47,808 bases of DNA. Origin: Candidatus Borkfalkia stercoripullorum. GTDB lineage: Bacteria > Bacillota > Clostridia > Christensenellales > Borkfalkiaceae. Below are positions 1 to 47,808 of the stretch, in pieces; positions within the stretch are counted from its first letter, which is position 1; every line of letters begins with the position of its first letter. The notes under the pieces are model-generated. The model did not search any database. It was not told the origin of the DNA and saw only the letters and a list, made by a program, of their open reading frames with translations. A program made the position numbers and the translations under genes. The stretch lies in assembly GCA_019119395.1 (NCBI GenBank), contig DWXC01000025.1, forward strand, positions 1-47,808, written 5' to 3'.

Positions 1-909
1 TTGGAAAACGGCACGGATTACGTGCGCTGCACGGAGATATGGCCGACGTGCGAGATCTGCGCGCGGTATCAGGGCCGTATATACTGCATCAGCGGAAAGG
101 ACAGGCGTTTTCCCGCGTTATTCGAAACGGCACTGCGGCGCGGGTATGCGCTCATGCACCCGAATTGCCGCCATGAGTTCATTCCCGTATGGCTCGAACT
201 CATGGACAAAGCCGACCTGGAAAAAGAGATCAGGCACTCGCAGATCCCGAAGGCATCAGACCCTCGTCTCCCCGAAGAGCGGAACGCCTATGCGGACTGG
301 CAGGCGGAGCGGAGGCAGGTGTATAACGAACATGCCTATTTCGAAAAGGCCCGGCAAACGCTCGGGCCGTCGATGCCGTATAAAGACATCGGCGCTTTCC
401 GCCGCTCGTACCGCGCGAAAGAGGGCAGCCTTGCACATCAAAGAAGCCATAACCTCATACGGGATTATCAAAAATATACTGACTATAAGCAGGTTTTAAA
501 AGAAGATCCCGATTTTCCGAAAACCCTTGCCAAATTCCAGGAAATAAAGTATAATAAAGATGTAATCACGTATCAAAGACTGAAAAGGGAAAATGCTACC
601 ATATCTTCAATCAAGAAAAAAGGTTGGTCGGAAACTTTTACGAAGAAAGCGATCAGTGCTTATTATGAGTTTAAGGAAAAAAATATAGAGTTTACCGATC
701 ATGGTATTGCCCGATATTTAAGTCGTAATTTCAATGTTGAGACGATTGAAAAAATCAATGGCAGACCATTTAACTATTATCAAGATGACGGAAAAAAAGT
801 AAAATTTTATGACGGCATTGCTATTATATATAGCGGAGAAAATGATTTGGTTGTTTCAGTAATTGAGCGAAAAAATATTAAGGAGGATTGGCATGAAATC
901 AACAATTAA
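1..909 (+). CDS. MuF-type phage minor capsid protein with C-terminal toxin-like domain (5' end outside window)
   Basis: The frame is open at base 1 (TTG there), so the gene probably starts upstream. The first ~75 visible residues match the end of the phage minor capsid 2 family: CxxC pairs around residues 17-20 and HPNCRH at 53-58. From about residue 150 the DNA becomes markedly AT-rich. The last ~95 residues form a separate small domain with FTDHGIARYLSR at 231-242 and a beta-rich end. That H/R pattern recalls small RNase toxins of the barnase/EndoU/colicin D-RelE group. Phage MuF proteins with swapped C-terminal toxins (MuF polymorphic toxins) are known. The toxin reading is inferred from architecture, base composition and the overlapping small downstream gene. 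Confidence 0.65.
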   Translation: MENGTDYVRCTEIWPTCEICARYQGRIYCISGKDRRFPALFETALRRGYALMHPNCRHEFIPVWLELMDKADLEKEIRHSQIPKASDPRLPEERNAYADWQAERRQVYNEHAYFEKARQTLGPSMPYKDIGAFRRSYRAKEGSLAHQRSHNLIRDYQKYTDYKQVLKEDPDFPKTLAKFQEIKYNKDVITYQRLKRENATISSIKKKGWSETFTKKAISAYYEFKEKNIEFTDHGIARYLSRNFNVETIEKINGRPFNYYQDDGKKVKFYDGIAIIYSGENDLVVSVIERKNIKEDWHEINN

Positions 910-1159
910 AAAACTAGTTTCCATGTTGGAATCATTTCTGTCTGGAAACTATGATGCATTTCAATTCTCCTGTGATTTTCCTGATTTTTGTTACAAGAAT
1001 TATGATAATTTAGAATCCGAATGCAAAGGTTTAGGATATTATCTTGATCAAACAGTACCTGATATATGTGATGAGGGCGAACCTGGTTTTGATTCAACTC
1101 ATATGAAAGGTGAACTGCAAAAAGTTTATCAAAAAGTAAAATCATTTATTAAAGATTAA
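893..1159 (+). CDS. Putative immunity protein for the MuF toxin
   Basis: An 88-residue acidic protein that starts inside the last 17 bases of the toxin gene. A strong AAGGAGG site lies 7 nt upstream of the ATG, within the toxin coding sequence, so translation is probably coupled. The sequence is helical, with acidic patches (residues 50-66) and a lysine-rich last helix. Size, acidity, overlap and AT-rich composition fit a cognate immunity protein. The layout loosely resembles colicin D-type immunity proteins, but I do not assign it to a named family with confidence. A terminator follows directly. Confidence 0.55.
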   Translation: MKSTIKKLVSMLESFLSGNYDAFQFSCDFPDFCYKNYDNLESECKGLGYYLDQTVPDICDEGEPGFDSTHMKGELQKVYQKVKSFIKD

Positions 1160-1162
1160 AAG

Positions 1163-1188
1163 AGCACGGCGGAAGGTCGTGCTTTTTT
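1163..1188 (+). terminator. Rho-independent terminator after the immunity gene
   Basis: Stem AGCACG (1163-1168) pairs with CGTGCT (1178-1183), followed by six T. It starts 4 nt after the immunity stop codon, so the toxin-immunity pair is closed off from the scaffold gene. Confidence 0.75.
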
Positions 1189-1201
1189 AATACAAAAAAC
1201 G

Positions 1202-1228
1202 AGGCAAGGCGAAGGCTTTGCCTTTTTT
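1202..1228 (+). terminator. Second terminator in the prophage remnant
   Basis: Stem AGGCAA (1202-1207) with TTGCCT (1218-1223) and a run of six T. It lies between the immunity gene and the scaffold fragment and backs up the first terminator. Confidence 0.6.
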
Positions 1229-1316
1229 CATGCCCAGAGCAAGGTAAGGCGTAAAAAGGTCGGTGCGCATAAAAAATCTGACGGGAGCGTCCCCGTAAAA
1301 AGCGTAGGAGGAATTT

Positions 1317-1472
1317 ATGAAAAGGCAGGAACTGAAGGCATTGCTCCACGGCGTTGAAAATGCAGGAGAGATCATCGATCAGATCATGGAGATCAACGGC
1401 GCGGACATCGAGAACGCGAAGAAGACCGCAGGCGGCGGAAATGACGCCGTATCGCGCGAAAACGAGCGCCGT
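1317..1472 (+). pseudogene. 5' fragment of a phage Gp20-type scaffold gene
   Basis: A good ribosome site (GGAGG, 1307-1311) precedes the ATG. The first 52 codons read MKRQELKALL... through IDQIMEINGADIENAK to a short GGG-DAVSRENE stretch, which matches the start of Gp20-like phage minor structural/scaffold proteins. After about codon 52 the frame continues to 1880, but the translation is no longer phage-like (many Arg, Ser and Pro). The gene is therefore cut off by the deletion or junction that ends the prophage. Confidence 0.65.
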
Positions 1473-1550
1473 TTCGGCACACCATTCTCGCCTTCGTGTT
1501 TGCACGCCTCGTCTCCGTATCGATTTTTGCGCATTTTAAGAACACCTTTC

Positions 1551-1579
1551 TTGACAGAAATCGAATTCGGTGTTACAAT
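1551..1579 (+). promoter_or_regulatory. Strong sigma-A-type promoter upstream of the aldehyde dehydrogenase
   Basis: TTGACA (1551-1556), 17-bp spacer, TACAAT (1574-1579). The predicted transcript has a leader of about 310 nt before the dehydrogenase start. The leader holds a 9-bp perfect hairpin (1682-1690 with 1696-1704) that is not followed by T. I see no recognisable riboswitch. The non-coding stretch 1473-1897 otherwise shows nothing clear. Confidence 0.7.
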
Positions 1580-1897
1580 ACGCTTGGATCGATTCAATAC
1601 ATCGGACGGAAAAACGGCCTCCCGCTCAAAAACCCCGCCCTTCGGACTGAAAACGGTTTTTTTTGCGCAAACTGTTATCGCGGCGGTGCGGCATGCGCAC
1701 CGCCGGACGGAGATTTTCCGATTCACTATCGGTATCGTTTCAAACGCCCGAAAATCAATCGTACAGACATTTTTATTCAATCTCGTAAAGAGAGTCGCCA
1801 GACGGCCTTACGCGGCTCTGAATGCCGATTTTCAGCCCTGTATGCCGTCGCAACGAAACAACGCGCCTCTCCGTTCATAAATAAAAAGGAGCGATTC

Positions 1898-3268
1898 ATG
1901 GACATCCAAAAAACTCTCGGCTCTCTGCGCCGCTTTTTTTCTTCGGGAAAGACCCTTTCCGCGGAATACAGGCTCAACGCATTGGCAAATCTTGAAAAGG
2001 CGATCCGCGCCCGCGAGGAAGAAATTCTCGCCGCGCTCGCCCGCGACCTCGGCAAAAGCCGTACGGAAGGGTATATGACCGAGCTCGGAATGGTATATTC
2101 GGAACTTTCTTATATGCGCAGGCACGTAAAAAAACTCATGCGGCCCGTCCGAGCGAAAACGCCGACGGCGCAGCTGCCCGCAAAGAGTTTTTCCCTGCCC
2201 TGCCCGTACGGAACGGCCCTCATCGTAAGCCCCTGGAACTATCCCTTTCAGCTGACGATGGTTCCGCTCGTCGACTGCATCGCCGCAGGGAATTGCGCGC
2301 TCGTAAAACCGAGCGCTTCCGCCGCTGAGACGGCAAAAATCATCGGAACCATCCTGAAAGAGGCTTTTCCTCCCGAATACGTGTCTGTTGCAGAGGGGGA
2401 CAGAAAGGAAAACGCCGATCTCTTCCGCCAAAAATACGACGTCGTTTTCTTCACGGGGGGCAAAGAAACGGGCCGCCGCGTCGCGCAGTGCGCGGCCGAA
2501 AACCTCACGCCCGCCGTTTTGGAACTGGGCGGGAAAAGCCCCTGCATCGTCGCCGAGGACGCGGATATCCGCCTTTCCGCGCGGCGCATCGCTTTCGGAA
2601 AACTGCTCAACTCGGGCCAGACCTGCGTCGCTCCCGACTACGTTCTCGTCCATCCGAAAATCAGGGCGGATTTCGTGCGGGCGCTCGAAGAGGAGACCGT
2701 CCGCATGTACGGGGAGAACCCGCTTTCCTCTCCCGATTATCCGAAGATGATCAACCGCCGGCAGTTTGACCGCGTCATCCGCCTGATAGACCCGTCAAAA
2801 GTCGTTTTCGGCGGGGGTTACGACGAAAACTCGCTCAAAATCATGCCGACCGTGCTCGAAAACGTCTCTTTCGAGGACGAAGTCATGCGGGAAGAGATCT
2901 TCGGCCCCGTCCTGCCCGTGCTGGAAGCGGAAACGTTGGAGGACGTAAAGTCGGCGATCGCGCGCAATCCGTCTCCTCTCGCGCTGTATTGGTTCGGAAA
3001 GGACAAAAAAGCCGCGATGCGCGCCGTCCGCGAGATCTCTTTCGGCGGCGGCTGCCTCAACGATACGGTCATGCATCTTGCCACGCACGAACTGGGTTTC
3101 GGCGGTGTGGGGGAAAGCGGAACGGGCGCTTACCACGGCGCGCGCGGGTTTTTCGCCTTTTCGCACGTCAAGAGCATCCTGGACAAAAGCCTGAAACTCG
3201 ATCTCCCTTATCGGTACGCCCCTTTTTCGGCCGCCAAAGAAAAAGTCATCCGCAAAAACATGAAATGA
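1898..3268 (+). CDS. Aldehyde dehydrogenase, class 3-like
   Basis: A 456-residue NAD(P)-dependent aldehyde dehydrogenase that oxidises aldehydes to acids, probably cytosolic. Catalytic residues are visible: Asn114 in SPWNYP, Glu209 in LELGGKSP, Cys243 in NSGQTC. The compact length and the late EIFGPVLPV segment fit the ALDH3/YwdH group rather than the ~490-residue classical enzymes. The ATG at 1898 was chosen because AAAGGAG lies 6 nt upstream and the enzyme fold begins there; the frame is open further upstream without homology. It is transcribed alone, from a strong promoter to a strong hairpin. The natural substrate cannot be told from sequence. Confidence 0.9.
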   Translation: MDIQKTLGSLRRFFSSGKTLSAEYRLNALANLEKAIRAREEEILAALARDLGKSRTEGYMTELGMVYSELSYMRRHVKKLMRPVRAKTPTAQLPAKSFSLPCPYGTALIVSPWNYPFQLTMVPLVDCIAAGNCALVKPSASAAETAKIIGTILKEAFPPEYVSVAEGDRKENADLFRQKYDVVFFTGGKETGRRVAQCAAENLTPAVLELGGKSPCIVAEDADIRLSARRIAFGKLLNSGQTCVAPDYVLVHPKIRADFVRALEEETVRMYGENPLSSPDYPKMINRRQFDRVIRLIDPSKVVFGGGYDENSLKIMPTVLENVSFEDEVMREEIFGPVLPVLEAETLEDVKSAIARNPSPLALYWFGKDKKAAMRAVREISFGGGCLNDTVMHLATHELGFGGVGESGTGAYHGARGFFAFSHVKSILDKSLKLDLPYRYAPFSAAKEKVIRKNMK

Positions 3269-3286
3269 TCATTAAAAAAACCGAAA

Positions 3287-3314
3287 CCGTCCCCGCGCAT
3301 CAGCGCGGGGACGG
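3287..3314 (+). terminator. Terminator after the aldehyde dehydrogenase
   Basis: Perfect 12-bp stem (3287-3298 with 3303-3314), loop ATCA, followed by CCTCTTT. The T tract is short but the stem is very stable. Confidence 0.65.
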
Positions 3315-3375
3315 CCTCTTTAAGGGGTGCTTTTATATAGTCCGGAAACCGCGCAGATTGCGGCCTTCCGCCGTT

Positions 3376-3726
3376 TTATTCGTTCAGCAAGGCGCTGCTC
3401 ATTTCTAAAATTTCTTTCGCATACTTTTTTTTGCGTGAAGAAAGGATGGCTTTATAGATAAAATAATTCACGCACACCATCGCTATTCCGACGACGCCGA
3501 TCACGATCCCCGGTACGAACAAGCCGCCTATGACTTCCATGGCCATGCACATGCCGACACCGAGCACCAACGCGCCTATGATCCCGAACGTATACGCGAA
3601 GATCTCCGCGGGGAGCCTTACCTTTTTATCCTTTTTTTTGAGTTTTTCCAAAGAAGAATCTTCTTCTCTCTCCTCGTATCGTTCGCGCATTTTTTTGATC
3701 TCTTTTACTTCTTTTTCTTCTAACAC
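3376..3726 (-). CDS. Small two-TM membrane protein
   Basis: A conserved Clostridia family with no proven function. A charged coiled N-terminal part (about 45 residues, rich in Glu/Lys) precedes the motif RLPAEIFAY and two hydrophobic segments, then a basic tail. Similar proteins are sometimes labelled dihydropteridine reductase, for which nothing in the sequence gives support. Start choice: the ATG at 3762 overlaps a TATAAT (3761-3766) and lacks a ribosome site. The in-frame GTG at 3726 has AAAGGAG about 11 nt upstream, so I prefer it (116 residues). The ATG start would give 128. It is followed by no gene on its strand. Confidence 0.6.
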   Translation of the reverse strand: MLEEKEVKEIKKMRERYEEREEDSSLEKLKKKDKKVRLPAEIFAYTFGIIGALVLGVGMCMAMEVIGGLFVPGIVIGVVGIAMVCVNYFIYKAILSSRKKKYAKEILEMSSALLNE

Positions 3727-3760
3727 GGTTTGTTTGTCTCCTTTTCTTTTTTGTGCTTTC

Positions 3761-3792
3761 ATTATAAGGCGGAAATGTTTTTTTGCTGTCAA
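3761..3792 (-). promoter_or_regulatory. Possible promoter of the small membrane protein
   Basis: On the minus strand TTGACA (3787-3792) and TATAAT (3761-3766) are both perfect, but the 20-bp spacer is long. If the TATAAT is used, transcription starts downstream of the ATG at 3762 and supports the GTG start at 3726. Confidence 0.4.
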
Positions 3793-3886
3793 AAAAAAGT
3801 AAAAGAACCGTTTTAAAAACGTAAACGTTTTATAAAAGGCGCTTAATAAAATTTTCGCAAAATCGGTGTCTGACATTTTTAACAGA

Positions 3887-3914
3887 AAAAAAACTCCCGC
3901 ATGGGGAGTTTTTT
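3887..3914. terminator. Bidirectional terminator below jag
   Basis: Stem AAAACTCCC (3890-3898) with GGGAGTTTT (3904-3912), flanked by A-rich sequence on the left and T-rich on the right. It ends the minus-strand rpmH-to-jag cluster 9 bp after the jag stop. Confidence 0.75.
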
Positions 3915-3922
3915 CGTTTCAA

Positions 3923-4813
3923 TTATTCTTCGCCCTTGTTCTCGTTCTTTGCCGCGTTGCTGTTGCCGAGGTAAGTGCCGAAGTAGGGGGTGCGCTTTGC
4001 GGCGGGTTTCGCGCCGTAAGAGGAACTTCTGCCGTCCCTTCCGCCTCTTCTTTCTCTGTCGTAGGGCTTTCCTTCGCGGCCTTCTTTGTTGTACCCTTCT
4101 TTATTGTATCCGCCGCGCCTGTCGGAATTTCTCCTGTCCCGGTTAAATCCGCCCCTTCTGTCGTCCCTGCCCCTTCTGTCGAAGCGGTCGCTTCCGGGGC
4201 GCAGGTTGTTGGGAATGACGACGATGTAGCGGTTAGGCTCTTTGCCTTCGCTCTGCGTCTTTACTTCCGTGCTGTCGGCAAGGGCCGCGTGGATGACTCT
4301 CCTTTCATAAGGTGTCATCGGCTCGAGGGAAAGTTTCCTGCCCGTGCGCACCGCTTTTTCGGCAAGTTTGTTCGCAAGGCGTTTGAGGGTCTCTTCCCTC
4401 TTTTCGCGGTAATTTTCGCAATCTACGACGACGCGTTTATACTCGTCCCTGCCGATGTTGGCCACCGCGCCCGCCAAAACCTGCAGCGCGTCGAGGACTT
4501 CGCCCCTGTGCCCGATCACGGAATAAGAATTGGTCGCGATCACGTTGATCTTGGTGTGTTCGCCGTCCTCGTCCAGTTCGTTGGTCGCCGCGATGCCCAA
4601 AAGGGGATAGATCCCTTCGAGAAATTCCACGGCCCTCTCTCCGTCCGTCATCTTTTTGCTGATCTTCACTTTCGCTTTGACGGATTTGAACAATCCCTTT
4701 TTGCCTTCTTCGAGTACGACCACTTCCGCCTCTTCGCGCGCAAGTCCTAAGGTTTTAAGCCCCTCTTCGGTCGCCTCTTCCACCGTTTTTCCGGTGAATT
4801 CGTATTCTTTCAT
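3923..4813 (-). CDS. jag: RNA-binding protein Jag (KhpB/EloR)
   Basis: A 296-residue cytosolic RNA-binding protein that works with KhpA in cell elongation control and sRNA binding. Domain order: Jag_N (about 1-50), a KH domain (about 75-150) and R3H (about 150-205) with PMTPYERRVIH. After R3H comes an unusual ~90-residue tail rich in Arg, Gly, Asp and Tyr (RRGG, YNKEG repeats), like an RGG box. It is the last gene of the rpmH-rnpA-yidD-yidC-jag cluster. GGGAGG lies about 10 nt before the ATG. Family assignment is firm; the role of the tail is unknown. Confidence 0.93.
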   Translation of the reverse strand: MKEYEFTGKTVEEATEEGLKTLGLAREEAEVVVLEEGKKGLFKSVKAKVKISKKMTDGERAVEFLEGIYPLLGIAATNELDEDGEHTKINVIATNSYSVIGHRGEVLDALQVLAGAVANIGRDEYKRVVVDCENYREKREETLKRLANKLAEKAVRTGRKLSLEPMTPYERRVIHAALADSTEVKTQSEGKEPNRYIVVIPNNLRPGSDRFDRRGRDDRRGGFNRDRRNSDRRGGYNKEGYNKEGREGKPYDRERRGGRDGRSSSYGAKPAAKRTPYFGTYLGNSNAAKNENKGEE

Positions 4814-4862
4814 TTGGTTTCTTTCCTCCCTTCCGAGCCGAGTGTTGCCCCGCGCATCGTTT

Positions 4863-6305
4863 TTATTTCTTTTTGTCTTTTTTAGCGTTTTTGTCCGCGC
4901 TCTGCTGCGCCGAGCGGGGGATGCGTTTGTTGTATTTTTCCTGTATTTCCTTTTCTTCTATCTTTTTGAATTTCGAATCGATCACAAGGTTGATGAGCAC
5001 CGTGCTCAACACGCCGAACAGACTGCTCGTGATCATGTAGATGCTGAAAGCGGCGCTGTACATGAACGCGAAGATACCGAAGATGATCGGCATGACGATC
5101 ATCATGACTTTCTGCGTCTTTTTTCCGCGGCCGTCCGCCGTCTGCAGTTCGTTCTGCGCCTTGTTGCTCTTGGACACGATGAACTGCGAAAGGAACATGC
5201 TGCCGATCGATATAACGATCAATATGAAGTATCCGTTCGCCGTACCCTTTTCGTAGGAAAGGTTCGCCGTCACTTCCTCGTAAAAATCTTCGGTAATTTC
5301 AACGTTGACTTTGCTTGCGGAACTCCTGAAATCGGAATATCCTTGCACGGGGTGGGTATACGAAGTGTCCGAAAGCCAGATGTTTTTCACCCACAAAAAG
5401 CCTTCTTTGTTGTTGTCGTAATAATCTTCGGCGGCGTCCCTTCCTCTCTGTTTGACGAATTCTTCCGCGACCATTTCCTCCGTCCAGGGTTCTTCGTCCC
5501 CGGCGTGCGCGTCGCGTATCGCCTGCAGGGCCGCCTGCACGTTTTCGTCGGAAGAGGAAAGCACCGCTTCCGTCTGAATATAATAAGAAGTCGCCGCTTC
5601 CACGCCGTTCCAATCAACGGAAGAAGGGTCTGCGATCTCAGCCGCGTCCGACGTGTAAAGGTTTTGTACCTGCGTATAGGACACAAAATTCTCTTCGCCG
5701 TAATATTGCACCGTGCGCGTGATCAGGTATATCACGTTTCCGTCCTCGTCTTTCTGCGGTTCGCTTTCGCCGTCGCGGATATAGGGGACGGGTTCGGAAA
5801 TAACGGGGGTGCTCCCCGTTTCGGGCGCGTAAGCCACGATCGCCTCGGAATATGCGTTCGCCATGCCGTTGTAAACGCGCACGTTGGAATACTGCGAATA
5901 AGAAGTGAACGCCCCTAAAACGAAAAAGAAGATGACGAGCGTGACGATCATGGGAAGGCACGCGCCGAACATGGAGTAGCCGTTCTTTTTGTACAACTCC
6001 ATCATCTTCATGTTGTATGCCTGCTGGTCGTTCTGGTACTGTTTTTGCAGTTTTTCCAGCTGCGGCCGCATTTTTTCCATTTTCAAACTGTTTTTCCTCA
6101 TCTTCGACTTGGAATAGATGTCGAGCGGGAGGGTGATGAGTTTGAGTACGATGGTGAAAACGATGATGCCGAGCCCCACGTAGCTCCCGAACAGTTCGAT
6201 GATCCAGCGCACGGCCTGTCCGAGCCAGTTGAGCCCGCCCGCGCCGTCGATGAAGAACAGTTCTATGGAAGTGGCATTCAGCATCGAAAACAAGAATCCT
6301 GCCAT
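4863..6305 (-). CDS. yidC: Membrane protein insertase YidC/Oxa1
   Basis: Inserts and folds membrane proteins, with or without SecYEG. Hydrophobic segments lie near residues 40-62, 112-135, 357-378 and 400-440. A positive residue needed in the hydrophilic groove is present as Lys55 in TIVLKLITLPL. The protein is 480 residues, far longer than the ~260 of typical Gram-positive YidC. The extra length is a ~210-residue acidic extracytoplasmic segment (about 140-350) between the second and third membrane segments, which shows no homology I can name. A basic C-terminal tail (KNAKKDKKK) fits ribosome contact. It sits between yidD and jag as in most Firmicutes. Confidence 0.93.
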   Translation of the reverse strand: MAGFLFSMLNATSIELFFIDGAGGLNWLGQAVRWIIELFGSYVGLGIIVFTIVLKLITLPLDIYSKSKMRKNSLKMEKMRPQLEKLQKQYQNDQQAYNMKMMELYKKNGYSMFGACLPMIVTLVIFFFVLGAFTSYSQYSNVRVYNGMANAYSEAIVAYAPETGSTPVISEPVPYIRDGESEPQKDEDGNVIYLITRTVQYYGEENFVSYTQVQNLYTSDAAEIADPSSVDWNGVEAATSYYIQTEAVLSSSDENVQAALQAIRDAHAGDEEPWTEEMVAEEFVKQRGRDAAEDYYDNNKEGFLWVKNIWLSDTSYTHPVQGYSDFRSSASKVNVEITEDFYEEVTANLSYEKGTANGYFILIVISIGSMFLSQFIVSKSNKAQNELQTADGRGKKTQKVMMIVMPIIFGIFAFMYSAAFSIYMITSSLFGVLSTVLINLVIDSKFKKIEEKEIQEKYNKRIPRSAQQSADKNAKKDKKK

Positions 6306-6323
6306 TTGCTTTTTACCGATTTT

Positions 6324-6617
6324 TTAATAGAGCCACCGAACCTTGAAATAATTTTCCGGAACGGGATCGTAACCGCCTTTCGAAAAGGGGTTACAACGCA
6401 AAAGCCGCCACGAACCGAGCAGAATGCCCACGATCACGCCGTGATTGTTGATCGCTTCAAGCATATACTGCGAACAGGTAGGGCGGTAAAGACACGTCTT
6501 TTTTGAAAAATTTTTCTGATAAAAGACGATGGCATGCATCAGAAACATCTTGATATACGGCCTGAAAACGTATTTCCGCAGGTTTTTGAAAAAAACCCGG
6601 ACTTCCTGCCTGTTCAT
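6324..6617 (-). CDS. yidD: Membrane protein insertion efficiency factor YidD
   Basis: 97 residues with the family hallmark [15 protein letters not shown] and the later [19 protein letters not shown]. It is a small membrane-associated helper of YidC-dependent insertion. Its ATG overlaps the stop codon of rnpA (ATGA, 6614-6617), so the two are translationally coupled. The frame extends further upstream but there it only shadows rnpA. Confidence 0.95.
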
Positions 6618-6934
6618 CGGAGAAGCCCTTCTTTCCTGAAAGAGGAAAAGAGGCTCTTTTCGAACGCTTTCAGAGAATATTTTTCCGCCTGCCTGGGTAT
6701 GAGTATGAAGAAAAAACAGCCGTTTATCTCTTTTTCGGTCTTTCTGAAAGCTTCCCTGAGCAATCTTTTGATGCGGTTGCGTTTCACGCTTTTGCCGTGC
6801 TTTTTGCTCACGCACAGCCCCATCCTCGTCTCTTTTGCAGGCAAATACAATACAATTAAAGCAGGGGAAAAAAGTTTTTTTCCCCTTGCAAACAATTTAC
6901 GGAAATCGCTGTTTTTCTTTAATCTCGTATACAA
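6614..6934 (-). CDS. rnpA: Ribonuclease P protein component
   Basis: 106 residues. Protein subunit of RNase P, which assists the catalytic RNA in 5' maturation of tRNA. The conserved RNR-type basic motif is seen as [20 protein letters not shown] in the middle of the protein, and the N-terminus begins with the usual [11 protein letters not shown]. It lies directly after rpmH and overlaps yidD by 4 nt, the standard order in bacteria. Confidence 0.96.
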
Positions 6935-6955
6935 GACGCACCTTTTTTGAGAAAA

Positions 6956-7090
6956 TTAAGCGGAAATTTTCTTTCTGCCCTTGTCTCTCCTTCTTTTAAG
7001 GGTCTTTCTCCCTCCCTGGGTCTTCATCCTCTGACGAAAACCGTGCACTTTGCTTCTCTGCCTCTTTTTCGGCTGATAAGTTCTTTTCAT
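6956..7090 (-). CDS. rpmH: 50S ribosomal protein L34
   Basis: 44 residues: [19 protein letters not shown], then GGRKTL and a basic [12 protein letters not shown] end, an unmistakable bL34. AGGAG lies upstream at a slightly long spacing (about 13 nt). It is the first gene of the cluster running to jag and has its own promoter just after the dnaN stop. Confidence 0.98.
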
Positions 7091-7130
7091 TTTACCGTCA
7101 ATTCTCCTATTTTAATATGGTTTCTCAAGT

Positions 7131-7160
7131 ATTATACATAAAATCCGGCGCGCCTGTCAA
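7131..7160 (-). promoter_or_regulatory. rpmH promoter
   Basis: Minus-strand TTGACA (7155-7160), 18-bp spacer, TATAAT (7131-7136): both hexamers match consensus. It lies 7 bp after the dnaN stop, so the ribosomal/insertase cluster does not depend on dnaN transcription. Confidence 0.85.
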
Positions 7161-7166
7161 CCGTTT

Positions 7167-8267
7167 TTACGCCGTTGTGCGCACGGGAAGTATCAAATAG
7201 AGGAAAGATTCTCCCTCCGCGGGCACGATGATGCAGGGCGAAACCGCTCCGTTGAAAGAGATGCGCACCGTGTCTTCGGAGATGGACGAAAGGCATTCTC
7301 CTATATATTTGCTGTTGAGCGCGATGTTCACGTCCTTTCCTTCCAGCATCACGGGCACGCTTTCGTCCACCCTTCCGATGGACGTATTGGAAGAAATGGC
7401 CATCCCGTCCTCTTTGATATCGAAAGTGAGTATGCTGTTCTTGTCCGTCCTGGCAAGAACGGAAGCGCGGTCGACGCTCTCGGCGAGAAGGTTTTTGTTC
7501 ACCGCCACTTCGCTCGCGAAATTTTTGGGTATGATTCCGGAAACGTTGATAAAATCTCCCTCGTAAAGCCGGCTGGTGAGCACGGTGTCGTCGATGCGCA
7601 CGAGCATCATGTTCTTCTGCACGAAAATATCCAGCTCCTGTTCGTCGGAGGAGATCATCCTGCCGATCTCGTTGAGCGTGCGCGCGGGGCATACGATCTT
7701 CACTTCCCCGCTCATGGAAACGAGGTTCTTTTTCGCGATCGCCATGCGGTATCCGTCGAGCGCGGTGAACGTGACGACCCCTTCTTTCGCTTCGATCAGG
7801 CAGCCTTTGAGCACGGGGCGGGAATCGTCCTGGGCGCAGCAAAAAGTCGTTTTTGAAATGAGATCTTTCAGATCCGCTGCCGTCAGGGTGAACCGCGTTT
7901 CGTTGATCTTCATGTCGATCGCGGGGAAATCCTCCGCGGGGAGGGTCTGTATGCTGCTTTCCGAATCCCCGTAATTGATGTCGAGCTGTTCGCTCTCGCA
8001 GTGCAGCGTGATCTGCACGTTTTCAAGTTTTTTGATGAAGTCGGAAAAGTACTTGCCGGGCACGCAGACCGCGCCTTCCTGCAAAACTTCCGCCTTGATC
8101 TTCTTTTCTATCGCGATCTCTCCGTCCGTCGCCAAAAGGGTGACCCCGTCGTTTTCCGCCGAAATTTTGATGGTTTCGAGGATAGGGTTGGTCGTTTTGG
8201 TGCTGCAAGCCTTCACTACTTTCATGACTGCATCGGAAAGTTCGATGCCCTCGCAGATGATCTTCAT
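7167..8267 (-). CDS. dnaN: DNA polymerase III beta subunit (sliding clamp)
   Basis: 366 residues, the usual length. Ring-shaped clamp that tethers replicative polymerase to DNA. The N-terminus MKIICEGIELSDAVMKV, three repeated clamp domains and the end FLYLILPVRTTA are typical. GGGAGG is 7 nt before the ATG. dnaN normally follows dnaA, but here the upstream neighbour is the putative origin and then rsmG on the opposite strand. Its promoter lies inside the origin region (8400-8428), giving a leader of about 125 nt. Confidence 0.97.
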   Translation of the reverse strand: MKIICEGIELSDAVMKVVKACSTKTTNPILETIKISAENDGVTLLATDGEIAIEKKIKAEVLQEGAVCVPGKYFSDFIKKLENVQITLHCESEQLDINYGDSESSIQTLPAEDFPAIDMKINETRFTLTAADLKDLISKTTFCCAQDDSRPVLKGCLIEAKEGVVTFTALDGYRMAIAKKNLVSMSGEVKIVCPARTLNEIGRMISSDEQELDIFVQKNMMLVRIDDTVLTSRLYEGDFINVSGIIPKNFASEVAVNKNLLAESVDRASVLARTDKNSILTFDIKEDGMAISSNTSIGRVDESVPVMLEGKDVNIALNSKYIGECLSSISEDTVRISFNGAVSPCIIVPAEGESFLYLILPVRTTA

Positions 8268-8303
8268 GCTTTTCCTCCCGGGAAAGTCCCGCCGTCCGAA
8301 TGA

Positions 8304-8625
8304 TATTTATCTTTAAACTTTTTATTTAAATGTCGTTATTTAGTAATAAGGGTTGTTGATTTGTGGACAGCTGAAAAAGACTCTCTTCTTTTTCCATACA
8401 TTATATATAAAAACCGCGCAAAAAGCAAGCAACTTCGTCCAAAAAGAGTGTGGATAAAAAGCGAAATTTTTGTTGACGGCGGTGTGGAAAAAGAGGGGAG
8501 ATCCGATCTTTGATTGTGGAGAACTTTTCAGAAAGAGAAAAAGCGCGGGAAAAAACATTCTCCGAAAGAAAATAAAAGAGGAAAAGATCCCGCGTTGTCA
8601 AGAAAGTTATGCACATTGTGGAAAG
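8304..8625. other. Probable chromosomal replication origin (oriC)
   Basis: The 447-bp gap between dnaN and rsmG holds one perfect DnaA box, TGTGGATAA (8449-8457). Near matches are TGTGGACAG (8362-8370), TGTGGAAAA (8483-8491), TGTGGAGAA (8515-8523), TTATGCACA (8607-8615) and TGTGGAAAG (8617-8625). An almost pure A/T stretch (8304-8349) and a second AT tract (8397-8413) could be unwinding sites. TAGTAATAA at 8341-8349 resembles a DnaA-trio. Genes to the left run mostly minus and those to the right plus, as expected when forks leave from here. Confidence 0.8.
8400..8428 (-). promoter_or_regulatory. dnaN promoter inside oriC
   Basis: Minus-strand TTGCTT (8423-8428), 17-bp spacer, TATAAT (8400-8405). 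Predicted start is near 8393. A DnaA-box-like site (8362-8370) lies in the leader. Confidence 0.7.
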
Positions 8626-8678
8626 AGGATTTGTTTATATGTGCAGAAAACGGCTTTTTCAGAATCGGCGGCAAAACA

Positions 8679-8707
8679 TTGCGGAAATCTGAAAAATGTG
8701 GTATAAT
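8679..8707 (+). promoter_or_regulatory. rsmG promoter giving a leaderless transcript
   Basis: TTGCGG (8679-8684), 17-bp spacer, TATAAT (8702-8707). Only 7 nt separate the -10 box from the rsmG ATG, so the predicted first transcribed base is at or next to the A of the start codon. There is no Shine-Dalgarno sequence. Confidence 0.65.
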
Positions 8708-8714
8708 CGGTGCG

Positions 8715-9401
8715 ATGGATCTCATAAAGCAATACGGTGAGAGGATAAAAAGCGGCGAAGAATCAAAAAAGTTTGCCGCGTTTTATGCACTGCTTTCCGA
8801 ATACAACGAAAAATTCAACCTTACCCGCATCACGGGGGAAGAGGACTGCTTCGTAAAGCACTTCCTCGACAGCGCCGCCGGAGAAAAATATTTCCCGAAG
8901 GGGGCGAACGTCGCCGAGATCGGCTCGGGCGGGGGCTTTCCTTCCGTCCCGCTGATGATTTTGCGGCCCGACCTTACCTTTACCCTCGTCGAATCGACGG
9001 GAAAAAAATGTTCTTTCCTCGAAAGAGCCGTGCTCGAACTCGGCCTTCCGGCGCGCGTCGTGAACGCTCGCGCCGAAGAGCTCGCAAAAAAAGCGGATTT
9101 CCGCGAAAAATTCGACGTCTGCTGCGCGCGTGCGGTCGCGCGGCTCAACACCCTTGCCGAATATTGCCTTCCTTTCGTAAAACCCGGGGGGCTGTTCGTC
9201 GCATATAAAGGAAAAGCGGAAGAGGAGACGAAAGAGGCGGAACACGCCTTTTCCGTCCTGGGCGGAAAGACGGAATGCGCGGAAAGATATACCCTCCCCG
9301 AAGGGGAGGGGGAAAGGACGCTCGTCGTCGTGCGGAAAGTAAAAAACACGCCTTCCGCCTACCCCCGCGGAAAGGGAAAGGAAAGGAGCAGACCGCTGTG
9401 A
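8715..9401 (+). CDS. rsmG: 16S rRNA (guanine527-N7)-methyltransferase RsmG (GidB)
   Basis: 228 residues. Methylates N7 of G527 in 16S rRNA using S-adenosylmethionine. SAM-binding motif VAEIGSGGGFPSVPL lies near residues 68-82, and the later GGLFVAYKG segment is also typical. The ATG at 8715 gives the normal family length and a natural N-terminus even though there is no ribosome site; the -10 box 7 nt upstream suggests leaderless translation. The stop overlaps the next gene (GTGA), starting a run of coupled genes. The frame is open upstream into oriC, but that part is not RsmG-like. Confidence 0.92.
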   Translation: MDLIKQYGERIKSGEESKKFAAFYALLSEYNEKFNLTRITGEEDCFVKHFLDSAAGEKYFPKGANVAEIGSGGGFPSVPLMILRPDLTFTLVESTGKKCSFLERAVLELGLPARVVNARAEELAKKADFREKFDVCCARAVARLNTLAEYCLPFVKPGGLFVAYKGKAEEETKEAEHAFSVLGGKTECAERYTLPEGEGERTLVVVRKVKNTPSAYPRGKGKERSRPL

Positions 9402-9862
9402 AGTGCGCGCTTACGGGCCATCGCGTCCTCGGAAAAGATTTTCCCCGCGGCGCGTTGGAAGAAGATCTCAAGAAACTCATCTTGCAGGGGGCGGATACTT
9501 TTTACTGCGGCATGGCGCTCGGGTTCGATCTTTTGTGCTGCGAAATTCTGGTTTCCCTGAAAACGGAATGGCCGGTTAAAATCGTCGCGTGCGTTCCGTG
9601 CGCGGACCAGAGCGCGCGCTATCCGTACGAAATGCGCCGGCTCTATGAAGATCTTTTGCGCGAATGCGACGAAAAGATCGTACTGCACGAACATTACGAA
9701 GAAGGATGCATGTTCGAACGCAACCGCCGCATGGTTGACGAATGCGACGTGCTGTTTGCCTATTTGCGGAGCAATCGGGGAGGAACCCGCTATACCGTCA
9801 GTTATGCCCTCAAAAAAGGGAAAAAAGTCGTCTATTTCGAAAACAAGGAGGACAAAACATGA
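9398..9862 (+). CDS. SLOG-fold protein of the YpsA/DUF1273 family
   Basis: 154 residues from a GTG start (KCALTGHRVL at the N-terminus), with AAAGGAG about 9 nt upstream. A Rossmann-like SLOG nucleotide-binding domain: TGHR at the start, GGALGFD-like GMALGFDLLC near residue 38, and a late NRGGTRYTVSYALKKGK. Related proteins bind NAD- or ADP-ribose-type ligands, and YpsA influences cell division in Bacillus. It is coupled to rsmG (4-nt overlap) and to the NfeD gene (ATGA overlap). The biochemical role is unproven. Confidence 0.8.
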   Translation: MKCALTGHRVLGKDFPRGALEEDLKKLILQGADTFYCGMALGFDLLCCEILVSLKTEWPVKIVACVPCADQSARYPYEMRRLYEDLLRECDEKIVLHEHYEEGCMFERNRRMVDECDVLFAYLRSNRGGTRYTVSYALKKGKKVVYFENKEDKT

Positions 9863-10464
9863 AGTGGTTTCAGGATTTCGGAGCGCTCGAGTGGGCGTAT
9901 TTCGTCATCGCCTGCATCGGAACGGTCTTTCTGCTCGTGCAGATCGTCATGATGATCGTCGGCGCCGACGGAGGAGACGGCGATGCCGATCTCGATACCG
10001 ACACGGACGGCGACGGCGCGCTCGACTCGCATACCGATACGGGCGTTTCCCTGTTCACGACGAAGGGACTGACCGCGTTTTTCGCGATCGGCGGCTGGAC
10101 GGGCATCGTCATGCTCACCTGCGGGGTCAACACGGCGGTCTCCGTCGTCGTTTCGGTCGCCGCGGGGCTTGCCGCCTACGTCGTCGTATGGCTGGTCATC
10201 CGCCTGATCCTCAGGTTGCAGGAGGACGGAACGGTCAATTACGGCAGCGCCGTCGGCAAGGAAGCGACGGTCTACGTCTCCGTTCCTCCGAATAGGGAAG
10301 GAAGGGGCAAGATCACCCTCGTTTTGCAGGGCAGGTATACCGAAGCGGACGCCGTCACCGACGAAAAGGAGCGCATCCCCGTTGACGCGCAGGTTACGGT
10401 ATGCAGTTCCCAAGGCGATGTGTTCGTCGTCCGTACGAAAAAGCAGGAAGATATTCAAAAATAG
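9859..10464 (+). CDS. NfeD-like membrane protein partner of flotillin
   Basis: 201 residues. Hydrophobic segments near 12-36, 68-90 and 92-118 are followed by a C-terminal beta-rich OB-like domain (about 135-195). An Asp/Gly-rich loop (residues 37-55, GDGDADLDTD) lies between the first two membrane segments. NfeD proteins are usually encoded next to a flotillin, as here, and are thought to act with it in membrane microdomains. It overlaps the upstream SLOG gene and is 12 nt from the flotillin gene, so the four genes rsmG-SLOG-nfeD-floT form an operon. Confidence 0.82.
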   Translation: MKWFQDFGALEWAYFVIACIGTVFLLVQIVMMIVGADGGDGDADLDTDTDGDGALDSHTDTGVSLFTTKGLTAFFAIGGWTGIVMLTCGVNTAVSVVVSVAAGLAAYVVVWLVIRLILRLQEDGTVNYGSAVGKEATVYVSVPPNREGRGKITLVLQGRYTEADAVTDEKERIPVDAQVTVCSSQGDVFVVRTKKQEDIQK

Positions 10465-10476
10465 GAGGAGAGAATC

Positions 10477-11883
10477 ATGGAAGCGTGGATCATCGTACTG
10501 ATCGTCGTAGCGGTACTCGTCTTGTTTATGCTGTTCCTTATGGTCGTTACCCGCTACAAAAAATGCCCGCCCGACAAAATCATGGTCATTTACGGTAAGG
10601 TCGGGGCGGACAAGGAAGGCAACGCCCGCAGCGCAAAGTGCATACACGGCGGCGCGGCGTTCATCTGGCCGCTCGTACAGGCGTTTACATACCTCGACCT
10701 TACGCCGCTGTCCATTTCGGTGGATCTGAAAAGCGCGCTTTCGAGACAGAACATCCGCATCGACGTGCCGTCCATCTTCACCGTCGGCATTTCGACCGAG
10801 CCCACCGTCATGGAAAACGCGGCGGAAAGGCTGCGCAACCTGAAAATGGCGGAAATACAGGAACTCGCGAAGGACATCATTTTCGGTCAACTCCGTCTCG
10901 TCATAGCCACGATGAACATCGAAGAGATCAACACCGACAGGGATAAATTTCTCGAAGCGATCTCCCGCAACGTCGAAGGGGAATTGAAAAAGATCGGCCT
11001 TCGCCTCATCAACGTCAACGTGACGGACATTTCCGACGAATCGGGTTACATCATCGCCCTCGGAAAGGAAGCCGCCGCAAAGGCGATCAACGACGCGAAG
11101 ATCTCCGTCGCCGAAGCCAATAAAATCGGTTCGATCGGCGAAGCGAACGCCAAAATGGAAGAGCGCGTGCGCGTCGCCGAAGCGGAAAGCGAGGCGATCA
11201 AGGGCGAAAACAAGGCGAAAGCCGAGATCGCCAAAACAAAGGCGGAACTGCGCGAGAAGGAAGCGGAAGCGCTGAAACTCGCCGTCACGGCGGAAAAAGT
11301 GCAGGCGGCGAAAGCGCTCGAAGAGAGTTATCAGGCCGAAAAGATCGCCGAACAGTCGCGCGCCGAGAAGGAAAAGGCGACGCAGGAAGCGGACGTCATC
11401 GTCAGACAGGAGATCGAAAAGCGGCGCAAAGAGATCGAAGCGGACGCGGAAGCGGAGCAGATGCGCCGCACGGCGAAGGGCGAAGCGGACGCGATCTTCG
11501 CAAAAATGGAGGCGGAAGCGCGCGGCGTGCGCGAAAAACTGTCCAAACAGGCGGAAGGCCTCGACGCGATCGTAAAGGCGGCGGGCGGCATTCCCGACGA
11601 CGCTGTGCGCCTGATCATCGCCGACAAGATCGAACAGCTCGTGGCCGAGCAGGTCGAAGCGATCAAGAACGTCAGGATCGACAAGGTGACCGTCTGGGAC
11701 GGCGGCGAAGGCAAAGAAGGAAAAACGGCGACCGCCGGGTTTTTAAGCGGCCTTTTGAAGAGCCTTCCTCCCCTCGAAGAGCTGTACAACATGGCGGGGC
11801 TTTCCCTGCCGAAGATCGTTGCCCCGCAGAAAAACGATGAAGGGAACCGGCAAAATCAAGAGACGGATAAAGAGGAGCAATAA
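10477..11883 (+). CDS. floT: Flotillin-like protein FloT
   Basis: 468 residues. One N-terminal membrane segment (5-26), an SPFH/Band 7 domain (about 40-190) and a long Ala/Glu/Lys coiled coil (about 190-350), then a globular end with AAGGIPDDAVRLIIADKI and a polar tail. Flotillins scaffold membrane microdomains and affect membrane fluidity and secretion. AGGAGGAG precedes the ATG. It lies directly after an NfeD gene, matching the yuaF-yuaG arrangement in Bacillus, and a strong terminator follows. Confidence 0.93.
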   Translation: MEAWIIVLIVVAVLVLFMLFLMVVTRYKKCPPDKIMVIYGKVGADKEGNARSAKCIHGGAAFIWPLVQAFTYLDLTPLSISVDLKSALSRQNIRIDVPSIFTVGISTEPTVMENAAERLRNLKMAEIQELAKDIIFGQLRLVIATMNIEEINTDRDKFLEAISRNVEGELKKIGLRLINVNVTDISDESGYIIALGKEAAAKAINDAKISVAEANKIGSIGEANAKMEERVRVAEAESEAIKGENKAKAEIAKTKAELREKEAEALKLAVTAEKVQAAKALEESYQAEKIAEQSRAEKEKATQEADVIVRQEIEKRRKEIEADAEAEQMRRTAKGEADAIFAKMEAEARGVREKLSKQAEGLDAIVKAAGGIPDDAVRLIIADKIEQLVAEQVEAIKNVRIDKVTVWDGGEGKEGKTATAGFLSGLLKSLPPLEELYNMAGLSLPKIVAPQKNDEGNRQNQETDKEEQ

Positions 11884-11895
11884 AAAGAGATCGAA

Positions 11896-11924
11896 ACGCG
11901 CGCCCGTTGCGGGCGCGCGTTTTT
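11896..11924 (+). terminator. Terminator of the rsmG-floT operon
   Basis: Stem ACGCGCGCCCG (11896-11906) with CGGGCGCGCGT (11910-11920), then TTTTT. Confidence 0.9.
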
Positions 11925-11969
11925 CGTTTAAATTTTCGTTTAAATTTTGAAAAATATGCAACGATATGC

Positions 11970-12012
11970 TTGACAATGTGCTGAAATTGTATTAAAATTA
12001 ACCACAGTTAAT
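11970..12012 (+). promoter_or_regulatory. feo promoter with overlapping palindromic operator
   Basis: TTGACA (11970-11975), 17-bp spacer, TAAAAT (11993-11998). A perfect inverted repeat ATTAAC-CACA-GTTAAT (11997-12012) covers the end of the -10 box and the expected start point, an ideal place for a repressor. A metal-sensing DtxR/Fur-type regulator is the natural guess because the operon imports iron. The site does not match a classic Fur box. Confidence 0.65.
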
Positions 12013-12061
12013 AAATAAAGCGGCGGAACGTTTCCGCGCTGAGGACGGAGGAATTAAAAAA

Positions 12062-12271
12062 ATGCCGTTGCCGCTCGCGCCCGCGGGGGAAGAACTGACT
12101 GTCAGAAAGATCCTTGCGGACGAAAAGAACAAGAGACATTTCGAAAATTTAGGGATCACCATAGGTTCGAAGATCGCCATCGTATCCGCAGCGGGAGGGA
12201 GCGTGATCCTGAAAGTAAAGGACGGCCGCCTCGCGCTCGACAAGGGCCAGGCGATGAAGATCCTGGTGTAA
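12062..12271 (+). CDS. feoA: FeoA-family ferrous iron transport protein
   Basis: 69 residues forming a small SH3-like beta-barrel. It starts MPLPLAPAGEELTVRKI and continues HFENLGITIGSKIAIV, typical of FeoA. FeoA is a cytosolic partner of the FeoB channel. GGAGG lies about 11 nt before the ATG. It is the first of two FeoA genes ahead of feoB, with about 97 nt to the next. Confidence 0.9.
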   Translation: MPLPLAPAGEELTVRKILADEKNKRHFENLGITIGSKIAIVSAAGGSVILKVKDGRLALDKGQAMKILV

Positions 12272-12368
12272 AAATGTGCGCGCCGCGGCATTTTTCAAAA
12301 AAACGGCGGCGTAGAGAAAATCCGTTTACGCAAAGAATGATTTTTCACGATAACAAAAAGGAGACTGT

Positions 12369-12605
12369 ATGGAGAAACATCTGAACGAATTTGCCGTCGG
12401 CGAAAAAGGAGTCGTCAAACGCATCGAAGGCGAAGGAAAGATCAGGCGCAGGCTGTTCGACATGGGCGTAACGCCCGGGGCGGACATCTTGCTCCGCAAA
12501 CTTGCCCCGCTCGGCGATCCTCTCGAAGTGAACCTGCGCGGCTACGAACTTTCCCTGCGCAAAAGCGAGGCTTCCTGCGTGGTCATGGAGGTAAAAAATG
12601 CTTAA
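12369..12605 (+). CDS. feoA: Second FeoA-family protein
   Basis: 78 residues. SH3-like FeoA fold with RRRLFDMGVTPGADILLRKLAPLGDP and the end YELSLRKSEASCVVMEV, the classical FeoA pattern. AAAGGAG precedes the ATG. The last 8 nt overlap feoB, so the two are probably translated together. Two different FeoA copies before FeoB are common in Clostridia. Confidence 0.93.
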   Translation: MEKHLNEFAVGEKGVVKRIEGEGKIRRRLFDMGVTPGADILLRKLAPLGDPLEVNLRGYELSLRKSEASCVVMEVKNA

Positions 12606-14913
12606 ATTCGCACTGGCGGGCAACCCCAACTCGGGTAAGACCACACTGTTCAACGCCCTTACGGGCAGCACGGCGCACGTCGGCAACTGGCCGGGCGTCA
12701 CGGTCGATAAAAAGGAGGGCGTTTACAAAAAACTCGGCTCGCCCGTCGCCGTCGTCGACCTCCCCGGCATTTATTCCCTCTCGCCGTACACCCCCGAAGA
12801 GGTCATCGCGCGCAACTTTATTCTTGACGAAAAACCGGACTGCGTCATCAACATCGTCGACGCGACCAACCTCGAGCGCAACCTCTACCTCACCACGCAG
12901 ATCATGGAGATCGACGTGCCCGTGGTCATCGCGCTCAACATGATCGACGTCATCGAAAAGAGCGGAGACAAGATCGACGCCGAAACTCTGGAAAAGCGCA
13001 TCGGCGTTCCCGTGGCGGAGATCTCCGCGCTCAAAGACGAGGGCATCAAAGAACTCATGGAGCGCGCGTACGGAGCGGCGCAGAAAAAGCGCGAGGGAAC
13101 GACCGTTCTCGCAAATTCCGCCCTCGCGCACGTCATAAACGACGTGAAGATCGCCTTAAAGGGCAAAAACGTGGAAAATCCGCTTTTCCACGCGGTAAAA
13201 CTCGCCGAAGGCGACGAACTGGAAGTGGGCGCGCATCCCGACGAGATGCAGATGGTCGCGGAATTCAAAAAGCAGTTCTCCGACGACGTGTTCGAAGGCG
13301 ACTTCGAGGCGATGGTCGCCGACGCGCGTTACAAGTACATATCCGCGAACTTTTCGCAGACGGTCACGCGTTCTCAAAAGAAAGAGGGCCTCACCAAGTC
13401 GGACAAGGCGGACAGGGTGCTCACCCACCGCATTTGGGGCATTCCGGTCTTCATCGTCATCCTGTTCGCGATCTTCCATCTGACCTTCGGCGAAGATCTT
13501 TTATACCTCAACGCGATATTCGGCTTCGCGAAGGATATTTCTACCGGCAACGAAGTGCTCGACGCGTTTGCAGCCGTGTTTTACAGTTCCGCGGGCATCT
13601 CCACGCCGGGCGCGATCCTGTTCAATTTGATGGGCTTTATCACCGATCAATTGGGCGGGCTGATCGCCACGGGGCTTGAAAGCGCGGGCGCGGCGGTATG
13701 GGCGCAGGGCCTCATAAACGACGGTATCTGGGGCGGCGTCGCGGGCGTTCTCTCCTTCGTGCCGCAGATCCTCGTTTTGTTCCTCTTTATATCCATCCTG
13801 GAAGATTCGGGTTACATGGCGCGCGTCGCGTTCATTCTCGACAGGGCGTTCCGCAAATTCGGGCTTTCGGGCAGGGCGTTCATCCCGATGATCATGGGAT
13901 TCGGCTGTTCCGTCCCCGCGGCGGTCAACACCCGCACCCTCGCCGACGAAAAGGAAAGGGTCATGACCAACCGCGTCATTCCCTTCTTCACCTGCGGCGC
14001 GAAAGCGCCCATCCTCGCGGCGGTCTGCGGCGGGATCGTCGCGCATTACACGAACATCCCGATCAGCGCCGACCTTCTTGTGTTCTTCCTGTACCTGTTC
14101 GGCATGGTCATGGCCGTGCTCATGGTCATGTTCATGCGTCAGACCTCGATGCGCGGGGAAGTCGCCCCTTTCATCATGGAGCTGCCCGCCTACCATGCGC
14201 CGCAGCTGCGCAACCTGATGGCGCACCTGTGGGATAAATTAAAGCATTACATCAAAAAGGCGTTCACGATCATCCTCGCTTCGTCCGTCGTCATCTGGTT
14301 CCTCTCCAATTTCAACTGGGAGTGGGAGTGCCTCACGGTGGCGGAAGGGGAAGTAAGCCGCATGAGCGAGAGCATCCTGCACGACATAGGCACCTTCTTC
14401 ATGTGGATCTGCACGCCGATGGGCTTCGGGCTGCAGCTCGGCCGGTACGGCTGGGTGTTCGTCGTGGCGGCGGTCACAGGCCTGATCGCAAAGGAAAACG
14501 TCATATCCACGTTCTATGTGCTTGCGGGCGCGATCGGCGTGGGCGTGCTCGGCGTCGCGGGTGAAGACGGCGAAAGCGGCATCGGCGTCATCGCCGCGTT
14601 CCTCGCGTCGGAAGACGTAGGCATCACCTGGCAGGGGCTCATCGCGTTCTGCGTGTTCAACATGCTCACCGTGCCCTGCTTTGCGGCGGCGGCAACGGTC
14701 AGGGCGGAACTTCCCAAAGGCAAATTCCGCCGGACGGTCGCTTTCTGGCTTCTGACGTCTTACCTCACCGCAACGGCGCTTTACCTCATGTTCACATGGT
14801 GGTGGACGGCGTTCGTCGTCGCGGCGCTCGTCGCGCTTGCCGTCGTTTATTTTGTTCTCCGAAACAAAGGAATGATCAACTTCGGCCGGAAGAAAAAGGC
14901 GAAGAGCGAATAA
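12598..14913 (+). CDS. feoB: Ferrous iron transporter FeoB
   Basis: 771 residues. GTPase-coupled Fe(II) importer of the cytoplasmic membrane, suited to anaerobic conditions. N-terminal G domain: G1 GNPNSGKT (8-15), switch region VGNWPGVTVD, G3 DLPG, G4 NMID. A helical spacer follows (about 170-270), then two Gate-type membrane halves with LEDSGYMARVAFILDR and GFGCSVPAAVNTRTL. Most FeoB proteins have Cys rather than Ser in G1, a minor change. It overlaps feoA and is followed by a small Cys-rich membrane protein gene. Confidence 0.97.
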   Translation: MLKFALAGNPNSGKTTLFNALTGSTAHVGNWPGVTVDKKEGVYKKLGSPVAVVDLPGIYSLSPYTPEEVIARNFILDEKPDCVINIVDATNLERNLYLTTQIMEIDVPVVIALNMIDVIEKSGDKIDAETLEKRIGVPVAEISALKDEGIKELMERAYGAAQKKREGTTVLANSALAHVINDVKIALKGKNVENPLFHAVKLAEGDELEVGAHPDEMQMVAEFKKQFSDDVFEGDFEAMVADARYKYISANFSQTVTRSQKKEGLTKSDKADRVLTHRIWGIPVFIVILFAIFHLTFGEDLLYLNAIFGFAKDISTGNEVLDAFAAVFYSSAGISTPGAILFNLMGFITDQLGGLIATGLESAGAAVWAQGLINDGIWGGVAGVLSFVPQILVLFLFISILEDSGYMARVAFILDRAFRKFGLSGRAFIPMIMGFGCSVPAAVNTRTLADEKERVMTNRVIPFFTCGAKAPILAAVCGGIVAHYTNIPISADLLVFFLYLFGMVMAVLMVMFMRQTSMRGEVAPFIMELPAYHAPQLRNLMAHLWDKLKHYIKKAFTIILASSVVIWFLSNFNWEWECLTVAEGEVSRMSESILHDIGTFFMWICTPMGFGLQLGRYGWVFVVAAVTGLIAKENVISTFYVLAGAIGVGVLGVAGEDGESGIGVIAAFLASEDVGITWQGLIAFCVFNMLTVPCFAAAATVRAELPKGKFRRTVAFWLLTSYLTATALYLMFTWWWTAFVVAALVALAVVYFVLRNKGMINFGRKKKAKSE

Positions 14914-14980
14914 AATTGATCTTTTCCGAATAAAAATTTATTCTTCGCGCCCGTTTTGAGGCGCGGAAAGGAGGCGCTCT

Positions 14981-15181
14981 ATGCAGCTTGCTCTTTTATC
15001 CGTCGCGGGAACGATTATTTCGGTCGCTGCGGCGGTCATAGCCGTCGGCATCGTGGTTTTATCCGTCGCGTTGCATTTTGTCAGGAAAAAGAAGGGGAAA
15101 ACGGGCTGCGGGTGCGGCTGTTCGGGCTGCGCGGGATGTTCCGCCTGCCGCCCCGAAAAGGAACAAAAGGACGAAAAATAG
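14981..15181 (+). CDS. FeoB-associated Cys-rich membrane protein
   Basis: 66 residues: one membrane helix (about 5-33), a basic stop (RKKKGK), then a Cys cluster CGCGCSGCAGCSAC and a charged tail. Proteins of this shape are regularly found just after feoB and are thought to take part in Fe(II) handling, possibly in place of FeoC. AAAGGAGG lies before the ATG. Transcription ends at the hairpin at 15263. Confidence 0.85.
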   Translation: MQLALLSVAGTIISVAAAVIAVGIVVLSVALHFVRKKKGKTGCGCGCSGCAGCSACRPEKEQKDEK

Positions 15182-15262
15182 GGGGAACGCCCGCCGCATT
15201 CTGTGCCGTATCCCCGCAAACACAAACACCCGATCTGTGATCTCTGAATAACATAACCTCAA

Positions 15263-15304
15263 AAAGAAACACCCGAAAGATTGCTTTCGGGTGTTTCTTT
15301 TTAT
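15263..15304. terminator. Terminator between the feo operon and the convergent rRNA methyltransferase
   Basis: A 17-bp perfect stem (15263-15279 with 15284-15300), loop ATTG, A-rich before and T-rich after, so it can work in both directions. Confidence 0.88.
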
Positions 15305-15384
15305 AAGGAGCGCCTTTTATCCGGCGGGGAGAACGGAAAAAAACGCATAAAAATACGGGATATTTTGCCTTTCCGGAAGCGGGG

Positions 15385-16551
15385 TCAGTCTATCTGCAGG
15401 TAGAGGGCTTTTAGGTAACTCGTCTCTTCCGCGGTCAGAAGGGCGGGGTGGTCGGGCGCCTGTACCTTCACTTCCAGGCATTTTACCCGACGCCCGCTCG
15501 CGCGCGCCGCTTCCGCCACCGCCCGTTCGAAAAGGGGCAGCGTCATGTAGTGCGAACAAGAACATGTCAAAAGGTATCCGCCCGGCTTTACAAGCTTCAT
15601 GGCGTTCAGGTTCACGTCGCGGTAGCCCCGCGCGGCGTCTTTCACTTCCGCCGCGCTCTTGCAGAAGGCGGGCGGGTCTAATATCACGAAATCAAAGGAG
15701 CGCCCCTGCTTTTTGAAATCGCGCAGCGCCTCGAACGCGTCGGCGCAGAGCGTATCGATGTTTTCGAAGCCGTTGAGCGCCGCGTTTTCGCGCACGTTTT
15801 CGAGCGCGAAGGGTGAAATGTCCACCGCCGTCACCCGCGCGGCGCTTGCGGCGGCGTTGAGGGAAAACCCGCCGCTGTTGCAAAAGCAGTCCAGAACCTC
15901 CCCGCCCTTCGCGTATCTGCGGCATGCGAAGCGGTTTTCCTTCTGGTCGAGGAAGTACCCCGTTTTCTGCCCGCGCTTCACGTCCACCGCCATTTTTATG
16001 CCGTTTTCTTCGATATAAATCTTGTCGGGGACTTCGCCCGAAAGCGTTTCGTTTTTGAGGGGCAGGCCCTCTTTCTGCCGCACCGCGGCGTCCCCGCGCA
16101 TGTAGATGCCCTTGGGCGAAAAGAGTTCGTTCAGGCACTCCGCGATCATGTTTTTGCGCATGTCCACGCCCAAAGAAAGGCATTCCAGCACAAGGTAGTC
16201 GCCGTAGCGGTCGACGACGAGCGCCGGAAGATCGTCCGCCTCGGCAAACACCATGCGGTAACACGAGTCGGAAATGAGTTTTTTCCGCGCCAGGTCTGCC
16301 GCGGCGATGCGCTTCAAGTACAGTTCTTTGCCGTCCTCTTCGCTCGTGCGGATAAATATGCGCACGAGGATCTTGGAAAGGTGGTTGACGTACCCCTTGC
16401 CGACGAACCGACCGTCAAAGGCGCGCACTTCCGCGAGGGAACCGTTTTTGTCCTTCCCTTCGATTTTCTGCACCTCGTTGGCGTACACCCAGCTGTGTCC
16501 GCCGAGGATGCGCTTTTCTTCTCCCTTTTTCAGGTAAACGGTGTAAGGCAT
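15385..16551 (-). CDS. Class I SAM-dependent 23S rRNA methyltransferase, RlmI/RlmK-like
   Basis: 388 residues. An N-terminal PUA domain (about 1-75, LKKGEEKRILGGHSWVYANEV), a middle EEHEE-like domain, and a C-terminal Rossmann methyltransferase with VLDCFCNSGGFSLNAA (SAM site) and FVILDPPAFCKS (catalytic loop). The layout matches the COG1092 m5C1962 methyltransferases. The start at 16551 is preferred: GGAG lies 10 nt upstream and a promoter sits just before it. An ATG 18 codons upstream would fall inside the -35 box. Confidence 0.9.
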   Translation of the reverse strand: MPYTVYLKKGEEKRILGGHSWVYANEVQKIEGKDKNGSLAEVRAFDGRFVGKGYVNHLSKILVRIFIRTSEEDGKELYLKRIAAADLARKKLISDSCYRMVFAEADDLPALVVDRYGDYLVLECLSLGVDMRKNMIAECLNELFSPKGIYMRGDAAVRQKEGLPLKNETLSGEVPDKIYIEENGIKMAVDVKRGQKTGYFLDQKENRFACRRYAKGGEVLDCFCNSGGFSLNAAASAARVTAVDISPFALENVRENAALNGFENIDTLCADAFEALRDFKKQGRSFDFVILDPPAFCKSAAEVKDAARGYRDVNLNAMKLVKPGGYLLTCSCSHYMTLPLFERAVAEAARASGRRVKCLEVKVQAPDHPALLTAEETSYLKALYLQID

Positions 16552-16576
16552 GTCTTTTGCTCCGATGTTTTTTAAG

Positions 16577-16605
16577 ATTATAGCAGAAAACCGCGGCAAA
16601 AGCAA
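16577..16605 (-). promoter_or_regulatory. Promoter of the rRNA methyltransferase gene
   Basis: Minus-strand TTGCTT (16600-16605), 17-bp spacer, TATAAT (16577-16582). It fixes the gene start downstream of the alternative ATG at 16605. Confidence 0.75.
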
Positions 16606-16642
16606 CCCCCCGGGAAGGAAAAACCGCTTTCGGGCGAGGGGC

Positions 16643-16740
16643 TTGACAAAGCTGTATATTTTTTGTAAAATAATAATAATGAGATGAAATTACGACGAAA
16701 GCCGCAATGTCTCGGGGCATATTCCGCAGGGTGCGGAATA
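16643..16740 (+). promoter_or_regulatory. dxs promoter and leader hairpin
   Basis: TTGACA (16643-16648), 17-bp spacer, TAAAAT (16666-16671). The ~87-nt leader holds a perfect 8-bp hairpin, TATTCCGC (16720-16727) with GCGGAATA (16733-16740), 24 nt before the start codon and not followed by T. It could affect mRNA stability or translation; I recognise no known riboswitch. Confidence 0.7.
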
Positions 16741-16764
16741 CAATAGTTATCATCGGGGGCTCGT

Positions 16765-18549
16765 ATGCTGGCAGAGGAGATCAAAAAATACACGAACAAA
16801 CAGCTCGCCGCGCTTGCGGAGGAACTGCGGAGGGAGATCGTCGAAAAGGTAAAGGACTGCGGGGGGCATCTTTCTTCCAATCTCGGCGCGGTGGAACTCA
16901 CCCTCGCCCTGCATAAAGTGTTCGATTTTCCGAAAGACAAACTCATCTTCGACGTCGGGCATCAGAGCTACGCGCACAAACTGATCACGGGCAGGGATCT
17001 TTCCGCGCTCCGCAAAAAGGGCGGCGCGAGCGGCTTCCCCGACCCCGAAGAGAGCGTTTACGACCCCTTCGTCGCGGGGCACAGCGGCACGTCGATCGGC
17101 CTCGGCATCGGTTACTGCGCCGCGCGCGACTTCGCCGGCGGCGGCGAGAAAGTCGTCTGCCTCATCGGTGACGCGTCCCTCGGCAACGGGGCGGCGCTGG
17201 AAAGCATCTTTTCCTCCGAGCAAAAGCCCAAAAATTTCGTCGTCGTGCTCAACGACAACGGCATGTCCATCAACAAAAACAATTCCGCGCTGTTCCGCGC
17301 GATCTCCAAGGCGACCGCAAAAAAACGCTACCGCAAGATCAACTCCTTCTTCTCTAAAAAATTCAAGGAGACGAGCGCTTTCGGCAGAACGCTGCGGCGC
17401 ATCAAATACTCGGTCAAAGGCTGGCTGAACAAAAACTACTTTTTCGAGCGGTGCGGCTTCAAGTACGTCGGCCCCGTCAACGGGCACGACCTTTCCGAAC
17501 TCGTCGCCGTTCTGCAAAACATCAGAAGCATCGAAGACCCCGTCCTTCTGCACGTCGTCACCCAAAAGGGGCGGGGCTATCTTGCCGCCGAAGCAGACCC
17601 TTCCCGCTATCACGGGGTGGGCAAAGACTTTTCTTCGGGCAAAAACACCTTTTCCGAAGCGCTGGGCGAGCACCTCTGCTCCCTCGCGGAGATCGACAAA
17701 AAGATCGTCGCCGTGACCGCCGCGATGACGGACGGCGCGGGGCTGTGCGGGTTTGCGAAAAAATTCCCCGAACGCATTTTCGACGCGGGCATCTGCGAAA
17801 GCTATGCCGTCGCCATGGCGGCGGGCATGGCAAAAGGGGGGGTGAAGCCCGTCGTCTGCATCTATTCCACCTTTTTGCAGCGCGCTTATGACCAGATCGT
17901 GCACGACGTGTGCATATCTTCCCTGCCCGTCCTCTTTTGCGTGGACAGGGCGGGCTTCGTCGGCGCGGACGGAAAGACGCATCAGGGCCTTTTCGACATT
18001 TCCTTTTTGCGCAACATACCCAATCTGTCCGTGTATGCGCCCAAGGACGCGCGCGAACTGCGCGACACGATCGATTTCGCGCTGGAAGAAGGAAGGCCCG
18101 CCGCGGTGCGTTACCCGAACGGCGTCTGCCCCGATCTGGGCGGCACGCAGAAGATCGGTAAAAACTGCCTTTGGGAAGTTTTGTCCGAAGGGGAAACGGT
18201 CGTGCTCGCCTGCGGCGCGCGGGCGGTCGCAAGGGCGGCGGATGCGCAAAAACTGTGCGGGAAGAGCGTCATGCTCGTCAATTGCCGCACGGTGAAGCCG
18301 TTGGACGAAAAACTCCTCCTGTCCGTAAAGGACAGGCAGATATATACCTTCGAAGAGGGCTATGCCGACGGCGGTTTCGGCTCGGCGGTCGCCGAATTTT
18401 ATGCGGAACGGGGGATCCCCGCGCGCCTTCGCATCGTCGGCGCGGAAAACGCGTTCGTCCCGCACGCCGCGGCCGACGAACAGGCGGAATCCGCGGGGCT
18501 GTCCGCCCGCGCCTTCGCCGATATCCTGGAAGGGAAAGAGCATGAATGA
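16765..18549 (+). CDS. dxs: 1-deoxy-D-xylulose-5-phosphate synthase
   Basis: 594 residues. Thiamine-diphosphate enzyme that condenses pyruvate and glyceraldehyde 3-phosphate, the first step of the MEP isoprenoid pathway. Visible motifs: DVGHQSYAHKLITGR, GDASLGNGAALES (ThDP/Mg binding, slightly diverged), NDNGMSINKN, DAGICESYAV with the catalytic Glu, and DRAGFVGADGKTHQG. It overlaps the next gene, a DUF368/PopT lipid-carrier translocase, by 8 nt, which links isoprenoid supply with undecaprenyl-phosphate recycling. The ribosome site is weak (GGGGG). Confidence 0.95.
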   Translation: MLAEEIKKYTNKQLAALAEELRREIVEKVKDCGGHLSSNLGAVELTLALHKVFDFPKDKLIFDVGHQSYAHKLITGRDLSALRKKGGASGFPDPEESVYDPFVAGHSGTSIGLGIGYCAARDFAGGGEKVVCLIGDASLGNGAALESIFSSEQKPKNFVVVLNDNGMSINKNNSALFRAISKATAKKRYRKINSFFSKKFKETSAFGRTLRRIKYSVKGWLNKNYFFERCGFKYVGPVNGHDLSELVAVLQNIRSIEDPVLLHVVTQKGRGYLAAEADPSRYHGVGKDFSSGKNTFSEALGEHLCSLAEIDKKIVAVTAAMTDGAGLCGFAKKFPERIFDAGICESYAVAMAAGMAKGGVKPVVCIYSTFLQRAYDQIVHDVCISSLPVLFCVDRAGFVGADGKTHQGLFDISFLRNIPNLSVYAPKDARELRDTIDFALEEGRPAAVRYPNGVCPDLGGTQKIGKNCLWEVLSEGETVVLACGARAVARAADAQKLCGKSVMLVNCRTVKPLDEKLLLSVKDRQIYTFEEGYADGGFGSAVAEFYAERGIPARLRIVGAENAFVPHAAADEQAESAGLSARAFADILEGKEHE

Positions 18550-19657
18550 AAACGAAGAAATAAAGGAAAAGGCGCCCGCAAACGGGGCCTCTCACGATGC
18601 GCCCGAAAGCGGAGCGGGGCCGCAAAAAAGCGCTCCTGCCGAAAATGCGCCGCAAAAAAGCGCTCCTGCCGAAAATGCGCCGCAAAAAAACGCCGGGCCC
18701 GAATCTCCGCGAGAAGCGGACGCGGCGAAGGCGGACGGCGGGGTCACCGCCGAAAGCCTGCAATATAAGAGCGGCAAAGAGGTCGCCAAGAGCGGGCTTT
18801 TGGGCTTTTTCATCGGGCTTGCCGTCATCGTGCCGGGCATCAGCGGCTCGACCGTCGCGGTCATTTTCAGGCTGTACCGCAAATTCATCTTCGCGATCGG
18901 CAATCTCTTCAAAAAATTCAGGCGGTGCGCGGCTTTCCTTCTGCCCATCGCCGCGGGCATCGCCGTCGGGGTCGCCGCCGGCTTTTTTGCGGTACAAAAA
19001 CTGCTGAACGTCGCGCCGTTTTCGGTCATCGCCCTGTTTGCGGGGCTGATGTTCGGGGCTTTCCCCGCCGTCAAAGACGAGATCAAAAGCGAAACAAAGA
19101 CCGCGGGCCGCATCCTGCTGTTCGCGTTGGGGCTTGCCGTGCCCGTCGCAATCAGCCTCGTCTCCGCGCTGTGTTCTTCGGGCGGGCATTCGCTCGAAAA
19201 CCTGCAATGGTATCACTATATCGCTTTTCTCGCGCTCGGCTACGTCGTCGCCGTCACGCAGATCGTGCCCGGGCTGTCCGCTTCCGCCGTTCTGATGATC
19301 TTCGGGTATTTTTCCCCGCTCGTAGGTTCTGTGCATCTTTCCTATTGGCGGCAGAACCCGCAGATCTTTTTTGTCTACCTCTGCCTTGCAGTCGGCTTTG
19401 CGGCGGGGCTGTTCACCTTCGGCAAAGCGCTGGACAAAATTTTCGAAAAGAAGCGCGTTCCCGCATTTTTTCTCATCGCGGGGCTGTCGCTCGGCTCTGC
19501 CGTGACCATGTTTTTCAACCCCGACGTGTACGAAGTATACAGGGGCTGGGCGGCGGGGCAGCCGTTCGCGGCAGATCTCGCGGTCGGGCTCGCGCTGTTT
19601 GCGGCGGGGCTTGCCGCGGCGTATCTGTTCGTAAGGTACGAACGGAAAAAAAGGTGA
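18542..19657 (+). CDS. popT: DUF368 membrane protein, PopT-like undecaprenyl-phosphate translocase
   Basis: 371 residues with about eight to ten membrane segments and two inverted signature loops, VPGISGSTVA (near 98-107) and VPGLSASAVLMIFG, the hallmark of DUF368. Members of this family (PopT) return undecaprenyl phosphate across the membrane during cell-wall synthesis. The first ~75 residues are a polar cytoplasmic tail holding a near-perfect 10-residue tandem repeat (APQKSAPAEN), a 30-bp DNA repeat at about 18622-18690. The ATG overlaps the dxs stop by 8 nt. Orientation and direction of transport in this organism are inferred. Confidence 0.88.
   Translation: MNENEEIKEKAPANGASHDAPESGAGPQKSAPAENAPQKSAPAENAPQKNAGPESPREADAAKADGGVTAESLQYKSGKEVAKSGLLGFFIGLAVIVPGISGSTVAVIFRLYRKFIFAIGNLFKKFRRCAAFLLPIAAGIAVGVAAGFFAVQKLLNVAPFSVIALFAGLMFGAFPAVKDEIKSETKTAGRILLFALGLAVPVAISLVSALCSSGGHSLENLQWYHYIAFLALGYVVAVTQIVPGLSASAVLMIFGYFSPLVGSVHLSYWRQNPQIFFVYLCLAVGFAAGLFTFGKALDKIFEKKRVPAFFLIAGLSLGSAVTMFFNPDVYEVYRGWAAGQPFAADLAVGLALFAAGLAAAYLFVRYERKKR
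18622..18690 (+). repeat. 30-bp in-frame tandem repeat in the PopT tail
   Basis: A unit of 30 bp, beginning CCGCAAAAAAGCGCTCCTGC, occurs twice in full and a third time in part. It encodes APQKSAPAEN in the cytoplasmic tail. Copy number may vary between strains. Confidence 0.8.
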
Positions 19658-19701
19658 CGCCGTGCCAATCCGCAATAAATTGCATATTTTTTAAGAGATC
19701 G

Positions 19702-19726
19702 AGCGCTCCGCACGGGGCGCTTTTTT
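19702..19726 (+). terminator. Terminator after dxs-popT
   Basis: Stem AGCGCTCC (19702-19709) with GGGGCGCT (19714-19721, one G-T pair), then six T. Confidence 0.8.
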
Positions 19727-19866
19727 GTTTCGATTTCCGAAAAGAAGGACAAAAAAGTGAACGTTTTGCTGTTTTTGCCCCGCCGAAAAAAAATAATTTC
19801 ATAAAGTTTTGCCGAATGCGCAATATATAATATTGAAAAGAGTTCCCTCTTTCCGTGAAAAGATTT

Positions 19867-19920
19867 ATTACAAATTTGTGACAAATTGCGTGAAAATTTT
19901 ATACAATTCGGCGCTATACT
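19867..19920 (+). promoter_or_regulatory. Pho box and promoter of pstS
   Basis: Four successive 11-bp units: ATTACAAATTT (19867-19877), GTGACAAATTG (19878-19888), CGTGAAAATTT (19889-19899), TATACAATTCG (19900-19910). The -10 candidate TATACT (19915-19920) follows. Direct repeats at 11-bp spacing that replace the -35 region are the hallmark of PhoB/PhoP activation. The matching regulator pair is encoded at 26251-28634. Confidence 0.8.
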
Positions 19921-19952
19921 GGAAGCACAAAGAAAGAAGGAGAAAAAGCAAA

Positions 19953-20825
19953 ATGAAGAAGGCTCTTTTGGCAATTTTGTCGCTTGTAATGGCTTGCGGC
20001 ATCGGTTTCGCGGCAGTCGGCTGCGCCGGAGATGAATATGCGGTCAATGTTGCCGGCGGCGGTTCCGGCGAAGGCATCGCAAATGCGAAGTCGGGCACTT
20101 CCGACATGGGCATGGCGTCGAAAAAAGTAGAGGGAGAAGACGCGGAAGGCATCGAAGTTTACGCGATCTGCCAGGACGGCATTGCGGTCGTTGTGCATCC
20201 GAGCAACGAACTCGACAATCTTACCACCGCCCAGCTTAAACAGATCTATACGGGCGAAATTACTACATGGGATCAGGTCGCCGGTGCAACGGCGACGGGC
20301 AACATTGCGATCGGGCACCGTGAAAGCGGTTCGGGTACGCGCGACGCGTTCCTCGAACTCATAGAGATCGAAGATACGACCACGCTTGCCGATGCGGCAA
20401 ATACGGCGAACACGACGGGCGCCATGATGACTTATGTTGCCGGCAACCCCGCGGCGATCGGGTATATTTCGCTCGGCTCGCTCGATGATACGGTCAGCGC
20501 TGTGAAGATCGGCGGCGTGGAAGCCACGGCAGACAACGTGCTCGACGGTTCTTATGCGCTCGCCCGCCCGTTCAACGTAATGTATAAGGCGGAAAACATG
20601 ACCAGCAACGACTTGCTGGCAGATTTCTTCACCTTCTTGAAGAGCAGCCAGGCGCATGATATCATTGTAAAAGAGGGATATGTGAGCGGTCTTTCCGGCG
20701 CTCCCGAGTATAAAGTTCCCGAAACGCTTCCCGAAACGAAGGAGCTCGACATCAGCGGTTCTACGTCGGTACAGCCCTTGATGGCGAAACTTGCGGAAGC
20801 ATATTGCAATCTTTTGAACGCGTAA
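19953..20825 (+). CDS. pstS: Phosphate-binding lipoprotein PstS, apparently circularly permuted
   Basis: 290 residues. Signal peptide with lipobox AVGC (Cys24), so anchored outside the membrane, delivering phosphate to PstCAB. Phosphate-ligand motifs are present: AGGGSGEG (34-41), SDMGMASKK (50-58), HRESGSGTRDAF (122-133). The family's N-terminal motif, GSTSVQPLMAKLAEAY, is missing from the start; instead it lies at the very C-terminus (residues 269-284), and the protein ends six residues later. The order is therefore beta2-onward followed by beta1-alpha1. This could be a true circular permutation or a cut-down tandem duplicate. Confidence 0.88.
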   Translation: MKKALLAILSLVMACGIGFAAVGCAGDEYAVNVAGGGSGEGIANAKSGTSDMGMASKKVEGEDAEGIEVYAICQDGIAVVVHPSNELDNLTTAQLKQIYTGEITTWDQVAGATATGNIAIGHRESGSGTRDAFLELIEIEDTTTLADAANTANTTGAMMTYVAGNPAAIGYISLGSLDDTVSAVKIGGVEATADNVLDGSYALARPFNVMYKAENMTSNDLLADFFTFLKSSQAHDIIVKEGYVSGLSGAPEYKVPETLPETKELDISGSTSVQPLMAKLAEAYCNLLNA

Positions 20826-20851
20826 CGGCAAGCAAAAGATATGAATTGAAT

Positions 20852-20879
20852 AAGGGCGGGTTGGGTTCAGCTCGCCCTT
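20852..20879 (+). terminator. Attenuator-like hairpin between pstS and pstC
   Basis: AAGGGCG (20852-20858) pairs with CGCCCTT (20873-20879), followed by TCT only. A leaky hairpin here would keep PstS more abundant than the membrane parts, as in other pst operons. Confidence 0.5.
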
Positions 20880-20900
20880 TCTACCGTAAAAGGAGCAAAA

Positions 20901-21818
20901 ATGAAAGAGGAGAAAACGATACGGGAAGGCGAAGCGGCAGGAGCCGCCGTTATTCCCGCCGTAAATAAAAAAGCCCTGATCCGCGAATGGGGCATGAAAG
21001 CCGTCTTTATCGTTGCGGCGGCGATCTTCGTCGTCGTCGTGGCGGTCATCTGCATATACCTGTTTGCGCGCGCGGTGCCGACGATCGGCGAGATCGGTTT
21101 CGTTGAGTTTGTTTTTGGCGGCACATGGAATCCCGACGTCGGATATTACGGAGTAGGCTCCCTCATCGTAGGCACAAGCTACGCCACGGCGTGCGCGCTC
21201 GTCGTCGGCGTTCCCATAGGCTTGCTCGTCGCCGTGTTCATGGCGTTTTACTGCCCCAAATGGCTGTATAAGATCATGAAGCCCGTCGTAAATATTTTGG
21301 CGGGCATCCCCTCCATCGTGTACGGTTATTTCGGGTTGGTGGTCATCGTTCCGTTTGTCCGCGAAACGTTCGGCGGCGGCGGTACGAGCCTGCTTGCCAC
21401 GGCGATCGTTTTGGGCATCATGATCCTCCCCACCATCATCAGCATTTCTGAAAACGCCCTCCGCGCTGTTCCGAAGAGTTATTTCGAGGGCGCCGTCGCG
21501 CTCGGGGCGACAAAAGAGCGCGCGATTTTCCGCACGGTGTTTCCCGCGGCGATGTCGGGCATCGTAACATCCGTTATCCTCGCCCTCGGGCGCGCCTTCG
21601 GCGAAACGGCCGCCGTTGTGCTAATTTGCGGCAACCTGGCAAAAATACCCGACAGCTTGCTCGATCCTATCCGCACGCTCTCATCGAACATCGCCACCGA
21701 ACTCGGTTATTCCACGGGGTTGCACCGTGAAGCGCTCATCGCTTGCGCGGTCGTGCTGTTCGTCTTTATTTTGCTCATCACGGTGATCGTCATGCTCCTG
21801 CGCAGGAAAAAGAGGTAA
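20901..21818 (+). CDS. pstC: Phosphate ABC transporter permease PstC
   Basis: 305 residues with six membrane segments and the permease EAA loop seen as SYFEGAVALGATKERAIFRTVFP. LAGIPSIVYGYFGL and LGRAFGETAAV are typical of PstC. It forms the channel with PstA. A polar ~30-residue N-terminal extension precedes the first helix. AAAGGAG precedes the ATG. It is 4 nt from pstA. Confidence 0.96.
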   Translation: MKEEKTIREGEAAGAAVIPAVNKKALIREWGMKAVFIVAAAIFVVVVAVICIYLFARAVPTIGEIGFVEFVFGGTWNPDVGYYGVGSLIVGTSYATACALVVGVPIGLLVAVFMAFYCPKWLYKIMKPVVNILAGIPSIVYGYFGLVVIVPFVRETFGGGGTSLLATAIVLGIMILPTIISISENALRAVPKSYFEGAVALGATKERAIFRTVFPAAMSGIVTSVILALGRAFGETAAVVLICGNLAKIPDSLLDPIRTLSSNIATELGYSTGLHREALIACAVVLFVFILLITVIVMLLRRKKR

Positions 21819-21822
21819 ATTT

Positions 21823-22749
21823 ATGGCAAAAGAACTTGTTTTGAAAGAGGGAGAGGTGGACGCGCGCGGCATCATTCCCATTAACCGCCAAACGTTGAAA
21901 GACAAATTGCGGGCATACGTGAAAAAACCCTTCTCGTTCGCCGCGCTGCTCCTGATCCTTTTGGCGTCTTTGGCGACGGCGGCCATCGTCGTATGGATAC
22001 TCGTGTATGTGTTGATGCAGGGCATTCCCTATTTAAAGCCTTCCATGTTCGAATGGCGGTGGTCGTTCAGCAATATGTCGATGCTCCCTTCTCTCATCAA
22101 TACGCTCGTCATTTCGCTTATATCGATAGCCATAGCGGGCGTGATCGGCGTATTTGCGGCGATCTTCATGGTCGAATACGCTAAATCGACAAATATATTC
22201 GTCAAGATCGTGCGCGTGGCGGCGGAAACGCTTTCGGGCATCCCGTCTATTGTGTTCGGCATCTTCGGCATGGTGTTCTTCGTCGAATTGCTCGGGTGGG
22301 GATATACGCTGCTCGGCGGCGCGTTGACCATGACGATGATGATCTTGCCGCTCATGATGCGCACCACGGAAGAGGCCCTGCTCGCTGTGCCCGATTCCTT
22401 CCGTGAGGGAAGTTACGCTTTGGGTGCGGGGAAACTCAGAACGATTTTCGTCATCATCCTGCCTTCGGCGATCCCCGGCATCGTTTCGGGCGTCATTTTG
22501 GGGCTCGGGCGCGTGGTCGGCGAAACGATGGCGCTCGTCTATACCGCCGGTTCCGCGTTCAATATCCGCTATGCCGCAGGGCCTATGTCGCAGGGTTGTA
22601 CCCTTACCGTATATATGTATTCGCTCATCAACGAGGGCAACAAATATGCGGGGCAGGCTTGGGCGGTCGCGGTGGTGCTGATCGTTCTTGTCGTGATCAT
22701 CAACGGCGCGGCGGAATTTGTGGGCAACAAACTGAAAAAGGAGTACTAA
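21823..22749 (+). CDS. pstA: Phosphate ABC transporter permease PstA
   Basis: 308 residues, six membrane segments, EAA loop SFREGSYALGAGKLRTIFVIILP, and ETLSGIPSIVFGIFGMVFFV, the PstA pattern. It pairs with PstC in the membrane. The extreme N-terminus resembles that of PstC (both have KEG..... then IIP/VIP and a basic stretch), so the two genes look like old duplicates. Its stop codon is 3 nt before pstB. Confidence 0.96.
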   Translation: MAKELVLKEGEVDARGIIPINRQTLKDKLRAYVKKPFSFAALLLILLASLATAAIVVWILVYVLMQGIPYLKPSMFEWRWSFSNMSMLPSLINTLVISLISIAIAGVIGVFAAIFMVEYAKSTNIFVKIVRVAAETLSGIPSIVFGIFGMVFFVELLGWGYTLLGGALTMTMMILPLMMRTTEEALLAVPDSFREGSYALGAGKLRTIFVIILPSAIPGIVSGVILGLGRVVGETMALVYTAGSAFNIRYAAGPMSQGCTLTVYMYSLINEGNKYAGQAWAVAVVLIVLVVIINGAAEFVGNKLKKEY

Positions 22750-22752
22750 ACG

Positions 22753-23529
22753 GTGGAAAACGAAAATACCATAGAACGGGCGGACAAATTCAACGTAAAA
22801 GACCTGAATCTCTATTACGGCAACTTCCACGCCCTCAAAGGCATCTCCATGGACATCAAGGAGAAGGAGATCACCGCGTTCATCGGCCCTTCGGGCTGCG
22901 GCAAATCCACTTTCCTGAAAACGCTCAACCGCATGAACGACCTCATTCCCGACTGTAAGATCACGGGCGAGGTGCTCATCGACGGGGTAGACCTGTACGG
23001 CAAGGTAGACATCAACGTGCTGCGCAAAAGGGTGGGCATGGTGTTCCAAAAGCCCAATCCCTTCCCCATGAGCGTGTACGACAACATCGCCTACGGCCCG
23101 CGCACGCACGGCATCCGAAAAAAAAGCCGGCTCGACGAGATCGTGGAACGCTCTTTGCAGCAGGCCGCCATTTGGGACGAACTCAAAGACAGGCTGAAAA
23201 AATCCGCGCTCGGGCTTTCGGGCGGGCAGCAGCAGCGCCTGTGCATCGCCAGGGCGCTCGCCGTCGAGCCCGAAGTCATCCTCATGGACGAGCCTACGTC
23301 CGCGCTCGACCCTATTTCCACTTCGAAAATAGAGGATCTCGCGCAGGAACTCAAAGACAAATACACCATCGTCATCGTCACGCACAATATGCAGCAGGCG
23401 GCGCGTATTTCGGATAAAACGGCGTTCTTCCTGCTCGGCGACCTCATCGAATACGGCGTGACGGACGACCTTTTCAACCGCCCCAAGGATAAAAGGACGG
23501 AAGACTATATCACAGGGAGATTCGGCTGA
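22753..23529 (+). CDS. pstB: Phosphate ABC transporter ATP-binding protein PstB
   Basis: 258 residues from a GTG start with AAAGGAG upstream, inside the end of pstA. Walker [10 protein letters not shown], the signature [16 protein letters not shown], Walker [14 protein letters not shown], and the switch His in [13 protein letters not shown]. It powers phosphate import through PstCA. The first ~14 residues are extra relative to many PstB proteins. phoU follows after 1 nt. Confidence 0.97.
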
Positions 23530-23530
23530 T

Positions 23531-24193
23531 ATGACAAGGAAACAATTCGACGAACAGCTCGCCGAGCTCAAAGACGAGCTCATCGAAATGGGAAATCTGA
23601 ACTGCAAGGCGATCGACGACGCCGTCGGCGCTCTGGAGCGGCAGGACACCGAACTTGCCAAAAAGACCAAAGCAGTCGAAACGCTCGTGGACGAAAAGGA
23701 AATGGAGATCGAAAGGCTATGCCTGAAAATCATTTTGAAGCAGCAGCCCGTCGCCAGCGATTTGCTGTTCGTCACCAGCGCGATGAAGATGATCACGGAC
23801 ATGGAGCGCATCGCCGACCAGGCGGTGGACATATCCGACCTCGTCATCAAAATGAGCAAACTGCCCTATGCGGATCACCTTGCCGAAATTTCCGACATGG
23901 CGGAAAAGGTGCGCGACATGGTTAAAAAAGCGGCGGAGTCTTTCGTGGAGCGCAACTGCGACAAGGCGAAGGAAGTGTGCCGCGCGGACGACGCCGTGGA
24001 CGATTTGTTCGAAGTCATCAAGGGCAAAGTGACGGGCGTCGTTCATAAGGACATCGACGAAGACGCCAACGGCGAACAGGCGCTCGACCTTTTAATGATC
24101 GCAAAGTATCTCGAAAAGATCGGCGACCACGCTTCCAATATCGCGGAATGGGTCATCTTCTCCGTCACGGGCGAGCATAAAAAGCTCAACTAA
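23531..24193 (+). CDS. phoU: Phosphate signalling regulator PhoU
   Basis: 220 residues, two three-helix PhoU bundles. It begins TRKQFDEQLAELKDELIEMG, as usual, and the second half carries AKYLEKIGDHASNIAEWVIF, a family landmark with metal-binding acidic residues. PhoU links PstSCAB transport state to the PhoR kinase and limits uptake. It is the last gene of pstSCAB-phoU, and a terminator follows within 15 nt. Confidence 0.95.
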   Translation: MTRKQFDEQLAELKDELIEMGNLNCKAIDDAVGALERQDTELAKKTKAVETLVDEKEMEIERLCLKIILKQQPVASDLLFVTSAMKMITDMERIADQAVDISDLVIKMSKLPYADHLAEISDMAEKVRDMVKKAAESFVERNCDKAKEVCRADDAVDDLFEVIKGKVTGVVHKDIDEDANGEQALDLLMIAKYLEKIGDHASNIAEWVIFSVTGEHKKLN

Positions 24194-24207
24194 AACAAAA
24201 GCCGCAA

Positions 24208-24236
24208 AAAATGCGCCGTAAAAAACGGCGCATTTT
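24208..24236 (+). terminator. Terminator of the pst operon
   Basis: AAAATGCGCCGT (24208-24219) with ACGGCGCATTTT (24225-24236). The rest of the gap 24237-24417 shows nothing recognisable. Confidence 0.8.
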
Positions 24237-24417
24237 GAATGTGAAGGGCGTTTCGTCAGGTAAAATCAAAAAGCGCAACATATTGCTTGTTTCGGCGCGG
24301 CGGGAGAGGGCGGCGTCCCCGCGGACGGTTATTTTATGCGCAATATCCTGCGGAACGGGCGGCCGACGGGTACGGTTTGTAAAAATTTTTTACGTTTTTG
24401 ACAATCTCGTGAAAAAT

Positions 24418-24456
24418 ATTACAAATTTATTACAAATTTTACAATTGTATTATACA
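24418..24456 (+). promoter_or_regulatory. Pho box upstream of the Na/Pi cotransporter
   Basis: Two exact tandem copies of ATTACAAATTT (24418-24428 and 24429-24439), the same 11-mer that opens the pstS Pho box, with weaker units to the left. A possible -10 TATACA lies at 24451-24456. The gene is thus predicted to be co-regulated with pstS by PhoBR. Confidence 0.75.
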
Positions 24457-24520
24457 ACTTTGCCTTACAATGGATGCAGAACCATATTTTGCGAAAGAAA
24501 TACCTGTAAGGGAGAGTTTT

Positions 24521-26173
24521 ATGGATTACGTAATGTCGGTCGTAGAGCTTTTGGCGGGGCTGGGAGCGTTCCTGCTCGGCTTCAAATTTTTGTCGGACAA
24601 TATCGAAAAGCTCGCGATGAACAAACTGCGGGGATGGTTCGACGGCCTCGCAAAGAGCAAATGGAGCCGCGTGGCGGGCGTCGGCATCGGCGCGGGCGTC
24701 ACGGCGATCATCCAGAGTTCGTCGGCGACGACGGTCATGGTCGTCGGCTTCGTGAACGTCGGCATCATGTCGCTGTATCAGGCGACTTCCGTCATCATGG
24801 GCGCTAACATCGGCACGACGATCACGGCGCACATCGCGTCTTTGCAGAGCATCAACGTCATCGGCTTCGTTACCGTGCTTACCTGCGTGGGCGTGTTCAT
24901 GGAGATGCTCTCCAAAAACGAAAAGGTCAAAACGGTGGGCCTTATGATCGCGGGGCTGGGGCTCGTCTTTATCGGGCTCGACGTCATGTCGGGCGCCATG
25001 GAGATCTACCGCGAGAACCAGGCGATCATCGACTTCCTCGACAGGGCGACCAATCCTTTCGTGCTCCTTCTGGTCGGCGTCGGCTTTACGGCGCTGGTGC
25101 AGTCGAGTTCGGCGGTCACTTCCCTCATCATCGTCATGGCGGGGGAAGGCCTCATCATCGGCGGCGCGGGCACGAACGCGGTCTTGTTCCTCGTTTTGGG
25201 CAGCAACATCGGCACGTGCATCACGGCGATCCTCTCGTCGATCGGCGCGAGCACCAACGCCAAGCGCGCGAGCCTCATCCACCTCATGTTCAACGTGTTC
25301 GGCACGGTGATATTCACGGTATTCCTTTTGGTGTGGCCGGGGTTCATGAGCGCTACGCTCGCGAAGTGGTTCCCCGACGCGGGCAGGCAGATCGCCATGT
25401 TCCATACCTTTTTCAACGTCGTTTGCACCCTCATTTTCCTGCCGTTCACCCGCGTCTTTGTAAAGATCGCCACAAAACTCATCCGCGACAAAAAGGTGCC
25501 CGAAGGCAAGAGCGTGGAAGAAAAATCGGCGTCTCTTCTCGACGCGCGTTTCCTCAAAACGCCGTCCATCGCCATCGCGCAGGCCAATAAGGAAACGGCG
25601 GTCATGGCGGGGCTTTCCATGGAAGCGCTCGACACGGCTTTCAAAGCCTTCCTCGAAGGCGACGAGTCCGCGAAGGAAAGGGTGGAGGCGCTCAACAAAG
25701 AGGCTGCCGACCTCGGCAAAAGCATCGTCGATTACCTGATACGCATTTCTTCCGAAGACGTGATGCGCGAGGACGAAAAGACGGTCTCCGCCATACACCA
25801 CGCGACGGGCGACATTCTCCGTATCGGCGAACTTGCCGACAACATCACAAAGTATACCCGCAACTGCAAGCGCGACAACATCGAATTTTCCCGTGGCGTA
25901 TTAAATTCGCTCGAACAGATGTACGATAAGATCTGCGACCTTTACGAAAACACCCTCGAAGTGTTCGAAAAGAAGGACATCACGGCGATCAAAGCCGTGG
26001 ACGCGGTCGAAGACGAGATCGACGCCGACCGCCGCACGATCATAGACGACCACATCCGCCGGCTCAACGAGGGCAGATGCAAACCCGCGTCCAGCGGCGT
26101 GTTCATCAACCTTGTGGGCAACCTCGAGCGTGCCGCAGACCATCTCACATACGTCGCGCATGCGTTTGACTAA
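24521..26173 (+). CDS. Na/Pi cotransporter family protein with C-terminal PhoU-like domain
   Basis: 550 residues. The N-terminal half holds the paired Na/Pi-cotransporter repeats with the signature QSSSA twice: IIQSSSATTVMVVGFV and LVQSSSAVTSLIIVM, each followed by GANIGTT- or GSNIGTC-type loops. The C-terminal ~200 residues are a helical PhoU-like bundle (NLERAADHLTYVA at the end). The family moves phosphate with sodium, possibly outward in bacteria. AAGGGAG lies before the ATG at 24521; an upstream ATG (24470) lacks a ribosome site. A Pho box precedes it. Confidence 0.92.
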   Translation: MDYVMSVVELLAGLGAFLLGFKFLSDNIEKLAMNKLRGWFDGLAKSKWSRVAGVGIGAGVTAIIQSSSATTVMVVGFVNVGIMSLYQATSVIMGANIGTTITAHIASLQSINVIGFVTVLTCVGVFMEMLSKNEKVKTVGLMIAGLGLVFIGLDVMSGAMEIYRENQAIIDFLDRATNPFVLLLVGVGFTALVQSSSAVTSLIIVMAGEGLIIGGAGTNAVLFLVLGSNIGTCITAILSSIGASTNAKRASLIHLMFNVFGTVIFTVFLLVWPGFMSATLAKWFPDAGRQIAMFHTFFNVVCTLIFLPFTRVFVKIATKLIRDKKVPEGKSVEEKSASLLDARFLKTPSIAIAQANKETAVMAGLSMEALDTAFKAFLEGDESAKERVEALNKEAADLGKSIVDYLIRISSEDVMREDEKTVSAIHHATGDILRIGELADNITKYTRNCKRDNIEFSRGVLNSLEQMYDKICDLYENTLEVFEKKDITAIKAVDAVEDEIDADRRTIIDDHIRRLNEGRCKPASSGVFINLVGNLERAADHLTYVAHAFD

Positions 26174-26194
26174 ACGGGGTTTCTGTGTTAAAAT
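26166..26194 (+). promoter_or_regulatory. phoBR promoter
   Basis: TTGACT (26166-26171), 17-bp spacer, TAAAAT (26189-26194). The -35 box overlaps the stop codon of the Na/Pi gene. No 11-bp repeats are seen here, so phoBR may be expressed constitutively. Confidence 0.65.
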
Positions 26195-26250
26195 AAAATA
26201 GCCGATGCGGGGCACGGAACGTGCGCCGCGGGGCAGAGGTATCACGGTTC

Positions 26251-26907
26251 ATGGAAAAGAAAGTTTATTTACTCGAGGACGATAAAACGATCGGCGAACT
26301 CGTGCGGTGCGCGCTCGAAATGTCGGGCATATCCGTCGAATGTTTCGAAACGGTGGCGGATTTTCTCGCCGCGGCCGACAAACAGCCGCCCGCGGTGGCG
26401 CTCCTCGACATCATGCTCCCCGACGGGAACGGGCTCGACGTGCTCGCAAAACTCAAACAAAAGTATCCGTCCGTGGGGGTCATCATGCTCTCTGCTCTGG
26501 GGCAGGAAACGGACAAAGTGCGCGGGCTCAACCTCGGGGCGGACGATTATATATCCAAGCCTTTCGGCGTTCTGGAACTCACGGCGCGCGTCAACGCCCT
26601 TCTGCGCCGTTCGGGAGGGAACGCCTCGCTCGTGCGCGGCAACCTCTCTTTGGACGAAGAGACGATGACGGCTACCCTTCGCGGGGTCAAACTCGAACTC
26701 AACAACAAGGAATTCAATCTGCTCAAATACCTCATGCAGAAAGAGGGCAAAGCGCTCACGCGCGAAAACATCCTCAACGCCGTGTGGGGTTACGACGAGG
26801 GCGAAACGCGCACGGTCGACAACCACGTCGCGCGGCTCCGCAAACTGGGCATCGACTATATCGAAACGGTGTTCGGCGTCGGCTATAAATTCGTGTATAA
26901 AGATTAA
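26251..26907 (+). CDS. phoB: Response regulator PhoB/PhoP, OmpR family
   Basis: 218 residues. Receiver domain with acidic pocket Asp10/Asp11, phospho-acceptor Asp53 (LLDIMLPDG), Ser81 and Lys103 (SKPF), then a winged-helix DNA-binding domain (about 125-218) ending TVFGVGYKF. Given its place between a Pho-boxed transporter and a PhoR-like kinase, it is the likely activator of pstS and the Na/Pi gene. The start at 26251 fits the receiver fold; the ribosome site (AGAGG) is weak. Confidence 0.9.
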   Translation: MEKKVYLLEDDKTIGELVRCALEMSGISVECFETVADFLAAADKQPPAVALLDIMLPDGNGLDVLAKLKQKYPSVGVIMLSALGQETDKVRGLNLGADDYISKPFGVLELTARVNALLRRSGGNASLVRGNLSLDEETMTATLRGVKLELNNKEFNLLKYLMQKEGKALTRENILNAVWGYDEGETRTVDNHVARLRKLGIDYIETVFGVGYKFVYKD

Positions 26908-26978
26908 ACGACATAAAAAAGAGCGCCGCGTCCGTCCCTGCCTCCGCAGGCGGGCGCGTACTTTTTCGGGAGATCGTT

Positions 26979-28634
26979 ATGAGAAAACGTCTGCTCGCGG
27001 CACTGCTCTCGATCACGGTCGTAGGCATTTTGCTGCTCGCCGCGCTGTTTACCGACATTTTCTACGACAATTCGGTGGAAAGCGCCAAAAATCAGCTCCG
27101 CGTCTATATGAACTTTTTCGACGTTTCCGCCCCGTTCACGCAGGAGAGCGCGGAAACGTATGCCGAAAAGACGGGCGCGCGCGTCACCTTCATGCAGGCG
27201 GACGGCACCGTCGTCGCCGACAGTTTCGCGCCCGTGCAGGGCGAAACGCGCGAGGACAGGGAAGAAGTGCGCGCCGCCATAGCGCAGGGCGAGGGCTTTG
27301 CCGTGCGCGAAAGCGACACCGTGGGCGAAAACATGATCTATTACTGCGTGCGCATCGACGGCGGGGGGAGCGTGCCCGCGGGTTCGCTCGTGCGCGTCGG
27401 CATCACGCTGAATACGGGGCTTTCCTTTTTCGTGGACGCGCTCCCCACGATCGTCTGGTTTCTCGTCCTCGATATCCTCTGCTGCCTGATTTTTGCCTGG
27501 CTTCTGACGAGCGCCGTCTTAAAACCCGTGGAGGATCTCACCAAGGAATTCGCGACCGCGTCCGGCAAAGAGGTGTGGACGAAGTATGCGGAACTCAAAC
27601 CCCTTGCAAAACTGATGAACGAGATGAACGCCGACATCGGAGACAAAGTCGCGCGCATCAAAGAGGATATCCGCATCGAAAAACTCGTGCTCGACAGCAT
27701 GGAACACGGCATCGCCATTTTCCGCACCCCATCCGACGTCATCCTCATCAACAAGACGGCCGCGCGCCTTTTGAACTATGAAGAGAACGAGCCCGTCCCG
27801 CTCTTTTCGGAGGATCAGGAGGTCGCCGACGTCCTCGCTTCGGGCGAATCGGCGTCCCTTTACCGCAAGATCGGGGAAAAGGACTACAACTTCCGCTTTA
27901 CATTAGGCGAGCCGAACGTGCTTCTCATCACCGACGTGACCGAATCGATGGCGGCTGCCCGCTCGAAAAACGAGTTTATCGCCAACGTCACGCACGAAAT
28001 GAATACGCCGCTCACCTCTATCAAGGGCTTTGCCGAACTCATCGGCGCGGGCGCGGTGCCGCCCGAACGCATACAGGGTATGGCGAAAACGATCATCAAA
28101 CAGAGCGACCGCCTCGCCAACCTCATCCGCTCCATCATCAACTTTTCCGCGATCGACAGCGACGAACTGCCCGATTACGAAGTGAACGTGTCCGAACTCA
28201 TCGCGGAACTCATCGGCGGGTTCGAACCCAAACTGCGCCAAAAGAACATCGCGCTCCGCATGGACGTGGAGCAGGGCGTAAAAGTAATGTCGCGGCGGGA
28301 GCGGCTCGTGGAAATACTCAACAACCTCGTCAGCAACGGTATCCGCTACAACAAAGAGGGCGGCTCGCTCGAAATTTCGCTTACGGGCGGAAAGCAGCCC
28401 CGCCTGGTCGTGCGCGATACGGGCATCGGGCTGTCCGCGGAGGACAAAACGCGCATTTTCGACCGTTTTTATACGGTCGACAAATCGCACAACGGCGCGG
28501 GCGGCGGTTTCGGGCTGGGGCTTGCGATCGTTAAAAAACTGTGCCTGCGCGCGGGGTGGGAACTCAAAGTGGAAAGCACCCTCGGCGAAGGCACGGCGTT
28601 CATCATCGATTTCTGCCAAAAAAAAGAACAATAA
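26979..28634 (+). CDS. phoR: Sensor histidine kinase PhoR
   Basis: 551 residues. Membrane segments near 5-24 and 155-180 flank an extracytoplasmic sensor domain of about 130 residues. HAMP-like and PAS-like regions (about 180-320) come next. The phospho-acceptor His339 is in NVTHEMNTPLTSIKGFAE (HEMN rather than the common HELR). The ATPase domain shows NNLVSNGIRYN, DTGIGLS, FDRFYTVDKSH and GFGLGLAIVK. It lies 71 nt after phoB and should phosphorylate it under phosphate limitation, restrained by PhoU-Pst. Confidence 0.9.
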   Translation: MRKRLLAALLSITVVGILLLAALFTDIFYDNSVESAKNQLRVYMNFFDVSAPFTQESAETYAEKTGARVTFMQADGTVVADSFAPVQGETREDREEVRAAIAQGEGFAVRESDTVGENMIYYCVRIDGGGSVPAGSLVRVGITLNTGLSFFVDALPTIVWFLVLDILCCLIFAWLLTSAVLKPVEDLTKEFATASGKEVWTKYAELKPLAKLMNEMNADIGDKVARIKEDIRIEKLVLDSMEHGIAIFRTPSDVILINKTAARLLNYEENEPVPLFSEDQEVADVLASGESASLYRKIGEKDYNFRFTLGEPNVLLITDVTESMAAARSKNEFIANVTHEMNTPLTSIKGFAELIGAGAVPPERIQGMAKTIIKQSDRLANLIRSIINFSAIDSDELPDYEVNVSELIAELIGGFEPKLRQKNIALRMDVEQGVKVMSRRERLVEILNNLVSNGIRYNKEGGSLEISLTGGKQPRLVVRDTGIGLSAEDKTRIFDRFYTVDKSHNGAGGGFGLGLAIVKKLCLRAGWELKVESTLGEGTAFIIDFCQKKEQ

Positions 28635-28648
28635 CGCGAAGGAAAGAA

Positions 28649-28685
28649 GAGCGCGGCGCAAAGTTTTGCGCCGCGCTCCTTTTTT
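28649..28685. terminator. Terminator after phoBR
   Basis: GAGCGCGGCGCAAA (28649-28662) with TTTGCGCCGCGCTC (28665-28678), then CTTTTTT. It overlaps the end of the convergent gene at 28684. Confidence 0.9.
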
Positions 28686-29229
28686 ACGGTTCGAACTGAT
28701 TTAAATACAGGGCGGCGTTCACGCCGACGTCAAGCCCCGTGCGCATGCCGTCGTCCCAATAAGCCGCCTCTTCGACGAAAGAAACGTTTTCCATGCAATC
28801 GCACAGTTTTTGAATGGTTTCCGTCTCCTGTTTGAAATCTTTTTCCAATTTTTTGATCATCCGCTCGCTTTTGGCGGCCGCGCGTTTATGCTCTTCGCTT
28901 TGATAATATTTGCCGTGCGACTCGGAAACGTTTTGCCTGAGCGGTTTAAACCCTCTTCCGTCAAGTTTCCCGAATCCGCGGAAAGTTTCCAACCCCGCGA
29001 GTATGCCGCACAAAAGCCCCTCCGCAAAGCGGTCTTTCAAATACAAAACCCATTGCCGCGCGAGCAGGGAGCGCAGCGCCTGCAATTTTTTGTACAGCCT
29101 GGCGGAGCGCGCCGCAACTTCATCTAACAGCGCGACCGTGTCTTTGCGGAATTTTAAAAGCGCCGCGCCCTGCGCCCTGCTGACGGGCGGCGCACAGTTT
29201 TTCAAAAGTTTTTCGATCGTTTTTTGCAT
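28684..29229 (-). CDS. Hypothetical helical protein
   Basis: 181 residues that I do not recognise. Mostly alpha-helical and basic. The end (AAYWDDGMRTGLDVGVNAALYL) has the look of a short conserved motif. No membrane segment or signal peptide. It is divergent from a small XRE regulator and has its own promoter, whose -35 box overlaps a perfect palindrome, so the XRE protein may control it. No clear ribosome site precedes the ATG at 29229. The function is unknown. Confidence 0.6.
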   Translation of the reverse strand: MQKTIEKLLKNCAPPVSRAQGAALLKFRKDTVALLDEVAARSARLYKKLQALRSLLARQWVLYLKDRFAEGLLCGILAGLETFRGFGKLDGRGFKPLRQNVSESHGKYYQSEEHKRAAAKSERMIKKLEKDFKQETETIQKLCDCMENVSFVEEAAYWDDGMRTGLDVGVNAALYLNQFEP

Positions 29230-29260
29230 AGCCGTTTATTTATTATGTTTCGTTTGCTAT

Positions 29261-29305
29261 ATTATAGCGCATATTATAGTATGCAGTCAAATAAAACTGC
29301 ATACT
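29261..29305 (-). promoter_or_regulatory. Divergent promoter region with palindromic operator
   Basis: Minus-strand TTGACT (29285-29290), 18-bp spacer, TATAAT (29261-29266). A perfect 10-bp inverted repeat AGTATGCAGT (29278-29287) and ACTGCATACT (29296-29305), separated by CAAATAAA, covers the -35 box and lies 19 bp before the XRE start. It is a likely operator for that XRE regulator, controlling both directions. Confidence 0.65.
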
Positions 29306-29323
29306 TTAGTTTAAAATGAGGGT

Positions 29324-29533
29324 ATGAACAATAAGTTGCCCGAACGTTTGAATGAACTGTTGCGGGATAGAAACATATCGCAAAGAAAACTTGCAAAAGC
29401 AATCGAGGTAACTTCCGCAACCGTTTCCGCGTGGTGCAGGGGTATCAAGCAACCCACGGCAGACAATATCGTTGCTTTGGCAAAATATTTCGGAGTATCA
29501 ACCGATTATTTGTTAGGATTTTCCGATTACTGA
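29324..29533 (+). CDS. Small XRE-family DNA-binding regulator
   Basis: 69 residues, a single Cro/CI helix-turn-helix: RNISQRKLAKAIEVTSATVSAWCRG, then QPTADNIVALAKYFGVSTDYLLGFSDY. No further domain, so probably a dimeric repressor. A TAAAAT (29312-29317) stands 6 nt before the ATG and no usable ribosome site exists, so the mRNA may be leaderless. AGTCAAATAAAA lies 39 nt upstream of the start, as it does before the second XRE gene. Confidence 0.88.
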   Translation: MNNKLPERLNELLRDRNISQRKLAKAIEVTSATVSAWCRGIKQPTADNIVALAKYFGVSTDYLLGFSDY

Positions 29534-29610
29534 TAAGCGGGCTCAAACAGCCTACGGCGGACAATATCATTTCGGCGGCGGAATTTTTCGGCGTGAGCGA
29601 ATACCGATAA
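29533..29610 (+). pseudogene. Broken third XRE copy
   Basis: Reading from 29533 gives ISGLKQPTADNIISAAEFFG, then VSEYR and a stop. This is the second half of an XRE protein like its two neighbours, without the first half of the helix-turn-helix. It starts at the stop codon of the first XRE gene, so a tandem array of three has lost part of the middle copy. Confidence 0.7.
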
Positions 29611-29647
29611 ACGGGGGCAATGAGATTATAACTTAACAATAGTTTAA

Positions 29648-29679
29648 AGTCAAATAAAAATTTAACAAAAGTTTATAAT
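29648..29679 (+). promoter_or_regulatory. Promoter region of the second XRE gene
   Basis: AGTCAAATAAAA (29648-29659), identical to 29285-29296 before the first XRE gene and at nearly the same distance from the start codon (38 versus 39 nt). TATAAT (29674-29679) lies 6 nt before the GTG start. The shared 12-mer may be a regulator site. Confidence 0.55.
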
Positions 29680-29685
29680 TAAGGC

Positions 29686-29895
29686 GTGGAAAACAAATTC
29701 GGTCTGCGCCTGCAAGAATTGATGAAAGAAAAGGGATATAAATTACAGGATATCGCCAAAGCCGTGCATGTGTCGCAGACGGCGGTATCTTATTGGATCA
29801 GGGGATTGCGCCAGCCTACGGCGGAGAACATCGTCGCGTTGGCGAAGTTTTTCGGCGTTTCTGCCGATTATCTGCTCGGTCTGACCGATTATTGA
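29686..29895 (+). CDS. Second small XRE-family regulator
   Basis: 69 residues from a GTG start, the same length as the first XRE protein. Helix-turn-helix in YKLQDIAKAVHVSQTAVSYWIRG, then QPTAENIVALAKFFGVSADYLLGLTDY, nearly identical in the second half. The TATAAT 6 nt before the start codon again suggests a leaderless message. Two GC-rich hairpins follow before trxB. Target genes are not evident, apart from the genes of the cluster itself. Confidence 0.87.
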   Translation: MENKFGLRLQELMKEKGYKLQDIAKAVHVSQTAVSYWIRGLRQPTAENIVALAKFFGVSADYLLGLTDY

Positions 29896-29912
29896 ACGAA
29901 CGAAATAACGTC

Positions 29913-29993
29913 AAGCGGCGGCGCAGGGTTTCCCTGCGCCGCCGCTTTGACAGATATTTTAAGCCCCCGCGCCTTTTGCAAAAGGCGCGGGGG
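29913..29993. terminator. Two strong hairpins between the convergent XRE and trxB genes
   Basis: First stem 29913-29928 with 29932-29947 (16 bp, loop TTT, then TTTG-like end). Second stem 29964-29977 with 29980-29993 (14 bp). They separate converging transcription units; T tracts are short. Confidence 0.65.
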
Positions 29994-29999
29994 CGCTTG

Positions 30000-30911
30000 T
30001 TACAGGCTTTCCAGATACAGCGAAGCGTTCGTCGCCGCGACGGCGCCGTCGCCCACGGCGGTGGATACCTGCCGCACCGCTTTCGTGCGGCAGTCGCCCG
30101 CCACGAACAGTCCCTCCGTGCGCGTCTTGCAGCTTTCGTCCGCTACGATATAGCCCGCGGCGTCCAGATCGACCAGGTTCGCAAAAGCCGCGTTGTCCGG
30201 TTCCTGCCCGATCGCCACGAACACGGCGGGTATCTCCTGCCGGCAGAGGTTGCCGTCTTTATCGGTGTATTCTATGGCTTCCAGTTCGTCTTTGCCGACA
30301 AATCCGACGACGTTCGTGTTCGGCCGCACTTCGATGTTCTCTTTCGCGCGCAGCGCTTTTACGAGGCTCTCGTCGCCGAAAAATTTGTCGAACAGGGTGT
30401 ACATGTACACCTTTTTGCAGTAACCCGAAAGGAGCAGCGCGTATTGCAGGGCGGAGTTCGCGTCGCCGATGACGGCGACTTCCTTCCCCTTATAAAAAGG
30501 CCCGTCGCACACGGCGCAGTAATATACGCCCCTGCCCACGAGGTCTTCGCGGTTTTCCTTGGTTTTAAGGTGTTTGTGTTTTACGCCCGCGGCGATGATG
30601 ACGCTCTTTGCGGAATATTCACTGTATTCCGTCTTTACGGCAAAGCTCTTGTCCGCAAGTTTTTCGATGTGCACCGCCTTTTCGATCTCCACTTCCGCGC
30701 CGAGGTCGGTGATCTGTTCGAACAGGTTGTCCGCGAATGCCTCGCCGCTGATCTCTTTGATCGAAGGGTAGTTTTCCAGCCGCGGAGAGGTGGCGATCTG
30801 CCCGCCGAGGCTGTCGCCTTCCAACACGAGCACTTTTTTTCCGTTGCGGAGAGCATAGAGCGCGGAGGTCATGCCTGCCGCGCCCGCTCCGATAATGATG
30901 ATGTCGTACAT
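30000..30911 (-). CDS. trxB: Thioredoxin reductase-like flavoprotein, NADPH motif altered
   Basis: 303 residues. FAD-binding GAGAAGMTSALYA at the N-terminus, redox pair Cys132/Cys135 in YCAVCDGPF, and the C-terminal FAD motif GLFVAGDCR. In the second nucleotide domain the usual GGGNSA reads GDANSA, and the HRRxxxR motif that holds NADPH phosphate is replaced by YTLFDKFF. Such loss is known in ferredoxin-dependent reductases (FFTR) of Clostridia, so the electron donor may be ferredoxin rather than NADPH. It starts 1 nt after the nrdD stop, and NrdD carries a fused redoxin, its likely substrate. Confidence 0.9.
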   Translation of the reverse strand: MYDIIIIGAGAAGMTSALYALRNGKKVLVLEGDSLGGQIATSPRLENYPSIKEISGEAFADNLFEQITDLGAEVEIEKAVHIEKLADKSFAVKTEYSEYSAKSVIIAAGVKHKHLKTKENREDLVGRGVYYCAVCDGPFYKGKEVAVIGDANSALQYALLLSGYCKKVYMYTLFDKFFGDESLVKALRAKENIEVRPNTNVVGFVGKDELEAIEYTDKDGNLCRQEIPAVFVAIGQEPDNAAFANLVDLDAAGYIVADESCKTRTEGLFVAGDCRTKAVRQVSTAVGDGAVAATNASLYLESL

Positions 30912-30912
30912 A

Positions 30913-33279
30913 TCAGCCGATGCTCTCGATGTATTTTCTGATCTCGCTGGCGTTGTCGTACGTCTTGAACCCTTCGCCGTCGGGAACGATGAGCGAGGGC
31001 GCTTTTTTCACGCCGAATTTGCGCGTCGTCGCCGCGTCCTTTTCGGCGTCTATCACGCTGTACTTCACGCCCGCCTTGTCCAGCATCATTTTGCTCGTCT
31101 TGCAGTTGGGGCAGCCGCTCCTGGTAAACAGCATCGGGCCGCTGACCGCCGCGGCCGCGGGGGTGCTTGCCGCGCAGTCCGCGTGCAGCGCGTGCGATTT
31201 TTTGAGGGTCGAGTGCGAAATGTCGTACACCTTTCTGTCCTTGAATTCCTGCGTTTTGCCGTCGTTCCAGTTCTGCACGGGGCGGTAGTAGCCCGTGATG
31301 CGGCTGTAAACTTCGGTCTTTGCGCCGCAGTGCGGGCAGGTGAACTGTTCGCCCGCAAGGTAGCCGTGTTCTTTGCAGATGGAATAGGTGGGCGAAAGGG
31401 TGTAGTAGGGGAGTTTATAGTTGTCCGCGATCTTTTTCACGAGCGCGGCAGCCGCTTTCCAGTCGGGCAGCTTTTCGCCGAGGAAGGTGTGGAACACCGT
31501 GCCCGAGGTGTAAAGGGTCTGCAGATCGTCCTGAATGTCCAAAGCGTCGAACACGTCCTCGGTGTATCCCACGGGCAGGTGCGAGCTGTTGGTGTAATAG
31601 GGCGTGCCGTTTTCGTTGGCGGTGATGATGTCGGGGTACTGTTCTTTGTCGTGCTTGGCGAAGCGGTACGAGGTGGATTCCGCCGGCGTCGCTTCGAGGT
31701 TGAAGAGGTCGCCGTACTGTTCCTGATAGTCCGAAAGCCTCTCCCGCATATGGTTGAGCACGCGTTTGGTGAATTCCTGCGCCTCTTCGTGCGTCATGTC
31801 CTTTCTGATCCAGCGCGCGTTGAGCGCCGCTTCGTTCATGCCCACGAGGCCTATCGTGGAGAAGTGGTTGGCAAACGTGCCGAGGTAGCGCTTCGTGTAG
31901 GGGTACAGCCCCTCGTCCAGAAGTTTGGTGATGACGGTGCGCTTGGTGTTGAGCGAACGCGCGGAAATGTCCATCAGCCTGTCGAGGCGGCGCATGAAAT
32001 CCTCTTCGCTTTGCGAAAGGTAAGCGATGCGCGGCATGTTGATGGTCACGACGCCCACCGAACCCGTAGATTCGCCGCTGCCGAAGTACCCGCCCGACTT
32101 TTTGCGCAGTTCTCTCAGGTCGAGGCGCAAACGGCAGCACATGCTGCGGATGTCGCTCGGCTCCATGTCCGAATTGATGTAGTTGGAAAAATAAGGCGTG
32201 CCGTACTTCGAGGTCATCTCAAAGAGGAGCCTGTTGTTTTCGGTGTCCGACCAATCGAAATCTTTGGTGATGGAATAGGTGGGTATGGGGTACTGGAATC
32301 CTCTGCCGTTCGCGTCGCCCTCTATCATGACTTCGATGAACGCCTTGTTCACCATGTCCATCTCTTTCTGGCAGTCTTTGTATTTGAAGTTCTGGTTCTT
32401 GCCGCCCACGATGGCGGGGAGTTCGGCAAGGTCGTTGGGCACCACCCAGTCGAGGGTGATGTTGGAAAAAGGCGCCTGCGTGCCCCAGCGGCTGGGGGTG
32501 TTCACGCCGTAAATGAAGGACTCGACGCACTTTTTGACCTGGTCGTACGTGAGGTTGTCCGCCTTTACGAAGGGCGCGAGGTAGGTATCGAAGGAGGAGA
32601 ACGCCTGCGCGCCCGCCCATTCGTTCTGCATGATGCCGAGGAAGTTGACCATCTGGTTGCAGAGGGTCGCGAGGTGCTTCGCGGGGGCGGAAGTGATCTT
32701 CCCGGGGATACCGCCCAAACCTTCCTGGATGAGCTGTTTGAGCGACCAGCCCGCGCAGTAGCCCGTCAGCATGGACAGATCGTGGATATGGATATCCGCG
32801 CTGCGGTGCGCGTTGGCGATCTCTTCGTCATAGATCTCCGAAAGCCAGTAATTCGCCGTGATCGCCCCGCTGTTGGAGAGGATCAGCCCGCCGACCGAAT
32901 AGGTGACGGTGGAATTTTCCTTCACGCGCCAGTCGGTCGCCTTTACATAGCTGTCCACGAGTTTTTTGTAGTCGAGCAGGGGCGACTTCATGTTGCGGAT
33001 CTTTTCGCGCTGTTTGCGGTAGAGGATGTAGCATTTAGCCACGTCCGCATACCCCGCTTCGGAGAGGACGCGCTCAACGCTGTCCTGAATGTCCTCCACG
33101 GCGACTTTCCCGTCCTTGATCTTGGGTTCGAAGTCCGCCGTCACTTTCAGCGCGAGCATGTCGATGATGCTCGGGTGGTACTGTTTTTGAACGGCGTCGA
33201 ACGCCTTGGTGACCGCCACGGCGATCTTCTTGATGTCGAACTCGGCGATCTTGCCGTCCCTTTTGATGACCTGATACAT
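30913..33279 (-). CDS. nrdD: Anaerobic ribonucleoside-triphosphate reductase (class III) with fused C-terminal redoxin
   Basis: 788 residues. Makes dNTPs from NTPs without oxygen by a glycyl radical. N-terminal ATP-cone (about 1-90, MYQVIKRDGKIAEFD), large catalytic barrel, Zn site near CKEHGY and CPHCG, and the radical Gly663 in RITGYYRPVQNW. The normal protein would end shortly after. Here an Ala-rich linker joins a ~73-residue thioredoxin/glutaredoxin-like domain with CPNC at 723-726. The start at 33279 has AAAGGAG upstream; an ATG 8 codons earlier lies before that site. It is followed by trxB in the same operon. Confidence 0.95.
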   Translation of the reverse strand: MYQVIKRDGKIAEFDIKKIAVAVTKAFDAVQKQYHPSIIDMLALKVTADFEPKIKDGKVAVEDIQDSVERVLSEAGYADVAKCYILYRKQREKIRNMKSPLLDYKKLVDSYVKATDWRVKENSTVTYSVGGLILSNSGAITANYWLSEIYDEEIANAHRSADIHIHDLSMLTGYCAGWSLKQLIQEGLGGIPGKITSAPAKHLATLCNQMVNFLGIMQNEWAGAQAFSSFDTYLAPFVKADNLTYDQVKKCVESFIYGVNTPSRWGTQAPFSNITLDWVVPNDLAELPAIVGGKNQNFKYKDCQKEMDMVNKAFIEVMIEGDANGRGFQYPIPTYSITKDFDWSDTENNRLLFEMTSKYGTPYFSNYINSDMEPSDIRSMCCRLRLDLRELRKKSGGYFGSGESTGSVGVVTINMPRIAYLSQSEEDFMRRLDRLMDISARSLNTKRTVITKLLDEGLYPYTKRYLGTFANHFSTIGLVGMNEAALNARWIRKDMTHEEAQEFTKRVLNHMRERLSDYQEQYGDLFNLEATPAESTSYRFAKHDKEQYPDIITANENGTPYYTNSSHLPVGYTEDVFDALDIQDDLQTLYTSGTVFHTFLGEKLPDWKAAAALVKKIADNYKLPYYTLSPTYSICKEHGYLAGEQFTCPHCGAKTEVYSRITGYYRPVQNWNDGKTQEFKDRKVYDISHSTLKKSHALHADCAASTPAAAAVSGPMLFTRSGCPNCKTSKMMLDKAGVKYSVIDAEKDAATTRKFGVKKAPSLIVPDGEGFKTYDNASEIRKYIESIG

Positions 33280-33335
33280 TTTTCTCTCTCCTTTCCCCGC
33301 CACGCAGTAGTTCTTTCGTATGTCGGTAGGGCTCT

Positions 33336-33364
33336 ATTATAGCACCGTCCGCGCGCCGTGTCAA
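33336..33364 (-). promoter_or_regulatory. nrdD promoter
   Basis: Minus-strand TTGACA (33359-33364), 17-bp spacer, TATAAT (33336-33341), both perfect. Confidence 0.88.
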
Positions 33365-33372
33365 TAGGTTGA

Positions 33373-33431
33373 GACAAGATATTGTATAAAAAATTTAAAG
33401 TTATCCACAATATCTTGTGTATTGTGGATAA
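33373..33431 (-). promoter_or_regulatory. NrdR-box-like pair and two DnaA boxes upstream of nrdD
   Basis: Two palindromes, ACAA-GATA-TTGT (33374-33385) and CACAATATCTTGTG (33406-33419), lie 33 bp apart centre to centre, close to the spacing of NrdR boxes. The second sits inside a perfect 12-bp inverted repeat, TTATCCACAATA (33401-33412) and TATTGTGGATAA (33420-33431). Each arm contains a perfect DnaA box (33401-33409 and 33423-33431). Repression by NrdR and control by DnaA are both plausible. Confidence 0.7.
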
Positions 33432-33450
33432 CTTATAAAAACACGGGTAT

Positions 33451-33598
33451 TCACGAAAACCTCGGCAAGATGTTGCCTGCGGTTTTCCGTGAGTTTTAGG
33501 GGAAACCCATGCGGCTTTCCCCTCTGTCCGCGATATTTAAGGGCACGCATAATATATAATCGCGGACATTCACCCCTTCCGTGAGCCAAGGTGTTGGC
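33451..33598 (-). repeat. Structured repeat unit U1
   Basis: Minus strand, 5' to 3': P0 stem GCCAA/TTGGC (33585-33598), joint ending GGTGAAT, P1 GTCCGCGAT/ATCGCGGAC (33526-33534 with 33559-33567) with GCCCTTAAA in its loop, short P2 GGGGAAA/TTTCCCC (33499-33522), joint CTAAAAC, P3 TCACGG...CGTGA (33451-33492) with CGCAGGC and GCCGAG on its inner sides. The unit is preceded by a small A/T hairpin (33642-33657). Confidence 0.8.
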
Positions 33599-33662
33599 AA
33601 ACAGGGGTGCGCTGCGGAAAATTGCGATTTCCCTTGCGCGAATTATTATAAAATAATCCCGC

Positions 33663-33694
33663 GAAAAAGCAAAAACCACGTTTTTTGCTTTTTC
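33663..33694. repeat. Perfect hairpin ahead of unit U2
   Basis: GAAAAAGCAAAAA (33663-33675) with TTTTTGCTTTTTC (33682-33694). A 15-bp version with a related loop occurs at 47568-47603, in the opposite orientation. Confidence 0.8.
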
Positions 33695-33703
33695 ACTCAA
33701 TTT

Positions 33704-33880
33704 GGCAACGCTTTGCCTTACGGGAAGAGGGTGAATTTGCGCCCTTGCAAAATATGTGTGCCCCTAAAAGGGCGCAAAGAGCGGAGAAACCGTTGCCGAG
33801 CCGACGATAATCGGCGAACAACGGTGTCGCCCTAAAACTCACGAAAATTCGCAGGCGGCGTCCCGCCGAGAATTTTGTGA
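33704..33880 (+). repeat. Structured repeat unit U2
   Basis: P0 GGCAA/TTGCC (33704-33717), joint ending GGTGAAT, P1 TTTGCGCCCTT/AAGGGCGCAAA (33736-33746 with 33768-33778) with GCCCCTAA in its loop, P2 ACCGTTG/CAACGGT (33789-33825) holding an inner GCCGA/TCGGC stem, joint CTAAAAC, P3 TCACGAAAATTC/GAATTTTGTGA (33839-33880). It has the same order as U1 and U3 with different stem bases. Confidence 0.85.
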
Positions 33881-33897
33881 ACACAAATATTTACTTG

Positions 33898-33929
33898 CTT
33901 ATTCCGAAAATCGCACTTTTCGGAATAAG
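33898..33929. repeat. Perfect hairpin ahead of unit U3
   Basis: CTTATTCCGAAAA (33898-33910) with TTTTCGGAATAAG (33917-33929). A shorter inverted counterpart lies at 47520-47543, likewise just ahead of a unit. Confidence 0.8.
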
Positions 33930-33939
33930 CCCCCGATTT

Positions 33940-34113
33940 GCCGCGATGCGCGGCTTGCCGAAAAAGAGTGAATGCGAAAATTGCTATAATAGGAAAGCCC
34001 CTAAAAATTTTCGCAGAGAGAAAAACGCCGCAGAGCCGACCTTGTGTCGGTGAACGGCGGTTGTCTCTCAAAATCACGACTTTCCGCAGTGCCTTTGCGC
34101 GAGGAAAGTGTGA
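33940..34113 (+). repeat. Structured repeat unit U3
   Basis: P0 GCCGCG/CGCGGC (33940-33954), joint ending AGTGAAT, P1 GCGAAAATT/AATTTTCGC (33974-33982 with 34006-34014) with GCCCCTAA in its loop, P2 GAGAG/CTCTC outer (34016-34069) with CGCCG/CGGCG and an inner GCCGAC/GTCGGT stem, P3 TCACGACTTTCC/GGAAAGTGTGA (34074-34113). It ends 6 nt before the nrdG stop codon. Confidence 0.85.
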
Positions 34114-34119
34114 ATACGT

Positions 34120-34806
34120 TCACGATTCCCCTCTTATCTTTGTATTCGGTATAAAGGGGAGCAAAAGCCGCTTGAAGGCTTCCAGTTCCCCGTCGGAAAA
34201 GGGGGTAAGCCCTTCGGCGAGCACCGTGTCGGAATCGCGGAAGTTCTGCAAAAAGTACGCCTGCGCGCCTTTGAGCCATTGCCCGATCCTGAGCATGTCC
34301 TCGGCGCGGTGCAGCTGCTTTACGACGGTCGTGCGGAATTCGTATCCGACCGCCCCGCTCATGAGAAACGCCGCGCTCTCTTTGATCTTGCCGACGTCGA
34401 CATCCGCTCCCGCCGTTTTCGCGTAGCGCTCGGGCGAATTTTTGATATCCATGGCGACGCGGTCGACAAGCCCTTCGCCGCACAGCTCTTTCAGCCTTTC
34501 GGGGAAGGCGCCGTTCGTGTCCAGCTTTACGCTGTAGCCGAGGTCTTTGATCTTCCCGATAAATTCCCCGACGTCCGCGTGGATGAGCGGTTCCCCGCCC
34601 GAAACGCAAACGCCGTCCAAAAGTCCCCGCCGTTTATTTAAAAAAGCGAAAAATTCCTCTTCGGAAATATCCGAAACGCCGCCGTCCAGGATTTCCGAAT
34701 TCTGGCAGAACGGGCAGCGGAAGTTGCATCCGCTCAAAAAAACGGTGCAGGCCACTTTGCCCGGGTAATCCAGGAGCGTGGTTTTTTGCAGTCCGGCAAG
34801 TTTCAT
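34120..34806 (-). CDS. nrdG: Anaerobic ribonucleotide reductase activating protein
   Basis: 228 residues. Radical-SAM enzyme that puts the glycyl radical on NrdD. The iron-sulphur motif CNFRCPFC lies near residues 27-34, after LQKTTLLDYPGKVACTVFLSG, and SGGEPLI follows. The length is that of the longer activase group (NrdG2-like), not the ~155-residue E. coli type. It is separated from nrdD by an ~840-bp non-coding block and has its own promoter, so the two are not one operon. GAAGGAGAGG lies before the ATG. Confidence 0.93.
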   Translation of the reverse strand: MKLAGLQKTTLLDYPGKVACTVFLSGCNFRCPFCQNSEILDGGVSDISEEEFFAFLNKRRGLLDGVCVSGGEPLIHADVGEFIGKIKDLGYSVKLDTNGAFPERLKELCGEGLVDRVAMDIKNSPERYAKTAGADVDVGKIKESAAFLMSGAVGYEFRTTVVKQLHRAEDMLRIGQWLKGAQAYFLQNFRDSDTVLAEGLTPFSDGELEAFKRLLLPFIPNTKIRGES

Positions 34807-34826
34807 CCTCGTTACCTCTCCTTCAT

Positions 34827-34855
34827 ATTATAACGCGCCGTACGGCAAAAAGCAA
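34827..34855 (-). promoter_or_regulatory. nrdG promoter
   Basis: Minus-strand TTGCTT (34850-34855), 17-bp spacer, TATAAT (34827-34832). Confidence 0.75.
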
Positions 34856-34968
34856 TCGGAAAGCGGAAACAAAAATTTTTGAATTTTCATCTAAATATCA
34901 TAATTGTGTAAAAGTTTTAACAAAAGAGTGGTATAATGGCGGTATCCAAATCAAAGGGGACTTGTTTT

Positions 34969-36432
34969 ATGAAAAGGACATACCGCATTGTATTGGCGCT
35001 GCTGGCGCTCTTGCTCGCGCTTTCCCTCGCGCTTGCGGGATGCGCCTCGCAGGGCGACGCGGCGGCATATGTCGTATCCATCGCGCAGACGGGCGAAACG
35101 GAAAACGGCGAAAGCGAATTCACCGTCACTTATTCGGACGGGTCGACGTCCACCTTTACCGTGAAGAACGGCGAGGACGGGGAGGACGGCGCCGTCACGG
35201 CGGAGGATCTTTACGAGGAATACAAAAAACAGACGGGCGACGACGGCATCACTTACGGGCAATTCCTCGAAAAGTATCTCGACGTGACCGTTTCCGAGGA
35301 CAATTCTGCCGCGGTCGCGAAGGCTCTGCTCTCTTCCGTGCGCGTCTACTCGGAGTACCGCACGACGGAATATACTTCTTCGGGCGGTTGGGGCGGCATC
35401 GGCGTGCGCCCGACGAACACGGTCGGCTATTCCACGGGCGGCGGCGTCGTGTTCGCCATGGACGATACATACACCTATATCGTCACCAACTACCACGTCG
35501 TGTACAGCACGGACGCGAACGAGGACAACGGTTCGAACTTCGGGCGCAGGTTCTTCTGTTACCCGTACGGCACGTCGGAGGCGCCGGTGTCTTCGGGCAC
35601 GCAGGACGAGGACGGTTACGATATCCTCGATTACGGCGAAACCGCCTTCGAATGCGAATACATCGGCGGCGCGGCGTCCCTCGACGTGGCCGTTCTGCGC
35701 GCAAAGACGGAAGACGTTCTCGCCGTGAACGAAAGCATAACCGCCGCGGGGTTCGCGGACGGGTACACCGTGGGCGAAACGGCGATCGCGGTCGGCAATC
35801 CCGAGGGCGAGGGCATGAGCGTCACGCAGGGCATCGTCAGCGTAGACAGCGAATATATCAGTCTCTCCACCGACGGCACGACCCGTTCGCACCGTTCCAT
35901 GCGCATCGACGCGGCGCTGTACGAGGGCAACTCGGGCGGCGGCGCGTTCAACGCGGACGGCGAACTCATCGGGCTCGCCAACGCGGGCGACGGCACGAAC
36001 CAGAACGTCAATTACGCCATTCCGGTCTCCATAGTCGAGGGCGCGGCGGAAAACATCGTCGCAAATTATACGGCAAACGGCGAAGCGACGGGGGTCACCC
36101 GCCCGACGCTCGGCGTCACCGTCAACATCGAAAACAGCAAATACGTCTATGACGAAAGCACTTCTTCGGGCAGGATCGCGGAAACGATCGAAGTGAGCGA
36201 TGTGACGGCCGGCTCTATCGCCGAAACGCTCGGCCTGCAGGAGGGCGACGTGCTCACGGCGTTTATCGTCAACGGCGTTTCGCATGAGATCGGCCGTTCC
36301 TTCGAGATCGGCGACCTGCTCCTCACCGTGCGCGCGGGCGATACGGTCGCGCTGGCATACGAAAGGAGCGGCGAGAGCGCGCAGACGGCGGCGCATACCC
36401 TTATCTCTTCCGATTTTTCCGTGGTGGAATAA
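34969..36432 (+). CDS. HtrA/DegP-like serine protease lipoprotein with PDZ domain
   Basis: 487 residues. Signal peptide with lipobox LAGC (Cys25), so a surface-anchored enzyme. An acidic ~100-residue linker precedes a trypsin-like domain whose catalytic triad is visible: His176 (TNYHVV), Asp239 (SLDVAVLR), Ser322 (EGNSGGGAF). A diverged PDZ domain follows (about 380-480, GSIAETLGLQEGDVL). HtrA-type proteases degrade misfolded exported proteins. AAAGGGG lies about 10 nt before the ATG and TATAAT at 34932-34937. Members usually have a membrane anchor rather than a lipid one. Confidence 0.9.
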   Translation: MKRTYRIVLALLALLLALSLALAGCASQGDAAAYVVSIAQTGETENGESEFTVTYSDGSTSTFTVKNGEDGEDGAVTAEDLYEEYKKQTGDDGITYGQFLEKYLDVTVSEDNSAAVAKALLSSVRVYSEYRTTEYTSSGGWGGIGVRPTNTVGYSTGGGVVFAMDDTYTYIVTNYHVVYSTDANEDNGSNFGRRFFCYPYGTSEAPVSSGTQDEDGYDILDYGETAFECEYIGGAASLDVAVLRAKTEDVLAVNESITAAGFADGYTVGETAIAVGNPEGEGMSVTQGIVSVDSEYISLSTDGTTRSHRSMRIDAALYEGNSGGGAFNADGELIGLANAGDGTNQNVNYAIPVSIVEGAAENIVANYTANGEATGVTRPTLGVTVNIENSKYVYDESTSSGRIAETIEVSDVTAGSIAETLGLQEGDVLTAFIVNGVSHEIGRSFEIGDLLLTVRAGDTVALAYERSGESAQTAAHTLISSDFSVVE

Positions 36433-36472
36433 GAAATTGAAATTTACGGAGCAAAATTAAAAGGTTCAGGCG

Positions 36473-36505
36473 TCGGGCGCGGCAATATTGCCGCGCCCGA
36501 TTTTT
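36473..36505 (+). terminator. Terminator after the HtrA-like gene
   Basis: A perfect 28-bp palindrome (36473-36500), arms TCGGGCGCGGCAAT and its complement, followed by TTTTT. Confidence 0.88.
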
Positions 36506-36520
36506 CTTCGGTTCATTCGG

Positions 36521-36549
36521 TTGCTTCCTGTCCGCCTCTGTGTTATAAT
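36521..36549 (+). promoter_or_regulatory. Promoter of the glycosyltransferase gene
   Basis: TTGCTT (36521-36526), 17-bp spacer, TATAAT (36544-36549). Confidence 0.75.
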
Positions 36550-36579
36550 GAAACGGTATTATGAGAAAGGAAAAATGAA

Positions 36580-37971
36580 ATGGATCTTACGCTCAAAATT
36601 TTTGATATAGCGCTCAAAGTCATCGTGGTGATGATGTGCTACCGCTATCTCTATCTCATCGTCGGCTTTTTCGGCAAAGCGAAAGTTTTCCCCGATGCGA
36701 AAAAAGAGCATACGTACGCCGTCGTCATCTGCGCCCGCAACGAGGAAAAGGTCATCGGCAATTTGCTCGACAGCATCGCCGCGCAGCGGTATCCGAAAGA
36801 CAAGCTCCGCGTTTTCGTGATAGCCGACAACTGTACCGACGCCACCGCCGCCATCGCGCGCGAAAAGGGCGCAACGGTGTACGAGCGGCACGACCCCGCG
36901 CACGCTCGCAAAGGCTGGGCGCTCGAATTCGGTTTTAATAAAATACGCGAAGAGTTCGGCATAGACTTCGTGGAAGGGTACATGATATTCGATGCGGACA
37001 ACCTTCTGCGCCCCGATTTCGTCAAAGAGATGAACAAGGCGTTCGACGAAGGCAAACTCGACGTCATCACGGGCTACCGCAACACCAAAAATTTTGACAC
37101 GAACGGCATTTCCGCCGCATACGGCATCCATTTTTACCGCAGTTCGCTCAACTGGCACCGCGCGCGGCAGATTTTCCACACGTCCACCCACCTCGCGGGC
37201 ACGGGGTACGTCATCCGTTCCAAATGGCTGGAAGGCGGCTGGAAGTGGTTCTGCCTTACCGAGGATACGCAGTTTACCTACGAGGTCATATCCCGCGGAG
37301 GGAGGATCGGCTACTGCGAAGCGGCGGAATTTTTCGACGAACAGCCTACGGGCTTCGGTACGGTCTTAAAACAGCGCCTGCGCTGGATCAAGGGCCGCCT
37401 GTACGCCTTTTTCGCTTACGGCTACAAACTCATCGCGGGGCTGTTCCGCAAGGGGACGAACAAGTGGGCGTGCTACGATATGTTCTTTTACGGTTTCCCG
37501 TACGGCTTGGGCGCCGCTCTGCTTGCCATAGCCTCTTTTTTGGTCGGCTTTATCGGCACGGCGGTCGGCGCGGGCTGGTCGGGTATCCTGCAAGAATATT
37601 TGACGCTCGGCATGCTGAAAAGCATCGGCATCGCCGCGCTCGGATTTTGGTTGCTCAACACGGTCACGGCGCTGCTCGTCGTCATACGCGAGCGCAAAAA
37701 AATACATTGTTCCAAGCCTAAACTCGCGCTGTATATCGTCTTGTTTTTCTGGTTCGACCTCATCGGGTCGCCGCTTGCCATCGTTTCCCTCTTCATGCGC
37801 GTTACGTGGAAGAAGATAAAGCACGACGACCCGACGAAGATCGGCGACCTTGTCGCCGATACGTCCGCTTCTGGCGAAGCGGACGATACCGTTCCTTTAT
37901 CGGAAGAAAAAACCGACGTTCCGGCTGCCGGCGGCGAAGGCGGCGAAGACGGCGAAGGCGGCGCGCGGTAG
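36580..37971 (+). CDS. Membrane glycosyltransferase, family 2
   Basis: 463 residues. One N-terminal membrane helix (about 10-32), a cytosolic GT2 domain (about 45-290) with ICARNEE, DNCTD, the metal-binding FDADN, TEDTQFT and the processive-type QRLRW, then several membrane segments (about 300-420) and an acidic Glu/Gly-rich tail. The pattern matches cellulose/hyaluronan synthase-like enzymes that make and export a polysaccharide, but the sugar is not readable. The ATG at 36580 is spaced 8 nt from AAAGGA; a second ATG at 36575 is in another frame. A small membrane protein gene follows after 17 nt. Confidence 0.88.
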   Translation: MDLTLKIFDIALKVIVVMMCYRYLYLIVGFFGKAKVFPDAKKEHTYAVVICARNEEKVIGNLLDSIAAQRYPKDKLRVFVIADNCTDATAAIAREKGATVYERHDPAHARKGWALEFGFNKIREEFGIDFVEGYMIFDADNLLRPDFVKEMNKAFDEGKLDVITGYRNTKNFDTNGISAAYGIHFYRSSLNWHRARQIFHTSTHLAGTGYVIRSKWLEGGWKWFCLTEDTQFTYEVISRGGRIGYCEAAEFFDEQPTGFGTVLKQRLRWIKGRLYAFFAYGYKLIAGLFRKGTNKWACYDMFFYGFPYGLGAALLAIASFLVGFIGTAVGAGWSGILQEYLTLGMLKSIGIAALGFWLLNTVTALLVVIRERKKIHCSKPKLALYIVLFFWFDLIGSPLAIVSLFMRVTWKKIKHDDPTKIGDLVADTSASGEADDTVPLSEEKTDVPAAGGEGGEDGEGGAR

Positions 37972-37988
37972 AGCGTGCGGAGGTTCGC

Positions 37989-38243
37989 ATGAAAAACCGG
38001 AAAACGACGCCCGCGCAATATAAGAGCGCGATCGCGGGGCTCACGCCTCCGTTTATCATCATAGAAGTGATGTTCGCGGCGCTCGCCGCATATCTGTTTG
38101 TCGCCTATTCCGAGCGGCCGATATACGGCGGGGTGTTCCTCATCCTCGCGGGGGTGCTGGCGGCGGTATACGTCGCCATGCTGCTCGTTCTGCGCAAAAA
38201 GGCGAAAAAAGCCGCCGAAAGGGAGAAAAACGATAAACGATAA
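37989..38243 (+). CDS. Small two-TM membrane protein beside the glycosyltransferase
   Basis: 84 residues, unknown. Short polar start, two hydrophobic helices (about 20-42 and 47-68), then a strongly basic tail (LRKKAKKAAEREKNDKR). GGAGG precedes the ATG and the gene is 17 nt from the glycosyltransferase, so the two are probably co-expressed. It may be a small partner of the synthase. A terminator follows. Confidence 0.7.
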   Translation: MKNRKTTPAQYKSAIAGLTPPFIIIEVMFAALAAYLFVAYSERPIYGGVFLILAGVLAAVYVAMLLVLRKKAKKAAEREKNDKR

Positions 38244-38254
38244 AAAATTCCGTG

Positions 38255-38288
38255 GCGCCGCCGCAGGATTTCCTGCGGCGGCGCTTTT
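38255..38288 (+). terminator. Terminator after the glycosyltransferase operon
   Basis: GCGCCGCCGCAGGA (38255-38268) with TCCTGCGGCGGCGC (38271-38284), then TTTT. Confidence 0.88.
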
Positions 38289-38407
38289 CGTTTGCCCTGC
38301 GGATATATTTTTGTCATTGTTATAAATTCTTTCAAACCCGGCAATAAAAGCGGGGTAAATAACGGCGGGGCGGCGCGGCCGCCCGCCCGAACGTGGCAGG
38401 AGATCGC

Positions 38408-38935
38408 ATGAAAAAATATTGCATAGTTTTTGTTTTACTCTTCATAATAATCTTGACGGCGGCGGTATGCGCCCGGCCCGAAGACGGCACGGCGGCGGCA
38501 TACCTGCGCCTGCACGTGCGCGCCAATTCCGACTCCGCCGCCGACCAGGCGGTCAAATACGAGGTCAAAGAGGCGATCGTGGAATATCTCACGCCGGTCG
38601 CCGCGTCCGCTGAAAGCAAGGAGGAGGCTGTCGCCGCGCTCGAAGCGGCTCTTCCCGGGATCGAAAGGACGGCGAACGCCGTGCTCGCGGAAAACGGGTT
38701 TGCCTACCTTTCGCGCGCCGAGATCCGCGCGGAGGAATTCCCCACCCGCGTTTACGACGGGGTGACCCTCGAGGCGGGCGTGTACGACGCGCTCATCGTC
38801 GAACTCGGTTCGGGCAAAGGCGCGAACTGGTGGTGCGTCGTCTATCCGCCCCTGTGCTTTGCGGGGGAAACGGGCGCAAACGTGCAATACCGCTCCCGCA
38901 TCTGGGAGATCATACACGATTTTTTCGCGGATTAA
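38408..38935 (+). CDS. spoIIR: Stage II sporulation protein R
   Basis: 175 residues. Signal-like N-terminal helix, then LRLHVRANSDSAADQAVK and the late GANWWCVVYPPLCF, both hallmarks of SpoIIR. It is secreted from the forespore toward the mother cell and triggers SpoIIGA to process pro-sigma-E. The start at 38408 has AGGAG 7 nt upstream. It points to real spore-forming ability together with sleB-ypeB just downstream. Confidence 0.93.
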   Translation: MKKYCIVFVLLFIIILTAAVCARPEDGTAAAYLRLHVRANSDSAADQAVKYEVKEAIVEYLTPVAASAESKEEAVAALEAALPGIERTANAVLAENGFAYLSRAEIRAEEFPTRVYDGVTLEAGVYDALIVELGSGKGANWWCVVYPPLCFAGETGANVQYRSRIWEIIHDFFAD

Positions 38936-38984
38936 AACATACCGTCCTGCGAAAAAAGCGTATTTTTATCGGAGGACAGAAAGG

Positions 38985-39731
38985 ATGAAAAGATCGATCA
39001 AAGTTCTCGCCCTGTCGCTCACCCTTGCGGCGTCCGTCGCCGCGGGCGCGGCGCTCGCGCTCCCCGAACGGTTCGCGCGGGAGGAGCAGGCGATCTGCGG
39101 CATGGCGGAAGAGGCTGCCGTTTTGAAGCAGGGCAGCACCGGCAGCCTGGTCAGAACGGTTCAGACAAAACTCAAACGCTGGGGGTATTACGACGGCTCG
39201 GTGGACGGCATTTACGGTTCGAAAACCAAAAAGGCCGTCGTCTATTTTCAGAAAAAGAACGGGCTTACGGCCGACGGCATCGTCGGCAAAAAGACGTTCG
39301 CCGCCCTCGGCATGATGAACGAGGCGAACGGCGGCTCGTCGGGATCTTCGGGTTCGGCGTCGGGCACGAACGGCTATACGAGTTCGGACGTGTACCTTTT
39401 GGCGCGCTGTATTTACGGCGAAGCGCGCGGCGAGTGTTACGAAGGGCAGGTGGCGGTCGGTGCGGTCGTTTTGAACCGCGTCAAAAGCCCTTCCTTCCCC
39501 AACACGATATCGGGGGTCATCTATCAGAAGGGCGCGTTCACCGCTGTGGACGACGGGCAGATCAACCTCACGCCCAACCAGACCGCCGTCAATGCCGCCA
39601 AGGACGCGATGAACGGCTGGGATCCGACCTACGGGTGCCTGTATTATTACAACCCCGTCACGGCGACGAGCCAGTGGATCTTCTCGCGCGAGACGGTCAC
39701 GACCATCGGCAAGCACGTGTTTGCCATTTAA
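38985..39731 (+). CDS. sleB: Spore cortex-lytic enzyme SleB
   Basis: 248 residues. Signal peptide (about 1-26), a peptidoglycan-binding domain (about 47-107, LKQGSTGSLVRTVQTKLKRWGYYDG), a Gly/Ser linker, then a hydrolase 2 domain (about 135-248) with the catalytic Glu146 in YGEARGECYEGQVAVGAV. SleB is a lytic transglycosylase that opens muramic-delta-lactam cortex during germination. GGAGG and AAGGA precede the ATG. Only 10 nt separate it from ypeB, its partner. Confidence 0.93.
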   Translation: MKRSIKVLALSLTLAASVAAGAALALPERFAREEQAICGMAEEAAVLKQGSTGSLVRTVQTKLKRWGYYDGSVDGIYGSKTKKAVVYFQKKNGLTADGIVGKKTFAALGMMNEANGGSSGSSGSASGTNGYTSSDVYLLARCIYGEARGECYEGQVAVGAVVLNRVKSPSFPNTISGVIYQKGAFTAVDDGQINLTPNQTAVNAAKDAMNGWDPTYGCLYYYNPVTATSQWIFSRETVTTIGKHVFAI

Positions 39732-39741
39732 GGAGGGAAAA

Positions 39742-41457
39742 ATGAAAGAGCAGGACAAAGAATATTCCAGCGGCGCGGAAAAGGTGGAAAACATCGCCGA
39801 AGGGCAGAACGTGTTCGAGGACGCGGCCGTCGGCAGCGAAATGCAGGGCGGCGCGGCGAACGGCGGCGCGCGGGAACATGCCGACGCCGCGGCAGAGCGC
39901 GAACGCGTACAGCGCGCCCGCATCGAACGGGAAAACGCCCGCGCGGTCAAAAGGCTCGAAGCCGCAAAGCTGAAAGCGGAGAGCAAGCAGAACAAACAAA
40001 AGGCGAAGGCGGACGCAAAGGCGGCGCGCGCCATGCGCAAAGAGGAGCAGAAAGCGCGCCGCGCGCAGGAAAGGCGTTCCCGCCGCGGGGAGGAAGAGCC
40101 GCACGGCGACGGCGGCGGAAAAAAGCATAAAGACCGCGCGCCCGGGTTCGGCGGCTGGCTCGCCGCGGTCATTTCCCTCGGCGTCGCGGTGCTCGCCCTC
40201 GGCGCGATCGTCACCGTCGGGTATTTCGATCTGACCGAAGCCAAGGCCGGCCTTTATAACGGCTATCAGAGTTCCGTCTACGAACTTGCCGAACTCGTCG
40301 AAAACATGGACGCGAACCTCGCCAAGGCGCGCGTCGCTTCGGGGAATTACGAAACGCAGAAGGTGCTCACCGATATCCTCGTCGAAAGCGAACTTGCGGA
40401 AAGCTGCCTGCAATCTTTCCCGATCGACGGGCACGACACGGAAAACCTGACGGCGTTCATCAACCGCGTGGGGGATTATTCGCGCGATCTTCTCAACCGC
40501 CTCGCGCTCGGCGGCGAAATTTCCGAAAAAGAGCAGGAAGTCATCGAGTATATGTACGGCACCATGCACGAAGTCAAATTCGCCCTTGCCGACGTCATCG
40601 TAAACGGCCGCGAGAAGAACATCGACGACGTGCTGAAAGAGGGCGGGTTTGCCGACCGCTTCAAAACGCTGGAAAACGACACGATCCAGACCCCGAAAAT
40701 GATCTACGACGGGCCGTTCGCAAAATCCGCGCAGCGCGGCGGGTGCAAGGCGCTCGAAGGGCTTGCGAAGATGAGCGAGGGCGAGATCCTCGAAAAGGCG
40801 CGCGAAGTGTTTTCGGGCTACGGCGTAAAGGAAGTGAACGCGCTCGGCAAAACGGAGAGTAAGACCGCGCCCTGTTACGGGGTCGAGATCAGAACGGAAA
40901 CGGGCGAACGCTATTTCGCGCAGTTCACCGAGCGGGGCGGCAGGCTGATGCTTTTGGACGGCTATAAAGAATGTAAGGACAAAAACTTCGATTCCGAAGC
41001 CTGCATCGCCATTGCGGAAAAATTCCTCGGCGGCCTCGGCTACGACGGCTTGCGGCCCGTATGGGTGAGCGAGTCGGGCGTGCAGTGCGACATCAATTTC
41101 GCATACGTGCAAAGCGGCGTCGTCTGCTATAACGACCTCATCAAGGTCAAAGTGTGCGAGGAGCGCGGCGCGGTCACGGGGCTGGAAGCGCGCTCGTACC
41201 TGATGAACCATACCGAGCGGGAGATCCCCGCGCCTTCCCTTTCCAAATCGAAGATCGAAAGGGCGGCGGCGGCCCGCATGGAACTTACGGGCGTGCGCCT
41301 GGCGCTCATCCCCGTGGAAGGGCAGGAAACGCTCGCCTACGAGATCAACGGCACGCACGGCGGGACGGAGTACTATGCGTATCTCGACGCAAAGACGGGC
41401 CGCATGGTCGAACTCTTCACCGTAGTCGACTCGGGCGCGGGCAGGGCATTGATGTAA
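39742..41457 (+). CDS. ypeB: Germination protein YpeB with a long charged N-terminal extension
   Basis: 571 residues. The C-terminal ~440 residues are YpeB: one membrane helix (about 138-163, LAAVISLGVAVLALGAIV), a helical region, the conserved YDGPFAKSAQ, and PepSY-type repeats to the end. YpeB stabilises SleB in the spore. The first ~135 residues are a highly charged Glu/Lys/Arg/Ala coiled region with no counterpart in Bacillus YpeB, predicted to be on the cytoplasmic side. AGGAGG lies 5 nt before the ATG, so the extension is really translated. Confidence 0.9.
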   Translation: MKEQDKEYSSGAEKVENIAEGQNVFEDAAVGSEMQGGAANGGAREHADAAAERERVQRARIERENARAVKRLEAAKLKAESKQNKQKAKADAKAARAMRKEEQKARRAQERRSRRGEEEPHGDGGGKKHKDRAPGFGGWLAAVISLGVAVLALGAIVTVGYFDLTEAKAGLYNGYQSSVYELAELVENMDANLAKARVASGNYETQKVLTDILVESELAESCLQSFPIDGHDTENLTAFINRVGDYSRDLLNRLALGGEISEKEQEVIEYMYGTMHEVKFALADVIVNGREKNIDDVLKEGGFADRFKTLENDTIQTPKMIYDGPFAKSAQRGGCKALEGLAKMSEGEILEKAREVFSGYGVKEVNALGKTESKTAPCYGVEIRTETGERYFAQFTERGGRLMLLDGYKECKDKNFDSEACIAIAEKFLGGLGYDGLRPVWVSESGVQCDINFAYVQSGVVCYNDLIKVKVCEERGAVTGLEARSYLMNHTEREIPAPSLSKSKIERAAAARMELTGVRLALIPVEGQETLAYEINGTHGGTEYYAYLDAKTGRMVELFTVVDSGAGRALM

Positions 41458-41458
41458 A

Positions 41459-41628
41459 ACGAAACGGCGGGCGCGATGCGCCCGCCGTTTCGTATCAAAA
41501 TCCCTTCGGCGGGCGCATCGCGCCCGCCGAAGCATGCGAAAAATTTTTACGCGGTTTTGCGGCCCGCCCTACGCAAAACGCGTAGGGCGGGCCGGCGGGC
41601 GGCGTTTTATCGGACGCCGCCCGCCGGC
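41459..41628. repeat. Cluster of four GC-rich perfect hairpins
   Basis: Stems: 41459-41474 with 41478-41493 (16 bp); 41504-41516 with 41520-41532 (13 bp); 41561-41574 with 41580-41593 (14 bp); 41591-41605 with 41614-41628 (15 bp). Three of the four contain GGCGGGC-type arms. The first closes sleB-ypeB as a terminator; the last faces the convergent XRE gene. The excess of hairpins suggests a repeated palindromic element rather than termination alone. Confidence 0.75.
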
Positions 41629-41681
41629 TCTTTCATTGTACGGGTATCATAAGAACTGCGCGTTTCGCGTAAGTCGGGCGG

Positions 41682-41909
41682 TCATTGCTTGATGATCGCG
41701 TCTTCGTCCGTTTCCAGACCTAAAAGATAATCGGCGGAAACCTGATAAAGTTTACAGATTTTTATCAAAGTTTTAAAGTCGGGTTCGCGGTATCCTTGCT
41801 CATAACCGGCATAGCAAGTCGCCGAAATGTGCAGCGCTTCCGCCGCCGATTTTTGCGACATGTTGTTGAATGCCCGCAATTCTCTCAATTTATTTCCGAA
41901 ATCAGTCAT
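41682..41909 (-). CDS. XRE-family regulator with twin upstream operators
   Basis: 75 residues. Single Cro/CI helix-turn-helix: NNMSQKSAAEALHISATCYAGYEQG, then EPDFKTLIKICKLYQVSADYLLGLETDED. It is divergent from a small Cys-rich protein gene. The gap between them holds a perfect 15-bp inverted repeat made of two copies of the palindrome CGCGAWTCGCG, probably its own operator. A near copy of the site lies just after its stop (41659-41669). Confidence 0.88.
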   Translation of the reverse strand: MTDFGNKLRELRAFNNMSQKSAAEALHISATCYAGYEQGYREPDFKTLIKICKLYQVSADYLLGLETDEDAIIKQ

Positions 41910-41928
41910 GTCAATATTTTAGCAAATT

Positions 41929-41965
41929 CTACGCGATTCGCGTTGATATTACGCGAATCGCGTAG
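41929..41965. promoter_or_regulatory. Paired palindromic operators between XRE and the Cys-rich gene
   Basis: CTACGCGATTCGCGT (41929-41943) and ACGCGAATCGCGTAG (41951-41965) form a 15-bp inverted repeat with a 7-nt spacer. Each arm contains its own perfect palindrome, CGCGA-T-TCGCG (41932-41942) and CGCGA-A-TCGCG (41952-41962), centres 20 bp apart, about two helical turns. This fits two dimers of the XRE protein binding side by side. Confidence 0.75.
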
Positions 41966-42010
41966 TAAAATAATGATAAACGAAAAAACTTTGGAGAAAG
42001 GGGTCGGCTT

Positions 42011-42292
42011 ATGGAAACAGAAAAAACCTGCGAGAACTGTAAATTTTTTGTCCCTTATTATATAAAGAGGCGGTCGCACTTTTATCCCGTGCAGAGCGGC
42101 GTCTGCGAAAACGAGACACTCCGTTGCAGAGACAGGCGGAAGCGTAATCCCGAACCGTGCGGCCTTTGGCAAAAAGAGGACGGCGAGCACGCCCGCGGCG
42201 AACGGGCCGCCGTAGAAAGCGCGCTTCTTGCCATGGCAAAGCACGTCGAAGAGATCGCTCTCATTCTCCGTTCGCAGAGCAAAGACGAATGA
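42011..42292 (+). CDS. Small Cys-rich protein divergent from XRE
   Basis: 93 residues, no named function. CENCKFFVPYY near residues 7-17, then SGVCEN and NPEPCGLW, giving four Cys that could bind a metal ion; the C-terminal third is a helix. Similar short proteins with CxxCxxF...C...C..W occur beside XRE regulators in Clostridia. AAAGGGG lies about 8 nt before the ATG. It is probably repressed through the twin palindromes upstream. Confidence 0.7.
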   Translation: METEKTCENCKFFVPYYIKRRSHFYPVQSGVCENETLRCRDRRKRNPEPCGLWQKEDGEHARGERAAVESALLAMAKHVEEIALILRSQSKDE

Positions 42293-42404
42293 TAAAAATA
42301 TTTGATTTCTGCATTGTTTCCCGTGGAGCGCAAAATGTAAAAATTGTGCACCGTTTCAAACTTCTTGCCGAAAGGTGCGAAATTATGTAAAATAAAAATA
42401 AAAA

Positions 42405-42456
42405 CCCGCGGAGACGGCGTTCCCGAACGGGCGTTCGGCGGGGCGGTCTCCGCGGG
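42405..42456 (-). terminator. Terminator of the kinase-GNAT gene
   Basis: CCCGCGGAGAC (42405-42415) pairs with GTCTCCGCGGG (42446-42456). On the minus strand it is followed by TTTTTATTTTTATTTT. The gap 42293-42404 shows nothing else clear. Confidence 0.75.
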
Positions 42457-42500
42457 GCGCGCCCTTGCGGGCGGCGGCGTTTTAACTTTGGCGCGGCGTT

Positions 42501-43433
42501 TTAAATTTTCAAGTCTTTGCGCATCTGAACGTGCGGCACGCCCTCTTCGGGGAACTGTTCTCCGAACGCGGCGTAGCCGCATTTTTCGTAGAAGCCCTGC
42601 GCGCGCACCTGAGCGCACAGGGTCAGCGCGGCTGCGCCGTCCTGCCGGGCGCATTCTTCCGCCGCGCGCAGAACGTACCTGCCCAGCCCCTGCCCGCGGA
42701 ATTTCTTCCGCACCGCGATCCTGCCGACGGTGAAAGCGCCGTCCTCTTCCGCGGCGAAATATCTGCAGCACGCGGCGGGTTCGTCGCCTTTATAAAAAAC
42801 GAGGTGGCGGCAGTTATTGTCCCGCCCGTCGAATTCGCTCGCAAATCCCTGTTCGTCCATGAACACCTCTTCGCGGATGAGCCGCCCTTCGTCCGTAAGG
42901 AAAGGCGTGTTTTTGTACGGGAGCAGGTTTGTTTCGCCCCGCACCGTCTCCGCGATCGATTCCGCCGTCTGCGCGGGGGTAAGGCGGCTGTTGTCGATCT
43001 TATAGGAAAGCATTTTCCCGAACCTTTCGGCCCGCTCTTCGCTGCGCGCAAAAATGCCGCCGCTGCGTTTGCCGCATTCCGCGTCGCGGGTAAGCCGCTC
43101 GCGGAGCGTCTTTTTGTCCGCCGTCAGGGTGAAGAGAAAAAAGCGGCACTTTTCCGCGGGGATGCGGGAGAGTATGGTTTTTACGATGTCCTCTTCGTGC
43201 ATCACCCAGCAGAATATGATGTTTTCGAACAGCCCGCTCTCTATAAATCCCGAAAGCGCCGCGGAAATATTCGCCAGAACGAGTTTTTCGGAAGTTTCGT
43301 TCACGGTGAATGGGTTCATGTCCCAAAAGTTGTCGCCGTCGGCAAAAACGCACGGCGGCACGATTTTTTGCAGGGCGCGCGCCGTCGCCGTTTTGCCCGC
43401 GCCCATCGTTCCGTTGATAAAGATGAGGTTCAT
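42501..43433 (-). CDS. Fusion of a P-loop kinase-like domain and a GNAT acetyltransferase
   Basis: 310 residues. First half: P-loop NTPase with Walker A GTMGAGKTA (residues 7-15), resembling small nucleotide or shikimate-type kinases (VFADGDNFWDMNP). Second half (about 170-310): GNAT domain of the YjcF/ElaA sort with acetyl-CoA motif RKKFRGQGLGRYVL and QVRAQGFYEKCGY. Substrates are unknown. The ATG at 43433 directly begins the Walker A strand. A promoter (43440-43468) ends 6 nt before it and no ribosome site exists, so translation is probably leaderless. An ATG 6 codons upstream would fall within the -10 region. Confidence 0.85.
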   Translation of the reverse strand: MNLIFINGTMGAGKTATARALQKIVPPCVFADGDNFWDMNPFTVNETSEKLVLANISAALSGFIESGLFENIIFCWVMHEEDIVKTILSRIPAEKCRFFLFTLTADKKTLRERLTRDAECGKRSGGIFARSEERAERFGKMLSYKIDNSRLTPAQTAESIAETVRGETNLLPYKNTPFLTDEGRLIREEVFMDEQGFASEFDGRDNNCRHLVFYKGDEPAACCRYFAAEEDGAFTVGRIAVRKKFRGQGLGRYVLRAAEECARQDGAAALTLCAQVRAQGFYEKCGYAAFGEQFPEEGVPHVQMRKDLKI

Positions 43434-43439
43434 GAAGCA

Positions 43440-43468
43440 AGTGTAACACAAAACCCGCCCGATGTAAA
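43440..43468 (-). promoter_or_regulatory. Promoter of the kinase-GNAT gene, leaderless geometry
   Basis: Minus-strand TTTACA (43463-43468), 17-bp spacer, TACACT (43440-43445). The predicted start point coincides with the A of the ATG. Confidence 0.55.
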
Positions 43469-43593
43469 GCGCGGGGGCGTTTTTTCTTCAGGCTTTTCGC
43501 CGCGGCGGCGGAACAAAACTTCGGGCGCGGGTAAACAAACGGCGGGCGGGCCGCATAGTATGGAATGATTTCATTGCAACGGGAGGGCTCGGT

Positions 43594-44250
43594 TTGTATA
43601 AAATATTATCGCCTGAAACGGTGACGGTCGCCGAGGGCGCGGTCATCGAGGACGGGGTCGTCATCCATTCGGGCAACGTGATCGGCGGCTCGGTCATCCT
43701 GCGGCGGGGCGCGGTGCTGTACCCCAACAACATCGTCGAAGATTCGGAGATCGGCGAGGAAGCCGAACTGACGGCCAGCGTCGTGCGGGGCGCGAAGGTC
43801 GGGCGCGGCGCGAAGGTCGGCCCATTCGCCAATCTCCGCGCGGGCGCGGTGGTCGGAGAAAACTGCCGCGTCGGCGATTTCGTGGAGATCAAAAACGCGG
43901 CCGTCGGCGCGGGGAGCAAAATCAGCCACCTCGCGTACGTGGGCGACGCGCGCGTGGGCGAAAACGTCAACATCGGCTGCGGCGTCGTGTTCTGCAATTT
44001 CGACGGAAGATCGAAGCATTTCACCGAGGTGGGCAGCGGCGCGTTCATCGGCAGCAACGCCAACCTCGTCGCACCCGTCAGGATCGGCGAAAACGCGTTC
44101 GTCGCCGCGGGCACGACCGTCACGCGCGACGTGCCCGCGGGCGCGTGCGTCATCGGCAGGGTGCGGCAGGAAGAGAGCGAGGGTATCCGCAAAAAGCGCT
44201 GTAAAAGTTCTCCCGGGGAAGGCTCCCGCGGGGAAGGGGGCGGGCTGTGA
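43594..44250 (+). CDS. Stand-alone GlmU-type acetyltransferase domain (left-handed beta helix)
   Basis: 218 residues from a TTG start with GGGAGG about 7 nt upstream. Hexapeptide repeats (IGGSVI, VGRGAKVGPFANLRAGAVVGENCRVGDFVEIKNA) form a left-handed beta helix. KNAAVGAGSKISHLAYVGDARVG and FVAAGTTVTRDVPAGA match the C-terminal acetyltransferase half of GlmU, which acetylates glucosamine-1-phosphate. The N-terminal uridyltransferase half is absent, so UDP-GlcNAc completion must need another enzyme. It overlaps glmM by 4 nt and leads the operon with glmM and glmS. Confidence 0.85.
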   Translation: MYKILSPETVTVAEGAVIEDGVVIHSGNVIGGSVILRRGAVLYPNNIVEDSEIGEEAELTASVVRGAKVGRGAKVGPFANLRAGAVVGENCRVGDFVEIKNAAVGAGSKISHLAYVGDARVGENVNIGCGVVFCNFDGRSKHFTEVGSGAFIGSNANLVAPVRIGENAFVAAGTTVTRDVPAGACVIGRVRQEESEGIRKKRCKSSPGEGSRGEGGGL

Positions 44251-45548
44251 GCGCGCTGTTCGGCACGGACGGTATCCGCGGCGTCGCGGGGGAAGAACTC
44301 ACGTCCCGCACGGCCTTCGCCCTCGGCAACGCGCTTTCCCGCCTCAAACAAAACCCCTGCGTGATCGTCGGGGAAGATACCCGCGTCTCTTCGGATATGC
44401 TCGCGCTCGCGCTGGCGGCGGGCGTCGCTTCGGGCGGGGGCGAGGTGCTCTGGGGCGGCGTCCTGCCCACGGCGGCAGTCTCTTACTGTGTCGCGGAGCG
44501 GAAGGCGGACTTCGGCGTCGTCGTCAGCGCGTCGCACAACCCCGCAAAGTACAACGGGCTGAAAGTGTTCGCGTCGGACGGGCGCAAACTTCCCGAAAAG
44601 CAGGAAAAGCGGTGCGAACATTACATGATGGGCGAATACGCCTTTGCCGGCCCGCTCTCCATGGGCAGGGTGCGTCCCCTCGGCGGGGCGGAGGGGTATG
44701 CTGCGCACCTTGCGGCGTGCTGTTCCCGCCCGCTCAAAGGCAAAAAATTCGCGCTCGACTGCGCCAACGGCGCGGCGGGGAAAATCGCGCCCGAAGTTTT
44801 TGCGCGCCTGGGCGCGGAAGTCGTCGCGTCGGGCGTCAACCGCGGCGGGCTCGACGTGAACGAAGGCTGCGGCGCGCTCCACCCCGAACGCATCCGCGCG
44901 ATGACCCTCGAATCGGGCGCGGACGCGGGCTTCGCTTACGACGGAGACGCCGACCGCCTCGTCGCCTGCGACGAAAAGGGGAACATTGTTGACGGGGATA
45001 AGATCCTCTGCATTTTCGCCGCCCGCATGCAGGCGGACGGGAGTATGCGCGAAAGCGTCGCCGTGGGCACGACGCACACCAATACGGGCGCGGAGAATTT
45101 CCTCAAAAAACTCGGAATCCGCCTCATCCGCACCGACATCGGCGACAAATACGTCGCCGACGCGATGCAAAAGAGCGGCGCGCAGATCGGCGGCGAACAG
45201 TCGGGGCATATCATCCTCTCCGATTACGCTGTCACGGGAGACGGCATCCTGACGTCGGTGAAACTTGCGGAACTGGTCGCGGAAAAGAAACTTTCCCGCC
45301 TTGCGGACATCAGAATGCTCCCGCAGTACAACGCGAGCGTCAGGGTCAAAGACAAGGTGCGCGTCCTCGGCGACGAATACCTGCGCGGCTTCATCGACCG
45401 CGCGCGGCGGGGCGTTTCGCGCCTGGTGGTGCGCGCCTCGGGTACGGAACCCGTCGTGCGCATCTTTGCCGAGGCGGAGAGCATGAAGCAGGCAAGATCC
45501 GCCGTCGAGCGGGTTCGGGCGGAAATTCAGGCCGCCGAGGAGGGGTGA
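44247..45548 (+). CDS. glmM: Phosphoglucosamine mutase
   Basis: 433 residues from a GTG start overlapping the previous stop. Converts glucosamine 6-phosphate to glucosamine 1-phosphate. N-terminal FGTDGIRGVA, catalytic Ser in VVSASHNPAKYNGLK, Mg-binding DGDADR, sugar loop GEQSGHII and phosphate loop RASGTEPVVRI. It is slightly shorter than the usual ~448. It sits between the acetyltransferase and glmS; all three act in UDP-GlcNAc synthesis for peptidoglycan. Confidence 0.95.
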   Translation: MSALFGTDGIRGVAGEELTSRTAFALGNALSRLKQNPCVIVGEDTRVSSDMLALALAAGVASGGGEVLWGGVLPTAAVSYCVAERKADFGVVVSASHNPAKYNGLKVFASDGRKLPEKQEKRCEHYMMGEYAFAGPLSMGRVRPLGGAEGYAAHLAACCSRPLKGKKFALDCANGAAGKIAPEVFARLGAEVVASGVNRGGLDVNEGCGALHPERIRAMTLESGADAGFAYDGDADRLVACDEKGNIVDGDKILCIFAARMQADGSMRESVAVGTTHTNTGAENFLKKLGIRLIRTDIGDKYVADAMQKSGAQIGGEQSGHIILSDYAVTGDGILTSVKLAELVAEKKLSRLADIRMLPQYNASVRVKDKVRVLGDEYLRGFIDRARRGVSRLVVRASGTEPVVRIFAEAESMKQARSAVERVRAEIQAAEEG

Positions 45549-45549
45549 G

Positions 45550-47322
45550 ATGTGCGGGATCATCGGCTGCGTGAGCGATAAAGACTGCTACGGCGCGCTG
45601 TACGACGGGCTCAAACGCCTGGAATACCGCGGGTACGACTCCGCGGGTATCGCCGTTCTGGGCGAAAAACTGTCCGTATTCAAAAAGAAGGGCGGCGTTT
45701 CCAATCTGTCCGCGTTCTATGCGCGCGGCGGCACGGGCATAGGCCACACCCGCTGGGCGACGCACGGCGCGCCTTCGGACGCGAACGCGCACCCGCACCG
45801 CGCGGGCAAGATCGCCCTCGTGCACAACGGCATCGTGGAAAATTACGCGGCGCTCAAAGCGGAACTGGAGGGGGAGGGCGAACGCTTTTCGTCCGAAACG
45901 GACAGCGAAGTCATCGCAAAACTCATCTCCCGCGCCTACCGCAAAGACCTGCTTTCCGCAGTCCGCGAAGGCCTTTCGCGCGCGGAAGGCGCGTACGCCG
46001 TCGCCGTCGTCGCGGAGGATAGGCCGGGCGAGTTGGTCGCGGCGAAAAACAAAAGCCCGCTCGTGGCGGGCAAAGGGGCTTCGGGGCTGTTCGTCTGCAG
46101 CGATATCCCCGCGCTCGCGGGAACAGCCGACTTTATCGCCCGCGCCGAGGACGGGGATTTCATCCGCATCGCGGACGGGCGCATCGATTTTTTCGATAAA
46201 AATTTAAATCCGGTCTGCCGCGATTTTACCCGCCCGCGGGAAGAACTGCGCGCGCTGTCGGTCGCGGGCGGCGGGTATTTCATGCGCGCGGAGATCGGCG
46301 AGATCCCGCGCGCCCTCGAAGACACCCTTTCCGCGCTGAAAAACGCAGACTTTGCGCCCTGCGCCCGCGCTCTGCGCTCGGCGGAAAGGATATTCGCCGT
46401 CGCCTGCGGCACGGCGTTCCACAGCGCGCTCGTCTTTGCCGACGTCGCCGAGCGGGAAGCGGGCGTGCCCGTGCTTTGCTGTACGGCGGGGGAATTCCGC
46501 TACCGCCCGCCCGTCATCGGCGAAGGCGACGTGCTCGTCGCCGTCAGCCAGAGCGGGGAAACGGCGGATACGCTCGAGGCGGTGCGCCTCGCGAAATCGC
46601 GCGGCGCGTACGTCGTCGCCGTCACCAATATCGGCAGTTCTTCCATCGAATCGCTCGCGGATTTTTGCATCGTCATGCGCGCGGGCGCGGAGATCGCCGT
46701 CGCCGCAACGAAAAGTTATAACTGTCAGCTCCTGTGCCTGTATTACCTCGCGGCGCAACTCCTCTTTTTCAAACGTGCGCGCCTGCCCGAGTGGTTTTCC
46801 GCGCTCGACCGCCTGCCCGAAGCGGCGCAGGCAGCCTTTTCCTGCTTTGCGGAAGCGGACGCGCTCGCCGACCGGCTCAAAGGCGCGGGTGCGATGTATT
46901 TCCTCGGCAGGGGTACAGACCTGTGCACGGCAAAGGAGGGCGCGCTCAAAGTCAAGGAGATCGCCCGCGTGTTCGCCGAAGGTTATCCCGCGGGGGAACT
47001 CAAACACGGTTCGCTCGCGCTGGTGGGGGAGGGCTTCCCCGTCGCGTGTATTTCGACTTGCGCGGCGCTTTTAAAAAAGAGCGAAAGCGCCCTCGCCGAA
47101 GTAAAATCGCGGGGCGGGTATTGCGCGCTCTTTTCGCAATATCCCCGGGCATTGGCGGAAAGCTGTGCCGATTTCAAATGCCTGCTCCCCGCCCTGCCCG
47201 AAGCGCTCATGCCCGCCGTCGCCGTCATCCCGCTGCAATATTTTGCCTATAAAATGTGCATCGGGCGGGGGTTCGATCCCGACAAGCCGCGCAACCTGGC
47301 AAAGAGCGTGACGGTGGAGTGA
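45550..47322 (+). CDS. glmS: Glutamine-fructose-6-phosphate aminotransferase (isomerizing)
   Basis: 590 residues. Makes glucosamine 6-phosphate from fructose 6-phosphate and glutamine. Catalytic Cys2 after Met (MCGIIGCV), LEYRGYDSAGIA, GHTRWATHG in the glutaminase half; two SIS domains with ACGTAFHSALV, SQSGETADTLEA, GYPAGELKHG and the end DKPRNLAKSVTVE. There is 1 nt between glmM and glmS, so no room for a glmS ribozyme; sugar feedback at this gene must work in another way. A structured repeat unit begins 6 nt after the stop. Confidence 0.96.
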   Translation: MCGIIGCVSDKDCYGALYDGLKRLEYRGYDSAGIAVLGEKLSVFKKKGGVSNLSAFYARGGTGIGHTRWATHGAPSDANAHPHRAGKIALVHNGIVENYAALKAELEGEGERFSSETDSEVIAKLISRAYRKDLLSAVREGLSRAEGAYAVAVVAEDRPGELVAAKNKSPLVAGKGASGLFVCSDIPALAGTADFIARAEDGDFIRIADGRIDFFDKNLNPVCRDFTRPREELRALSVAGGGYFMRAEIGEIPRALEDTLSALKNADFAPCARALRSAERIFAVACGTAFHSALVFADVAEREAGVPVLCCTAGEFRYRPPVIGEGDVLVAVSQSGETADTLEAVRLAKSRGAYVVAVTNIGSSSIESLADFCIVMRAGAEIAVAATKSYNCQLLCLYYLAAQLLFFKRARLPEWFSALDRLPEAAQAAFSCFAEADALADRLKGAGAMYFLGRGTDLCTAKEGALKVKEIARVFAEGYPAGELKHGSLALVGEGFPVACISTCAALLKKSESALAEVKSRGGYCALFSQYPRALAESCADFKCLLPALPEALMPAVAVIPLQYFAYKMCIGRGFDPDKPRNLAKSVTVE

Positions 47323-47328
47323 GGGGGT

Positions 47329-47505
47329 TCACACAAATTGCGCGCAAAGGCACGCAATTTGTCGTGATATTTAGGAAACCCCCAACGTTCGCCGTTTTGC
47401 AAACGGCTCTGCGTTCGGATTTTTCCTCTTCGGCGCTTTATAAGGGCTTGCACTATTACGCATGCGCCGAATTCACCTTTCCTGCCCGAGGCCGCGCGCC
47501 GCGGC
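47329..47505 (-). repeat. Structured repeat unit U4
   Basis: Minus strand: P0 GCCGCG/CGCGGC (47491-47505), joint ending GGTGAAT, P1 TCGGCGC/GCGCCGA (47430-47436 with 47464-47470) with GCCCTTATAAA in its loop, P2 with AACG/CGTT (47384-47387, 47412-47415) and inner GCCGTTT/AAACGGC (47391-47407), P3 TCACGACAAATTGCG...GTGTGA (47329-47367). Preceded by a perfect hairpin at 47520-47543. Confidence 0.85.
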
Positions 47506-47519
47506 AAATCGGGGGCTTA

Positions 47520-47603
47520 TTCCGAAAAGTGTGATTTTCGGAAACGCAAGTGATTATTTAAGACATTGCGAAAAAGCAAAAAGCGTGGTTTTTGCTTTTT
47601 CGC
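47520..47603. repeat. Two perfect hairpins between units U4 and U5
   Basis: TTCCGAAAA (47520-47528) with TTTTCGGAA (47535-47543), and GCGAAAAAGCAAAAA (47568-47582) with TTTTTGCTTTTTCGC (47589-47603). Both are inverted counterparts of hairpins in the 33.6-33.9 kb block. Confidence 0.8.
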
Positions 47604-47617
47604 GTAATTGTTTGAGT

Positions 47618-47750
47618 TCACGAAAACCTCGGCAAGCTGATGCCTGCGAATTTTCGTGATTTGAGGGGAAACCCGAGCGCGCGTCGCAACAAGGCGATGA
47701 TGTGCATGCGGCGCATAATATTTGCCGCATAGCGTATATACGCTTGTTGC
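47618..47750 (-). repeat. Structured repeat unit U5 (diverged)
   Basis: Minus strand: outer stem GCAACAAG/CTTGTTGC (47686-47693 with 47743-47750) around ATGCGGC/GCCGCAT (47706-47712 with 47724-47730), then GGGTTTCCCCT and P3 TCACGAAAATTC...TTTTCGTGA (47618-47659), nearly identical to the P3 of U1 and U2. The upstream part differs from the other units. Confidence 0.7.
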
Positions 47751-47756
47751 TCCTTT

Positions 47757-47801
47757 TTCCCAAAAATCTCACACCGCTGCGCGCGTTGCGATTTTTGGGA
47801 A
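47757..47801. repeat. Hairpin at the window end, probable part of another unit
   Basis: TTCCCAAAAATC (47757-47768) with GATTTTTGGGAA (47790-47801) and a P3-like interior. The array probably continues beyond the window. Confidence 0.6.
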
Positions 47802-47808
47802 CCCTATT

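Follow-up and report, generated by a model that had tools for sequence, protein, structure and literature searches.

Intergenic regions of Candidatus Borkfalkia stercoripullorum and of its relatives carry many copies of an apparently undescribed repeat family, in which each unit, 190-235 nt long, contains five hairpins. From comparison of the sequences we see about an even chance that this element is a non-autonomous, composite palindromic mobile DNA repeat resembling BIME and BOX, which would be mobile and would act by way of a folded single strand. This reading is favoured by the range of copy numbers within the genus, by orthologous sites free of units and by the geometry of the arrays, and equally by the bulge in hairpin P3, the GTGAA joint, the wobble counts in unique P1 and P3 stems and the presence of both unit orientations between co-directional genes.

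The window, that is, the whole stretch of 47,808 nt that was analysed, contains four copies (U1 to U4) and part of a fifth (U5). A unit runs from an AT-rich start through hairpins P-1 and P0, the joint GTGAA, P1, GAG, P2 and P3, which carries a one-base purine bulge, to a terminal GTGAA. The preliminary description had taken U1 to U4 for copies of one element, and covariance model R2, built from 47 sequences of other genomes only (themselves collected with model R1, to which the copies in the window contribute), indeed matched all four, with E-values of 1e-37 for U1, 4e-49 for U2, 3e-37 for U3 and 1e-35 for U4. The P1 stems quoted there are present, each with its complement, and the proposed layout was borne out, except that the 5' hairpin P-1 had been missed in each copy and that U1 and U2 had not been recognized as a head-to-head pair.

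The core of U1, P0-GTGAA-P1-P2-P3-GTGAA, reads right to left at 33450..33603 on the minus strand, as given by model matches, fold and alignment, and its P-1 hairpin, located by sequence and belonging to one of 13 head-to-head centres, lies at 33604..33640 on the same strand. The AT-rich head-to-head junction between U1 and U2 (AATTATTATAAAATAAT) occupies 33641..33657 with no strand assigned; the centre here measures 95 nt and is one of the 13 found at 95-98 nt. On the plus strand follow the P-1 hairpin of U2 at 33661..33696 (inverted repeat I5) and the U2 core at 33699..33881 (model matches, fold), in which P0 spans about 33704-33717, GTGAA 33731-33735, the P1 arms 33736-33746 and 33768-33778, GAG 33779-33781 with P2 after it, P3 33839-33880 and the last GTGAA 33877-33881. 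A tandem linker at 33882..33934 (plus strand; a gap of 53 nt), holding the P-1 hairpin of U3 at 33897-33930 (inverted repeat I4), leads to the U3 core at 33935..34114, also on the plus strand (model match, fold). The U4 core at 47328..47510 on the minus strand (model match, fold) starts 6 nt past the end of glmS, and its P-1 hairpin lies at 47511..47550 (minus strand; sequence). Within the gap of 106 nt between U4 and U5 there is an orphan P-1 hairpin at 47568..47603 (minus strand; inverted repeat I1), which is probably the remnant of a lost unit. U5, at 47617..47808 on the minus strand, is matched by R2 (E = 7.5e-10) and cut by the contig end. It had been regarded as merely a diverged copy, but by eye P3 and P2 seem ordinary, and what sets it apart is a hairpin module inserted into the P1 region at 47757-47801 (I2); inserts of this type were also seen by eye in loci L093, L105, L112, L197-L199 and L201.

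The putative marks of strand and end are kept in most copies. P3 shows a clean bulge of one base in 63 of 71 copies of the source genome and in 87 of 92 copies of the genus set; the bulged base was a purine 65 and 90 times, respectively, and never a pyrimidine, while an extra base opposite the bulge occurs in no own-genome copy and in one genus copy. GTGAA lies before P1 in 64/76 own-genome and 87/103 genus copies. It is also the commonest unit end (62/76 and 54/103), followed in the genus set by GCGAA, GAGAA and GTGAG.

The stems behave differently, in that their sequences vary while pairing persists. Compared with dinucleotide shuffles, the folding energies give z-scores of -5.2 for U1, -3.5 for U2, -5.7 for U3 and -3.6 for U4, for which 2 of 200 shuffles folded equally well. 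The earlier claim that pairing is kept while bases change holds, since over 103 genus copies 93.2% of cells pair as against 65.5% in shuffles, and 24 of 43 pairs covary at E <= 0.05 under a phylogeny-aware null, which ignores recombination, in alignments fitted to the structure. Covariation is thus above background, and the copies inspected did not reveal a coding transposon. Nine significant pairs fall outside the structure, all inside P3, where two module types differ.

That the fold itself is selected, as had been concluded, does not follow for every helix, in view of hairpin exchange and of the scarcity of wobble pairs in P1 and P3. When unique stems are counted, P1 and the P3 base together have 21 G-T and 18 A-C cells, as compared with 68 and 12 in RNase P of the same genus (Fisher p = 0.0005, a rough value as unique stems are not independent draws). 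P2 has an RNA-like 31 and 4, and the P3 tip, with 5 and 2, leans the same way; P2 alone among the helices behaves like an RNA helix. The near equality of G-T and A-C in P1 and the P3 base appears only with unique stems counted, and over all copies (A2 and A3) G-T outnumbers A-C in all helices except one. The RNase P control comprised 23 of 26 sequences above the cut-off (L239, L244 and L245 were left out, as were two weak matches), aligned by MAFFT under the pairing that Rfam gives for one sequence, and the terminal helix accounts for 10 of its 12 A-C cells. The scarcity of wobble in unique P1 and P3 stems, together with the absence of an excess of G-T over A-C, speaks for palindromes that are maintained as DNA.

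Exchange of whole hairpins between copies produces two-sided changes without compensatory mutation, and several traces of it were found. At the fabG|fabF site of genome G008 the two P1 arms of a hybrid unit belong to different types; P1 and P3 types occur in all four combinations in 5 of 60 tests; insert modules are found in P1 loops; and among P3 neighbours that differ by one pair the change is two-sided in 32 of 40, as against 40 of 87 in RNase P, from which the corresponding P1 neighbours (14 of 28) do not differ. A solo P3 as the mobile unit was rejected, as one exact pattern searched in 8 genomes occurred in one place only, in G008.

Units occur singly, in tandem with a near-fixed linker (the gap is mostly 51-56 nt), or head-to-head around a near-fixed centre of 97 nt. 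In the source genome every one of the 13 pairs of neighbouring units that have opposite orientation and do not overlap runs minus then plus across a gap of 95-98 nt, and none is tail-to-tail; in five relatives, among the matches listed, 16 of 16 opposite pairs are head-to-head, 11 of them at 96-98 nt. P3 ends point outward in every mixed array seen, although one of the 14 mixed arrays (C34:40272-40523) is based on overlapping weak matches. As to terminal inverted repeats of the MITE kind, two-armed arrays end in TTCACG-P3 and P3-CGTGAA, with P3 stems that can differ from each other. In 43 of 55 cases a pyrimidine follows the end of the array as matched.

The source genome has at least 87 matches to R1 at E <= 0.001, which form 42 arrays holding 1 to 4 of them each. 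Ten other Candidatus Borkfalkia genomes have 0, 0 (G002 and G005), 1, 2, 4, 31, 62, 62, 74 and at least 146 matches, these copy numbers being minimum values wherever scoring covered just 150 candidates. Weaker relatives exist in other genera of the order, and the layout recurs in other families of it. Both orientations of the unit are found between the co-directional genes nrdG|nrdD, fabG|fabF, prmC|prfA and dprA|topA; flanking genes were taken only where named by NCBIfam, dprA scoring 190.3 against a cut-off of 191.15, and a census of gene orientation beside the arrays was set aside, as in this GC-rich genome antisense ORFs undermined the automatic calls. For six array sites of the source genome, 20 orthologous stretches, hand-picked from matches, comprised 11 without units, 7 with units and 2 with P3-like pieces only, so that 11 of 20 is not a rate. 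The fabG|fabF site is occupied in many species, and occupancy of such sites would equally suit an old insertion followed by exchange. A target-site duplication was not detected, the flanks being too diverged from the unit-free orthologues for exact junctions.

Searches for a known identity or a mobilizing enzyme yielded neither. In keeping with the preliminary description, in which no named RNA family was recognized, Rfam gave no match in the window at the gathering score, and below it the best hits for the array and 12 relative loci had E of 0.12 or worse, none of them plausible, on which ground a known RNA family was rejected. An origin in a phage, plasmid or virus found no support from comparison of the U2 region with phages and plasmids or from one degenerate pattern in viral contigs, searches that a diverged relative could escape. 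The Y1 transposase PF01797 has no match in the source genome (91.94% complete) and occurs in 21 of 37 genus genomes, where its count does not rise with element copies (Spearman -0.23, p = 0.18, counts taken to at most 44). Phage integrase PF00589 is represented in the source genome by one contig-edge fragment only (profile 128-169), and its counts do not track element copies, nor is there an integrase expansion. Spread driven by RAYT/IS200-type transposases or integrases was therefore rejected, and so was spread by reverse transcriptase, as RVT_1 is absent from the source genome and present in 4 of 37 genomes, with 19, 35, 7 and 0 element matches. No transposase was found for the element, and no autonomous copy was seen in the loci read.

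Among known systems, the element shares with REP, BIME and REPIN sequences the high-copy intergenic palindromes and inverted pairs. According to PMC8266576, E. coli TnpA-REP requires a conserved motif 5' of an imperfect bulged palindrome and recognizes REP and not inverted REP, to which the GTGAA before P1 and the strand-specific P3 bulge may be likened. REP sequences, however, have 20-50 nt and GTAG or CGTC tags, in contrast to five hairpins in 190-235 nt with the joint GTGAA, RAYT-associated REP differs in that the source genome has no Y1 match, and G-T pairs, often seen in GTAG stems by the account in PMC3733652, are rare in P1 and P3. BOX of Streptococcus pneumoniae is described in PMC3049150 as composite repeats of hairpin modules in variable number, 67-637 bp long, judged parasitic and MITE-like. 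The element is likewise a modular composite with swapped modules and arrays of 1-4 units, a likeness in architecture as described. It differs from boxA-boxB(n)-boxC, with its reported terminal inverted repeats and target duplications, in that the repeated parts are entire units, arranged outward from a head-to-head centre, that the stems turn over and that, with flanks diverged, no target duplication was found. Like large Rfam RNAs the element has a multi-helix layout, conserved joints and strong covariation, but it has no Rfam match, wobble is rare in P1 and P3, and the top genome holds at least 146 copies. The attC sites of integrons are folded single-strand DNA substrates that preserve their structure, joints and extrahelical bases despite variable stems. 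A one-nucleotide extrahelical base marks the strand in the element too, which nevertheless ends in GTGAA and not in the RYYYAAC motif named as attC-like in PMC8632094, and neither gene cassettes nor an integrase expansion were seen.

In the mobile-repeat reading, the unit ends would be fixed by the AT-rich 5' end and by the 3' GTGAA after the bulged P3. The unit strand, once single-stranded, for instance at a replication fork, would fold and might be read by an enzyme acting in trans, much as TnpA-REP does with REP hairpins; the GTGAA and GAG joints, the loops, the P2 core and the P3 purine bulge would tell this enzyme strand and end. Stems would only have to pair, which would allow drift and swapping, and perfect P1 and P3 palindromes could be maintained through selection acting on the folded strand, combined with recombination or with copying from arm to arm by template switching. 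Any effect on genes beside the arrays would be secondary. A bolder form, which we consider unlikely, would be mobile DNA of a new class. Its two-armed, five-hairpin element would be copied and joined in the form of folded single strands, the enzyme belonging to none of the Y1, tyrosine-recombinase and reverse-transcriptase families; arrays facing outward would arise from head-to-tail and head-to-head joining alone, and the sequence of a stem would not matter as long as it pairs.

Against a mobile repeat stand the RNA-like wobble of P2, the lean of the P3 tip, the excess of G-T over A-C across all copies and the fabG|fabF occupancy in many species, as well as the lack of a transposase, of an autonomous copy in the loci read and of a target-site duplication, with Y1, integrase and RVT_1 out of step. 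The same wobble observations for P2 and for all copies speak for a structured RNA. Units would be transcribed, either from the AT-rich centre outward or along with adjacent genes, the folded RNA would act on mRNA processing or stability or as a small RNA, and its usefulness would have multiplied the copies. To these may be added a conserved GAG/GAA-type loop inside P2 (by eye), the location between co-directional genes and, in the first window array, a scan that marks 33622-33649 as promoter-like and yields 5 terminator-like sites, as compared with 1.4 in shuffles, including the U2 P3 tip on both strands and the U2 P-1 hairpin on the minus strand. We nevertheless consider this account rather doubtful: the unique P1 and P3 stems are wobble-poor, unlike same-genus RNase P, both orientations lie between the same genes, two species have no copies, promoter-like matches come close to the count in shuffles (2 against 0.9), and the whole P3 stem has no T run after it, for which reason it was also rejected as an intrinsic terminator.

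The hybrid P1 arms, the type combinations, the two-sided changes of P3 neighbours and the modules in P1 loops would also suit passive palindromic repeats that have no dedicated enzyme and spread or homogenize by recombination, template switching and repair between existing hairpins. The recurrence of the layout in other families tells against this, and sharp borders, near-fixed spacings of 97 and about 52 nt and the absence of tail-to-tail pairs suggest an orderly joining reaction, so that we find passive spread unlikely. Sites for chromosome organization or topology, selected at gene junctions as proposed for BIMEs, would agree with the intergenic placement and with repeated occupancy of fabG|fabF across species. 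They appear very improbable, since two species of the genus without copies found and three with 1 to 4 indicate no essential architectural role, and 11 of the 20 picked orthologous stretches are unit-free.

These gut bacteria thus harbour an apparently undescribed repeat family that reaches at least 146 copies at a genome size of about 2 Mb and is probably one cause of their broken assemblies. Strong covariation need not imply RNA: RNase P of the same genus satisfies a wobble test, whereas unique P1 and P3 stems do not. If the element is mobile, it implies a single-strand recombination system, which its rigid joining rules make testable; and if this reading is true, module exchange can mimic compensatory evolution, a warning for searches for new RNAs.

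The five copies of a repeated multi-hairpin element claimed in the preliminary description (U1 to U3 at about 33450-34114, U4 and U5 at about 47328-47808) proved to be real by sequence, folding and alignment. A covariance model, R2, built from an alignment (A3) of 47 copies at 29 loci, all in genomes other than the window's, recovered U1 to U4 with E values from 1e-35 to 4e-49 and U5, which is cut by the contig end, with E 7.5e-10. It also gave a weak match on the plus strand at 11803-11953 (E 0.011), perhaps an old remnant or a chance hit. Another model, R1, built from 19 copies and run on the window's own genome, gave at least 87 matches (E <= 0.001) from the 150 first-look candidates, out of 1369, that were scored; the weakest partly overlap other matches, and the 87 were grouped into 42 arrays of neighbouring units. 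Since 15 of the 42 arrays, that of U5 included, lie at most 500 nt from a contig end, the repeat is a probable cause of assembly breaks, and these copy numbers are too low.

From 5' to 3', the unit comprises about 11 AT-rich bases, the hairpins P-1 and P0, GTGAA, P1, GAG, P2, a CTCAAA-like joint, P3 and a final GTGAA, and its 190-235 nt consist of a core of 136-184 nt (most own-genome matches) and a linker of about 52 nt. The best stem in the P-1 stretch reaches 5.5 against 2.4 in simple shuffles (76 copies) and that in the P0 stretch 3.2 against 2.0 (62 copies); their loops are, for example, CCACGC, CGACGC or TCGCAC in P-1 and TACT, CGCT, TACC or TGCT in P0. The GTGAA before P1 is present in 64 of 76 copies of the own genome and 87 of 103 of the genus, the P1 loop is GTGCCCYTAAAA-like on its 3' side, and P2 has a long form with an internal loop of the GAG/GAA type. 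The 5' arm of P3 bears a clean one-base bulge (63/71 own, 87/92 genus copies), the bulged base is a purine (G or A) in 65 of the 71 and 90 of the 92 copies scored, and the opposite arm carries an extra base in one of 163 copies. In U5 the P1 region contains an additional hairpin module (47757-47801), CCCAAAAATC..GATTTTTGGG together with a GCGGCAAATAT-type stem, as an insert; the same kind of module is found at seven loci of several species (L093, L105, L112, L197, L198, L199 and L201), each time in the P1 region in the copies read by eye.

In A5, an alignment of 103 copies from 53 loci, 93.2% of cells are paired against 65.5% in shuffles, and the covariation score is 0.557 against 0.166 in shuffles and 0.08-0.13 with partners slid. 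Under a tree null, with substitutions re-placed randomly, 24 of 43 pairs are significant (E <= 0.05), together with nine pairs outside the structure, all within P3. Among unique stems, P1 and the base of P3 hold 21 G-T (1.8% of pairs) and 18 A-C pairs (1.6%), the P3 tip 5 and 2, and P2 31 and 4, and RNase P from 23 genomes of the same genus, taken as an RNA control, holds 68 (8.7%) and 12 (1.5%). The G-T/A-C ratio of P1 and the P3 base differs from that of RNase P (p = 0.0005) and of P2 (p = 0.002), and no difference is seen between P2 and RNase P (p = 0.77). The near equality of G-T and A-C in P1 and the P3 base is limited to unique stems, because counts over all copies of the alignments A2 and A3 give more G-T than A-C in all helices apart from one P2 helix of A2. 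Between unique stems one pair apart, the change is two-sided in 32 of 40 cases for P3 against 40 of 87 for RNase P (p = 0.0004), and in 14 of 28 for P1, which does not differ from RNase P. For GTAG repeats, an abundance of G-T pairs has been read as an indication of RNA function (PMC3733652). From these stem counts we read P2 as one folded strand, and P1 and P3 as kept in the form of palindromic DNA, by exchange, template-switch correction (as in quasipalindrome mutation in E. coli, PMC7202029) and folding-strand selection.

The joining of units follows strict rules. Among adjacent, non-overlapping units at most 300 nt apart in the own genome, minus-then-plus pairs occur 13 times, every gap being 95-98 nt, and same-direction pairs 29 times, 21 with gaps of 51-56 nt and the others from 12 to 178 nt; plus-then-minus pairs are absent. 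The order in the 14 mixed arrays, one of them doubtful, has a probability of 8e-7 under random order. Among the 150 matches listed for five relatives there are 16 minus-then-plus (11 with gaps of 96-98 nt), four same-direction and no plus-then-minus pairs. The head-to-head centre is an AT-rich core flanked by two P-1 hairpins, and a pyrimidine stands just past 43 of 55 matched array ends. An orphan P-1 hairpin at 47568-47603, in the 106-nt gap between U4 and U5, is probably what remains of a deleted unit.

Regarding its spread, R1 matched 36 of 61 genomes, namely 35 of 37 of the genus (own included) and one of 24 from other genera. Copy number varies widely in the ten genus genomes surveyed with R2, from 0, 2, 0, 4 and 1 matches (G002, G004, G005, G014 and G033) to 62, 62, 146, 74 and 31 (G008, G012, G013, G016 and G030). 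Order-wide, 17 of 297 sampled genomes match, from 8 of 125 genera, including eight of a sister genus. Another of them, G065, belongs to a more distant family; read by eye, its units retain P-1, P0, GTGAAT, P1, AGAGAG, P2 and P3 with different stems.

The first array of the window lies between nrdD (30916-33279, minus) and nrdG (34120-34806, minus) and the second begins 6 nt past the end of glmS; others of the genome occupy the fabG|fabF, prmC|prfA and dprA|topA gaps or precede hisS, and many array ends are, by eye and uncounted, close to a ribosome-site region or stop codon. In one array (L093, at about 40523-41095 of G000:C34), a minus unit is separated from plus units by two small ORFs that look hydrophobic by eye and are possibly cargo, possibly host genes.

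Seven own array sites were searched in five relatives with joined flanks as query. Among 20 hand-picked orthologous stretches at six sites, 11 are unit-free, two have P3-like pieces only and seven have units, often of types other than the own genome's. The two with P3-like pieces are that of G008 at the window site, which has a single palindrome, TTCACG to CGTGAA, and one of G034, which has remnants. For fabG|fabF, where fabF matched in 33 of 37 genomes and 30 loci were fetched, the gap is 41 bp in G016 and 43 bp in G019, and by eye many other species have arrays or remnants. The left unit of G008 there has P1 arms of two different types, and in the own genome (59 copies) 5 of 60 tests found P1 and P3 types in all four combinations; therefore hairpins are exchanged between copies as modules. 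In the same gap, three species (loci L117, L120 and L123, of G020, G010 and G023) have a different, very AT-rich low-complexity stretch where others have hairpin arrays, and in L131 (G030) another repeat type, GTCATCCTGAGC-like, adjoins element remnants. Two stretches of G012 (C6 and C22) are 100% identical to own-genome flanks. A second copy of the C6 stretch, in C17, reaches 86%, and the remaining flanks have matches of 83-95%; mis-binned contigs or recent exchange would explain this.

As to how it works, the element shares with the E. coli REP/TnpA-REP system (PMC8266576) a bulge that marks the strand, a conserved motif ahead of a hairpin, and inverted pairs. No Y1 transposase match was found in the own genome, which is 91.94% complete, so that one gene could be missing; four relatives (G001, G009, G032 and G035) gave no Y1 match either, each having at least 44 R1 matches. 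Across the genus genomes, Y1 and integrase gene counts do not track element copy number, and reverse transcriptase genes occur in 4 of 37. We therefore say that the element works like a REP system rather than that it is one. Searches of Rfam and of phage, plasmid and viral sequences gave no match to it; as far as sampled, no title on repeats was found in the literature naming Borkfalkia, and no repeat paper naming Borkfalkia or Christensenellales. Among known repeats it comes closest to BIMEs and BOX elements, from which it differs in its architecture, its joining rules and the behaviour of its stems.
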